Source of the DNA: Sanghuangporus weigelae
Lineage: Eukaryota > Basidiomycota > Agaricomycetes > Hymenochaetales > Hymenochaetaceae
DNA: 64,000 nucleotides
Direction of reading: 5' to 3'
Assembly (NCBI GenBank): GCA_033182465.1
Contig: CP137323.1
Coordinates: forward strand, 1,488,001-1,552,000
The notes below the pieces were generated by a model, which was given only the letters and a program-made list of their open reading frames with translations, did no database searches and was not told where the DNA came from. The stretch's first letter is position 1. Every line of letters starts with the position of its first letter. Shown piece by piece: positions 1 through 64,000 of the stretch. The position numbers were made by a program, and so were the translations under genes.

Positions 1-308
1 CTCGAGAGGATGACGAATAGCGTAGCGATCAACGAAACCAATAAACTCAGTACCCCGCTTAGTTGAAGCCCGAAGTTCAAAGGTGCAAGCGGCCAGTGAT
101 ACTGCGCCGTGAAGAGTAAATGAAAGAGCAGGACGGCTGAGAGCGCCAGGACGATGCCGTTGAGCAGGATCTGGACGGGGAGGGAGCGGGCGAAGGAGGG
201 TTGCATTGCCAACACTGGGTTAACGTCGAAGCCTTCATCGCTCTGCGCGAAAGCGTTTTGTATGCTGCATGAGACGAGAAAGAGCGGCGGAAGCCATCGC
301 CGACGCAT
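1..308 (-). CDS. 5' part of a membrane protein with signal peptide, partial
   Basis: Reading the minus strand from an ATG at 308 gives an open frame of 102 codons that runs off the window edge. It starts with MRRRWLPPLFLVSCSIQNAF, a basic start followed by a hydrophobic core and an AFA-Q cleavage-like site, so a signal peptide is likely. Two hydrophobic stretches follow (about residues 45-68 and 80-102), separated by a short polar loop containing QYHWPL. This suggests a secreted-pathway, multi-span membrane protein. I do not recognise a named family; the start resembles uncharacterised basidiomycete membrane proteins, which is recollection rather than a search result. The rest of the gene lies outside the window. 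A longer frame starting at 427 in another phase looks like chance coding. Confidence 0.6.
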   Translation of the reverse strand, partial: MRRRWLPPLFLVSCSIQNAFAQSDEGFDVNPVLAMQPSFARSLPVQILLNGIVLALSAVLLFHLLFTAQYHWPLAPLNFGLQLSGVLSLLVSLIATLFVILS

Positions 309-485
309 CGTCGGGTGGTTGTCAGTAGCGTTGTGGTGTGAGATGTCAGAGCAGTCTTGATTATATAATCCAATACAAGAAACACTGCTGTAAAGGGGAT
401 GTCTCTATTTATTATTATATTATTCAAATCTATCGCTACAGTATTCGTTAGGAGATGCTTTTAATATTGATGAGACTTATCTGCG

Positions 486-3400
486 TTATACGAGAGCTTC
501 AGTCCGAGCTTCTTCCGTCTTTTCTCTCTCACCACTTCCAGTTTCACTCTCACTCTCATTTTCATCCTCATTCTCGTCCTTTTCCTGAGCGGCGTTCGAC
601 GAAACGAGAATATCTGCCGTGGTCGTGTCGAGCTGAGCAGCCATCAAGACGCGGAAGCGCGAGTTCGGCCGTGATACCTAAATTGCCGCACAAGATCAAT
701 GGGGTATTTCAGAAAGGAATCCAGATAAGTCTTACCAATTGCCTATATGTTCCAGACTCAGTGATCTTCCCACCTGCATGACCATGAAAAAAAAGGTCAG
801 ACTCAGTTAGAAGGAAGAGTAATTGCTATGAACCTTCGAGGACGACTATTCTCTCCGCCCTTGCGATCGTTGATATCCGATGTGCAACAATGAGACAAGT
901 TGTTTGCCTGGAACTCAATATCTTGTCTATCGCGTCGTTCACCTGTTCCCAGCACGCCGATTGTGTCGTCAAAATTCAAGACAATCAGATCAAGAAAACG
1001 AGAAGGCACACCCGATACTCCGAAGCAGCATCCAACGAACTTGTCGCCTCGTCCATTGCGAGTATTGCCGGCTTCTTCAACAATGCTCTAGCAATTGCAA
1101 GTCGTTGTCGTTGACCACCGCTCAAGCTCAGCCTTCCAACTATCATCGATTAATATGAAGAACCTGTCAGCTTCGGTTTTCGGATAGCGAAAATGACAGT
1201 AAGAAAGAAAGGGACACGCACTCTCAGTATCGAACCCCTTCGGCAAGCCCCACACAAATTCACAATTTGCCTGTCTCGCAGCTTCCTCTATTTCCTCCCG
1301 TGTCGCATCGAGTTTTCCATAAGCAATATTAGAAGCAATCGTCCCTGTGAAAAGGATAGGATCCTGTGGAACGACGCCGATTAGGGAACGCCAGGAATGA
1401 GGATAAAATTCGCGAATGTCTAGAAGATTGCGGAGGATAGGTGGAGACTGTGAGTGATCGGACCAAGTGAAAGACACTGAAGCGCACCTTGTCCATCGTA
1501 CGTGATCCTCCCGCTTGTGGGATCATAATATCTGAGAAGTAATGATTGCGCGCTGGACTTGCCACTCCCGCTCTGTCCGCTATCAATTCACTTTAGCCGT
1601 CGCCTTAACTTGACCCAAGGAAGTGAGCACTCACACAATAGCAACACTCTCTCCGACATCAAGCTTCATCTCGAAGTTCTTTAAGACTTTTGTACCCCTC
1701 CTGCTCGGATACTCAAATGATACATTTTCAAAATGTATGAGTCCTCTTCTGTCTGGTGAGACCGGTTGGCCAATAAGAGGTATGGCGGGTTGTCGTTCGA
1801 GAAGCTCAAATATCCGTGTACCAGCGCCAACGGCTCGCATTATTGAAGCGAAAAACGAGCTTAAGGTGACTTCAGCATTCAAGGAATCAAGAAATCAAGA
1901 AGTAAGAAACCAAAAACGCACGTCAACATAGACAACCCATTTCCCACATATACCGTATACAACAATATACTCGTCAAATCACCCACACTGATTACTCCCT
2001 TACTCACGAGGCTCCCTCCGTAACCAAGTAAACACAGCAGCGTAACATTGCCACTCCACCCCGTCGCACCAAAGAAAATACCGCTTGCCAAAGCTTCCTT
2101 ACGCGCAAGATATAACACGTGTTGTACTTTGGAAGAGAACTTGGAAGACTCAAGCGGTTGAGCGTTAAATGCTTGCACGGTACGGAAAGCGGAGAGAGAT
2201 TCGGTGGCGACTTTCGTCATGTCACCGACGGCCTCTTGGGTACGATTGGAAAGCTTCTTGACGTATCGGCCATAGAAGAACTGCGAACGCAATTAAGATA
2301 GATAATATCGCTCAGATCGAGCCTGTACAGAGAGTAAAGAGGAATCACGCACAGCACCGAGCGAAACGGGCGGTACGACCGCGAGCATGAGCACAGTCAA
2401 TTGTGGTGAAAGGTAAAACATAGCTCCTACTGCATCACTTCAGGCCTTTCAAAATCCAACACACTCAACGTAAAAGGAACACTCACAGCCAACAGAAGCC
2501 ATAACAACAGCTCTCAAGCCGTCACTCAGGTTCTGCGTGATCCTATCAAAGGACAACAAAACAATTCTCAGAAACAGCCCATCAATTAGGCAGAATGGAG
2601 ACCAAAGCACTCACGATTCTCCAACGATACTCGAATCGACGCTCAGACGACTAATCACATCGCCCTCACCCTTCTCAACATACTCAATCTCTTGCCTCAG
2701 TGAGTTATTGTACATCTGCTCGCGCAACCTCGCTACAATCCGCTGTCCCGAGAGACGCATGAGGATCGCACGTCCGGAATTTGCTGCCGCGCCGACTGTG
2801 AATGCTAGAAGGAGGATCGCGGATGCCTGAACGATGCTAAGATTGAATGGGATTTGCTTCATGGAATCAACTTTAAGCATCAGCGAACTCCTTAATGGAA
2901 GAAAGACTATGACCTTTACTCACAGGTTCGGTAGCAGCAAAGAAGTCGATCAACTTCCCGATCGTGAACGGGATGCTCAAGCTGACACTACTCGAAACGA
3001 AAAGTAAGCCGATCGCAAGTAGTAAAGGCTTGCGCTCCGATTTAGCAAGTGCAATGATTTTACGAGCTGAGGACGTGGAATTGCTGCTAGTACTGGGAGA
3101 TTCGGAGCGGAAAGAAAGGGGGAGGAGACGGGAGAAGAGGCTTGATTGCTTTTGTTCGTGTCTCTGTAGAGAACTTTCCTTAGGTACTGACGCTTGGAAT
3201 GGAATGTCGGATTTGTGCTGAGGGTCTTTGGGAGGATGAGATTGCGAGTTCGCTGGTGGTGAAGACCCAGACGAACTTGAACTTTGCGCAGAAAAAAGTC
3301 TTCTCGAGTTCTCTATACTTTCCCTCTTCAGCACAGAACTTCTGCTAAGCCTTCCAATTCCCCCATTTGTCAGTTTATCCAGACGTGACGAGGGATCTGA

Positions 3401-3637
3401 GCAAAACCGCAGAGGGTTCGTAGCGCCAGTTCCGAGGGAAGAAATCCATCGAACACCCGTAGGTGGACGGCCCGTCACTTCAGGTTGCGTTATTCTCCCA
3501 TTTGCTCCAATTCTGAGGCTGAATGTGAGTCGAGGTGGCCGTGGCCATGTCCCTCGTGTCCCAATGCGAGCAGTAAACGCTGGATTACTAGCCTCGTACC
3601 TCCATGTACGTACGCTGATGATGGACGGCGGACGCAT
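486..3637 (-). CDS. Mitochondrial ABC half-transporter (MDL1/ABCB10 type)
   Basis: A multi-exon gene on the minus strand. The first exon (3637 to about 2933) encodes an Arg/Ser-rich, acid-poor leader fitting a mitochondrial presequence, then a Ser-rich linker. The transmembrane domain follows across exons near 2880-1880. The nucleotide-binding domain is complete: Walker [10 protein letters not shown] (about 1550), Q-loop VVPQDP (about 1375), signature [15 protein letters not shown] (about 1125-1085), Walker [13 protein letters not shown] (about 1060) and H-loop IVAHR (about 890). The protein ends in an acidic Glu/Asp/Ser tail with stop at 486. One TMD plus one NBD makes it a half-transporter that should dimerise. 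MDL1/ABCB10-type proteins sit in the mitochondrial inner membrane and are linked to peptide export and heme or redox metabolism. The exact substrate cannot be read from the sequence. At least nine short introns interrupt the gene; every junction I checked keeps the frame. Confidence 0.88.
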
Positions 3638-4287
3638 ATGTTCCGGTCAGTGTTTGCGTCGTTATCGATTAGCTCCTCCAGGTTACAGATACAGGATGGC
3701 AAATGAGGAGTATTGGTTAGCAGCAGCACTGGTGATACTGGCTGCTGGCAGAGCTCCTCCAGTTACAGTCAGTAAGGGAAAGTCTACGTCACGCGACATT
3801 CAATCGTGCGCCTGAGTTACGTAACCACTTATAATCTCGAACACTAGTGTAATACAATACTGTACTGAATACTGTACTTAACTTAAAAATCACAGCACGA
3901 GCGTTACATTCCTGGTTGCCTGTTCTCATCATACAATCCTGCCAGATTCACCTCGCTCGAACTAGGCAACTTGGGCCTTCGTTAGTCAGGGTAGCCACAG
4001 AACAGATGGCCGATAGTACAATGCATGCAACCCCAACTTTGTTACCTGTTACTGAAGCAACACACGTTACAGTTACTTTACAGTTTGGTACAGTGATTCC
4101 AACCACCGCATATGGAATACATGTATACTGATAACGGGTGAGTCGTGACTAGTGTAGTCACGACATTAATATTAGTATTAATGTTGTTACTTTAAACGCC
4201 CCTCTACCAAAGCGTCTCATAATGATTTCATTGCTGTGCCCAGAAATGATTACAGACTCGTATCTAAAGAACACTTCAATACCAAAC
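3638..4287. other. Intergenic region with no gene seen
   Basis: This 650-base gap lies between the start of the ABC transporter and the stop of NLR-A, both on the minus strand, so it holds the transporter promoter and the receptor 3' flank. I see no coding sequence. The centre (about 3830-4110) is AT-richer, with recurrent TACTGTACT- and GTTAC-like words. Two perfect hairpins near the receptor end are listed separately. Confidence 0.6.
4142..4182. repeat. Two adjacent perfect inverted repeats (tandem hairpins)
   Basis: GTCGTGACTA (4142-4151) and its exact reverse complement TAGTCACGAC (4155-4164) are separated by 3 nt. Immediately after, ATTAATA (4165-4171) and TATTAAT (4176-4182) form a second perfect palindrome with a 4-nt loop. 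On the minus strand they lie 106-146 nt beyond the stop of NLR-A, where they could fold in the 3' UTR. They could also be the remains of a small inverted-repeat element. Confidence 0.75.
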
Positions 4288-7200
4288 TCATGACCTAGAG
4301 TCAGGCTGAATAGGATTAAAACACTCCATCCACCGTTGCCCGAGAGCAGCACCCGTGAAGTCAAGCCTAGTGGGAAAATCGCAACTAAATATGGCCGTAT
4401 TTCGAGCTCGCCAAAGCGTGTTGCGGAGGTCCGGAGGGATCCACAGCAGTAAGTCGCTTCGGTCTGATCCACCGATTATCCATCCGTCACTGTCCAGAAA
4501 CCAGTCTGACCGGTCACCACTACTAGATGAAGACGAGGATTTGTACTCGATGTCGCTTGCTTCTCCCCATAAGGGAGGGAGAACATCCGATAAGTCCCAC
4601 ATCCTGATCGTATTATCTACACAACCCGAGACGAGTCGCTGACCATCAGGGGACAAAGCAAGACACCAGACGGGGTTCGTGTGGCCGTCGAATTCAACAA
4701 CAGTGAGTCCGCTTTTCACGTTCCAGACTCGTATCGTGTGGTCCGTAGAGCCTGAAATGACATATGTTCCATCGCGTGAGAAAAGAACGGACCTAACATA
4801 TCCTTTGTGTCCTTGCAATGGACCAGCGACCTTTCGACCGCTCTCTGCTTCCCAGACGATGATGGTAGCGTCTTCCGAGCCAGAAGCAATCTGTGAACTG
4901 TCCGGCGAGAAGCAGATGGATAAGACGGAATCGGAGTGCCCAATGAAAGGGACGGGCATCGCCTCCCAAGTTTCCGTGTCCCAAAATTTTATTTTCCCGT
5001 CTTGTGAGCCCGATGCAAGCCACTTACCATTGGGCGAGAAAACGACCTCGTTTATCCAAGACTGACAGTACGATGGCCTAGCGATAAGCTCCTCGCCCAC
5101 CGTATTCCACGCCCCGGCCGTGCCATCTTCAGTAATATAGGCGACGTTCGCACCATCCGGTGATACAGAGATACGTACGACAACATCCGAGTGTCCTTTA
5201 AAAGAAACAGGGACAGATTCTCCCGTCTGAGGATCCCAAGTCCTTATCGTCCCGACCGCTGAACACGACAGGAGCTGTGAACCGTCTGATGTGAAGACCA
5301 CGCAATTGACCGAGCCCATGTGGCCGAAAAGAGGCCCAAGTCTGACGTCCCCAGTCTGAGCGTCCCAGACTATGATGGATCCGTCGCGAGAAGCAGACGC
5401 GACGCCACTTCCATCTGGCGAAAACGAAACGGAACAGAACCTTAGCGACGACCTTGAGTTAGCAGTCACGGCTGTAGCATCCCAGAGTCTGACGGTGTTG
5501 TCCAGCGAGCCCGAAGCGATGTACTTTCCACACGGTGAAAACGTGACTGACATGATGGTATTTGAGTGACCCTCTAAAGAGCCAACAGCACTTCCACTTT
5601 TGGCATCCCAGACGAACACCGACTTGTCCAAAGACAAAGAACCAGAGACGATCCGGGTCCCACAAGGAGAATACGCACGCCACTGACATCACGAGGGTCG
5701 TGTGTCCTTCCAAAGTAGAAACGACCCTTCCGCTTTCCATATCCCAGATTTTGATCGTTGCATCGAAAGAGCCGGATACGAGATGCTTGCCGTTAGGAGA
5801 GAATGCAACGGATACGACCCTCTCGGAGTGACCCTCAAAGGGCTCGAATGCGAGATTTCCGCTCTTCGTATCCCATATTCTAATCGTTTTGTCCAAGGAA
5901 CCCGAGGCAAGCCGCAGACTGTCAGGAGAAAAGGCAACAGAATCAATGCTGCCTGTGTGTCCGGTTAGTACACTATGTATAGCTCCGTTTGTGGCGTCCC
6001 GTATTATGATCGTATTATCCCAGGAACCCGAAGCGATCCTCGTTCCGTCAGGTGACCAGACAACTGAGACAATAGCCTTGGAATGCCCCTCCAGCGGACC
6101 AAAAACTGGCTGCCCATTACTAGCATCCCAGACTCGGAGCGTCCAATCAACGGATGCCCGAAAGAATACGAGTCCCGTCGGGTGAAAAGCATACAGACAT
6201 AACGCTCCCGCTGTGCCCACTCAGTGGCTCTAGAACCTCAAGCCCGCTTTCGATATCCCATACTCTGATAGTTTCGTCACTAGACGCTGAGGCGACATGG
6301 CTTCCATTCGGGGAGAAGGCGACAGAATTCACCAAACCACGATGCCTGTCCAAAATCTTTAAACATACTTGGGGTCTTTTGACACCTCTTCTCTCTACCC
6401 GTACCGCAGAGGCCGTGAATTTCAAGTAGTGAGCTGCAACTTGCGAGTATCCAGCCAGAAGAGGAATCGCAGAGACATAAATATGTGGTGCGCTTTGCGT
6501 GATAGGCAAAGTGAATATGGTCGCGAGCTTGCTCGCGTCCTGAAGGAAGGATGCGACGTCTGCGTCATGCGGCTGGAAAAAGTCAGTGACCCGTGCATGT
6601 GAATATAACACCAATGATAACTTACCTTAGACCACGAGGCAGCATCGGAAAGTGCGCGGCTAGCAACGCGACCAAACGTTTTGAGCAAACTCAGAACCTC
6701 GAACCAGAATAAAAGACGACGATGCGCAAAGTCCGAAAGCTTGTCACCAAGTTCAGGGGAAAATGGAATATGGAGAAGATGCCGAATCCAATGAAGGCAA
6801 GCATACTCCAGGTGCGGCGGTATACGAGCTTTCACTCGCTCCTCGAGTCCTAGGACGTCATCGTTGCATACGAAGGACGATTCAAGATCGCATAGATTGA
6901 ATCTTAGCATCTCCTTCATGACAGTGAAGCATCGATCAATGACAAGACGGTTGGCATCGTCAGAATCGATAAACCAAGGCTTGCTCGACTGTTCGGGTGA
7001 CGTAAGATGGTCCGAAAAGGATGCATGAAGCAGACTAATGGGCCCTCCCGGCGAAAAAGTGACGAAACTGCGAAGCTTGGATAAAATAAGAAGTGAAGGC
7101 TCTAGCGAAGAGAAGCCTAGAATACCGTCGACTATCTTGCTCGACAATGTAACTTTGCTGAGTAGGAGCAGAGCGAATACTTTCACGAATCGATCTTTCG

Positions 7201-9467
7201 ACCCTGCCTCGTCCCAACTGATGCCTGAGCTTTCGAGCACCGTTGCGTACAGTTCTTTCAAGCCGAACCCAGATAGTGCTCGCGAATCTTTCACCAGGCG
7301 ATCGAGACGATCGAAGGGATTGTCACTATTCTTCACCATCTTCACGGCTGTGGAGGCCCAGATAAACAAGCCGCCTGCAGCCATGCCAAGCAACTCCATG
7401 TTCTCGTTCCAACACCAATCCTCTGGTATCTCCACTTGTTCCTCGACGACCTGACGCATTTCCGTACGAAGATACAAGAAAACATCGTTTCGACTGACTT
7501 CCGATGTGTAATCCAAGCCCGCCGCACATACCGTTTCTGATTGTGAAGAAAGAGCCCTGTTGATGTCCGCTTCTTGCCGGCTCGTGATGAGAAACCGAAA
7601 GCAGACAGGTAATTTTGGGAATTCTGTCCGTAAAATCTCAACCAGACCATCTCGGGTGTCTAGCGTCCCGCATTCGTCCAGAGCATCGAGGACGATGACG
7701 ACGGGTTCCGATATCGAGTTCGCGGTGGCCGTAAGTGGCTGCAATAGCAGTTTGCGAAACTGGTGTAGTGGCGACGCAGTCGCTATGTCCTTGTCGATTT
7801 CGATCTCGGAGAGTATGCTCGTTCCAATTGAAGAATCGAACAGCGCCAATTTATAGGCTATCGTCCTGATGACAGACGATGGTTCGCTCTTGCCTCTTTC
7901 AGAGAACAAGAACGCGCCGAGCCTGGACATTTCTCGGAAGTGGTTTGCAATCGTCGTGCTGACGGTACTCTTCCCGGAGCCAGCCACACCGTATAGCCAG
8001 AAGATGTTCTGTTTCGTATTCGAAAACATCCAATCGATTATTTGAGCTCGTATTTCCGTCCGAGTGCCAGGAAGACATTCAGAACGGAGAAACCCGTCCA
8101 TTGAAGTCGGATTCAATCGCTGGAGTAATGCTAGCAAATTTTATGAGTCAGTCATAGTTCTTGAACGAGTATAACACGTACAAATGTCATCAATTCTCTG
8201 TGATGTACGCATTGAAACGAAGGCAGTATGGAGTGCCACTCCCGAATCGATCTTCTGCTTGAAGCTTGCCAGAGCTCGTTCAAACTCGTCAACCTTCTGT
8301 CCGCTGCTACTGTCAAGCACCCGTACTGAAGAGCGTCAAACACGCATTAAGCGAAACACTACAACGGAAAGACTCACTGAGGAAGCTACGACGCACATAC
8401 TGACGCACAAAAAGGCAGCACTCGATAGTTTGCTTTAGGAGGCCGTTGATCGGTTCATGGAGATTGGCAGACTTTTCTCGGAGCGTCTGCACATCACTGG
8501 CAAAGGCGAAGGCATCAACCATCATTTAAACAAGGTTGATGACCTTCTGGTCAGTTTTAAAAGCCTTATCAATTCCCTGATAGGCGTCATGCGGTCAGTG
8601 ACTATACACTCTCGTGGAATAGGAAACCTACCGCATGTAGAGCTGAGAGTAACCTCCAAGCTATGGTAAGAAACGGATGGATCTTTGTAAATCAGCAACA
8701 AGTTTGTCCTGAATGGCCGCTGCCTTACTCACCTCGGACACGACATCAATGACGTCTTTGAATATGGTCAACCTTGATAGCAGGTCGCCGACGGCTTTTT
8801 AAAGGTCGCTCTGTCCACTTGCGACTTGCGTGATGTCAGAAGTTCCCATCAAACGCTGAATTTTGCTCCGCCGAACGTTCTCTGCTGCAGAGCTGACGCT
8901 ATTCTGTGCAGCAGCCATTGCATCATTGACCTCAAGGTGTAAGACAACCAGAGACGATGACGGCGCCGTCTCGTCATGGTAGGCCGAAGAAAGGACAAAG
9001 ACAACTGGAAATCCGATCAATGTGGGAAAAAGATAGTGAGGCAACGTTAGCGTTGCGGTACCTTCGCCGTTGATACTTTTGGCCAACAGATCGGCAACTT
9101 TTATGTCAACGGCACCGACACAAGAGTCGGATAAGAGCGTCGACTTGTGCTTTACTTGCACTTTAAAAGTCGCAGACTCGTCCGAGAACGCACTACACAG
9201 CCCATGTCAGTTGTAAACATGTTGTCGAACATATCGCATACTCACAAAACAAGGGCGTCATTCCATATAGGAGACGCACATTTCTTGATCGTCCTTGTCC
9301 TTTCTATAGAAGAACCAAACTTCACTTCTACGTAAAGATTCGGCTCTCTTCCGCGCAAAGAAGACTTCCAGTGGACACCCTCAACCCGTATCACTAAATT
9401 TCAAGTTAAACTGGGTCAACCTCCACGAAGGAAGTGGCATACCTTGCAGACAATAGTGAGAGGTCAT
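4288..9467 (-). pseudogene. NLR-A: C2-helical-NACHT-WD40 STAND receptor, disrupted
   Basis: A full-length member of the receptor family. Exon 1 (9443-9467) is 25 nt and encodes MTSHYCLQ. Exon 2 starts the C2-like domain (PNLYVEVKFG, SPIWND). A helical domain follows (about 9000-8170), then NACHT with Walker A GVAGSGKST (about 7990) and Walker B VVIVLDALDECG (about 7690). Fourteen WD repeats follow, then the family C-terminal cap (LLLWIPPDLRNTLW) and a stop at 4288. Compared with NLR-E and NLR-F there are three lesions. An in-frame TAA near 8802 replaces the Tyr codon of NLR-F. A one-base frameshift lies near 6156 in blade 2, and an apparent 4-nt insertion near 5678 lies in blade 6. They do not look like introns. 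The gene is therefore probably a pseudogene, or needs resequencing. If whole it would encode about 1,600 residues sensing a ligand through the WD propellers. Confidence 0.82.
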
Positions 9468-9514
9468 GAGGGTGGGAAGGGAAGAATGCTTCGTGTCGTC
9501 AACCCATCGCCCCG

Positions 9515-9521
9515 TTAAATA
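9515..9521 (-). promoter_or_regulatory. Candidate TATA box of NLR-A
   Basis: On the minus strand this reads TATTTAA, 48 nt before the NLR-A start codon. The other receptors have TATA-like words at nearly the same distance, which supports both this element and the tiny first exon. It is a sequence match only. Confidence 0.4.
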
Positions 9522-10124
9522 GGCTGACCAGAGTCCTATGGACGGGGACGGGAGGCGAGCTTCTCTGATAGACGCTGAGCAAAATTAGAACAAACACAGG
9601 AAAGCAGAGCACGAAATTTCCATATTCATCAAGGGATTATGTGCTCCAAATAGCGGCCTGTGTCCGAGGAACAGAGCAATTGTGAGCATCGCATTGAGCG
9701 CATTGCAACATGACTCTCCAGATGACGCGCGATTCTTGAAGGTATAAAAGCGAAATGGCGCTAAGCTCGGGCCAATTACGTAAGCCAAATTAATTATTTC
9801 CGAGTGATGAAATGAAATACGCATCGAAAATAGGTCTCATAAAACCGCTCAAACAATCCTATATATACGAAGAACTGCCACTTCTTCTATCCTTTCTAAT
9901 ACGAGCCGTTATGATTGATCTGTTAGCAGAATCCTGAAATGATGAGTACAGTGTCAGCTGCTGAAGCTTGAGAGCCGATAGCCAGGGTCAGAGGAATCGC
10001 GTTCAAAACCCAAGACAAGATCTCCAATGGACAGTCGAAAATAAATTAGAAGATCCTAATCTACGCAATTCACAGTAGAAACTCGGCAGATCCGGTATAC
10101 CATTAAAGCCTAGTTTTACTACTT
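9522..10124. other. Intergenic region with no gene seen
   Basis: Upstream flank of NLR-A and 3' flank of the clathrin light chain gene. I found no convincing coding sequence, RNA gene or repeat. A TATATATA-like word at about 9859-9866 is too far from either start to assign. Confidence 0.55.
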
Positions 10125-11806
10125 TCAGTACCCTGCCGCTCCCGGCGCAGCATCACCCTCCCTCTTCAACCTAAGCAACACCTCCTTGAATCTCGTCAAA
10201 TCGGTCGTACCAGGTCCAGTCCGCGCGAGCGTCTTGCTCTGAGAGTTCTGCAGATCTACATGATCGCAAATCCGCGACCATGTCGTACCAGCTGAAAGTG
10301 CATCTGTACGTGAGGCCTGATATTCTTGCTCTTGGATCCTGAATTGTATTTTTATTTATTTTATTTTATTGAGATTAGATATTGGAGCCGAAGCAGGTAT
10401 GACACGCACTTGTTCTCTTTGATATTACGTTCCTTCTTCGCGTTGTATTCTTCGTAGAATTGGTCGATAGATCGTTCAGCCTTCGTGATTGCCTCCTGAC
10501 GACGAACTGCAGAGGCTTCGTCGCGCTTTTTTATCTCCTCAGCTTGCTTCTCGCGCCAAACTCTGCATTACCCCCGTCAGTCATCTCTATAACCACCACA
10601 ATGACAGTAAGAAAAAAGCGAAAGCATACCTGATTGGCTCTGGCTCATCTTCATCCGGCAGGGACTGTTGAAGAATGGGTGTAGACGAGAATGCCGAAGG
10701 CTGAGGGCGAGGAGCGAATGTCGGCGTTGCACCAAATGTAGGCTGTTTGAGTAGAGAGGGAGATACTTTCGGCTAAAAAAAAAAGATAAAACACAAAATC
10801 CAAGAAGCGTCGTATTCATTAGCTTTACTCTATAATTGTAAAGAAGTAGACACACCGGGCTGGTATGTCCAATATCGGGGAACTGGTCCTCAAACCTCTC
10901 AATCTCGTCATCGCCGGTCACCTTCACCTCTCTCACAGGCGCCGGTGCAGAACTCTCAAATGCGTCAAAGTCACTAAGGCCTGTAGCCAGCGGTTTTTGG
11001 AAAGGGGCAGCAGACGGAGTTGGTATGGGAATATCACCACTTCCGTCGAGAGAAATGTCAGGAAACGCTGAAGCAGCTGCGTCTAAGTCGATCTCTACTC
11101 CGCCTACTTTACCTCCAGTACCAGACAGCGAGGCCGCATCAGGTCCGGAGAATGACCCTCCCAGGAGCTCGTTTTCGCGAGAAAGGAAGTCCGGTTCGGC
11201 AGACATGAGGCTGAAGCTTCCGCTCAAACTTCCGCTAAGACTTAACGATGAAGGAGTGTTTGTCCTTGTCAGAGGTGGAGGCGTTTGCGTCTGGCTCGAA
11301 GCTCGAGCAGTCGTGAAGTTCGACTTTTTTGCGGTTCCGCTCGAAGCAAAGGTAGTGGCAGTCACCGCAGTGCCGACGGTAGTTGTGCTGGTCGTTGAGC
11401 GAGAAACGTCGAGCGAAGACGCGCGAGGCGTGACACGCAACTTCGAAGCCTGGGAAAACAATGCCTTTTTCCATCGGTCAATCGACGGCCGACGCTCCTG
11501 GTCCTTTGGTCTGGACGATGACCTTGTGCGTGCTGGTGAGCTCGAGCGATCCATTTCCTTGTCTCTTTCCCATTCTTTGTCGCTGTTCCTCAGACTCGAG
11601 CCGGTAGAATTAAAAGTTGGAGTATTTGTGGAATTCTGCGTTTGCTCTTCCGAGTCGGTGTTCTGCTTCGTGCCCCTTCTCAGGAGCTCGACACTGAATT
11701 TGCGTATTGGACCTCTCATACTAGCCTCTGTTGTCGTAGACACTCGTGGAGGTTCGTGTACAAAAGATAACCTGACGGAACTGTGCGTGCTTGCACGAGT
11801 TGGCAT
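10125..11806 (-). CDS. CLC1: Clathrin light chain
   Basis: The conserved part starts with MSAEPDFLSRENELLGG (ATG at 11206), the usual opening of fungal clathrin light chains. An acidic, Ala/Pro-rich segment follows. The coiled-coil heavy-chain-binding helix (WREKQAEEIKKRDE onward, about 10560-10400) comes next, and the end is TTWSRICDHVDLQNS then GAAPGAAGY with stop at 10125. Light chains bind the hub of clathrin heavy chain and regulate coat assembly at the trans-Golgi, endosomes and plasma membrane. The frame stays open for another 200 codons upstream to an ATG at 11806 in a good context (CACCATGCC). That extension is Ser/Thr/Arg-rich, with Ser-Pro-like sites, and is not part of the usual family length of about 230 residues. 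It may be a real N-terminal extension or an open 5' leader; I give the long span but favour 11206 as the conserved start. Introns interrupt the gene near 10775-10860, 10565-10630 and 10340-10410. Confidence 0.85.
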
Positions 11807-12195
11807 GGTGCTGACTTAACTCAGTATGGACTGGAGCTGAATGTCGTGGTCTACACGTTGTCTTCATATTCACATTCGGCACATCCGTCCCATGTTCTCT
11901 ATCCTTCCCGGCCCCTTCTGTGCTATCATTCCATTCTTATTATATTCTTACCTTCAGCTCTGGTTCTGATGGCTTCAAGCACCTCGTTTACTTACTGCGT
12001 CCGAGAATAGAGATATCAGTATTATTTTGATCTCTTGCCGTGTTCGAATCTACCGAAGCAGTTACCTAAGGAGAACTTGAACAGCCATTTTCCCTCAAAG
12101 GACTCCACGCTGCGTATATCTGGATCCCCATGCATTTGCTCATCGCAACATGCTCTTCAGCCGTGCGCCATGGCATTGAATTCGCGATCGAATTT
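11807..12195. other. Intergenic region with no gene seen
   Basis: Upstream flank of the clathrin light chain gene and left flank of the NLR-B relic. CT-rich stretches around 11890-11960 could belong to the light-chain promoter. No coding sequence supported by homology was seen. Confidence 0.5.
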
Positions 12196-13218
12196 GGCAA
12201 CATCGACAAGACACAAAGGCGGCATCTCGTCTATAGCGCTTTCTCCAGACGAAAGTCGCATTTCATCTGCTTCTGAGGACGGCTCAATCATAATTTAGGA
12301 CGTTCAGAACGGAACTCTCGTTGTCGGGCCACTCCTCGGTCATTCGGGATATATCTCCACTTTATATAGCCTTCTAGTCGGACAAGACCGTAACTATATG
12401 GATCTGGGAGTCTCGAAGTGGCAAAATGCATTTTGAGTCTTTAAAAGGGCACTCGAATATCGTTTCTTGTATCGACTTATCGCCAAACGGTATGACAGTT
12501 GTCTCTGGTTCCCTGGACAGAACAATCAGAGGCTGGCGAGCTGGTCGCAGGACCACTGCACGGCCATTCGAAAGGGGTTAAGACGGTATCTTTGGGTCGC
12601 ACTAACCTGGGAAACGATTATCGATTTGTCTGGACATACTCATCAGGTATTCAGCGCTTGCTTCTCACCAGACAGTGCGCTTAATGTTTCTGGATCGCGG
12701 GACAACTCCATCGTCATCTGGGATGTAAAAACCGGCTGTATCGTTGGTGCCCTTTCAAAGGACACGCTGTGCCCGTGGGGAATTTCACTTTCTCTGTCGA
12801 CGGCAAGTATGTCATCTCAGGCTCTTTGGGCCACAAGCTCCGAATCTGGGATGCGAAAAGCGGACTGACAGTTAGCGTTCTCGAAGGCCACGCACACAGT
12901 GTCTGGTGGCTCGCCCTGTCCGTGGATGGTTCACGAGTTTGTTCAGGTTCGCGGGATAAGACGATCAGATTGTGGGATATCAGTGACCTTCTCACGGAAC
13001 AATGTCGCAACATAGCCTCTCTATCCAGTGATGGGAGCTGGAAGGACTGGATCTTAAAAGATGATGGATGGATCGTGGATAGAAATGATCGAAGCAATTT
13101 GCTCCTGTGGATCCCTCCTGACCTTCGCCGGACGCTTTACCGTTACAGGAATGTAGCAGTCTTGAGTTGCGAGTTTTATACGATGCTTGACTTTACAGGC
13201 AGCTGCTCTTTTTGGTGA
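12196..13218 (+). pseudogene. NLR-B: relic of the second WD40 propeller and C-terminal cap of an NLR
   Basis: Broken WD repeats are found in changing frames on the plus strand. The first, ISSIALSPDESRISSASEDG, corresponds to blade 8 of NLR-E/F and ends in TAG where the Trp codon of the blade is expected (12296-12298). Blades 9-11 are shortened and frame-shifted (LSPNGMTVVSGSLDRTIR near 12480-12535). Blades 13 and 14 and the cap are well preserved in one frame from about 12769: DGKYVISGSLGHKLRIWD, then DKTIRLWDISD, DGWIVDRN and LLLWIPPDLRRTLYR. The C2, helical, NACHT and first-propeller parts are missing. The copy lies on the opposite strand to NLR-A and is separated from it by the clathrin gene. 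At least one nonsense change, several frameshifts and deletions make it a dead fragment. Confidence 0.85.
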
Positions 13219-13559
13219 ATGCTGGATGGCATGTTATGACGATCTGTGTAAATAGAAGGGAGTACTATCTCTGGTACCATTTCTGTTGCATATCTACGTG
13301 TATCGCTGTAGATACTACCCATTAGTACAATCATTCTTTTGAAGTCTAATGGGATAGAGGCGGATTAGCAACAGTCTTTCAATTCTTCACGTGCAAACCT
13401 ATCTCTCGTACCCTAGAAAACCCAAACACCAAGAAGTGGACTAGATTTTCAACTTCATTGTCGAACGTGCGCGTATTAAGGAACACCAGTATGCGAACAC
13501 TTCGTCATATTATCCTCGTCAAGCTTCTCGTTCCATTTCCATCTTTACATCTCCCTCTT
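13219..13559. other. Intergenic region with no gene seen
   Basis: 3' flanks of the NLR-B relic and the NAD kinase gene, which converge here. Nothing coding was recognised. Confidence 0.55.
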
Positions 13560-15289
13560 TCATCTCTGATACCTCAGAAGTGCCTTACTCCTAAATGTCG
13601 CGTTATACTGCAGCAAACTGTTAATATCCCTCACCCAATCGTCTTCGTTCCCCGGTCCCGCACCTTCCTCGTCCTCCCCTCTCGTAAAAGCAGGTTCGAC
13701 GATGGAAGATCGATTGATACACGGAATTGGGTAAGGCGATGCTGAGATTGTTACCGATTCGCCTGGATGGAGCGTTCGTGCTTCTTGTCCGTCCATTGAT
13801 ACGGCTGCTGATGCTCGAGAACGGTCGCCGATCTGAGTTTTTTCCAGCACAGAACCGAGAAGAAACGAGAGCGAATAAAAGTGTTAATGGTGATGCCAAA
13901 TTAGGAAGGTATGACGTAGCGTCAGAACTTACCCTTAGGCGAATCCGACTCGTCCCTGGAAAGACCAGTGGTCTGAAGCTCAAGCTCCTCGGACAAATAG
14001 GTGTAAGCACCAGTGCTGACAAGCCGGGATGAACGATAGGCCCTCCTGCACTCAAGCTGTACGCTGTCGAACCCGTGGGAGTGGCAACGATCAACCCGTC
14101 CGAAATCGACTCGGTAAGGTGTTGGTCATCCACGAAAGTTTCGATCGTTGTTAAGTGCGGCGAAGGCCCTCTGTGAAGGGCGACTTCATTCATTACTTGC
14201 CAAGCATCCGTGTCATCTTCGATGGAATAGCTCGAGTCAAAGGATTCGCTTGAGAACGAGGTGAAAGGCGCAGTGGGAGGATGGGACGAAAGGAGTTTTC
14301 CATCTCGATCTTGGAACAAGCATGACAAGCGCATCCGAAAGAGCACAGTCGCCTTGTTCGCAAATGCACTCTCAAGCGCCGGAGCGAAATCATCAATATC
14401 TGCCGAGCCCAAAGAATCCGAAGGAAGGGAAATAAGATCAAGTGATCAGTACGGATGCTGATCTGTCGGATTGTGGCGAAGGTAGTAATAAAGATGGGGA
14501 ACGATAATCATGATGGTACTCGTGAAGGCGGAGTACAAGAAAACGTGGAGGCACCGCAATGACACGGGCCCAGAGCGCACTAAACGCTCAAGGGAAATAT
14601 CTATTGGCCACAGCACGAAAGGGTCCTGCTTCCGTGACTCCACCCAGGGTCTCACGAGGGCCTCTCCAAAATCAGATGAAGTAGAAGACCGACTCACGAA
14701 ATGGCAACAGGAATCCCAGTGTACCCATCGAAAAGCTCAACACAGGTGGGACGGCGCCCTTCTTGAACAGTGATGAAGCGTGGAGGATAGTCCCATCGCC
14801 ACCCAGTGTAATGACCAAGTCAATGGGCTCTGTATCTGTGCGACCTGGTTCCCATTTCTTGACTCCTTGCGGAATATCTGGCCTGTTCTCGTGGAATACT
14901 CGGGTGTTAGGGTATTTGTCTCTTATATGCCTATATCATTCCGACAATAAGAGGAAGCAAAGTATGAGTACAAGAGCAAAGGCAGTGATGTTCGCCGATA
15001 CGAACGCAAGCAGTGAATTGATGGCCTCTACGACGGGCTGCGTGCGTAGCTTGTTAACGATGAGAACGTTTCGTCTGTCTTTTCGGTAGCATCAGCATCA
15101 GTATCAGTATTACGATACGATAATCACGCACGCCTGAGATCTGGTAGCTGATATAGACGCTGACGATGCGTCCGATGATAAATATCTGATGCATCTGAAA
15201 GTAGCCGATACTGTCGTCTGTGGCCTGCTACACCGGCTAAAAGCGCGCCAGCGCAGTGCAACGGCACAGGCGGACATATTTGAGCGCAT
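13560..15289 (-). CDS. POS5: NAD(H) kinase, probably mitochondrial (POS5 type)
   Basis: The kinase core is clear: RNVLIVNKLRTQPVVEAINS (near 15070), ITLGGDGTILHASSLFKKGA with the GGDGT motif (about 14815-14760), FSMGTLGFLLPF and then HIDDFAPALES across a 298-nt intron (14400-14697). Next comes DGLIVATPTGSTAYSLSAGG, the NAD-binding/active-site signature (about 14110-14050), and a C-terminal HPGESVTISAS-like segment ending at 13560. These enzymes phosphorylate NAD(H) to NADP(H). The predicted first exon (ATG at 15289) encodes an Arg/Ser/Ala-rich leader with FRCIRYLSSDASSA, which looks like a mitochondrial presequence and cleavage site. It joins the core through a GC|GTGCGT donor that preserves the frame. 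This points to the mitochondrial NADH kinase (POS5) rather than a cytosolic UTR1-type enzyme. An ATG at 15277 is an alternative start. The cytosolic alternative remains if the first exon is wrong. Confidence 0.83.
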
Positions 15290-15619
15290 CGGAGTAAGTA
15301 GGAGCCAGTGCCAACGACGATGAGAGTCAAGTGAATTGCGTGACTCGGGGAAGAGCTGAGTCACTGATAGTCACAAGTCACGTGTCCTGTGGTTTTATTA
15401 TATTGCCAGAAAAGGAAGGAGTACTTTCTTCGATTTCAGGACTGAGGCTGAGTTTTATTGAGCAGACGAGAGCCCTAACTTAGGCCACGGCTTCCTCACA
15501 GGGCATATATAGCCCCGCTTGCCTCAGTCCGCTACTCTTGTCCGGACCCCCTTCTCAGCACTCTGCAGCTCACTACTCAGCGTTCGGCACTCATCTCACA
15601 CCTCAGTTCACCTCCCACG
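15290..15619. promoter_or_regulatory. Divergent promoter region between NAD kinase and the Ser/His-rich gene
   Basis: A 330-nt space between two divergent start codons. A TATA-like word, CATATATAG, lies at 15504-15512 on the plus strand, about 110 nt before the ATG at 15620. The stretch after it is pyrimidine-rich (CT-rich from about 15525), typical of fungal transcription start regions. No other element is assigned. Confidence 0.45.
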
Positions 15620-17027
15620 ATGACAGAATACGATTACTCTCCAGACGCCATCGAGCGTTTCATGGCAAAGCAGAACAGCGTCGCGCGTTGGGTCGACCGT
15701 CAGGCCCAAGAAGCACGCAACTACGGTAACCCTCTGGTTCCTGAGGAATACTCATCCTCAACTTCGCCGAGTCGGAGCAATAGCGGCGGCGGCGGCGGTG
15801 GACGAGGGGCCTCTCTGCCCAGATCAGTGTCAACACCGCCAGATCCTCGTCATCAGCGTGGACAAGCGCACGCCCCAGCTTATGGATATGCATCCGGACA
15901 CGGATCTGCACATAGAAGCGGACAGTCAAGTCATCGTTCGCATTCGAGCAGCAATTCTGCTTCCACTGCTACGCTCGTACAGCCTCAGCCTCATCGATAT
16001 TCGTCCCCGCTAGGAGGCAGTTCACATTCTCGATCTCATTCTACATCTCAGACAGCCATATATAGCAATAGTGGTGGCAGCAGGCGTCCTCCACCTGCTC
16101 GATCTCATACACATGCGACCGCCATGGCGAGCATGAGCGCCACGCATAGTGGAAGAACTTCGACTCGCTCACAGACGCTTCCTGCTCAGACGCAGCCTCA
16201 CTTTACCGGTGCACCCGGTCAAACAGTTGTAATGCACAACGGACGGCAGACATACGTTGTCGTCCCGCCCCACGGAGCGCGCGTCCAAGTCTGCGTACGT
16301 ACCAGTACCTTTTCCTATTTTTTCATGCCAGTTTCTCACGGGTTACCTTCTATCTTTTTACTGTCTCTTCGGGTGCTTCGACTTCTCTTCCGTTTGACAC
16401 CTCTTCGACCGCCACGGACATGGATCCCGTGCCCGCGCTGAAACTATAACTCTCTTTCGATCGTGCGCCTTCCCCCACTCGTCCGCGACATCTCCGCTGC
16501 TCCGTGTCCGTGCGGACTTGCTCCGTGGTCGTCCTTGATTTCATTTCGCTTCATTCGGTCCGCTCCACCGCCTCCTCCTCCTTTCTCTACTCCTCGCCTC
16601 ATGCCGCCCTGCCTCGTGTCTTCTTACGTCCATTCTCTTACCTCTTCGACCATCTCTCAACTTGTCCTCCTACCCCGCACTCTATTTCCACCCCCCACGA
16701 TCAATCCACTGGTTGGATTGACGTCGACATTGTTCAAATCTGCAACTTCGTTTGTGTGTACAGTCTCCACAATCAACCTCACTCACGTACACGACCCCAC
16801 AGAACTACGTGCCAGCGCACTATCCGTACGCACAGCCCATATCGCCCACGCGAGAAAGCAATAGTTCAAAAAAGGCGCCACTTCTCAAACGTATCTTCGG
16901 CTTCCCAAATTCCCAGAACAGTGGGAACTCTGGACATGCGGATTATTATGCCAGAAGAGGTGGGAATAACGTCCCCGTGATGACTACTGCTGGTGCGAGG
17001 AGAAGGACTACCTCTATGCATTATTGA
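15620..17027 (+). CDS. Low-complexity Ser/His/Gly-rich protein of unknown function
   Basis: Two predicted exons: 15620-16294 (225 codons, phase 0) and 16764-17027, joined across a 469-nt CT-rich intron with a GTACGT donor and TACAG acceptor. The product is 312 residues. The N-terminus MTEYDYSPDAIERFMAKQNS is an ordered, probably helical stretch of about 40 residues. The middle is disordered and dominated by Ser, His, Arg, Gly and Thr, with a run of Gly near residue 57. The C-terminus carries a basic block KKAPLLKRIFGF and an Arg-rich end (ARRRTTSMHY). The short ordered ends around a disordered middle suggest a scaffold or signalling adaptor, but I do not recognise a family. The long intron may hide a further small exon. 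It is well supported as coding by the in-frame junction and conserved-looking ends. Confidence 0.68.
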
Positions 17028-20000
17028 ATGACCAAAAATATCAGGAAATTAGAAAGAAATGAGGAGAAGAGATGTGGTGTGAAAGCAACGCGAAATGTCG
17101 AGAGATCGGACAAGGACCCGACGTCGCGTGTTGTTCATGTGGTCCTATCTTCGTGCTCAGGCTGAAGGCAGCGCCTCTATCTCGATCGCTTAATCGAAGG
17201 AAAATTTACTCGACCCGATCGCGGAATGCGCAAAACCCGATCATCACTTGCTCACGACGACTACTTTACTCCCGTGGACCACCTTCCGAATCCCCCTTCA
17301 AACGCCTTTGCCTATATCCTATCATTAACCTCTTCCTGTGAAACAGCGAAACCTATATCCGATAATACCTTTTTTGCGCCACCTTACCTTGCCCTATCTG
17401 ACCTACACGCTATCGCGTTTCCGCCGCATCTCGTTCCGTCTTACACAACCCAGGCCCTTTGGCCATTCCCGTCGGATCAGTACATTATTGTGGTCACTGC
17501 GTGACCCATCATCTGGAAGAGCGGATTACCCCATCCTCGTCTGGTCGCACCTCAGCTGCGCACGGGTTGGTATCTTCCGATATTACGAGATGGCCGTAGT
17601 GCGAGATTACGAGAACTGCGGGATTTCATATCCCTTGTTCTTCATTCTCTATCCCGATACCTCTGAAGATGATCTTTCGCTTCTTTCATTTCCGTTGTCT
17701 CATGTCTTTTTACCTTGTCTCTCTTCTAGGATTTCATTTTTTGATTTCATTATCATTTCCGGTTCCTTATGAATTTCTTTTGTTTTGTTTTTTGTTTTGT
17801 GTGCCAAGATATTTTAGAAATCATGCCTTTTAGTTAGACCACACACCCCCAATCCATGTCTTCATACACACATGCTCCCCGACAATACTCGATATTCGAT
17901 ATATCGATACGTCGATGACGTCGAGTCGATTATATACCAAGCTTTTTTTAAGCTCATTCATATTCAGTTCAAACTTCTCCCATCTCCATGTCCACATCCA
18001 CGTTTCGCGTTTTCTCATATTCATGCACAGGATACTCTTCTGGATCATATGCATCACGTCGTCATCGACAGTTATCATCCCATGACCCGTCTGTTGTCTG
18101 TCATATCTGTTTAGATGGCACTGCATTTTCATCTTCTTGCTTTTTTAATGATTGTTCCGAGTTTTGACGAGCGAGCGCGGATGGCTTTGCTATAGATACC
18201 GTACTCACGTTCTGCTTTACGCTTTGTACACGCTTTGACATGATTTTTATTACCTTTGATTTCTTGATGAATGATATTTACTGCTTTTTAGTGTTTCTTT
18301 CTTTCTGCTCGGCATTCAACGGGTGCATCTTTCCTTCTGAAGTAGGTTGGAAGATAGACGCCTATAGGCGCTCTGAGATTTGAGATTCGATGGCGCATTG
18401 TTGAATATCGATTTGCTCCCGTAAATCCACGAGCACTGCACAGAAATGAGGAGCGGACGACGATACCGAAAGGATCCACGATCTAGTTGTATGGGTGGCG
18501 CGGTCTGTGAGGCAGTGGCTGAACTGGACTGTGGGGCCGACCGAGACTCGGCGCGCCGGCTGGCAGTCGAGACTCGCGATCATCATACATCGGAGCGGAA
18601 GCTGATTGAGACCTGCGGACGTACCTGTGAGGATATGAAATACGTAAGACGTGTGTATGTATCGTACCCATGGAAGCAATTTCCAGGCAAGTTTGTCAAT
18701 GGCGATGACGTCGGCGACTACGGCTTTACAACGTCAGTGCAGAAGTGCCCTACCATCAGGGCATCAGTGGCTCATGATAGAGCTTTGTCCATTGCCGGTG
18801 CCTGCTTCAGGTTTATGAATTACGAGGAATTATGAGATTTCCGACTCCCGCGATACTCTCTCTGATAGACATGTGTATCTGCTGGAGTCGGGGGAGGACG
18901 GGCTGACGCTGTTTGGCTTGATCGACTTGCGATAATGTTACGATTTAAGTATAATTCAAGTGAGATGAAAGCTGCGATGGAGTCCGACCTGTTGCGTATT
19001 CGAAGTAAAGCTGTTTAGCGTAAAGCACGGAGCCGCCTCTTGCGGTGACCTCAGACAGAATTTCCCACAATTACATAACCTTTCCCTACCACATAGAATC
19101 CCGATCACAAATGCCCCTCTTGAAAACAGCATCTATCATCTCCGAAAGGCTATACTCTGCTCATGTGCTATGACGCAACATCAGGCCACTCTTCCTCCCC
19201 TCGGAGTCAGCACTCAGCTCAGGAGTCACGATAAGCTGCTGAGCCTTTTGACTTTGCCTTTGAGGATTTTGGCTCTAACATCGGGCTTACAGCGGCCGCT
19301 TGACGATTCGTCAATTCATAGAAAGGAATAGACGCGGCCTCCGGGATGCTGGGCACGTACTGCAGTCAGGATGCCGGTCCTTCTCCCCGCACTCTCCCCG
19401 CAGTAAACTCAGCCTGAGCTCTTCTCGATAACGTACGCACGCCTACCTCCGCGTGAGTATGTGGGGAAACTGAAAAAAAAAAGACTGGGGGAGGAACTGC
19501 GGGGTCTGGGGAAGAAGTGTCCCTTTCGGAACTAGTCGAAACATCCGTGGGGCTGGAGGAAGAACAAGGAAAAAGATAGGTAAGAAAATGGGAAAAACGT
19601 CAGTGGACCCGAATTCGAGTTAACACGCGTCCGGATCTTGAGGCCATGCGATTTAGGTGTGTCCTGTCGGATTCGTGCCGTGGCGTGTACCTTTTAGATT
19701 TGAGACTATTTTTGATGTATTTTTAGATTGATGCTTCTTCGTAAACGCCTATGTCTGCCGAGAGAGAACAAAACAAATGGACACAAGACTTCGAACTTTG
19801 CACATCTGAGGGACGGAGAACTCGTCTTATTCTTGGTCAACATTGCATCATCTTTCTGGACTCTCATTCAATTAGTGATGTTCTCGGGTACTAAACTGCT
19901 CTTCGACTCGACTGAAGCCATGATTCGCCTGGTGCAATATGCGAAGTGCCGACAGTCGCGCAAGTCGCAGTTATGATAGGTAGGCCTGGGAAGCTAATTT

Positions 20001-21834
20001 TTTTTAAACTCGAGCCTTCGTTTTCTCGTCGTCAGAAACTTGTATTGACTCGCGCACTGTCGGAATCCGGACTCTTTCAACCTGGCAGCCTCGACCCCAC
20101 CCGTCAGCTCAGGCGTTCTCTCCATTCGTGAGACCTTGTCGAGCTTATTCAACCTCTGGCGACTATCTTACTGTCTCCGCGTAGACGTATGTCCGCTTTG
20201 TTCTTATCATCAAGTTCTCGACGCGAAACCTTGCTCTTTTACCTGGCTTGTGTTCTCGTGGTCTTGTGTTCCGGCCACTTGCTTTGGTTGAATGTGCACA
20301 CACGGATACTCTGGACCCAAAAGGTCAGAGCGCCTGAAGTTGGTGGATGACCCTCGATCTTCGGCACTATTCCATTCGGAATCTAATAGACTTATCTATG
20401 GAAATTGGATTATGCTCGTCGAGGTTGATTCGGTTAAAATCCAGGAAGTCATCCGATCTGCTACTGGGCTATTGAAGCCTGCAAAATAGCATGGATAAGG
20501 AGGGATTCGCCTTAATCGTTCTCTCATTTCATTATTCGGCTGCGTTCGAGGCGGGATTCTTCGACTTCCATGACAATGGTCCTGGAAAGATATTCGAGAG
20601 TCAGCCTCATATTCGAACCTTTACCCACCGGGATCACTTATTACGGACTCTGCGGATATGTCTGCTCTCTTCGCTCTCGCTCTAACTGCGCTTTAGGAGC
20701 CAAACGACATCATTTCCCGTATCATCAAGCGCTGCCTGACTCCCTTCTCCGATTGACAAGGGTGTACAATGTCAACCCCAAAATGTGTCATCGTGGTTGT
20801 ACTCGCCGCTCGACCGCGTCAAGCAAAGCCAAGTGATCTATTTGCCAGAGACCTTATTCCATTCAAGGCTCCCAAATCTTTTTATGCATATCACAACATC
20901 AAGTTGTGCTGCATCCGCAATATCGTAACATGCGTGACTCCACCGTCGTCCTTACCGCATCCGTAATACACCACACTGCCGTAGACTAGATCACTTCAGA
21001 AGGAAGACAAACGAGTATGCTTATGACGTCTGGACATGACCTTTTTAGTTTCCTCGATGTCCGAATGTGGATTGATGCTCATCTTCAATTCAAGTCGTGG
21101 TACGCGCGTGCTTTATTGGTCTCGTGAACACTTGTCTGGCGTGCGTACTGGTGACCATTGTATGTTGCGAGCTTCGTCTTATTCTTATCCTGTGCGGGCC
21201 TTCCGCCCTATCTGCCTTCTGATTGTGTTTATCGAAGGAAGCGAAGGGAGAGAAAGAAGGAACGTCCAAGAATGACGTAGTTGAGTGCTTTTTATTCTCA
21301 AATACTGAAGACAGGTTTACGTTTAGAATTTCTTTCGCCTCGCCTCGGTTTATGGCAAATTACTGTATGGAGCGTTATTCTGAGAATTCACCTTCTACAA
21401 GCTCACGAATCTGGGAAAGTCCTTGGAATCAGCCGCGTCATCGTCTTTGGAAATGTTGGATTCAATTTGTGCGACTGCGATATGGTGGGTGCCGAACTTG
21501 AAAGCGGCGATAAGCAATGATGGGATCATGATGGTGGTCTTGTGATGTGAACTCACCCCGTGTTCGTCTCGGGCTTGAGTTGGTTTCCCAGAGACTGAGA
21601 GCGCTGTTCATTACCGAGGCTGACCGTGAAACCTCCGTTCCGTAAAAAAAGTGGCCTTTTTCATTCAAATGAGGATGGTGGCATGAACCACTGAATAAAC
21701 CAACCACTAAGACGTCTCTTCCTCGATTCTGTAGTTTTTGATTTCTAGTGATGCGTGTCACTGTTACATGTAAAAGCGCAAGACCGTCTTGACATTTACG
21801 TGGAAACACATGCCTTATAGAAGGGGTTAACATA
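17028..21834. other. Gene-poor stretch of 4.8 kb
   Basis: Between the Ser/His-rich gene and the receptor scrap I see only short, compositionally ordinary open frames and no recognisable protein, tRNA or rRNA. The first part is the 3' flank of the upstream gene. A T/G-rich low-complexity run lies at about 17769-17801. The longest open frame (18446-18835, plus) has no family features. The stretch could hold a non-coding transcript, a decayed gene or a large regulatory region. RNA data would be needed to say which. Confidence 0.5.
17769..17801. repeat. TTTTG-type low-complexity run
   Basis: A T-rich run with interspersed G, built from TTTTG-like units. It lies about 740 nt downstream of the stop of the Ser/His-rich gene. 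No function is implied. Confidence 0.6.
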
Positions 21835-22070
21835 CCCTGATTCCGTCAGGGGACCAGGCAACTAAGACAACAGCCTCGATATGCTCCTTCAGCGGACCAA
21901 GAATCATGTTCCCATTGTGAACAATAGAAAAGAGTTTTAAATTTAAGGAGCTTTCCGAGGCTCCGACAGTGCTGATCAAAGAGGTTGATGCTGGTATGAT
22001 AGGCACACTTATCAAGCTTGAGCAAGGAAACATGAATCGATTGGTCTTTACAATAATGAGTCTCTGCATA
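21835..22070 (-). pseudogene. Scrap of an NLR WD40 repeat
   Basis: On the minus strand, about 28 residues (ILGPLKEHIEAVVLVAWSPD, about 21850-21925) match the linker and first strands of a WD repeat of NLR-A (GPLEGHSKAIVSVVWSPD, blade 3). The match stops on both sides and the surrounding frame is not recognisable. It is a short relic adjacent to the downstream end of the membrane-protein gene. Confidence 0.6.
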
Positions 22071-22194
22071 AATAACGGCGAGCTGGAGTAATAGACACAA
22101 ACTGATCACCTGTACTGAAGAGTCCGTCTGACTGATTTAAATACTAGGAGAAATGACTTACTTCGATGAAACTCGCGCAGTATCCGCACGAGTG

Positions 22195-23941
22195 CTAGAA
22201 CTTCTCCGAAATCAACATCTTCACGTCATTCTCGGCATCGTCGACCTTCTTGATGGTAATACCTGTCCCAGCTTCAACCTCTAGCTCTTCCTTACCGGCC
22301 CAATCCTCTTTGTAGTTCCACACCCTCTTCAATTCTTCTCGGCCCTTCGTGGCTGCACGCAAGATGACAGCCAGACATGTAATAGACGGGACGAAATACA
22401 ACGCATAGAGACCCGTCAATTCAGCGTCAGTCTCTATGTACCCCTTGACCTTAAAATAAGCGATGAGGATATAGACAGGAATCCAAGAGAGGACGGCTGT
22501 ATGGAAGTATGGTTTCGGCCAGCGGTTACGGCGACGGAACCAGGAGCACCTATTTCCAGATGTAGCGGAGTCTGGGAGAGAAATGCCTGCTGACTGCGAC
22601 CGAGGGCATAAGGAAATAAAGGAAATATGCGTCCCGAACAATTTTGTCTTTAGAGTGCCGTCCGCAGCACGAACAAATAAGACAGTGTCCGGTTTTCCGA
22701 CAAGCCTCTCCTCCGGACGCGCAAAGGTGTGGTCCATCCGGTAAAAGAACGCGACATAGCTGAACAGGGAGCTTGAGAGCATGGTACTCCATATCAACCC
22801 CGACCAGCTTGTTTCGCCTTCATGTGGCCTCAGCTGTAGCATGCGGATCGGAAGAGATTGCTCTGAGATCCAGAACCAGACGGACAGTGCCGACATGACA
22901 AGCTTCATGGCAATGAATACCAGTCCTCGTCAAATTACAAAGCTGAACGAACTCACCAAAACAATGCTGCCGAAGATGTAAATTTTGAGCGATACTTTTG
23001 CAGCAAATGTATCGAAGATCATGAAATGGATCATCGATGCAAAGAGAATCATCGAGCAGATGGAGCTCTGATATATCAGTGCCCCGCTAGCCAGCGAGAT
23101 TGAAGCAAGAGCAAAAATTGTCTTTATGAGAGCCGGGTATCGAGTCATTAATCGACCGGTCATTCCTACGACTATGAAGGGCACTATTCAATAATTCATA
23201 GATCGTGAGTCCCAATAAATGAAAGGGGGGGAATTGATTAGACTTACTGCCTTTAGAATTTCTGAGGATCATTCTATGTTTGAATTCTGAAACCACGAAC
23301 AAGGCCTGTAGGTGATGATGATCAACGCGCGTTTCTTATTTGGTAGTCACAAAGATCGGAAGAACTTACCCTCGAAATAAAAAAAACAGCAGGCAAAAAA
23401 AGTGCAACAGGATAATATGCATTTACCCAGTCAATCCGCCCGAATACTGAGTTTTGATACCATCTGTAAAAGAGGGTATCTGCCTTGGTAGCAGAGGCGT
23501 CGTCGCCGTTCATAATATCGACAATCTCCTCGCCATTCTGCGGACGTTTGTACCACCCTCGGATGGTGATGCATTGGTCAACAATGACAACAGACGCAAG
23601 CACAAGGGCAATGACAAATTTAAAGAGCCATTGCTTTAGAAATATCTTCTTTACAACACTCTGCTGAACACGAATTTCAGCGATCTGCGATTCGGAGAGG
23701 TTGGCCAGGGACTCGGTATCATCTTTGGAAGGCTCCTTCTCCAGATGCGGGAGCTGGCGTACAGCATGCCACGCCTGCGCCCATGCCATCAAATTGATTA
23801 ACTTGGGTGGACTTTGCCGCAGAGGTGAGTGCATACCTTTAAATGAGCACGACACTCGATCGCATAGACAAGGAGCGTGGGGAGCACAACATGCGCGTAA
23901 CTCTTGAGTTCAGTGAGGACCTGCTTGACGACTAGGTCCAT
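22195..23941 (-). CDS. Multi-span membrane protein, family not recognised
   Basis: The minus-strand exons starting at ATG 23941 read MDLVVKQVLTELKSYAHVVL, then LINLMAWAQAWHAVRQLPHL after a very short intron. A charged segment with an amphipathic look follows (EKEPSKDDTESLANLSESQI). Hydrophobic stretches are FKFVIALVLASVVIVDQCI, YYPVALFLPAVFFISR, IFALASISLASGALIY, IYIFGSIVLVS, LFSYVAFFYR, AVLSWIPVYILIAYF and LTGLYALYFVPSITCLAVIL. It ends in a charged cytosolic-looking tail, with stop at 22195. The gene therefore encodes a polytopic membrane protein of about 450-500 residues with five to seven spans. It lies between an NLR scrap and the truncated NLR-D, in the same orientation, so it either separates two ancestral receptor loci or moved into the cluster. 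I do not know the function. Several intron borders (one only about 35 nt) are uncertain. Confidence 0.62.
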
Positions 23942-24115
23942 GCTCAATGACTGGGGATGATGGTGGTTGAAGAACAAGATGGATTCATAGTCTGGGTTGA
24001 TCTCACGGAAGGATATGGGCGCTGTTATGTCTAATCACGCAGTCACTACGGTGCATGTAGTCGGTAATTAGCATAGCTTTCAACGGGTGTGCCGACATGA
24101 GCCGGACTCTGATGT

Positions 24116-24661
24116 AGAGATTCGGAATTTTGCTGTATTTGACGGTCCCACTTGGTCTAGGCGTAACACTGGAGTTGATATGAGTCAGCAATTCTGTAAG
24201 TTAATACATAGGAGGTGGAGGGTGGACCTGTGAGACAATTAAGAGATGGACATGGTAGCCTGGCGGAAAGCAGTGTCTCAGGCCCGCATGAAAGTATATA
24301 TGATACTAGATATCCCATGAACGAGAAGCACGCTGCCAGTGATAGAGACAGATGCCGGTGCGAAACGAGAGAGAGATAAGGGATATGAGGAGATTTGAGC
24401 TACTGAACCAAGCTGACAACATGATCCGAATACAGTACCAGAGCACAATTATGTAAGTGTTTCCCACACCATCTATCACACACTCTTTCCGAAAAAACGT
24501 CGTGTAGGACATTGTTACCGACTGTATTTGTGCTTGGTGAGAGAAGATTGTTCACGTCTTTGCAAGTATTTTCTATCATTTCATTGTATTCATCTTTTCT
24601 GCCCTTCCAGAATTTGTATTTATTGAATGATGACGAGACACTCAGAACATGACGGAAGGAC
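24116..24661 (-). repeat. Left copy of the direct repeat flanking NLR-D, with dead receptor exon 1
   Basis: This segment matches 26793-27489 in the same orientation, less about 150 nt. It holds the beginning of a C2-like exon 2 (YSKIPNLYIRV), intron 1, exon 1, the TATA-containing promoter (AGTATATATGATACTAG near 24293-24309) and upstream sequence. Exon 1 starts at 24253, but a one-base insertion turns it into ATG TCC ATC TCT TAA, so it cannot start a receptor. The rest of that receptor is gone. The inner end (about 24661) is also where NACHT homology of NLR-D stops, so the tail of NLR-D reads into this repeat. Confidence 0.8.
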
Positions 24662-26940
24662 CTCTCGCTATCCCAGCTCACACCGCAGTTGCGAAGCACA
24701 GTGTCATAGAGGTCGTCTAGACCAAAGTGAGAGAGCGATCGTGTATCCGAAACAAGGCTGTCGAGCTGATAAAATGGATTGTCGCTGGTCTTGACCATCT
24801 TCACAGCCGTGGATGCCCAAATAAATAATCCATTTGCGGCTTGGCCGAGCAGTGCCATGTTCTGCTCCCATGGCCAGCACTTTGGTATCTCTACTTGTTC
24901 ACGAACAACGTCACTCATCCCCATGCGTAGGTAAGAAAGTACATCCTCTTGGCTAGATGTTGTCGCATAATCAAGCTCCATAGACAATGCAGCTTCGGGA
25001 TTGGAAGAAAGCAGTTTGTCGATGTCCGCTTCTCGTCGACTTGTAATGAGAAACCGGAAATTATTGGGCAGCTTCGGAAATTCTTGCTGAATAAGCTTCA
25101 GCAATTCCCTCCGAGACTGGGGTGTCCCACACTCATCGAGAGCGTCTAGTACAATAAGAATTGGTCCCAACTCCGACTGCACGGTGTCATAGAGAGATTG
25201 CAGCAAGAGTTTCTTGAATTGGCGTAAGGGAGACGCGATCGTTATGGGAATTCTGTCACTGTCAAGTCCAGAAAGAAGGCCAGATGAAATGGATGAATCG
25301 AACAAGGCTAGTTGGTAGGCAATTGTCCTCATGACGGCTGAAGGGTCGCTCTTTTCCCTTTCGAAGAACAAGAAGGCTCCAAGACGAGACATATCCCGAA
25401 TCTGGTTCGCGATCGTTGTGCTGACAGTACTCTTTCCCGAGCCAGCGACGCCGTGCAACCATAGGATGTTCTGTTTCGCTCCCGAAAATGCCCACTCAAC
25501 AATTTGTCTTCTTATATCAAGACGCGTCCCGGGAAGACAGTCAAGACGATAAAATGCCACAATGGGGATGGGGTCGAGCAGACTTTCCAGTACTAACGGG
25601 ATGCGCGAGAATCACTTCCAAAAAGTCAGTGCAAAGAGATAAACTGAGCTTGTCGATCAGTTGTACCGTTCGCGCTGATACAAAGGCCGCGTGAAGACTG
25701 ACACCAGAATCAATTTCCGACTTCAGATTGACCAGTGCTTGCTCAAACTCATTTATCTTCTGGTTACCATTGCTGTCAAGCATCCGCCCTTGGAAATTTT
25801 CAGTAATAGAGAGCCACGGCGCTGCACACGAACTAACCCAAGAACCCACGACCCGTATATTTGCGAGAAAATGCAGCATTCGATTGTTTGCTTCAGGAGT
25901 CCATCTATGGGTCTTTGAAGACTCAACGCTTTGTCTCGCAATAACTGGACATCCCGCACAAAATCAAACGCATCGATCATTACGTGGACGAGATCAATAA
26001 CCTTCTGGTCTGTCTCAAAAACGTTCTGGACAGTCTGGCAGCAATTACTGACAAGGACATCATATATGATGAGACATGAACTCACTTTATATAAAGCCGA
26101 GGTCAACGACCATGCTATGGTAACAAAAGGATGTATCTGGCAAGTATCAGTCATGCCGAACGTTCCTCTTAATATGGCCGAAGACTCACTTCCCATAGAA
26201 TATCCATAAAATTTCGAAGTGCGTTCAATCTTTCTAACAGTTCCCTGACGGCCTCGTAAAGATTCCGGCGACGGTTTGAACGATGCACGCTGCAATCCGA
26301 GATGTCAACAGATACTGCGGACGTTTCTATTCGCCAATTATGGATGCCCTGAGCAGCTTCTCTGATGCTTTTATTGGCCGCGTATGTTGCATCAGTCATT
26401 GACAGACGTAGAAAAATGGAACCAGTCGGGGCTGCCATTCGGGTAGATGCACTAAGGCAAAAAGCAGCTATGAATTTTGAGCAACTGGAAGTAAATATGT
26501 ACGAGACGATGTAGCATTACCTTCGCCATCAGCGGTTTCACTCAGCAAATCGGTCACCCTCACGATCGTGACGCCGACACAAGGGTCGGGTAATAACATG
26601 GAGTTGTGTCTGACTTCAATCTCAAACACCGGAGTCCTCACAAGAAGAGCTGCGTATACTGGCTTGCATTAGATGCGTAAACATCCCAATAATACTATGG
26701 GCGCACAAATCAAATGACTCGTTCCATACAGGAGACTTATCTTTCTTGACTGTTGTCGTCCTTCTCATATCATCGTCGAGTTTGACCGTGACGTAGAGAT
26801 TCGGGATTTTGCTGTAGATTTGGCGGTCCCACTTGATCCCTTCTAGGCGTAACACTGGAGTTGATATACATGTCAGCAATTCTGTAAGTTAATGCATATG
26901 AGGTGGAGGGTGGACCTGTGAGACAATAAGAGATGGACAT
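24400..26940 (-). pseudogene. NLR-D: C2-helical-NACHT receptor, truncated, without WD40
   Basis: Exon 1 (26916-26940, MSISYCLT) and exon 2 (KIPNLYVTVKLDDD, SPVWNESFDL) encode the C2-like start. Later exons give PDPCVGVTIVRVTDLL, the helical segment GLLKQTIECC, and NACHT with Walker A GVAGSGKST (about 25440), Walker B ILIVLDALDECG (about 25150) and FRFLITSRREADID. Receptor homology ends at about 24661, just after GVSWDSE. The frame then continues for about 85 unrelated codons through the direct repeat to a stop at 24400. The winged-helix-like region, both propellers and the cap are absent. The splice joining the helical exon to the NACHT exon (about 25560-25680) could not be resolved in frame, unlike in the other copies. 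A truncated sensor-less NACHT protein might act as a regulator, but a pseudogene is the simpler reading. Confidence 0.72.
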
Positions 26941-27489
26941 GGTAGCCTGGCGGAAAGCAGTGTCTCATGCCCGCCGCCCCGTATGAAAGTATATATGATA
27001 CTAGATAAATATCCCATGAACGAGACGCACGCTGCCAGTGACAGAAAAGAGAAACAAGGGATACGAGGAGATATGAGCTACTGAGCCGAGCTGACAACAT
27101 GATCCGAAGCGCTATCAGACGGAAGCACACTTAGAAGCTAGAAGAGAATGCCAGAACTATTCAAGCAGCTTGGGTGAATGAACGTAAGTACCAAAATGAT
27201 ACGGCCAAAGGAACACGATGGGCGTAAATGCAGAACGGTGGATCGGCTAACTCGGACCAGAGTACAATTATGTAAGTGTTTCCCACTATCTCAAGTCCAC
27301 CTATCGCACTCATATCTGGTTTCTTTCCGGAACAAACGTCGTGTAGGACATTGTCACCCACTGTTTTTGTGCTTGGCGGGAGTAAACTGTTCACAGCACT
27401 TTCTATCAATTCATTGTATTCATTTTTTCTGCGTTTCCCGAATCTGTATTTACTACTGATGATGTAATACTCAGAACATGACGGAAGGA
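26793..27489 (-). repeat. Right copy of the direct repeat flanking NLR-D
   Basis: Same-orientation counterpart of 24116-24661, including exon 1 and 2 of NLR-D, its promoter and upstream sequence. It carries about 150 nt (roughly 27103-27253) absent from the left copy, including a change in the middle of an otherwise shared frame (LIESAVNSLLPPSTKTVG against IENTCKDVNNLLSPSTNTVG). It ends about 48 nt before the stop of NLR-E. The two copies are about 2.7 kb apart, which fits a tandem duplication of a C2-NACHT unit by unequal exchange. Confidence 0.78.
26990..26996 (-). promoter_or_regulatory. Candidate TATA box of NLR-D
   Basis: TATATAT/ATATATA lies 50 nt before the start codon of NLR-D. It is kept in the left copy of the repeat and matches the spacing seen for the other receptors. 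Confidence 0.5.
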
Positions 27490-27536
27490 AAGCTATCCTT
27501 AATAAAGAGAGAGAGAGAAAACAGTATGATCAGTTT

Positions 27537-30500
27537 CTAGCCTTCTGACCGGATGTTGAAGCATTCTGTCCATCGGTCCCCGAGGGCTGCGCCAGAAAAA
27601 TCAAGTTTGGTGCTAAATTCGCAGCTGAATATAGCTGTATTTCGAGGACTCCAGAGCGTCAGTCGAAGATCGGGGGGAATCCATAGGAGCAAGTGCCGTT
27701 CGGTGTCGCGTATCCACCCATCGTTGCCCAAGACCCATTCTGACCACGCGCTGCTTTCGGTTGAGAATTCGACCCCCGAAGGACGTAGAGCTTCTGCTAC
27801 ATTCCACGCTCTGATCGTTCTGTCCTCGGAACCTGAAAAGAGTCGGTGACCATCGAGACTGAAGGCAAGAGACCTGACCCCGTTCGTATGCCCTTCGAAC
27901 TTGTAGATGCACTTTCCGCTTATTATGTCCCAGATTCGTATCGTATTGTCCTTAGAACCTGAAGCGACATAGGTACCGTCGTGCGAGAAGATGACAGAAT
28001 AGACGCCTGCCTTATGGCCTCGGAATGGCCCGGCAACGACTGAACTGCTCTCTGCATCCCATATTATAACGGTTGTGTCCCATGAGCCAGATGCCATCTG
28101 TTTCCCATCGGGGGAAAAGCAAACGGAGCAGATGTCCTTTTTGTGCTTAATCAATGGCTCACGGATCGGTTCCCAAGTCTTCGTGCTCCAAATTCTGATC
28201 GTTGCATCGTCTGAACCGGACACCAGCTGTTTCAAATCTGGAGAGAAACTTAGCGAGCTGATTTCCTTACTATGAGCGCGCAGAGGACCCGCAACAAGCT
28301 CGCCCGTTGCAAAACTCCAAATTTTGATACTTTTATCCCAGGAGCCGGAAGCGATCATTTTACCGTCTGGAGACAAGGCAATGCAATAGATAACATCAGC
28401 ATGTCCTTCCAGAGGATTCATGATCATTTCTCTAGTGTCGATATTCCATATCCTGATCGTTCCATCGCTTGATCCAGATATCAGATGCGATCCATCTGAC
28501 GAAAAAAGTACACAGTGAACCCCATTCGTGTGCCCATGGAAAGGTCCAGCAACGACGTCCCCACTCTCAGAGCTCCAAACTATAAGGGAATTGTCGGAAG
28601 ATGCAGACGCGATACGACTACCATCGACTGACAAGGCTATAGATTTAACGGATCGGATGTGTCGCGTCAGAGTAGCTGAAGTACTTGTCACGGCTGTAGC
28701 GTCCCAGATCCTGACAGTCCCGCTAATGCATCCCGAAGCAACGGTATTACCGCTTGGCGAAAACGATATGGAAGTTATGTGGCCTGTATGACCCTCCAAT
28801 GGCCCAGCAATGACCTCTCCGCTTCTCGCGTCCCAGACAACCACCGTCTTATCCCAGGATCCACCAGAGACAATTCTGGTCCCGCAAGCAGAATAATGCA
28901 CAGACGTTACATCTCCTGCATGCTTTTCGAAAGTAGAAATGACCTTTCCACTTTCTACCTCCAAGATTCTTATTGATCCTTTATCAGATCCATAGGCAAG
29001 GTGTTTACCGTCCGGCGCGAAAGCGACTGAGTGGATGCAGCGACAATGATCCATGCGAATCTCGGAAATTAGCTTACCGCTCCAGGCATCCCATATAATG
29101 ACAGTACCATCTGAAGATCCTGAAGCAAGTTGCGCACCATCAGGAGAGAATGCCACAGAAAGAATGGCTCGTGTATGCCATTTTAAGGGACCTAGCATGA
29201 CTTTCCCGTTCTGAGAATCCCAAGTAATAATCGATTTGTCTTTGGATCCCGACGCAATTCTCGTTCCGTCATTCGAGAGCGTAACGGTGTGCACGCGATC
29301 AGTATGGCCCGAGAGAGGACCAACAACCAAATCGCCAGTTCGAACGTCCCAAATCCTGAGATTGCGATCGCGGCATCCAATCACAACGCGGGAGACATCA
29401 GGCCAAAAAGCAGCGGATTCGATGTGGTGTGGTTTGCAGGACAATGTAGAAACTTCTTCCCCACTGCTTACATCCCGAATTCTAACGATTCCTGCATCGG
29501 TGGCCGAGGCTAAATACTGTCCATTTGACGAGAAGGCAACAGACTCGATATCTCTTTCAGATGTCTCGAATATCTTCAGGCACGCAGTGGATTTCTTCAA
29601 TCCTTTCCGTTGTGCTCGCACAACGGAAGACATGCGTTTTGCGTAGTGGGCCGCAACGACCGAGTCAATATCCGAGAGGGGAATCATAGAAACGTAGATG
29701 TGAGCTGTGCACTGCGCCACAGGCAAGGCAAATACAGTCGCGAGTTTGCTGGCGTCCCGTAAGAACAATGCAATCTCTGTGTTGTGCAACTGCCAGTTAA
29801 TCAGCCACCTTTTCTGCGTGATGCTATTGCACTGGAAACCTACCTCAGACCATTGACTTGCATTGGAAAGAGCGTGAGGCGCAACGCGACCGAATGCTTT
29901 CACCAAGCTAAGTACTTCGAACCAGAATAAAAGGCGATGGTAGGCGAAGTCTGAGAGCTTGACAAGCAGATCTGGAGCATATGGCACATCTTGAAGATGC
30001 TGCGCCCAATAAAGGCACGCGTACTCCAGGTGTGGTAGAACACAAGTTTTGACGTGATCATCAAATGCGGGAGTGACATCGTTGTAAAGGAAAGATGTCT
30101 TGAGGTCGCTTATATTGAAGCGCAGCATGTTCTCCATAGCAATGAAACATCGGTCAACTATGAGTCGCTTTGCTTCAGAGATATCGATGAACCATGATTC
30201 TCCAGAGAGTTCTGATGACATGAGATAATCTGAAAACGACGCGTGGAATAAACGGACAGGTCCTCCCGGAGTGTAGGTGATGAGACTTCGGAGCCTCGAT
30301 AAAAGAATGAGTGAGGTTTCTTGGTGCGGAAAGCCTAGAATTCCATCGATGGCGTCGCTTGAGAGTGGTACCTTGCTAAACAGTAGAAGCGCCATGACCT
30401 TAACGAAACGTTCTCTCGAGGTTTTGTTTTGCCACCTAATTCCTGAGCTACGAAGCACCGTGGAATACAACTCGTTCAATCCAAAGTCGGAGGGCAACCT

Positions 30501-32706
30501 TGAATCCGATACTAGGCAATCGAGATCATAGAATGGATTGTCACTGTTCCTGACTATCTTCACGGCGGTGGATGCCCAAATAAATAGTCCACCTGCAGCA
30601 TTTTCAAGTAAAGACATATTCTCGTCCCATGGCCAGTCTTCAGGAATGTCCACTGTCTTTTTTATGACATCGAACATTTCGGTACGAAGATATGACAGAA
30701 CGTCCCGACGACTGTCCGGTGAGGAATAGTCGAGGTCCATCGGAATTACGTTTCCCGGATTCGACGAGAATATCCGATCGATATCCGGTTCCTGGCGGCT
30801 CGTTATGAGAAATCGGAAGTTGCTCGGTAGCTCTTTGGCCGCTCTTTGAAGGAGCTCCAAGAGAGTTCGTCGTTTATCGGGCGTTCCGCATTCATCCAGT
30901 GCGTCTAGCACGATGACAATCGGTCCGACCGTCGAGTCTGCAGCGGCAAGGAGTGGTTCTAGGATCAGCTTCTCGAATTGCTGTTTCGGCGGACCGCTCG
31001 CAGCACTGTCATTGTTGGTGTCAAGCTCCGAAAGGATGCCTTTTCTGATAGCGGGATCGAATACCGATAGCTGGTAGGCAAGTGTCCTGATCACGGATGA
31101 TGGCTCCGTTTTACCTCGTTCAAAGAAGAGGAAAGCACCGAGGCGACACATATCGCGGAAATGATTTGCGATAGTAGTACTGATGGTACTTTTTCCCGAT
31201 CCGGCGACACCGTGCAGCCAGAAGATATTCTGCCTCGACTTGGAGAAGACCCAATCGATTATCTTCCTCCTCACTTCCATGCGAGTTCCTGGAAGGCACT
31301 CTGGACGGTCCAAACAATCCGACAGGCTGGGATCGAGCTGTTGTCGCAAGTCTGGTAGTATGCGTGAGAATACAATCTCCTGGTAAACATAAACGAGGAA
31401 CACGAACAAAGTTTGTCGCCCCGTTCCGCTGCCCGTACTGAAGCAAAGGCCGTGCAAATAATAAGTCCAGAGTCAATTTGCTGCTTAAGATTGGCTAGCG
31501 TCCGTTCAAACTTGTCTATCCTGTCAGAGCTGTCGATATCAAACATTCGCCCTGAAAATAATTAAAGAATGGAAGAAGATAGATTTGGTTCGTACTCACC
31601 AATAAAACCATGATCAGTGTATTGGCGAACGAAAAGACAACATTCAATCGTCTGTTTGATAAGTCTATCAATCGGCTGCTGAAGGCTGGCAACTTTGTCT
31701 TTAAGTGTCTGGGCTTCGCAGACAAAGGAGAAAGCATCGCCTAGATTACAGACTAGAGCAATAACTTTACGGTCAGTCTCGAAAACGTTCTCGACCGCCT
31801 GGTATCAATCACAATAAGCCTCTAGCAAAATTCTGATGAGAAAGACGCGCCTTGTACAACGCAGAAGCTAATGACCATGCCACAGTGAGGTACGGATGTA
31901 TCTGGACGGCGTCAGAATCAGATCTTGCTCTGGTCAACCTTAACTCACTTCCGATAAATCATCAACGGCCCTTCGAAATACGTCCAGCCTTGATATGAGT
32001 TCCTCAATGGCTCTGTACAGGCCGTCGGAACTGCTCGACCTATCGGATATAGATTTATTTAAGTCAGAGATATCTATCGAATTCATGATTCCGCATCGCT
32101 GGATAGACTCCGCAGCCGTTTCAATGCTGATATCGGCTGCTTTCAAGGGATTGATGGATGAAAGGTGCAGCACAATGAAGCCAGCAGTGCTCGAAGGTGG
32201 CTTGAGTGACGACAAGAGTACGAAAGAAGCTGGAATAAAAGGGTGTTAATTCACTCAATAAAATTTTGGGATGAATGCTCGTTACTTACCTTCACCATTA
32301 GTACATTTCTCCAGCAAATCCACGAGCCTAATTTCGAGGATGCCGACGCAAGGGTCAGAAGACAGAGTCGAGGCGTGTTTAATCCGGATCTCGAAGATTG
32401 CAGAGTCATTTGATGAGTAGCTGTATATATTTCATCAGTTGTCTGCGGGCGTAGGAAATCTTTACCACTAACAATACGAGGCGTTTGTTCCACACAGGAT
32501 CCCTCTTCCTCTTGATCGTCTGACTTCTTTGTATAGCATCACCGAGCTTCACTTCTGCGTAAAGATCGGGTACTTTTCTATGGAAAGTATGCTTCCATTG
32601 AAGACGTTCAAGTCGTATCACTAGAAAAGGTCTACCCATCAGCTTCCTCATAACGAAATACTTCGTGACACTAACCTCGTAGACAATATTCAGTGGACTC
32701 GGGCAT
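27537..32706 (-). CDS. NLR-E: C2-helical-NACHT-WD40 STAND receptor, near intact
   Basis: Exon 1 (32676-32706) is 31 nt (MPESTEYCLR). The C2-like domain follows (KVPDLYAEVKLGD, RDPVWNKRLVL, SDPCVGILEIRLVDLLEKC). A helical domain comes next (KVASLQQPIDRLIKQTIECC, then MFDIDSSDRIDKFERTLANL). The NACHT module has Walker A GVAGSGKST (about 31200), Walker B IVIVLDALDECG (about 30910) and NFRFLITSRQEPDID. The large last exon gives 14 WD repeats (two seven-bladed propellers) and the cap DGWIRDTERHLLLWIPPDLR, with stop at 27537. A 54-nt intron near 29793-29846 is a multiple of three and open, so it could be retained harmlessly. All other junctions keep the frame, except that one donor after TTGTACAAG (about 31845) reads GC rather than GT. 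Such proteins bind a ligand through the repeats, oligomerise through NACHT and signal through the N-terminus. The ligand is unknown. Confidence 0.85.
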
Positions 32707-32755
32707 AGTACTGAGGCAATGGGTATTGCTGGGAGGACGTTACCCATATCCATCT

Positions 32756-32761
32756 CATATA
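32756..32761 (-). promoter_or_regulatory. Weak TATA-like word of NLR-E
   Basis: The minus strand reads TATATG about 50 nt before the start codon of NLR-E. It is a weak match and is listed because of the conserved spacing in NLR-A, D and F. Confidence 0.3.
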
Positions 32762-34223
32762 CATTGTCAAATTTCAAATAAACAAGCAGCATCTTGCATA
32801 AATACACGGTGAAGTGAAAAAGAACAAACAGAAGGAGGCACGGAAGACTGATGAGGAATCAGCAACTGTCAAACACAAGGTCATCTCTGCCTCGATAATC
32901 GCGAAAAGGCAGAAAGCTAAGATGCGAACAAAGGGAATGAGAGACAATGTCGCTCCCGGTAATCGTATTTCCAAACATCATGAGAATGGCGGTCGCTAGT
33001 CGAAGGAACGACGGAAGCAATTTGAATTTGAGTCTGACGCTACGCGTTCCCATTTTCTCACGCATTGACCTTTATCCTCGTCTCGTCATTCATTCCACAT
33101 CTCACTCCTTATGCATTCGCGAGTCGTGCTCTACCGGATATCGTCCTCTTGTCGAAATTAGTTTGGTCGCGTCACTCGGAAGCAGAAGCGGAGGTTCGGA
33201 ATTTGTAATAGGACTGTTCAGACCAGTTCCTGGCAATACCGTCCTTCGAGATCCCTTTGTTCTAAGTGGAGCTATTTGCAATTTGTCGCCGTGACGGAGA
33301 TGAGCACCTCCATTCATTTCTATTATCATTGCTGTATTAAGTTTTCATAACGGCAGCCAGGTGTACGCGTGTTGCTCTCAAGCGATATAGCTCTACGTTC
33401 ATCATGACCGCTGGCGAATAAGTCTGTTGTTCTTGATAATAGGACAATTCACCATCTAACCTGAGCAAACATGCTACCGCTCTCACCGTCCTGTCATTTG
33501 TATCCAGGAACGATCTGGACTGGCACATACAATGTATCCATGCAGGTCCCTTACCTCTTTTATGTATCATGGGGCCCCTCTTCACGAACGTTGTAGTTTG
33601 TTCAAAACTGAGGACGAGCTCTCAAGACATAATTCAATTGACAGAAAGCTCGACAATTACAAAAGTTTTCTTTATAACTCCAAATGCAGAACTAAGACGC
33701 CTTCAAAGCATCAGGAGCAAATGGATAAGAGGAAGCCAAGAGCTCCTCCTGGGCTTCGGTACGGGACGAAAGATAAATATCAAATACTAATGGCAACTCA
33801 TATAATCTGTGGAATGCGATCTGTTCTGCGAGAGGTGATACAAAGGGAACCTTGGCCCTACCAATCGCCACTTTATATCAAGGAACAAAGAACAACAGGT
33901 ACGAAATCATAATTATGGATGTGTTCCCTTTGTTTCCTGGATGATGTTCGGCTTAAGAAACAACACGGAAATAATTAGTTACGTGAATATTTGCCTAGCA
34001 GATGAGTAGCACTGACCGACACCGCCAGTACTATTGCTTTTATTTTCTCGGCTAAACTGAAGAACAAAAGAAGATGCCGAATGAGCATAATCTAGATCAT
34101 GATGTTGCTGTCTATCAATAAGGATTTCATTGGTGCAAATTGGGTTGCGCATGTCTATACGAATTCAAAACAGGGTCATATTTACGAGCTGTTATTATAC
34201 GCAGATAAGATAATTTGTTTGTT
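32762..34223. other. Intergenic region with no gene seen
   Basis: Upstream flank of NLR-E and left flank of the tRNA gene. Short open frames on both strands (for example 32947-33294 and 33532-33912, plus) show no domain, and the composition is ordinary. No repeat was recognised. Confidence 0.5.
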
Positions 34224-34303
34224 GGCGAGATGGCCGAGCGGTCTAAGGCGCTGGAATCAGGATCCAGTCCGAAAGGGCGTGGGTTCGAATCCCACTCTCG
34301 TCA
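34224..34303 (+). tRNA. tRNA-Leu (anticodon CAG)
   Basis: The 80-nt sequence folds as a class II tRNA. The acceptor stem is GGCGAGA with TCTCGTC (one G-U pair) and the D arm is GCCGAGCGGTCTAAGGC. The anticodon stem is CTGGA/TCCAG around the loop ATCAGGA, with CAG in the anticodon positions. A variable arm TCCGAAAGGGC and the T arm GTGGG-TTCGAAT-CCCAC follow, with discriminator A. The D-arm and T-arm sequences double as the A and B boxes of RNA polymerase III. There is no intron. It decodes CUG as leucine. The gene ends 80 nt before the start codon of the histone deacetylase. Confidence 0.96.
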
Positions 34304-34324
34304 TTACCGAACCATAGGAAAAAC

Positions 34325-34329
34325 TTTTT
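34325..34329 (+). terminator. RNA polymerase III terminator of tRNA-Leu
   Basis: A run of five T residues lies 22 nt after the discriminator base of the tRNA, at the expected distance for Pol III termination. Confidence 0.7.
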
Positions 34330-34383
34330 CTTCACCTTTATATGGAATCCAGAAACACAACGCAACGCACAACTTTGGGTGGG

Positions 34384-35948
34384 ATGCTTTCGTCTACTAT
34401 CCGAAACAAATTTGATAGGACTAGCTACGTCGTTTCTCAGGATTTAGTCCAGGTTTGTGTTATTCTTTTATTCTTTTTATCCAAATGACTTGCACAGCAC
34501 ATAGGTTTCGTCCCTTCTACCAAGTAACAAGAACCGTTCGTTCCTTGTTCATTCGCTAATCAGAAGTCTGGGACTGCTTTCAACTTCAACCTCGCCTTCA
34601 CTGGTTGAAACGTCGACATCTGAAAGATGCCGAGACGAAAGAACACGGATCCTTCAAATCATTCGACCGCGACTCGCCACTGTGCAAGAACTTTGTCTGT
34701 ATCATGATCGAGATTATGTCGACTTCGTTCTACGCGATGGCTGCGGTGATAGGAAAGGAGCTGCTTCGTGTCATGGGGAGAATGAGAAGTCTCTAGCTGA
34801 TGCTTCGTCTGAGTTTGGAATCGAGGATGTGAGTATTGACATCTTTTATGTGCATGTTTTTACTGGGTGGCTGACTCGCAATGGCACTATCTAGGACTGT
34901 CCCCCATTTCTCGGCATGGGCAAGTACGTACAGATGGTCGCTGGTGCTACTCTTAGCGCTGCGGAGTCGCTCAAATCAGGCGATACGGACGTAGCCATTG
35001 CTTGGGATGGTGGACGGTACGCTAAGTCTCTAATGGATTCTCAGCTGCTGAGGAATACTCGGGTTGATCACGTCAGTCTACAGGCATCACGCACAGAAAG
35101 GCCGTGCAGCAGGGTTTTGCTACGTGGCGGACTGCATTCTCGCCATTCTCTCGCTCAAACGTGCTCCTCCTCTTTCTGCGAATCATCCGGGAAGGAGAAA
35201 GGCGCGGGTTATGTATCTCGACTTTGACTTACATTTCTCCGACGCCGTTTCGGATTGTTTCCACAAATCTTCATCAGGGACTGGATCGGCTCAAGTATTG
35301 ACAATGTCGATTCATTACACAGCACCGGGATTCTATCCTCCCAACCCGCTCGCATCCTCACTTGATGAATCAACAGACTTTGATCCCTTCACGCTTTCAC
35401 TACCTCTTAAACAGGGAGCGTCTGCGAAGACATTCGGACGTATATGGCCTATTGTAGAGAATGTGAAAGACACGTTCGCACCGGACTATGTCGTCGTGCA
35501 GTGTGGGACGGATGGCCTGGCTGGGGATCCGCACGGGATATGGAATTGGAACACCGGCTCTGAGAAGGGAACTTTGGATTGGTGCATCAGTGAGATTGTG
35601 AATAAGTGGAACGCGAAAGTCTTGCTCTTGGGTGGAGGTGGATATAATTCGCCAAATACTGCGCGAGCATGGGCAAGCTTAACATCCGTCGTTGTGAGTT
35701 TTCCTTGTGCCATTTCATTTTTTCCTGTCTAACTCTAACTGTTTCGTTATTCTTAGCTCGGACACCATATTCCTCCCGACACGCCAATACCGGATCACTC
35801 AGCATTTCCGCTTTACGCGCCATCGTTTACGTTGGATGTTCCTGCAGGAAATATGAGAGATGAAAACTTGGAAGAATACTTTTCCGAGATTGAAACTGTG
35901 TATTCGACTGTGATCGCAAAACTTCGAGAGAGGTGTGCAGAAGAATAG
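34384..35948 (+). CDS. Class I histone deacetylase (HOS1/HDAC8-like)
   Basis: Exon 1 (ATG 34384) reads MLSSTIRNKFDRTSYVVSQD and is joined through GTTTGT...ATAG to VSSLLPSNKNRSFLVHSLIR. Then come LYHDRDYVDFVL, PPFLGMGKYVQMVAGATLSA and AIAWDGGR, with an intron leading into HHAQKGRAAGFCYVADC. The zinc-site segment is YLDFDLHFSDAV, and QCGTDGLAGD supplies the other metal Asp. GGGGYN carries the catalytic Tyr, and the stop is at 35948. These residues make it a Zn-dependent lysine deacetylase of about 400 residues, acting on histones or other nuclear proteins. Two points are odd. The usual DxDxHHGDGV appears as DFDLHFSDAV: the Zn ligands D and H are kept, but the second His and the Gly residues are replaced. 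The ASGFCY motif is AAGFCY. The gene starts close behind a tRNA gene. Confidence 0.88.
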
Positions 35949-36125
35949 CTTCTACATGTTGTAGAATATAGATCGCTTTAAAATATAAACTAATGCGAAT
36001 ACTTGAGACGACAAAGTAAAAGTTGGTGAGGCGCGTAGTCGTGGACGCGTCTCGGGCTTGCGCTGGATTTTCTTACTCGCCCCCACTGAAAACCGCGGTG
36101 TCCTGGACGGCCCTCAATATTCAAA

Positions 36126-37691
36126 ATGGCCTTTGCAGAACTCGTTCAAAGTTCGTTACAGCGATCACTCTCCCACTTGTAAATACTAATTGGATTTCGT
36201 TGGGCAGTCATACCGAAGCCCTGGCTTCCTGTGGTCGTCGCCTTTGGACTCGTCACGCTCGCGAAGTTCGCCCTGAAAACGGCCGGTGTGCTTCTGCAGA
36301 CCTTTATCATTCCCGGCAAATCTGTACGTCCGTATGTTTTCTCAAAGTTATGCTGCAGGCGGATTGACGCGCGAGTTTCCAGCTGAAGAGGTATATATCG
36401 AGGTCTGAGTCTGGCTCCTGGGCAGGTGCGTCCTCCACCATCTATCTGTGCTTGTACTGATGCTCTCTCATTTTTGTCAGTGATCACTGGTGCAACGGAT
36501 GGCATCGGGAAGGAATTCGCGGTACAGCTGGCCAAGAAGGGCTTCAACATCTTACTTGTCAGCAGGTCGCAGGACAAGCTAAATGTTGCAGCGAGCGAAA
36601 TCGGTGCGTTCTTATGCAAGCGGGGGTGACGCTCAGTATTCACGCTTACGTCCGTGAACCGTGAAGAGGCGTTATCGAAAGCGAAGACAAAAACCCTCGT
36701 CATAGATTTTTCAGCACCGACTGAAGAGGACTACAGTGCTTTGTTGGCTACCTGCTCCAACCTGGATATTGGCATTCTAGGCATGCATCATTCCTACTCT
36801 CTGAAGCTATCCAAAGCACTTATCTGATATTGCTTGATCAGTCAACAACGTCGGTCGGTCTCACGAGTTTCCTGTGTCATTCGCAGAGACACATTTGGCA
36901 GAAATGCAGAGTATCATTGATATTAACACGCACGCTACGCTTCGCGTTACTCAGATCGTCTTGCGCAACATGCTGCAGCAGTGAGTTACCCGACATCAAG
37001 ATGATCAACAACGGAAATGTTTTGAATTCCTTCCGTTATTGTTTCTTAGACGTCGGGGTCTGATTTTAACACTCAACTCGTTCGCTGGCGCGATCCCGTC
37101 TCCTTTGCTTGCGACCTACTCGGCATCCAAAGCATTCCTCCAGACATGGTGTGATGCGCTCCAGTCTGAGCTGAAAGGTACAGGCGTGGATGTCGAATGT
37201 GTTTCTACATATTTCGTTGTGCGTTTCCCGTCCCTTAAGCCTAATGTTTTTAAATCTTGATGTTGAATATTTTATCCAGGTTTCAAATATGTCTCGTATC
37301 CGTCGTCCGACAGCACTTATCCCGATGCCGAAGCCATATGTGTCGTCTGTTCTGAAGAAAATTGGTCTTCCCTGTGGAGCTCTATGGACAGGTACATTAT
37401 CTAACATCTTGCCCCTTCCTCGAGACCTATGATACTGAATCCATCTGATTTCATGCAGGTCGTCCGTCCACTTCGACTCCGTACTGGTCACACGCATTGC
37501 TCGACTACCTCATTAATGTTATAGATTCAAAGCCAGCTTTCATTGCATACACACTCAGTATGTTCGTTTTGCTGTTTAAATAAGCTAGATGCTCATGCAT
37601 TTGTATAGACCTGCATAAGGACATTCGCCGACGGGCTTTACGCAAAAAGGAGCGGGAAGCTGCTGCAGCCGCAGCTTCAAAGAGGGACTAG
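36126..37691 (+). CDS. IFA38: Very-long-chain 3-oxoacyl-CoA reductase (IFA38/KAR family)
   Basis: A short-chain dehydrogenase with a membrane anchor. The first coding exon (MAFAELVQ) splices to [20 protein letters not shown], a hydrophobic N-terminal anchor. The Rossmann fold follows: [20 protein letters not shown] with TGxxxGIG (about 36480-36540), [16 protein letters not shown] (an NNVG variant of NNAG), and [14 protein letters not shown] with the catalytic Ser. [15 protein letters not shown] carries YxxxK (about 37110-37155). A family-typical tail, [13 protein letters not shown], then [10 protein letters not shown], ends with a Lys/Arg/Ala-rich C-terminus and stop at 37691. The enzyme performs the first reduction in the ER elongation cycle that makes very-long-chain acyl-CoA for sphingolipids, using NADPH. 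The gene is downstream of the histone deacetylase, same strand, 177 nt apart. Introns near 36151, 36341, 36604, 36782, 36981, 37217, 37392 and 37560 fit the frame. Confidence 0.87.
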
Positions 37692-37989
37692 ATCATGCGG
37701 CGATCACTCTTTCAATATAGCTACATTCTTTCTTGATATTATTATACTTATCACCAAGAAAGTAGAGGGTATAAAATACGTATGATTGCGCGAGTGTGGG
37801 AAATGTGGTATACCAACGGGAAACGGAGAATGTAACCGGTAAGAAAAAACGTCACTATCAGAAGGGAGCCGTAACTGTCATGAAAAATATCAAGAAATGC
37901 AAGACACTGTTCTACCAAGAAATATGACTCAAAGAACTGACTGAAAATCATGAGTGACGTTCATTAAAACCCGACTATAAACCCCAGAA

Positions 37990-40900
37990 TCATAGCTTCA
38001 TCAGCCCCTTCATTGCATTCGCAATTGCAAAGCTGCTTTTCGCCATAACCTGCCTCGAGTCCTTCGTCACCTCGCTCATACTTTGCACCTCACTCAATCG
38101 GTTCGCATGCTCGCTTAGTTCACGGAGGATATCCCCGCCAGCTTGACCAGAGGAAGGAGGAAGAGAGTCCTTGCATACCGCGACGATGCTGGAGACGATC
38201 GTGATGATTTGCGTGAGATTCTCGCTTAGTGCGGGTGTTGGCGTTGGGCTGCGGACGCCTGATAGGACGGATTGGATGGCGTAGACTATTGACTCGGACT
38301 GAGCTTCAAGGTAAGGCTGATAAAGTAATAAGTCATCAGAATGGATTACTACCGACTTTGGGAAAGGATAGTATACCTTTAGCTCAGCCCACGCTTCTTC
38401 GGGCCCTTCAGCAGGTGCACTATCGTCACTCGCAGTAGCATTGGACCGCGCCTGATCGAACAACGGTGGGGGCGAGCTTCCAACCGAGCTCGAAGGCGAC
38501 ATAGGTCGTCTCCTCGAATCGCTATTACTTAATGAAGAAGGATTCTGACGCGGGGATTGTATGGATGAGGATGATTCGGGTGGGTATCGTAACGGAACGG
38601 GAGATGGAGACTCATTTGCCCTCCTCTGAGAACTTGATGAACCAGCTCTCTGATGAGTAGAAGATGCAGAAGATCTAATTTCGCCGATCGAGCGAAGTGT
38701 TGGAACGAAACCGTTCGGTGCAAATGGACTTGTAGCTCCAGTCGAATATGTCGCATCAAACTGGTCCTGCTCCGCCTTCGTCGCCTTGCGTATTGAAAGC
38801 ATCTTCGCTAGCTCCGTGATTGTTGCTGACAGATGACTCGATGCGGCATCAAGCAAGCTAACCGGCGACATACCCATGCTCGTTGCATGAGTCTTTGATG
38901 CAGTGACAAGGTTGCTTAGCGTCGCTTCCGCCCTCTCGCGTAGTGCTCGTAGGTGTTCACTGTCGGAATCACCAAGGTCTTGTCTCCGTTCGCACGCGCG
39001 TACATCATCAATGATGGCAGAGACAGCATTAACAACCGCTTTCATCGGTGCGAGCACACGACTTGGTACGTGTGAGCGGCCCGCGGAAAGGAGGTTGTCC
39101 GTCGCAGTCACGAAAGCGGTAATGTGAATATCCAGGATTCCACCATCTGGCGACATAGGAAGCTGATCCGCATCTGGTTTCGTTGCCTTCAAGAACAACT
39201 GTGAAGTAGCTGTTTATGCGGGGTGAGTGTGAAATTAGCGGTTGATTTGAGACTCGAAACGAACCTTTGAAGCTTCGTAACTCCGTCTTGGCGGTTTCGT
39301 ACTTGCGTTTGTACTCCTTAAGTTGCATGTCAAGGTTATGGATAACGTGCATATCGGATTCTTTGGCAATCATCAATTCATCGTTCCTATGCGACAAATC
39401 CGCCAGCTCAGAAAGGAGGCCTTCCATGTCAGAACGGAGTTGCTCGATTGTCTCCGGATCAGCCTGTGGATTATATTGGGAGAATTATCAGCAACACTAG
39501 CCGCGCATGAAGCAGGAGACGTACGCCGGCACCCATCTCCGCCCGCTCGGCTTCTAATCTTTCGTAGCTTAAACGGAGATTTTCAATCTCCTCCTGATCC
39601 CTCTTTTGCCGGGCTGCAGCCGCGTCACGCTCTTCGCGTCGCTCTTGCCGTTCATCGTTGAGTTCCCGTCTGAGCTCGCGGATTGTAGTATCCAGTTCCT
39701 CCTCTTTCTAGAATATAGCTAAGTAAACAAATGCGAGGCTAGAGATGAGAACTCACTTCACGAAGAAGCTTGACCTCCTCTTCGAGTACCTTCGTCTTCT
39801 CATCGTTATCGGTTTCCGCGAAGCGTCGTCCTCTTTCTTCAGCATCTTCTGAAGATCTCTCCAAAGTAGCGATACGGCTCTGCATAGTTGCAATTTTGTA
39901 CTCATATTCGCGACGCAGTGCTTCAAGGTCGACCTCATAGGTACCCCCAGTTTTGCTCATCCGTCCAGTATTCATCGAAGCAGATGCCCGAGATGCAGCA
40001 CCGCCTGCAGAGCGGTCTGAAGCGACACTCGTCCTGCCGAAGGACATCTTGTCAAAATAGTCCTCGCCGCTCCGATTCTGACCTGACCAATCTTCGTCGT
40101 CTTCGTCTAAAGTCCTATCTCTCAGACGGGCTGTCAAGCCACTTAGACCTCCGAGGCCGCTGACTTCTAGTCGAGGAGATCGGGCACTGGAGTCTGTAAC
40201 GCCTTCTCCGTCCGTGTCTCCGCGAAAGTCAGGAGTTCGGTCGCGCACATCTGGGCTTCGTGAATGGCGCTCCCCAACGGCAGTACTAGAGCTTTCGCGC
40301 TCCCTTGCATACGGCACTTCGATTTCTTCTTCAGCGATAGTACTCTTATTCGGGATGATGACCTCTCGCTGCGCGTTCGTCGCGTTCGTCGAATCCGATG
40401 TTGTCGACACAGAGCCTGACGGCCTACGTGCAAGATCACGATCATCTTCTCCTGACCTCCGTCCCGACAATGTAATATCAGGCGACGGTCGTCGACGTTC
40501 CTCGTTCCGCAAATTCGATACAATATCCTGAGAAGGTTTTCTGCGAGAAGAGCCAGCGAAGCTATCTTCACTTGGCCGTCGAATAGCGCCGTAAATCCCT
40601 TCTTCGGATCTATTGCCTCCGTAAGCATCCTCGCTTGGACGTCTGCGGAAGCCTTCTTCGCTTGGTCTTCGGTAGGAATCCTCACTCGGACGCCGACTAC
40701 TGCCAGCGTATCCACTGTCAGTGGGCACGGATCGGGGCATGTTAATAATCTTGGAGGACTGAGGAAAGTCGGGAGAAGGTATATCTAGGTCATCGTAGTT
40801 TGAGGTCGGAGAAGTAGGGTCTTGCAACGTCTGGACGAGCCGAATCATGAGTGAATATCCAAACAAATATGCGGAGAGCTAAAGGCCTAAGACAGCGCAG

Positions 40901-41642
40901 GAACAGGAAAAATAGACGTACTTCAGGTTCTCTAAACTCTGGGTACCTGCGTCCGAGTTCATAAAATACGTCGCCGGTAAGGTCCTTGAAACGTGTCTTT
41001 GGTAGAGTAGCGAGCTTTTGACGGGCTTGATTGCGCTTAGGGTGGAAGTCATCCCTGACCGGCAGAAAAGGAACTGACGGCAAGGTCAATAGTGAGTCAA
41101 GTGTTTAAAGCTACGAAGCAGTATATGGACAACAGGATACATTGATGCCCAGACGTCCAGAGTCACCAAGGCATGAATTACACCGTTAACGGTTTAACAA
41201 GTCCCCACAAATGTAACGGTCGCGACAAAAGATAACGATGATTCGAAGCCCACACACCTTCATTATTCATATTACTCTTTCGCCTTAAGAGTTCATCAAA
41301 CACATCCGTCGACAGTTCCTGAAATTGTTGTCGGGTCAAGCGAGTTAACTTCTCACGAGCAGAGGCACGAGCATTTGCAGGCTCTGAATCACCAAAAGGA
41401 CTATTAGGCCGAAGATGGCATTACACTAAGCAACAATAAGGCAAACCTTTAGCCAGATGATTCTCGAGGTAATTGGCCATCTCATCATAATGGATCTTCG
41501 CGATCGCCTTAGGATCAATGGGTCCAGAAGGTGTCCTGCTTTTATCACGAAGCGGTCTGTACTGGTCTGACCGATAATTGGAAATGCCTGAAAACATTGT
41601 GTTCGTCGGAGACGGCGCCCTGGCAGACGGGATGCGCTTCAT
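37990..41642 (-). CDS. SPA2: Spa2-like polarisome scaffold with two SHD repeats
   Basis: Starts MKRIPSARAPSPTN at 41642. Two Spa2-homology (GIT SHD) repeats lie near the N-terminus: AKIHYDEMANYLENHL with REKLTRLTRQQFQELSTDV (about 41505-41315), and RQKLATLPKTRFKDLTGDVF with ELGRRYPEF (about 41025-40940). A disordered region carries several RRPSED-type repeats (about 40700-40540). Coiled coil follows (EVDLEALRREYEYKIATMQS and later LRSDMEGLLSELADL, about 39940-39260). The conserved C-terminal domain is ILDIHITAFVTATDNLL then EEAWAELKVYYPFPKSVV (about 39135-37990), followed by helices to the stop. Spa2 scaffolds polarised growth at hyphal tips, binding formin-linked actin machinery and MAP-kinase kinases. 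Length (around 1,100 residues) and layout match fungal Spa2. The repeated RRPS sites suggest regulation by a basophilic kinase such as PKA; this is inference. Confidence 0.88.
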
Positions 41643-42632
41643 CGCTCTCCAGAGAACGAAGACGGAAGCGGATCAGTGAGCGAAAGATAGTCGTAAGTCG
41701 TTGAGTGACTATGAGAACGAACGAGAAACGTGAAGGAGGCGTGTTGCTTACGTCGTACACGTGATTCCTCAGCACCCATGCTGCCAAATTTGGAAATCAG
41801 AACTGCCTTGCCCTTCCAAGTTTCCACCACTACGACTACGGTCAGACTGGGATCAAAATGATGCATACAAGAACATAATATCCCGTTGGGATGCGATGAC
41901 TGATCTATCTGTGTAACCAGTGACTGTCGCGCAATCATGTTTCTCGTTCATAGATCTTGACGTAGCTATCCAGTCCAGTTGAGTGCATGAAGTGCCTTTT
42001 GCCCTCGAGTCGTCATGTCCATCCGGTACCATCCAAGGCACTCATGTGTATATGCATCCGGGGCCTGAATCATCCTCTTTGGTCCAATTAACATAAGAAT
42101 CTCTCGGAGATCCAATCTCTACACTCACGACCAAAGCACAAATCGCGCAAGAGCTGAAATGACTGTCAAGATAGTATATTCGTGCATTTTGGGTAACCAA
42201 ATGAAATTGGTGTATGTTGATAAGGGCAGCAGTTCTTATCCTTACTGCCCTACTGAATTAATTCTGACGGACCTCTCTGGTTGTGTAGAAAGCGCTATAA
42301 GTGAGTGCCGGCCTGTAGGTGTATTCTGCTCATAGCTCTCAGGAACGCTTAGCGAGACTATGTAAAGGCAATACTGCGCTCTTCCGAATGGTGCAGAGGA
42401 GTGAATCTCGAGTCTAGGGTTGTGAGTTAATGGGTGCCACTCTATTTCGGCCACATTTTTTTTATCTACAATATTTATAGGCGAAATTTTGACGACAACT
42501 TGATGTTCTGTTCTAGATATGCTTACGTAATTAAAAGCGGAATCTGCCTCCCGTGCTTTCTCTGATCGATCTTTCCTCCAGCGTCTATCACTGCCATCAT
42601 GACGCTCATTGTTCATGGGACTTTGAATGGCA
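41643..42632. other. Divergent intergenic region between SPA2 and NLR-F
   Basis: About 1 kb separates the two divergent start codons. I see no protein or RNA gene. Composition is ordinary, with T- and A-rich stretches near 42450-42490. It must contain both promoters. Confidence 0.5.
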
Positions 42633-42638
42633 TATATA
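42633..42638 (+). promoter_or_regulatory. Candidate TATA box of NLR-F
   Basis: TATATA within GCATATATAGC lies 55 nt before the start codon of NLR-F, close to the position of TATA-like words before the other receptors. This predicts a very short 5' leader. Confidence 0.55.
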
Positions 42639-42692
42639 GCGAGTCGATGTGCTGATGACAAAACGCTGTCCTCTCCTCGCCTTTCATTCCCC

Positions 42693-45600
42693 ATGTCCAT
42701 CCACTATCGTCTCCGAGGTTCGTCCCTTCAAGCACTGTGCTACCGAGGCAAAACTGATCCATTGTCCGCCTTTAGTTCTTCGACTCGAGGAGCTCAAGTG
42801 GAACCGGCGGTTGCATAGCAAGACGCCCAATCTTTACGTTCAAGCGAAGCATGGTGATAATGTGAGAACTACGCGAACGGTTAAGAAAAGTTTATCTCCG
42901 GTCTGGGATGAGGAGCTCGTATTGTAACTACATGCTCTAATTCAGAAGACCATCGTCTGAAGCAGGATACATAGTTTTCCTGTTGCTGATGTGGATAATT
43001 TTGAGATCCAAGTCAAGCATGATTCATTGTATCTACCTGACCCTTGTGTCGGTGTCGTCGATATCAAGCTTACCGATTTGTTGACGAAGAGTACCAACGG
43101 AGAAGGTAAGGATGCACCAGTGGTACCTCGATATTAGTCTTCTTTGCTCACTGCAATCGTATTTCTTAGCTCCCTTCCGCCTTTCCTCATCCGACGGTAC
43201 TTCAACCACAATGAGTCGTGGAGTCATCATCTTGCACCTTGAGGCTTCAGATACAATGTCCGTCGCGGATGCGAACATCAAGGGTGTATCGGAAGACGTT
43301 CGGTTCAGGAAAGTTCAGCGCTTGGAGGGTGCTTTTGATGTCACACAATCAAGTAATGGTGCAATGACGTGTCTAATAATCCAGAGCGATCTGTACATGT
43401 CCGTCGAGCATCTACTATCAAAGCTGGAAGTCTTCAAGAGGGTCATTGATACTCTATCCGAAGTCAGTTCACTAACGTTCCATTGAAATGAATCTCGTTT
43501 CTGAAGAATCCAGTTCCATCCGTTCCTAACCTTAGCTTGGAATTTAACCTCGGCTCTGTACAAGGTGAGACTTCGTTTTAGTGTCATAAAGTGATTACAA
43601 TTGACGTCTTCCAGGCCGTCAAGAATGTTTTTGATACTGACCAAAGAATCGTCAATCTTGTTCAAATGATGGGAGATGCCTTTGCCTTTGTTCGGGATGT
43701 GCAGACACTACGAGACAAGGCTAAAAGTCTTCAAGAACCCATCAATGGTCTTCTTAAGCAGACTATCGAGTGCTGCCTTTTCGTGAGCTATTATGTCCGT
43801 CGAAGCTTTTTCCGTGCGTACTTCATTTGATACATCTACTTGCCAAATGATTGAATCTCTCCAGGCCGAATGCTTGACCTGAGCAGCAGCCAGAAGATAG
43901 ACGAGTTTGAGCAAGTGCTTGCAAGCTTCAAGCAGCAAATCGATTCCGGGGTGGCTCTCCACACGGCATTTGTTTCAATGCGTACATCTCAGGGAATTAA
44001 CGACATTTGTATGTACCAAACACATTGCAATGGTCCATTTGACTCATCAATCTTTCAGTGTTGTACCAGCGCCTGCATCCGAGTCCGATGGACGGATTTC
44101 ATCGACGTGACTGCCTTGCTGGTACGCGTGTTGAAATAAGGAGTCAGATAATTGACTGGATATTCTCGGAGACGAAGCAGAACATCTTTTGGCTGTACGG
44201 CGTAGCTGGTTCTGGGAAGAGCACCGTCAGCACAACGATCTCAAACCACTTTCGGGAAATGTCCAGACTAGGCGCATTTTTGTTCTTTGAGAGAGGCAAG
44301 AGCGAGCCACCATCGGTCATAAGGACGATAGCCTACAAACTGGCGCTGTTCGATTCCTCGATCGGATCGGGCATCCTCTCCGAAATTGAAAATGATAAAG
44401 ACATAGCGACAGCGTCTCCACTGCACCAGTTCAACAAGCTTCTTCTGCAGCCGCTCCTGGCCCTTGAGAGTCTTCCAATGGCACCTGTCGTTATTGTTCT
44501 CGATGCTCTGGACGAATGCGGGACACCCGAGACCCGACGCGGTTTGATGGAACTTTTCCGAAAAGAGTTCCCGAAATTGCCCAATACATTTCGGTTCCTC
44601 ATCACGAGCAGACAGGAAGCAGACATTGACAGAGCACTTGGCTTGCAGCCTGAAAAGGTACGCGTGATGGAATTCGTCTGCACGACCGCAGCAAGCCAAA
44701 GAGATGTTCTCTCCTACCTGCGCTCCGAAATGCGTAGTATTGTCCAAGAACAAGTGATAATCCCGGAGGAGTGGTCATGGGACGAGAACATGGTGTTGCT
44801 TGGGAAGGCTGCGAACGGATTGTTTGTTTGGGCTGCCACGGCAGTGAAAATGGTCAAGAATGGCATCTTTAAGCTCGGTCGACTCGAGCGCCTTGTCTCC
44901 GACTCGAAGTCACTCTCTGGCTTTGGGTTAGATGAGCTATATTCATCGATACTTCGCAATTCAGACATTGAGTGGAATGATGAAGAAGCCAGAGAGGCTT
45001 TTGTGAAGACTTTGGCATTGCTGCTCCTATGCAAGGTTCCACTATCGAGCAAAGACGTAGACAGTCTTCTGGACTTCCCTCCTCATCGGTCCTCCGTCGT
45101 GATTTTGTCGACTCTACGAAGTGTCCTAACGTATAGCCCCGGAGGTCCCGTCAATCTACTTCACGCTTCTTTCTCGGACTATCTCATGTCTCCTGAACGT
45201 TCAAAGGATCCATGGTTCATCGACATTTCTGCGGCGAAGATTTTCATCGTAACGCGATGCTTTGAGGTCATTGCAAAAATGTTGTGTTTCAATATGTGCG
45301 CTCTGCAGACCTCCTTAGTCCACAATGATGATGTTCCAGACCTTTCGGATCGCATCAAGTCTCGAATACCATCGCACCTACAATATGCATGCCTCCATTG
45401 GGCCCGGCATCTCATTGATGTTCCGTATTCACCCCAGCTAGTTGAGATGCTTTCGAACTTCGCATATCATCATCTTCTATTCTGGTTCGAGGTGCTCAGT
45501 TTGATCGGAGCGTTCGGTAGTGTTGCGACTCGCGCACTTCCCGATGCCTCACTGTGGGTCGAGGTAGGCCTAACGCAATGTTCATGAGCATATTTTGACT

Positions 45601-47883
45601 ATTTCCTAGCCTCGCGATGCAACGCTCGCATCATTTCTTCGGGATGCCAACAAGCTTGCGACGTTATTTGCCGCGCCTGTCATGCAAAGCTCACCACATA
45701 TCTATGTCTCCATGGTTCCTCTCTCTGAGGGTGATTCCAAGGTTGCTGAACACTACTCCAAACATTTGTCAAACATGGTGCGAGTAGAGCGAAGAGGAAT
45801 GAAGACATTACCGTCATGTCTCAAGGTTCTAGAGGGGCACGAGTATGTAGTAAGCACCGTCGCCTTCTCTCCGAACGGAAGGCTTATCGCATCGGCATCT
45901 TACGATGGAGCTGTCACGTTGTGGAACGTAGATGACGGGGAAGGGATTGTCATACCGCCCAGTGGGAACACATTATCTTTTTCACCTGACGGAAACCGTA
46001 TCGTTTTGGGCTCTCGGGACCGCATGATCAGAGTTTGGGATATCCAGAATGAGAAGCTTATTCTCGATCCTCTGGAGTGGCATACTGCGGACGTTTGGTC
46101 GGTTTCTTGGTCTCCTGACGGGTCGAGAATCGGTTCGGGGTCTAAGGATATGATGGTCATCATCTGGGATGCCGCAGGTGGCAAACCTCTATTCAGTCCT
46201 TTGACTGGGCATACAGGCCAGGTCACTTCTGTTACCTTTTCTCCTGACAGTTTGCATCTTGCCTCGGGTGCTTTCGATAATACGATCAGAATTTGGGATG
46301 TGAAGCGCGGGAAACTTGCATTCAAACCATTCGAGGGTCATTCCGATGCCGTACAATCCGTCTCATTCTCTCCGAACGGCGAGCACCTGGTCTCTGGCTC
46401 TTGCGATCAGACGATCAAGGTCTGGGAGGTAGCAAGTGGAAATATTATCTCCACTTTCAGAGGGCATATGTCAGATGTGCTATCTGTAGCGTTTTCTCCT
46501 TGTGGAACCCGCATCGTTTCTGGTTCCTGGGACAAGACGCTGATTGTGTGGAATTCTGATAGTGGGACTATTTTCTCTGGACCGTTAACGGGTCACGAGA
46601 GTCATGTTAACTCTGTAGCATTTTCCCCGGATGGGAAGTACATCGTCTCAGGTTCCAAAGACAAGACCGTCAGAGTTTGGGATGCTATTGCCGCGGCGAG
46701 TAACTCGATAACACCTGCAAGGCATACGAGAGCCGTTACGTCTGTCGCGTACTCGCCAGATGGAAGTAGTATTGCTTCTGCTTCGCAAGACCAGTCGATC
46801 ATACTTTGGGACGCTCAGAGCGGAAACGTCGTTCTCGGCCCTCTTCTGGGGCATACAGACGCGATCACCTGCGTGGCCTTCTCTGTAGATGGGTCGCGAC
46901 TTGTCTCGGGTTCAGAAGATAAAACGATCAGGGTTTGGAATCGTGGATCTGGCGAAATAGTCTCTGTTTCTCTGGAAGGACACACGGATATCGTTACTTG
47001 CATTGACGTATCGCCGGATAATGTGACCATTGTCTCGGGTTCCTCAGACGGGACAATCAGAGTATGGAACATGGTGACTGGCACGCTTGTCGCCGGACCG
47101 GTTCACGTTCACTCCGACTGGGTGCGTTCGATAGTTTTCTCGCCCAATGGCAAGCAACTCGCGTCAGGCTCAGACGACAAAACAGTCAGAATTTGGGATA
47201 CTGATACTTGGGATGCAATATTCGAACCTTGGGTTGCGCACTCCTGGTACGTCTCCTCCGTCTGCTTCTCGCCAGATGGTTCGTGGATCGCATCTGGCTC
47301 CTGGGATACGACTGTTATTATATGGAACTCGAGTAGCGGTCGTAGGATTGTTAGTCCTTTGCGAGGACACTCGTCCCCCGTCCAATGCGTCATTTTCTCG
47401 CCCAATGGAAGACATGTCATATCGGGCTCTTGGGACAGTACCGTTCGAGTATGGGATGTGGAAAGCGGGCAAAGCATTTGCGAACTCGTGGGCCATACGA
47501 ACGGCGTCACTTCTCTCGCCTTGTTCCCTGATTGGTCGCGAATAGTCTCAGGATCTGAAGATACTACAATCAGAATCTGGGATATATCGGACCTTTTTGA
47601 CTTGTCGAGAGAAGATGCAGAATATGTCGCGCCTGAACCGTCGTCCCCTAGCAATAGATACTTCTCGGAATGGGTCCTCCAGAAAGACGGTTGGGTTATA
47701 GGCGGGTCAGAACGACGCGACTTTCTCATGTGGATCCCTCCGGACCTTCGCTCGACGCTTTGGAGGCCTCGCAATACGGCGATCCTAAGCTGCGATTTTG
47801 TGACAGAGCTTGACTTTACAGGTACAGCACTCGGGGAACGCTGGACGGAATGCTTGGCTTCCTCTGTGGAGAGTAGATCGTAG
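42693..47883 (+). CDS. NLR-F: C2-helical-NACHT-WD40 STAND receptor, apparently intact
   Basis: The best copy of the family, about 1,590 residues. Exon 1 (42693-42717, 25 nt) gives MSIHYRLR. Exon 2 (42776-42923) and exon 3 (42975-43105) encode the C2-like domain: TPNLYVQAKHGDN, SPVWDEELV and PDPCVGVVDIKLTDLLTK. The next exons give a helical domain with ALYKAVKNVFDTDQRIVNLV, INGLLKQTIECC and MLDLSSSQKIDEFEQVLASF. The NACHT exon has Walker A GVAGSGKST (about 44203), Walker B VVIVLDALDECG (about 44490) and FRFLITSRQEADID. After a 45-nt intron, one exon encodes 14 WD repeats, which I count as two seven-bladed propellers. The cap (DGWVIGGSERRD, LMWIPPDLRSTLW, LGERWTEC) ends at 47883. All junctions I examined keep the frame. 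Inferred role: cytosolic sensor that oligomerises on ligand binding and triggers a response through its N-terminal domains, possibly at membranes. The Asp of the C2 DPYV loop is Asn here. Confidence 0.9.
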
Positions 47884-48650
47884 TCTCGGCGTCTTCTTCG
47901 CGTTTTGTCGCATATTGTATTTATCACGCCAAGCTATTTATGGACGAGACACGGGAACTTGAGAGACTGGTCGATACGGTGGATATTTGCATCCCTTCCT
48001 TACCCCTCTCACTTACAGGATCGAAAGCACCCTTTGATCTCGATCAGGAATAGTGAATAGAGCACTGGCTACACCCATCAAATAGAGCCGAAGTTTTGAA
48101 CCTGTCCGAAAGAACGAAGCAAATTAGATTATATCATCAAGGGAGTCAAGCTATTACCCGTCTGTGCAGAGCAAATAGTTCTCCTGAAGCTGTTTCCGTT
48201 CGTTTTAACTTTCAACCCATTGCATGTCAATACCTGTGTTTGGCACTGTTTGCCCTAAGTCTGCTGAGAGATTGACGTTTCCTAATCCGGGATTCTTCAA
48301 TGTTGCTCTGTACCTGTCAACCGCGAGTTTTGCTTTTACGACGGATACATGCTGCTTGCAACGTTGGGCTGAAGCACGTTGAATGAAGACACGTCATGAG
48401 AGAAACACGCGAAGATACGCCTGGCGATATGCACGCATGAACCTCGTGGGGTTGACGATGTGATTGGGGCAGAGGGTCCAAGGCGCACTAATAAGCTCCC
48501 TCAGTGGAGTGGACTCAGGTCGACAATCACATCTTGTTCTTCACCCACCACCAACTTGCCCTTATTCACCGCTTTCACGTCACTTGCCTGAACAGTCAAA
48601 CAGCATCAGCAACGATAACAGCAGTAGTGAAGACCTGAAAGCAAAGTACG
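47884..48650. other. Intergenic region with no gene seen
   Basis: 3' flank of NLR-F and promoter of the next gene. No coding sequence or repeat was recognised. CT-rich stretches near 48530-48590 precede the next start codon. Confidence 0.5.
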
Positions 48651-49532
48651 ATGGCAACACTCGTCCAACGAACACCCTCGATGTTGTCGGCGGAGTATTA
48701 TAATCCCAAGGTATGTGGAGTTCCTTTGTTCCCTACGAGAGTGGATGATGCATTGTGCATTGTGAGCCCCTATCATGCACAATGAGTCACCGCTTCATTG
48801 CTTCACTTTATATAATGAATGGAGCCGAACGACTGACCTGACTTGAATCCGCAGGACACCTCCATGATGGACGCAGATGCAGAAATATGTCGCTTGTTCG
48901 GTTCCTTGAATCTAGCAGGCTTTGCTGCTGTACAACCGCAGATAGTAAGCGAGGTGAAGCAGGTATGTGTTTTAATTGCTTCCTGTTGCATCCAGAGGTT
49001 TAATGCTTTCAATTAGCCTAGTCAACATGAAGTGTTGCCAGTCCCTACTCAGCCTGAAGAAGATACGTCAATGTCGGCCGAACCCGACATGACAGCAGTC
49101 ACAGACGGGGAGGGCAACGTGCAGGTGAGCCCTCCCCTTTCACGTACCGGCTACCCATTCCTTGAGATTTACGAGCCCAAACAGTTTGTCGAAACGTCTT
49201 CCTCCAAGTCTCCTTCAGAAGAAGAGAAAAAGATAGAAGGCTGCGGTCTCATCCAGATGCTAGCAGCACATTACGCCCCAAGGCTCTCCCACCTGCATTG
49301 CGCCACCCGCGATCCAGACTTCAACCTCCTCGAGACAATACTTGGGCACCGAGAGCAATTCGTCGCTTTCCCTTATGGGCATCGCTCATGCAGCAGTGCG
49401 CTCACGAAGATTGCGTTCGAAATCGAACGAAGGAATAATGAAGGTCAACCATACCATGATGATCCATGTATTGACATGGCGATCGCGCTGCACAACGAGG
49501 CTTGGCTCATGAGTGGATGGTACAGCAAGTGA
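48651..49532 (+). CDS. Small protein of unknown function (three exons)
   Basis: Predicted exons 48651-48710 (MATLVQRTPSMLSAEYYNPK), about 48855-48962 (DTSMMDADAEICRLFGSLNL onward) and 49017-49532, all in phase 0, giving about 227 residues. The N-terminal half is acidic and Ser/Glu/Pro-rich, likely disordered. The C-terminal half has ordered-looking segments: GCGLIQMLAAHYAPRLSHLH, then ILGHREQFVAFPYGHRSCSS and IAFEIERRNNEG, and ends NEAWLMSGWYSK. I see no signal peptide, membrane span or known catalytic motif and do not recognise the family. Support for coding comes from the consistent exon phases and clean GT...AG borders. Intron 1 contains a 10-bp inverted repeat. Confidence 0.65.
48751..48784. 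repeat. Inverted repeat in intron 1 of the small unknown gene
   Basis: CATTGTGCAT (48751-48760) is matched by its exact reverse complement ATGCACAATG (48775-48784), with a 14-nt loop. It lies inside the first intron and may form a hairpin in the pre-mRNA or be a palindromic binding site. Confidence 0.6.
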
Positions 49533-49905
49533 TGCATTCCCTTGTCCTCCTCTTCGCATTACATTTGGATTCGTATCGGATTGGATACCACTTCGCATTT
49601 GTATACTGTACAATATCATTCGCCAGCATTTTGCTTAGGACAAGTTGCACCTCCAAGTTATGTAAAATGAATATACATACATATATTACCTTTCTTTTGA
49701 GGACTTGTCAAATTTTTGAAAAATATGACGGAGCGATCACGTGCAACGTGTCAACGCGATCAGTCAAGGGTGTTGTGAGTGTTGTCTCCCGCGAGAAACA
49801 CCAGCCACCGTCGTTCCTCAGCGCGCAACACCCGTGCATTGATGCTACAACTGCGCACCGATACCGCGCATATCAAGGAAGAGTAAAACAGATACGACCA
49901 CGAAG
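49533..49905. other. Intergenic region with no gene seen
   Basis: Promoter region of the BRCT gene and 3' flank of the preceding small gene. It holds AT-rich sequence around 49620-49720 and nothing coding that I can support. Confidence 0.5.
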
Positions 49906-52900
49906 ATGACTTCAAGAATGGCGGGGACGAGAGATCAGAACCAGGACCAGAATCAGAACGCTAAGACCAACCACATACGCACGCGCTCGCAGCTCCCGTT
50001 ACCCGAACTTAATGTCGATTATGACAGGTCCCCGCTGAAGAATGCGCGCGAGGCTTTGCGTCGTGCGAATGCGCGTTTTGGACAGTTGAATGGTTCAAGG
50101 GCGGGGAGCTCGAATACCGGCAGCGATGGTGATGTCGATACGAAGATGGAGGAAATTTTGGCACGGTCCAAGTCTGGCTCCACTTCGAATCCATTCAGAA
50201 GAACTGCGGCGGAGAATGTAAATGATATACTGAAGGTCATGAAGACTGATGAGCCGACAACAGAACCGACAACAGCGATGACCACGGACAATAAAGAAAG
50301 TATGAGGACAACGTTGCAACGACGGCCCTCCAACCCATTCGATCTCATCACAGAGATGGTTGATGATCATTCGAAGCATCCCAAACGGCCTCGTTCATCT
50401 TCATTTGACGAGCCCCGCCCGCCTTCGCCAAGTGGTTCGGACGCAAAGGCAGGTGGCAGCGTCACCTGCGACCGACCTTCATCCAAAGCTCCTCTTCTTC
50501 CTTCTCACGGCCTAAACTCGAACGGACTTGCTGCCGAATCCGGTGTCTCGTCGTCGGAGCCAGAATCAGCGTCGATTGCCAGTTCTGAGACTAATACAAA
50601 GCGTGCAAAGCTTGGAGGACAGGTCACCCTTGATGCTTTCTTTCCGCGTCCTTCTTCTCAATCGAAGAGCGCAGTCTCTAAGCCAGCACAACCATCAAAT
50701 ACTGTGACACGTCGGATTTTTAGCGGAACTGCTTCAAGTTCCTTTCAATTCGACTCGTCTTCGTCAACTCCAGTACAGAATCCCAAACTAACTATCGGAG
50801 AGCAGGCGTCCGTCTTTCCTAAAACTCCGACAGTCAAAGAACTGCAAGCGATTCGAACTCTGGACTTGCGAACTGTGACGCCGAGCCCGAAGAAGCGTGC
50901 TTTGCAGATTGGTCTTGGAACACCGGGAGCTAAGATGCCGATGAAAGCAAGGGCTTTCAGCGCTGGAGCAACCCTTGCACTTGATCATTCCGATGCAATA
51001 AAGGAAGACGAAACCACTACAACAGCTGAAAGAAAAGAAAGAAATAAGCGAGCAGCTAGCGTACGTCTCGATAACTTGTACATTCTATTCAACTTTCTTT
51101 ACTTCGTTTTTAGGAACCTTGCGAAGAAGACGGCACAGCAACACAACCGCTTTTGCAAGCATCGCCAAAAGTACTTTCGCCGTCTCGACGACCATTGCTC
51201 TTGCCAGAATCCAAAGCGGAAGTTCGCTCGATGGATATAGATGAAAATCCGGCTGACCTGGAAAAGGTGGAGACAGAAAATGCGCCTGTGACTGACCAAG
51301 TCCTTCCGACGATCACCGTCTCTACATCAACATCAACCGTCGTCGTCTCTTCAGTCTCTGATGATGCAATTCAGAGATCCAGCTTGCCCAAGCCTGCCCC
51401 AGCGGACGTTGATCCCACACCTTCTACTCCGCGAGATAAGGTTCTTCCTTCTCGGCCTTTCCCATCCAATCGTCTTCCATCTACGAAGAGCCATTTGTCA
51501 AAGTTTCTTAGCATGTCCCCCCTCACTCCACTTTCCGCTCTTTCTCCTACCCCGAGGCTTGGAAGTGATGAGCTCGATTACGAAGAGGAAGAGCGTTTCG
51601 TGCAGGAGGGCGACATGAGAATGGCGGATAGGGAAGCGGCGAAAAAGGCCATGCAGGAAGAAGGCGAACCACAAGGTGATGCGCATGTACCGACTCCAAC
51701 GACTGCTGCGTTGTTCCCATTGGCGCCTCCTGTCGAGCCTAACCCCACTCCTTCAGGTCCGACCCGTAAAGCCAGCAATAAAAGCAAGCAAAAGGGGAAG
51801 GCTCTTTCATCCACTTCTCGCATCGCAACCGGCGTGACTGGGATGAAGAGACGAAAGAGTTTGATACCGTCTACTCCCCATTTGCGGCTCACGCGTGCAT
51901 CTGTGCTGCGGCAAAAGGCAATTCAGGCTCAAATGCGCACACCGAAAGACAAGGGTCGTCGATCTTCGATCTTACCCCCGAAGAACGCCAATGCTTTGGC
52001 TGGTAAATGTGATGATGGACAAAAAGACAAAGGAACATCGAAGGAGTCCTCAGAGCAAGATGGTACTCTCAATGATAGGGAGAAGAGGAAGAAAGCCGAA
52101 ACCGAGCCTCAGCGTTCTCCACGGAAGACTTTTGTCCTTACAGTCCCCTCATCACTTTCGCCTCGGAAGACTAATTCCACGTCGTCGTCGACATCTAGTT
52201 CGGCCAACTCATCCGTCACATTGAAGCCCACGCCTCTTGAGTCGGCGCCGTCAAAACTCTTTACTTTCTCGTTGTATCCGCCTTCGCTTAACGATACTGC
52301 CGCGACGGAGCAAGCGCAGCAGGCTTTGAATAAGCTCAGTTCGGCACTGGATAAACTCTCGATGCCACCACCTTCAAAGCCGAACTCGTCTGCGTCTAGA
52401 CCTGGTGGAGAACTGAAACGACCTGCAAGCGAGCAACGAGAACGCATACGACCTGCAACGAGTCTAGGATTTACACGAGAGAACAGCGTACCTGTTTCTG
52501 GAGCGGCAAGCCGAGGGAATGGACGGCCGAGAGCAACGAGTCGGGCAGGGTCCGTTGAACCAGCGAAGAGGTTCCTTCCGCCGCCGCCGCCTCCTGCATT
52601 TGGTTCATCTTTAATTAAGGAAAGAGCAAAGATGAGAACTCTTGCGCATGCTCCTCGAACTGCTCCCACTGCATTCGGGACAAACGGCGGCAATCCTCCG
52701 GGTCATGGACATATGCCTCCACCTTCCAGTTTCCACTTTGGGCTGGGATCGGGCGGTGTGTTCGGACGACCGATCCCGCGCATGCGCGCAAGTCAGAAGA
52801 CGAGTCTTGAAACCGTGCAAGGAAGTCCCGTAAAGGGTGGAACTCAATCGCAAGAATTTAACGAGAATGAAGAAGATGAGATCATGATTGCTGATGGACC

Positions 52901-54243
52901 TAGTGAGCAAGGAGATGCCGGTGCAGATGCAGATGCTTCGGCTTCCTCGTCCAACGCGAATGGTGATACCAGCATTAGTTCTACGGAAGGAGACACGCCT
53001 ATAAATGGTGCGATGAGCGCAAGCGGAAAGGAGCTGAAGAGAATTAGCAAGTTGAATGCATCTCGACGAGCGTCAATGGCATTCTCTACGTTGGCTCAAT
53101 CTCTTGGAACATCCCCGGATGGGCTTTCGCCATTCACTCCAAAAGATTCCAATGCCAACGACGATGTCATGGAAGAACGGACTCCCACAGAAGCTTCCGC
53201 TTTTGACAATAAGGTTATCACAAACGCAATCTCTTCCTCTCGCCCCGTACGGGCAGCTGCTCCGCGTTCTTTCGGGTTCGGTGCACCAGGCCTACATCGG
53301 TCGCAAAGCGAATCAGCTGCTCATACTGGAGCACGGGCACGATCTGTCACTCCGTTCAGTGAGTCTGATGGTGAAGGGCCTGGGAGGAGTAGCACGAAGA
53401 AAAGCAGTGGATCAATGGGACGGACGAAGATGCCTGGGTCGCTTGATATACTTGATCAGTGTACGGTATTTGTGGATGTTAGAACGGAGGAAGGTGAGGA
53501 TGCTGGGGCGTTGTTTGTTGATATGTTACGTGGGCTTGGAGCGAAGGTATGTGCATTCTGTCCAGTGCGCGTATGATACTAATAATATCATGCTCGCACC
53601 TGTGCATTTAGGTGCTCACCCGTGTTGGCCAGACGTGTACGCACATTGTGTATAAGAATGGACTATCAAGCACGGTAACACGATATCGGTGAGCAGCGAC
53701 CATTTTCATCTTTACTCTCTCGTGCTGATGTGCATCTTGCGATGCAGACTCCTCGACGAACCACGTCCCAAAGTAGTCGGGATAGGTTGGGTTGTTGAAT
53801 GTGCGGAGAAACGCGCTCGTGTGGATGAGTCGCGATTCCAGGTCGATCTTGAGAGTGTGAACGTAGCAGGAACTCTCAAAGTACGGTGCTGTCTTGCCTT
53901 CTCACCTTTTTTGACTGATGTGTTCTTTGCAGCGTCGACGTTCATTTCTTCCGAAACAGATACTGCCGTCATATGCATCGGGTCCGATGGATGCTTTCCT
54001 CAGTGGATCCACGTCTGGTTCGGACACGGCAACGGTGGTGCATCCGGTACCAAAGGCTTGCGCTGACTCTGATGGTAATGGATCTTGTTCTCTGAAACCA
54101 TGAACAATAAGCTGATGTATTTGATAGTTACAAGTGAGGATGGCGATACGAGCCAAGAGCGTATCCTAAGCGGAAGTAGTCTTGGCTCCAACATCCATCC
54201 ACTCGTGAGGGCAAGAAGACGCAGCATTATGATCCCTCGGTGA
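49906..54243 (+). CDS. Microcephalin-like BRCT protein with PIP box
   Basis: A large, mostly disordered nuclear-type protein (about 1,300 residues) with one ordered C-terminal region. The start MTSRMAGTRD is followed by Ser/Thr/Pro-rich sequence. QVTLDAFF (residues about 239-246, nucleotides 50620-50643) exactly fits the PCNA-interacting PIP-box pattern. Several CDK-type sites occur (TPSPKKR, RSPRKTF, LSPRKTN). The BRCT domain starts at ILDQCTVFVDVRTEEGEDAG (about 53450) and continues over introns with LGAKVLTRVGQTCTHIVYKN, then VVGIGWVVECAEKRARVDES, and is followed by KRRRSFLPKQI. This arrangement, including the basic RRRS-PK segment after the domain, resembles the first BRCT of microcephalin (MCPH1). 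The last exon, after a short intron, ends ARRRSIMIPR at 54243. It probably acts at DNA damage or replication sites. Introns lie near 51061, 53548, 53690, 53881 and 54072. Confidence 0.8.
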
Positions 54244-54743
54244 TCTTCTGGATTCCTTTCCCGTTACGCCTACATTACGACCTTGAAATGATTTATCATA
54301 GATGAGCACCGGCTAGTTTCGTTACTTCATTCACTTCGTGCATCATCATTATCCCATCGTATTCGCTTTGCATATGGAGGATTGATTATAATTCTTGAAT
54401 ACCCAGAGGAGAGAATCAAGATCGGCACTTGTTATCTGCAGTCTATTCCTCCCGATCGTAGAAGAAAGCGTATTGGTAATGTATTGTTACTGAGTACTAT
54501 TTTTTGTTTCTCACTTTGGAAACAGTTGTTTATTACTTTATATTCGATTTCACGGTGTCCAAAGATACACACGGTCCGTCTTGATACCTACTGGCTTATT
54601 CATCACAACTATGCTATTCAGCACCAGTTACTTCATATCTCATAAGGCTTCATATACTCAATCAGACTAGCTCCTTAGAAAGAGCCTCGCGTCTTTACAT
54701 GGACTGAAAACAATAGATGAATCTATCAAGAGCAGTCATCGGC
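54244..54743. other. Intergenic region between convergent genes
   Basis: 3' flanks of the BRCT gene and the first SDR gene, AT-rich toward 54480-54660. No gene recognised. Confidence 0.55.
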
Positions 54744-56019
54744 TCATTTCAAGAATCCCCGTTCCTTGAAGTCGTCGATTATGTCCTTCGCAGACTCTGT
54801 CCTTCCGTGGTGTAGTTCCATGCCAAGCACCGTTTGCGCTTTCGTACAATCGAAGCGTAGCTTATACGGAAGGCCCTTGTATTCGGTGCTAGTTGGCGCG
54901 TTGATTCCTGGAAGTTTGAGACCATTCACGGTGTCACCTGCGTGTGGTCATCAGAAACTATGTTTGATCAAAAATCAGAGGTTAAGGGGACCAACACCAG
55001 TCCAACCACGTAAATGGTTCCGACGTCATTATAAATCGCTGTCCGCCAGCCTCTGGAGTCCGAAGGGCCTTTAGCTGAGCCTTTGCTATGTCCCGCACGT
55101 CAGTCCATTCAGACTGGACGCTCGCACGTTCCTCCATAGATTTCGTGTTGGAGAACACGTTCTCGTATAGCGAGAACATACTTGAGCCGAGTTCAGAAGG
55201 TGAGCGAGCGTTACTCAAGATCGGACCAAGCACGTAGGACGGAATCGTCGCGACAAGGTCCCAGGTGAGTCTATGTTTATTTCGTTCGACGAAATCCCAG
55301 ACGGCTTGAATCGAGACAGTCAAATGTGTTTATACGAAGCAGATTGGGATACTTACCCTTTTCCGCGAGTGTCTTGGATGCGTAATACTTTATCAATGGG
55401 CTAACGTCCCTTCCTTTTTCTGCTACCTCAGCTATACTTCCCTCATTCCAACTGTGTTCGTTGAAGGTGCCCGTGTAGGGCGCCTTTACTACCGCCCCGG
55501 TTGAAGACATAAAGATAACGCGTTTCAGCTGCGGTCCGCTATAAATAGTTTGTTGATTGAGGCCAATAGATTATGGAATAGGACTTGACTGAGTATGGAA
55601 CTAACGCGTATTTGAAGGCAGATTCTAGTACTCCGACAGCACCTTTCACGGCCGGTTCGATAACCTCTTTGTGATTATGGTTAGTCCCTAGGTACTTGTT
55701 TCAACAAAAAAATTTACAGACCATTTGGGTCGGCTGCATGCAAATGAACAGGTGAGGCAGGATGTACGATTGCATTGACGCCCTTCACCGCATCGTCGAA
55801 TGCTCCAGTATCGGCCATATTAGGCACAACTACAAACTCAAGATTACCCTTTTCAACATCATCCTTGAACAGATTTCGAAGAAAGGTAGACTTGGATTCT
55901 TCCCGCACTGTACCGCGAACTGAGAAGCCGTCTTCTAAGAGTGCACGGACAATCCAGGCAGCTATGAATCCGTTCGCGCCGGTGACGAGTACCTTGGCTG
56001 GTGTGCTGATGGCTGGCAT
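54744..56019 (-). CDS. NADPH-dependent extended SDR reductase, tandem copy 1
   Basis: Starts MPAISTPAKVLVTGANGFIA (ATG 56019); an upstream in-frame ATG at 56058 is less likely because the paralogue starts at the matching Met. The dinucleotide motif TGANGFIAAWIV is followed by GTVREESKS, where Arg suggests NADPH. Further features are IVHPASPVHLHAADP, KRVIFMSSTGAVV with the catalytic Ser region, and KYYASKTLAEKG with YxxxK (about 55390-55360). LTWDLVATIPSYVLGPILSN gives the substrate-side segment, and the end is DIIDDFKERGFLK at 54744. The family (dihydroflavonol-4-reductase/Gre2-like) reduces aldehydes and ketones in the cytosol. The substrate is not known. It forms a same-strand tandem pair with the next gene. 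Introns split both copies at corresponding places. Confidence 0.85.
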
Positions 56020-56061
56020 CCTGTTGGAACCGTTGCAAAGTCGAGTGCTTGAAGGCACCGT

Positions 56062-56068
56062 CTTTATA
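56062..56068 (-). promoter_or_regulatory. Candidate TATA box of SDR copy 1
   Basis: The minus strand reads TATAAAG 43 nt before the start codon at 56019, a good TATA match in a fungal-like position. Confidence 0.5.
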
Positions 56069-56808
56069 ATCAGTGAGGCCGCTTTGCCGCGTCATTACGT
56101 TTCCTCTTGGCACTTGGAAAGTAGCTTTGTCATTTGAAATTTGTATAGTATATGAGCGTGATGGTCTTATCGACTGGTTAGTGAGATTTGGGAGAGTTCA
56201 ACGGGTCTTACGAAAAAAATATCACATCTCGGCGAGTTGCACTTCTTCCGCGATCAGAAGACCATTCGCCAGTAGGAGAATCGTGCCCGTCCGTGCGGGC
56301 TTGTTGAAGGGAAGTGGAACGGTTAGGTCGGGGGAGTTGGGAGCAGAGGGTACTTTTACCATCTACTTGGGTTTTTCTTTGTATTTTCCCCCTTAAGTTA
56401 CTTTTAGACCCGGGCGGTTAGCCTATTTACAACAAATACACTTTAGTATATATACCATTAGGGTTGGCACGTGACACCGGCATTACTCCGAATCCGGAAA
56501 ACTACTCGCTCACGGCAACTTCGTAGCGATCGCGTACAGCGTTGGTGGAGTCGTGCGGCGTACAGAGGTAGAATATGCTCACTAATTTATTCACTTCAGT
56601 CAGGTCAAGAGGTTAGCTGAAGTAATAGCTCAGGTCTGTGTTCCCGGTGTACGGCAGACGCAAGCACGGGAATGACTTCTGCTATAACTTCTTTGTTGAC
56701 TTATTACCACTTTATGCAGGATGTCTGTAATGCTGAAAATCATCAAGCATACCCGTTCTATGATCAACACAATCTTTTGTCGACTGTAGACACAAGTCTA
56801 TCGGGTCA
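56069..56808. other. Intergenic region between the SDR pair
   Basis: Upstream flank of SDR copy 1 and 3' flank of copy 2. A TATATATA-like word lies near 56444-56453 without a nearby start codon. No gene recognised. Confidence 0.5.
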
Positions 56809-58094
56809 TCACAAGAATCCACGCTCAATAAATTCATCAATAATATCCTTTGCAGTCTCAGTCCTACTGTAGCGGAACTCCAGGGCAAGTGTTGTTTTCG
56901 CTTTCTTCGAATCGAACCGGAGTCTGTATTGAGAACCCTTGCCATGTGCAGTGAATGGCGCACTGATTCCTGGAACCTTGAGATCGTTTACCGTACTGCC
57001 TGTGTTTGTTCATCAGAATGCGTGTTAAAAAAGCTACAATCTCCCTGATACTTACACCAGTCAAGCCAATTAAATGGCTCCTTGGTCAAGAGAAATCGCT
57101 GTCCACCGGCCTCCGGAGTTTGGAGGGCTCTTAGCTGAGCCTCTGCCACATCGCGCACATCGGACCACTCGGATTGATAGCTCGCTCGTTCCTCCATGGT
57201 CTTAGTACAGGAGAATACTCCCTCATATAGCATGAACATACTGGTGCCGAGGTCGGAAGGTGTGCGAGCGTCGCTCAACGTCGGCCCAAATACATACGTC
57301 GGGTTCGTTACAACAAGGTCCCAGGTAAGTTTTTGCTTATTCCGTTTGACGAAGTCCCAGGTGGCTTGGGTCGACACAATGAGATGTGTTGACACGAATA
57401 CGAAGCAAATTAGGATAGTTACCCTTCTCTGCGAGTGTCTTGGATGCACGATACTTTGCCATCGGACTGGCGTCCCTCCCTTTTTCTGTCACTTCTGCTA
57501 CACTTCCCTCGTTCCAACTCCGTTCATCGAAAGTGCCCGTGTAAGGTGCATTAATAACAGCTCCGGACGAAGACATAAAAATGACGCGTTTCAACCGTGG
57601 CCCTCTGTGAATAACTCATTAGCCAAGGTTATAGAAAGCCAGTGATAATGAAAGTACGGCAGATATAACGAGTCAGGTACTAACGCGTATTTACGAGCAG
57701 ATTCTAAGACTTCGACGGCTCCTTTCACAGCTGGTTCAATCAACTCTGCAGCACACAGTCAACTCGAAGCATCTCGTTCTTGCGAATCTTACGTACCATA
57801 AGGATCGTCCGCGTGAAAATGAACAGGCGATGCCGTGTGCACAATCGCATCGACACCCTTCACTGCGTTGTCGAATGCGCCAGGGTCAATCATGTTAGGC
57901 ACGACCAAGAACTCGAGTTTGGCCTTCATAACGTCATCCTTGAGAAGATTTCGCAGGTAGTTGGACTTCGATTCTGCTCGAACTGTGCCACGGACTGAGA
58001 AACCGTTTTTCAGAAGCACGCGCACGACCCATGCGGCGATGAAACCGTTTGCGCCTGTGACCAGTATCTTGGCCGGGGGCTTGACAGTTGGCAT
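56809..58094 (-). CDS. NADPH-dependent extended SDR reductase, tandem copy 2
   Basis: Paralogue of copy 1. Starts MPTVKPPAKILVTGANGFIA (58094), with TGANGFIAAWVV, GTVRAESKS, IVHTASPVHFHADDP, RVIFMSSSGAVI, KYRASKTLAEKG (YxxxK, about 57455), LTWDLVVTNPTYVFGPTLSD and an end FIERGFL at 56809. The substrate loops differ from copy 1 (NPTYVFGPTLSDARTPSDLG against IPSYVLGPILSNARSPSELG), and the last exon differs more (GISAPFTAHGKGSQYRLRFD against GINAPTSTEYKGLPYKLRFD). The catalytic residues are kept in both. Tandem duplication with divergence in the substrate-facing parts suggests shifted substrate preference, which is inference. Intron positions match copy 1. Confidence 0.86.
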
Positions 58095-58134
58095 ATCGTT
58101 GCTGCAGAGAGAGATAGTAAGAGACCCGCTGTGT

Positions 58135-58141
58135 TTAAATA
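58135..58141 (-). promoter_or_regulatory. Candidate TATA box of SDR copy 2
   Basis: TATTTAA on the minus strand, 41 nt before the start codon at 58094, nearly the same distance as the TATAAAG of copy 1. Confidence 0.42.
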
Positions 58142-58956
58142 CTAAGACAACGGGTCTATTAGTCCCGCATCGAAACTTCATTTCACATCTCCGTTTCTCT
58201 TGGCGGAATGATCTGACTCGCAGTCACCAGCCCGGAAGAAAATGCGAACGGAACATGAGGTTGAAAGGGCAGTGCAACACATTATCTCGTCTTCAGGAGT
58301 AATTTTCTAGGTAACATACGGCACCCCGTACAAACTCCTCAGGTGGAGATGCGGATGAAAGCGAGGCAAAGAAGTCGATGAAACCAGGAAGTCAAAGAGC
58401 CAAATTTCGCAGTGACTGTCGAATGTACTTTATCCACTTTGAACGATCTGCCTCTTCTAGATCTGCAGGAGATACAACGGCCCTTGATATGCCCAAGCAC
58501 GTGGTATGAAGCGGTATGATAGCGGTTGTCCGACCTTCCGAATTGACCTATATACGTTCACAAGTAGTGGATGGCTCTGCCGAACAGGATGAAAAATGGC
58601 CAATCTGTCGGAAGCCATCTAGAATATGCCGATAGTGAGTAAAGCTCGTGGTTGGCTATGAGTGACACGTTTCCTGGCAAGTTTTGATATTAACTTGGGC
58701 GCGTCATCTAAAGTCACTCCTGATTCGCTAAGATTAATCCTGAGCAAAGTGGCTACAATCGCATAAGACTTTACGTATTTGTAGTTGGAGACATCGAGCA
58801 AGATCTGAACGGTACATATCACGGGTCAATTAAGTATGTAAAATCAAAGCGCCCAGAGCAACAAATTAGTGAACACTACGGGGATACGTCGAGTAGGGAA
58901 CCGGTAAATAAAGATTCAATAATGGATGAGATGTGCATTCTCAACAAATTGCTCGA
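58142..58956. other. Intergenic region with no gene seen
   Basis: Upstream flank of SDR copy 2 and 3' flank of the RNA-binding protein gene. A 67-codon open frame on the minus strand (58619-58822) has no recognisable features. Confidence 0.5.
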
Positions 58957-60008
58957 TTAGTCAACGAGCATAGAAGAGCCATTGCGTCGCATGCGTCTAC
59001 CGGCTCCACGTCCGGGGCGGCCTCGCCCACGGCCTCTCCAACTTCCTCGCCGCTCGTATTCCGAGGGATCAATGCCAGGAGGAACAGTCAGAATCTGAGC
59101 TCTTGGATCATTAAGAAGTTCGTCAGAACGCATTTTTCTACCAAGACGAATGGTCAGCGCATCCGATGAAAGTTAGCGTATTTACACGTACGATCCCCCC
59201 GATTCTTCTGAGGCATCCTCCATCAGAACATCTACTTTCCCGTCAATCACAGCATCACCAAACCGTCCACCAAGTGATGTGCTGGCGCTACCAATAACGG
59301 ACACTACGAGTTTATTTCCGTCTGCTGATTTCCCGTTAAACTCGGCGGCAGCGTTTTTCGCATCTTCAGCCCTCTTGTACTTGATCCGGACAGTCACTTT
59401 CTCAGCATTCGTAGGACCGTGGACGTGCGCCTCTATGATGGGCCCGCAACTCTTGAAGATTGCCTGCATAATCAGAGAACGGCATCGTTTAAGAGACAAA
59501 ACGAAGATGAAGCCTTGAGATGATACGCACTTCCACATCCGCCGCTGTTGTCCCTTTCGCCAAGTTATCTACTTGCACGACGTTAGGTCCTGCAGAGCTC
59601 GCGCCTTTGATGCTCAAATTCGCCTGGCGAGTTTCGAGCCCTATCGCCTGGCGTAAAGCAGTTACTGCTCCGCTCGTATTCACTCTTGGCGTTGTCGAGG
59701 CGTCGGAGAGACGTGATCCAAGAGTCTTTCCAGGTCCAACGTATTTGTCATGCCTCCAGACGGTATCTTTATCAGCTCTTGACTGGCCCAATCTAGCTTC
59801 CTTATCCTGAATGTTTCCGACGATACATTAAACCCACCCATTGATTCACGACGAAATCCAAGCAAAAACCTCAGACTGGTATCTCGAATTGAGAAAGAGA
59901 AACAACACGAACGTAAGGGGCTGAGCTAGCACGTCCGCCACGGTTTCGTACTGGACCCGAGCTTCCGTTTGATGCACCAACGTCAATTCGCTCAAGAAGG
60001 GAGGCCAT
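58957..60008 (-). CDS. RRM protein with RG-rich C-terminus
   Basis: Starts MASLLERIDVGASNGSSGPV (60008), with RNRGGRASSAPY at the end of the first exon. The next exon gives DKEARLGQSRADKDTVWRHD. A single RRM follows, starting NVVQVDNLAKGTTAADVE, interrupted by an intron and resuming AIFKSCGPIIEAHVHGP, with KVTVRIKYKRAEDAKNAAAE as the RNP1-like strand and helix. RNP1 is not canonical: the aromatic pattern is replaced by VRIKY. The last exon encodes ILTVPPGIDPSEYERRGSWR followed by RGRGRGRPGRGAGRRMRR, a likely methylated, RNA-binding RG tail, with stop at 58957. This layout (short basic N-terminus, RRM, RG tail) recalls mRNA-export adaptors of the ALY/Yra1 kind, but the signature ends of that family are not obvious, so I call it only an RRM protein. 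It is separated by 163 nt from a divergent gene. Confidence 0.78.
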
Positions 60009-60171
60009 TGCACGTTTTGCAGGTTTGGGGACACACGACAGTCGAGAGCAAAGTCACACTGACGAAGAACCCTGTGGACGGCAGAAGTCGAGTCTCACGG
60101 TATCACGTGGGCTGATTGCAAGTGTGACCCACCGTGACTGACGCGCTTAAACTCGACCACTTTGTTTGGAG
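60009..60171. promoter_or_regulatory. Short divergent promoter region
   Basis: Only 163 nt separate the start codons of the RRM gene (minus) and the unknown gene at 60172 (plus), so both promoters must share or overlap this space. No clear TATA box is present. Confidence 0.55.
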
Positions 60172-61264
60172 ATGTTGAAACTGGATGCGAAACTTGCAGA
60201 GTCTGATCCTTCTGACGTGAAAGACAGCGAAGATGTATACGGTAAGTAGGATCTCGCTAATGCTCAGGCTGACCTATCTTAAGTTATTTGCTAGATTATA
60301 TCAAAGAAATCGTCTTTCCGCACTTCACCGCCGATGATCCTGCACCACCATCTTTGCTAATCTTCATAGCGCAAAGAATCTCCCAGCCCGTCCTTCATTG
60401 TGACGAGATCCCAAGACTGCTGGACGTTCTTGGAAGCCTTGAGATGACCCGACATGTTTCGGTGGAGCATGCACGCACCGCACTTAAGCTGCAACAAAAG
60501 AGCCTCGAGTCGCAGGAACCAGGGATAGTACTACTCAAAAAGACCGACGAGAAGAAGTTGAGAAACTTTGCGGACGAGAAAATTGTCGGCACATTGAGAC
60601 TGGTCTTTAGGGAAGACATCTTATTTAATCTGTATCGACTGGTACGTTTCTCGTTCTAATTTTCTTATGCTGAGCTTTTACATGTTCCGCAATCTTTTCA
60701 GCATATTTGCTACTTATGGACGTCACCACAATCGAATCTCATAATGAAATTTATGAAAAGATATTTTCCGTCGAACTACGCTCGCGATGGGGATCCTTTC
60801 GCGGATCATATCTGGCAAGATCCTTTGTATGCAGATTTTACTCGCGAGGAACGAGAGCGAGTGTATTCTGCTGGAGAAGAGATGAAGGCTTTCCTGCTGA
60901 GGTGCCGCACATGGGATCTCGAGCGCGAAGATTACTTCAGAAAGCTAGGGTACGTACGTCTCCAGTACAGGAAGGATACTGTTTCACTATGACATGGACT
61001 TCGATTCTGTTCCGTAGTATAAACGAGGACGTCGCATTTGGCGAGAGCGAATTCATATCATACACACGAGATTTCAATGCAAAGTTCCGGAGTACCATTG
61101 ACGAAGGAAGGTTAATGCAAAGTCTCCAGCTTTACCTAAAGAAGGTGCAGACTTTGGCCGATACCCTGGAGAAGCTCTTTCCAAGTACTCAACGCAAGGC
61201 GGAGAGTGCAGCGATGGCGTTTCTTGCCAGAGAGTCCAAGATGCAAGGACCCCAGACTCGATGA
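60172..61264 (+). CDS. Protein of unknown function (four exons)
   Basis: Starts MLKLDAKLAESDPSDVKDSE. After a 53-nt intron it continues DYIKEIVFPHFTADDPAPPS, LLDVLGSLEMTRHVSVEHAR and KIVGTLRLVFREDILFNLYR. Later exons give PFADHIWQDPLYADFTREER, LRCRTWDLEREDYFRKLG and SLQLYLKKVQTLADTLEKLF, with an Ala/Arg/Lys-rich end at 61264. The product (about 300 residues) looks largely helical, without a signal peptide or membrane span. I do not recognise the family. Consistent frames across three GT...AG introns and the codon pattern support it as a real gene. It shares a compact divergent promoter region with the RRM gene. Confidence 0.65.
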
Positions 61265-61740
61265 AAAGAACACTTTCACAGTCTTCCGATGGGTCATGAT
61301 TTTCAGTGTGCCACGACGTCTTCAGGTTATGAGGCAGGGCACGAAGCGCGACGGTGGAAATTTCGTCGTTGATTCATAGTAGTACGACTCTCGTACGACC
61401 TTTCCGAATGCATTTTCTTGCTGTACAATAGAGTTGCAGGCTAGTACCGTATCTTTTTGGGAATCCCCGACTGGAGCTGCAATAGTCGAGTCAGGGAAGT
61501 ATTCAGGCGATTGTACCCAACCTCACAGATCATATACTTTCGTATCTTATTGTAGTGAATAGCTGCAAGTCATCTCATCTCGCTCGCTCCTTGAGCGATG
61601 TGACAACACGCGTCGCGTCGCGTCACTTTTCTCATGTGTTTTTTCTGCTTACGTGATGAGAGCTAATCTAATTCGACTGCCCCATTTGCTCATTTCACCT
61701 TCAACATCTCTCGACTTTTGGGTTTTATACCGCAACCACG
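61265..61740. other. Intergenic region with no gene seen
   Basis: 3' flank of the unknown gene and promoter of the acyltransferase. A GCGTCGCGTCGCGTCAC tandem stretch (61610-61626) is the only notable pattern. CT-rich sequence precedes the start codon. Confidence 0.5.
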
Positions 61741-64000
61741 ATGCCCGTGAGACAGCGCAAGGGACAGCTCCGAAAGGGAGATGAGGAACTCAACCAACGG
61801 TTCGAAAGCGATACCCCAGAGCCGGAGGGCAACTCATCCGAGTCTGTTGAAGGGCTGAGAACAGAGGTCACCACTGAAAGGTCGAAGGAGGAACTGAAGA
61901 AGGTTGGAATACTTCCACCTTTCTGAACGATCTGAAACTCATTGTTATGTAGGAAAGGTCATTCTTTGCATCTCGCAGATTCGTATTTTCACTTGGAATC
62001 CTTGGTAAATGAGACGTTTAAACGCTTGTACCTTTTCTTTATCGAGCAACTCATGGTCGTTCCAGCCGGAACGGTAGTGGGCGCGATACTCCTAGCTCCG
62101 TCGACCGCGCCTATAGAAATGCCCACTCAGCTCAGCCTCCTTTTATCCCAATCGCAAACTGACCTCAGCTCACTATTCCAGAACGTAATGACAAGCATTG
62201 ACTTCGATTGGGGTCGCCTTGAGACAGAATGGGACGCATTTAAAGCTCGTTTACCTGAGCCCTGGAAGCTCAACAACGATGGTCGGGAGTTTCAAGTAGG
62301 AGAGCAAATGCGTGATCGAGGGTTACGAGCAGAATACCCTGTGGTGCTTATACCCGGAATTATTTCGACCAGTTTAGAATCGTGGAGTACATCGGACGAG
62401 TACCGCGGTTGGTTCAGGGATAAAGTTTGGGGTGGCATGCAGTATGTGCCGATTTTTTCCAAAAGCAGATCTCATATTCTAACTTCGGCGGGGACAAGTA
62501 TGGTTGCGCAGGTGACCCTTAACAAAGAAAAATGGATGAACGCCGTCTTGTTGGATCCTATTTCTGGATTGGATCCTCCTGGGGTAAAAGTACGTGCTGC
62601 GCAGGGTACGTTGTTTCTCTCATACGTGAATCCTGACCTGTTCACCTGTATCTTCAGGAATCGATGCAGCGTCTTCATTCATTCAAGGGTATTGGATCTG
62701 GTCTAAAATCGTCGAGAATCTTGCTGTTGTCGGATACGATACGAACAATCTCTTGCTTGCAGCTTATGATTGGCGATTGTCCTACTGGAACCTGGAAGAA
62801 CGAGACGGATACTTCTCTAGGCTAAAGAGTAGTATTGAGGAATACCGGTTTGTCACGCTTGAATGGTCTCTCTCTGCCCTGCAAGATGTTGATACCTGGA
62901 ATAGAAGACGGCATAAGAAGAAGGTCGTTCTAGTTGCTCACTCCATGGGAAGCTCTGTGCGTGGAATCTGCTATCTCGCCCTGTGGTCTGAACTGACGTC
63001 CGGTTGCATCTAGGTTACTTTGGTAATCGCATTCTTTACTTAACGGATAGCCTTTACTCACATTTCTCACTTTCAGTACTTGTAAGTCAGCTGGTGATAT
63101 CAGTATTTTTGCGATGGATGTTGACTTCATTAAGCCTGAAATGGGTCGAATCTCCTCGATTTGGAGGGGGCGGGCCAACCTGGGTCGAGGTGAAGACAGT
63201 TTAGTTCTGCTTAGCCTGCCGCTAATCAACTTTCTACTACTAGGATCATATCGAATCCATCATTGCGGTCGCTGGAACACATCTGGTGAGCTTTTCGCAC
63301 CTGACCGGATTCTGTTGTTAATTGCTCCTTTCAATATACTATTCAGGGAGTCGTGAGTGTTTATTGCTTACTAGCATTCCCGTCTTCATCACCTCGATGC
63401 TATTTTCAGCCGAAGGCGATGACTGCATTCCTCTCTGGCGAGATGAAAGACACGGTTGAGCTGCATCCGATAGGAGCATACGGTATGCATCTCTACTGCC
63501 TCATTGATATTCAGATCATATTGATGGTTCCAATGTCCAGTGCTTGAGCGATTCTTCTCGCGCAGGGAGCGCGCGAAGCTCTTCCGTAGTTGGGCCGGTT
63601 CAGCGAGCATGTGGATTAAGGTGCGCCGACCTCATCCTCTTGTAATCTACCTATTTCGTCACTTTGATTCCCCGTTTGTGCTGCAAATTAAACCATGTTC
63701 TGATTCTTTTCTGCTCACGTAGGGAGGCAACGCTATCTGGGGTAATCATACACACGCACCAGACGACCCAGACGGACCGAATTGTACCGCTTCACACGGG
63801 CAATTCCTCTCCTTCCGTCCTGCTGACCTTCTCGCTGAAGGGAAAGGGATTGTTAAGAGCGACGGCGGCAATAACGACGAAGATAATCTAAAGAGGATGC
63901 TGCCAGCTGAAACTGCCAATATGACAGCGGAGGATGCAGGGACATGGATATTAGAGCATGCACCTATAAGCTTTCAGGTAGGTCAACTCTTGGTTTTAAT
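61741..64000 (+). CDS. LRO1: Phospholipid:diacylglycerol acyltransferase (LRO1-like), partial
   Basis: Starts MPVRQRKGQLRKGDEELNQR, a basic cytosolic leader. A hydrophobic anchor follows (QLMVVPAGTVVGAILLA, about 62050-62100), then the LCAT-like lipase fold: PVVLIPGIISTSLESW with the lid Trp, WMNAVLLDPISGLDPPGVKV, IQGYWIWSKIVENLAVVGYD and AAYDWRLSYWNLEERDGYFS. The nucleophile motif is VAHSMGSS (about 62935-62955). MTAFLSGEMKDTVELHPIGA then GGNAIWGNHTHAPDDPDGPN lead toward the catalytic Asp/His region, and the window ends before the stop. The enzyme moves an acyl group from phospholipid to diacylglycerol, making triacylglycerol in the ER without acyl-CoA. Introns near 61907, 62607, 62848, 62957, 63071, 63190 and 63484 are needed to keep the frame. 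Length so far fits the family (about 650 residues when complete). Confidence 0.9.

Follow-up and report, generated by a model that had tools for sequence, protein, structure and literature searches.

Two surveys of fungal NLRs describe the systems closest to the receptors considered here. In the parts of the first that bear on them, C2 is listed among the N-termini (table 1), C2 alone constitutes an N-terminal effector class, and WD40 is the prevailing repeat of basidiomycete NLRs (Dyrka et al., 2014, PMC4986451); in the pertinent passages of the second, which mention an HHblits-based procedure, a “large number” of agaricomycete N-termini carry a C2 plus Goodbye-like double domain, Goodbye-like domains resemble MLKL and HeLo-like bundles in structure, and experiments on them are said to be still needed (Wojciechowski et al., 2022, PMC9815663). 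What is said below of C2 at membranes and of killing by HeLo/MLKL-type bundles is likewise drawn from these parts of the two surveys. The first also states, in the sections used here, that repeats in the Podospora NACHT-WD family are ~85% identical and that Goodbye domains are very rarely joined to highly conserved repeats (Dyrka et al., 2014, PMC4986451).

How does the Sanghuangporus weigelae locus compare? In the window, a stretch of 64,000 nucleotides, tblastn and blastn recover seven loci or relics of one family between 4288 and 47883:

42693–47883, plus strand: NLR-F, intact, nine exons, 1589 aa, C2-helical-NACHT-WD40
27537–32706, minus strand: NLR-E, nine exons, 1581 aa, C2-helical-NACHT-WD40, intact given a GC donor at intron 5
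4288–9467, minus strand: NLR-A, full length and broken (two in-frame stops, two frame breaks)
24658–26940, minus strand: NLR-D, truncated within NACHT, C2 and helical parts kept
24110–24660, minus strand: two-piece copy (E 3′ flank plus D-like 5′ end, exons 1–2), from blastn identities
12095–13206, plus strand: NLR-B, a relic reduced to WD40 and interrupted by stops and frame changes (tblastn E 1.7e-45)
21833–21922, minus strand: WD40 scrap of 90 bp (tblastn E 1.2e-4; 84% identity over 63 bp to NLR-A)

All seven stand above chance: when whole NLR-E and NLR-F proteins were used as tblastn queries, the best control match had E 0.078 across 20 two-base-block shuffles of the window, 0.54 in the reversed window and 2.9 once the loci were masked, a rough comparison because the query lengths differ from those of the locus search. 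The weakest locus, the 90-bp scrap, also matches NLR-A by blastn (E 3.9e-12). The count agrees with a preliminary description of this DNA, which had placed at least seven dispersed loci or relics on both strands among household genes; a NAD kinase (13.6 kb), a histone deacetylase (35 kb) and a VBS/GIT1_C protein (38 kb) do lie among or near them, and an ABC transporter lies at 2 kb (one scan gave matches for three of nine neighbouring ORFs, another for six, one of these below its cut-off).

The two intact genes have one domain order: C2 comes first, followed by a helical region of amphipathic character, a NACHT bearing both Walker motifs (A and B), and 14 WD40 repeats. They also have a common nine-exon structure with agreeing exon lengths; all eight introns of NLR-F are GT-AG and its reading frame is open, and NLR-E reads through only with the GC donor at intron 5. 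The parts of NLR-F are as follows:

42693–42717, 42776–42923, 42975–43105, 43170–43462, 43514–43564, 43615–43813, 43865–44008, 44059–45563 and 45610–47883, plus strand: exons 1 to 9
42693–43255, plus strand: C2 domain, residues ~1–130, exons 1–3 and the start of exon 4 (end approximate)
43256–44102, plus strand: helical domain, residues ~131–345, exons 4–7 and the very start of exon 8 (approximate borders)
44059–45563, plus strand: NACHT exon (exon 8), Walker A GVAGSGKS, Walker B VIVLDALDE
45610–47883, plus strand: WD40 exon (exon 9), 14 repeats and a tail common to NLR-E

The front end is the firmest part of the assignment. PF00168 exceeds its curated cut-off of 22 bits in all four N-termini scanned, with 55.2 bits in NLR-A (E 9.2e-15), 35.7 in NLR-D (1.1e-8), 39.1 in NLR-E (9.5e-10) and 49.6 in NLR-F (4.9e-13, for a 129-aa piece), bearing out the C2-like domain of the preliminary description, and the NLR-F domain matches C2 domains of extended synaptotagmin-2 and NEDD4 among PDB sequences. 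Calcium-dependent C2 domains are marked by Asp-x-Asp in loop 3; in the alignment, with the loop placed by eye, all four copies have His-x-Ser at this site instead, which suggests that binding is calcium independent. The C2 domain probably binds membrane, although it could bind protein instead of lipid.

The helical domain is harder to place. Amphipathic helix periodicity exceeds that of shuffled sequences (reached by 2/500 shuffles in NLR-F and 0/500 in NLR-E) in this region and not in C2, which supports the helicity foreseen in the preliminary description; of the two matches that it proposed to look for, Pfam gives the C2 match for the N-terminus, and for the helical region no family, HeLo- or MLKL-type included, above cut-off. 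DUF7708 reaches 22.3 bits where its cut-off is 25 (E 1.3e-4 in NLR-F). RPW8 (E 0.062) and PigL_N (E 0.071), the latter presumably the former Helo_like_N profile, each match one of three members in the Pfam scan; the unrelated families Imm25 (E 0.03) and PAH_ZNF598 (E 0.059) score alike, so both matches are near noise and were set aside as evidence for the HeLo/MLKL superfamily. Goodbye and NACHT_N profiles match none of the three members in Pfam searches up to E 10, in which HMMER filters drop most matches above ~0.1. Searches of PDB sequences with the helical region, by single sequence or three-sequence profile, gave no significant match, three profile matches at E 0.28–0.4 being taken as chance; and of 73 and 66 pattern matches in prokaryote and viral collections, by a method that reaches only fairly close relatives, tblastn confirmed none.

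These results bear on what the N-terminus does. C2 might be the effector or interaction module, binding protein or scaffolding lipid at septa or vesicles, with the helical domain confined to oligomerisation or a linker role and forming no pore. The lack of a pore-forming family above threshold for the helical region, the occupation of the N-terminus by C2 and the treatment of C2 alone as an N-terminal effector class in the relevant part of the 2014 survey (PMC4986451) argue for this reading; the pairing of C2 with Goodbye-like domains, similar to MLKL and HeLo, in the cited passages of the 2022 survey (PMC9815663) argues against it, even if the helical region here is a candidate only. On balance, we regard it as somewhat unlikely.

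The preliminary description had suggested a new NLR class unless the architecture already stood in fungal NLR surveys. Since C2 is in the 2014 survey (PMC4986451) and C2 plus Goodbye-like in the 2022 survey (PMC9815663), at least in the parts consulted, the layout is not new, the suggestion is withdrawn, and the copies are new members of a known fungal NLR kind with C2 plus a helical domain. Like C2 Goodbye-like NLRs as those passages present them, they place C2 and a second domain, here helical, before the NTPase; that second domain is at most a candidate Goodbye-like one, as three members gave no Goodbye or NACHT_N match in the filtered HMMER search, while the survey passages mention an HHblits-based procedure (PMC9815663). 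With the C2 class of Dyrka et al. (PMC4986451) they share an N-terminal PF00168 in basidiomycete NLRs where WD40 prevails, but the helical domain between C2 and NACHT is not described in the part of that survey used here. HeLo, MLKL and RPW8 four-helix-bundle effectors also have an amphipathic helical region adjoining a STAND NTPase; here, however, C2 precedes that region, and neither RPW8 nor PigL_N matches it above noise. In HeLo and MLKL, as commonly understood and as far as the quoted passages go (PMC9815663), the membrane-active helix starts both the domain and the protein, in contrast to the C2-fronted order seen here; this speaks against the membrane mechanism preferred below.

The rest of the protein is that of a fungal NLR (STAND): the NTPase has a P-loop and Walker B (NPHP3_N, GVAGSGKS, VIVLDALDE), both motifs being present in NLR-E and NLR-F, and the C-terminal superstructure-forming repeats are WD40. 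The NLR-F NACHT exon matches NPHP3_N (E 5.3e-27) and, at 25.8 bits against a cut-off of 26.7, NACHT (E 1.1e-5); with NCBIfam, the NLR-F N-terminus has no match and the NACHT exons of NLR-F and NLR-E have only weak P-loop matches, a PDB sequence search with the NLR-F exon gave nothing up to E 0.01, and its structure model is poor (pLDDT 44.6). A purpose-built HMM finds 14 WD40 repeats each in NLR-E and NLR-F, and PF00400 marks 14 stretches in NLR-F. The fold model of the NLR-F WD40 exon (757 residues, mean pLDDT 72.8) is all-beta over residues 69–660; its pTM of 0.47 leaves propeller packing unfixed. Apaf-1 has a CARD N-terminus, a STAND NTPase and two WD40 propellers. It resembles these proteins in the order of NTPase and WD40, and murine Apaf-1 takes Foldseek ranks 2–3 and the apoptosome rank 4 with the WD40 model; it differs in having CARD where C2-helical stands here, with 24% identity over the propellers and a TM-score of 0.47 by query length. 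The search lacks specificity (1997 matches reach E ≤0.001, many of them to other WD40 proteins), and TM-scores by query length are 0.35–0.47 among the best 50 of the 1997.

Could these be receptors for heterokaryon incompatibility, akin to HET-E and HNWD, that diversify as their WD40 repeats shuffle? The NACHT-WD40 layout, with repeats of 42–43 residues as in HET-E, HET-D and HNWD of Podospora anserina, and the adjacent paralogs plus relics would fit. However, repeat-to-repeat identity within a gene, from 10 ungapped 43-aa segments of the 14 repeats, averages 38.4% in NLR-F and 32.8% in NLR-E (maximum 55.8% and 60.5%), far below ~85% (PMC4986451), and the WD40 exons of both genes lack a tandem DNA repeat; HNWD-type fast shuffling was rejected on these two grounds. 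A HET domain, the effector of some receptors of this type, is also absent from Pfam scans of N-terminal pieces from NLR-A, NLR-D, NLR-E and NLR-F, and the rarity of Goodbye domains beside highly conserved repeats, as stated in that section of the survey (PMC4986451), points the same way. Judged by sequence, these repeats do not belong with the highly conserved kind that shuffles in incompatibility genes; the incompatibility pattern read into the locus earlier is not favoured, and we consider such a role improbable.

The explanation to which we incline, with modest confidence, is that the family comprises NLRs (NACHT-type STAND) of the C2 plus helical kind acting at a membrane, its decayed copies left by turnover of an old paralogous family. 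WD40 propellers would keep the protein inactive and detect a ligand that is foreign or altered-self; ligand binding would trigger nucleotide exchange in NACHT and oligomerisation; clustered C2 domains would next carry the helical domains to a phospholipid membrane, with no need for calcium; and these may permeabilise it or recruit a partner, with local cell death or a defensive reaction as the outcome. A narrower version, in which the calcium-independent C2 anchors the oligomer, once activated, to a phosphoinositide membrane and a helical bundle behind C2, away from the free N-terminus, does the killing, is unlikely; if true, a single polypeptide would be both receptor and executioner at the membrane, with a geometry unlike that of HeLo, MLKL and plant RPW8-type NLRs. 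If the layout is known, what does the locus offer? The survey parts cited treat C2 NLRs by domain content (PMC4986451, PMC9815663), and two intact copies, exon structures and recently broken relatives would supply constructs to ask about C2 targeting and helical killing; in other respects the locus is an ordinary case of fungal NLR turnover.

Between NLR-F and NLR-E, pS is 0.70–0.75 and pN 0.24–0.36, for a dN/dS of ~0.06–0.23 (rough, as synonymous sites are saturated); because synonymous divergence far exceeds non-synonymous, both look maintained as proteins. C2 and WD40 domains have general scaffold functions. Together with the low dN/dS, this would suit old paralogs in housekeeping signalling, in membrane trafficking or development and not immunity; yet several decayed copies surround the two intact ones and the architecture is NLR-like, making such a role very doubtful.

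The mixture of intact and decaying copies noted earlier is real: two genes are intact and several are broken or relic. NLR-A, previously grouped with NLR-E and NLR-F as full length, does span the full length and is colinear with NLR-F (67.5% nucleotide identity over ~4.5 kb by blastn), but in-frame TAA stops at codons 170 and 226 (spliced numbering) interrupt the helical domain, within exons alignable to NLR-F and NLR-E, and the frame breaks near 6160 and 5690, in the WD40 part, with no space for an intron. Its NACHT exon (0 stops in 501 codons) and C2 exons are open; the four lesions rule it out as an intact gene, and since two are stops where NLR-F and NLR-E read through, assembly errors are the less likely cause. 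NLR-D is truncated as described, matching ending inside NACHT near 24658 (its exon 6 is provisional at the donor side). NLR-B and the scraps at 21.8 and 24.1 kb hold as relics, the last redefined as the two-piece copy. This lies directly downstream of NLR-D: 24110–24430 is 82% identical to 26789–27108, and 24437–24660 is 76% identical to 27256–27489.

The NLRs with a C2-helical-NACHT-WD40 layout in this intron-rich DNA, fungal in character and by gene structure and content probably agaricomycete, form a real family, which the preliminary description rendered mostly accurately and which is ordinary for this fungal group. Its count and layout stand: six-frame self-comparison, tblastn with the two best copies, and nucleotide self-comparison yield seven loci or relics within 4288-47883:

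42693-47883, forward strand, NLR-F, family locus
32706-27537, reverse strand, NLR-E, family locus
9467-4288, reverse strand, NLR-A, family locus
26940-24658, reverse strand, NLR-D, family locus
12095-13206, forward strand, NLR-B, family relic
24110-24660, family fragment, duplicating the 3' flank of E and the 5' end of D
21833-21922, WD40 scrap

With these seven masked, the window gave no match better than E 2.9; the best chance values were E 0.078 among 20 windows shuffled by two-base blocks and E 0.54 in the reversed window. Judged by sequence similarity, even the weakest locus, the WD40 scrap (tblastn E 1.2e-4, obtained with shorter queries, so that comparison with the controls is rough; blastn to A E 3.9e-12), exceeds chance.

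All four N-termini tested (F, E, D, and A) score above the curated cut-off for Pfam C2 (PF00168; E 4.9e-13, 9.5e-10, 1.1e-8, and 9.2e-15, respectively), and the F domain matches the PDB sequences of extended synaptotagmin-2 (E 1.4e-6) and the NEDD4 C2 domains (E 5.7e-5). Calcium-binding C2 domains are marked by Asp-x-Asp in loop 3; in an alignment of the four, this position, placed by eye, is His-x-Ser throughout, a sign that binding may not need calcium. All four also keep a basic stretch, T-[VI]-K-[KR]. Exon 8 encodes a NACHT-type NTPase with Walker A and Walker B motifs (NPHP3_N, E 5.3e-27; NACHT, 25.8 bits, slightly under the cut-off of 26.7), and its structure model is poor (pLDDT 44.6). 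An HMM seeded from 13 repeats of F and E themselves finds 14 WD40 repeats in exon 9 of each gene; for F, the Pfam tally of WD40 stretches is likewise 14. The exon 9 model (mean pLDDT 72.8, pTM 0.47) is mostly above 75 at residues 69-660 and below 50 at both ends and at 361-370. The top Foldseek match is a highly repetitive propeller; full-length murine Apaf-1 takes ranks 2 and 3, and the apoptosome ranks 4, 9, and 10. Because the 1997 matches at E <=0.001 include many other WD40 proteins, with low TM-scores, the list confirms WD40 propellers rather than any special kinship to Apaf-1.

How might such a protein work? The C2, helical, NACHT, and WD40 parts follow one another in this order, with conserved NTPase and repeat features. 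By analogy with the STAND family, the WD40 propellers would sense a ligand and restrain the protein, the NACHT would oligomerise, and the N-terminal part would be the effector; more tentatively, calcium-independent binding by the C2 domains may bring the oligomer to a membrane, which the helical domains may permeabilise or at which they may recruit a partner. HeLo and MLKL proteins have a membrane-active helix at the front, whereas here C2 takes that place: this is the specific tension in the best mechanism, and the main rival explanation makes C2 alone the effector or a scaffold. The helical part, which the preferred mechanism would set to work at the membrane, shows 100-degree hydrophobic periodicity above shuffles at residues ~131-345 (observed value reached by 2/500 shuffles in F and 0/500 in E); the C2 region has no such excess (434/500 and 458/500). 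In the three members scanned, no Pfam family matches the helical region above cut-off, and 11 do so below it. DUF7708, a domain of unknown function, scores 22.3 bits against its cut-off of 25 (E 1.3e-4) and matches two of the three, F (helical region at 43256-44102) and E. RPW8 (E 0.062) and PigL_N (E 0.071) each match one member and count for little, since unrelated families score likewise (Imm25, E 0.03; PAH_ZNF598, E 0.059; SlyX, E 0.088; Syntaxin_2, E 0.095).

The suggestion of a new NLR class gives way to an architecture already catalogued, an outcome that the preliminary description itself named as refuting novelty: a survey reports a large number of agaricomycete N-termini with a double domain, C2 plus a Goodbye-like part (Wojciechowski et al., 2022; PMC9815663). 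The loci here are further members, the Goodbye-like identity of their helical region being a candidate one. An earlier survey lists C2 among the N-termini of fungal NLRs, outside the classes that it names as frequent, the remaining domains making up <1% of annotations; it finds that WD40 prevails among basidiomycete repeats and argues for birth-and-death evolution (Dyrka et al., 2014; PMC4986451).

Manually built gene models, based on frame alignment and splice sites, give nine exons each in F (1589 aa) and E (1581 aa), with equal lengths for exons 2, 3, 5, 6, and 7 (148, 131, 51, 199, and 144 nt). Each of the eight introns of F is GT-AG; in E, an apparent GC donor replaces GT at intron 5 (31850-31799, reverse strand). 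The two proteins are most alike in NACHT (59% amino-acid identity), followed by the WD40 part (51%), the helical region (47%), and C2 (44%). Synonymous sites near saturation (pS 0.70-0.75), together with a dN/dS of 0.06-0.23 that this saturation makes rough, indicate old paralogs retained as proteins. A, described at first as full length, has that extent and the F/E exon structure but is broken: two in-frame TAA codons (170 and 226 of the spliced reading) fall in the helical region, and the homologous reading of the WD40 part shifts frame near 6160 and 5690, with no room for an intron. Its loss of function seems more recent, because its NACHT exon is open, with zero stops, and 66% identical to that of F. 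The tblastn match of D ends near 24658, within NACHT, and the sequence runs straight on into the copied E 3' flank and D 5' end (24110-24430 versus 26789-27108, 82% identity; 24437-24660 versus 27256-27489, 76%). These duplicated segments, from the 3' flank of one NLR and the 5' end of its neighbour, are most simply read as what is left of a tandem array, probably shrunk by deletion. ORFs at 22198-23909 (reverse strand), flanked by the WD40 scrap on one side and the fragment at 24.1 kb on the other, resemble a membrane protein gene; one has no match, and the other weakly matches DUF1774, below cut-off.

Highly conserved shuffling WD40 repeats of incompatibility genes are described as ~85% or more alike, in a survey noting that such repeats very seldom accompany Goodbye domains (Dyrka et al., PMC4986451). 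Mean pairwise identity is 38.4% in F and 32.8% in E (maxima 55.8% and 60.5%; ten 43-residue segments per gene out of 14 repeats, other lengths dropped and gaps disallowed); neither gene is of this type. Across the window, Tandem Repeats Finder detects a short array in A and another in D; the WD40 exons of E and F have none. Elsewhere, 54734-58094 (reverse strand) holds a tandem pair of NAD-dependent epimerase/dehydratase genes with 70.5% nucleotide identity over 1.3 kb.
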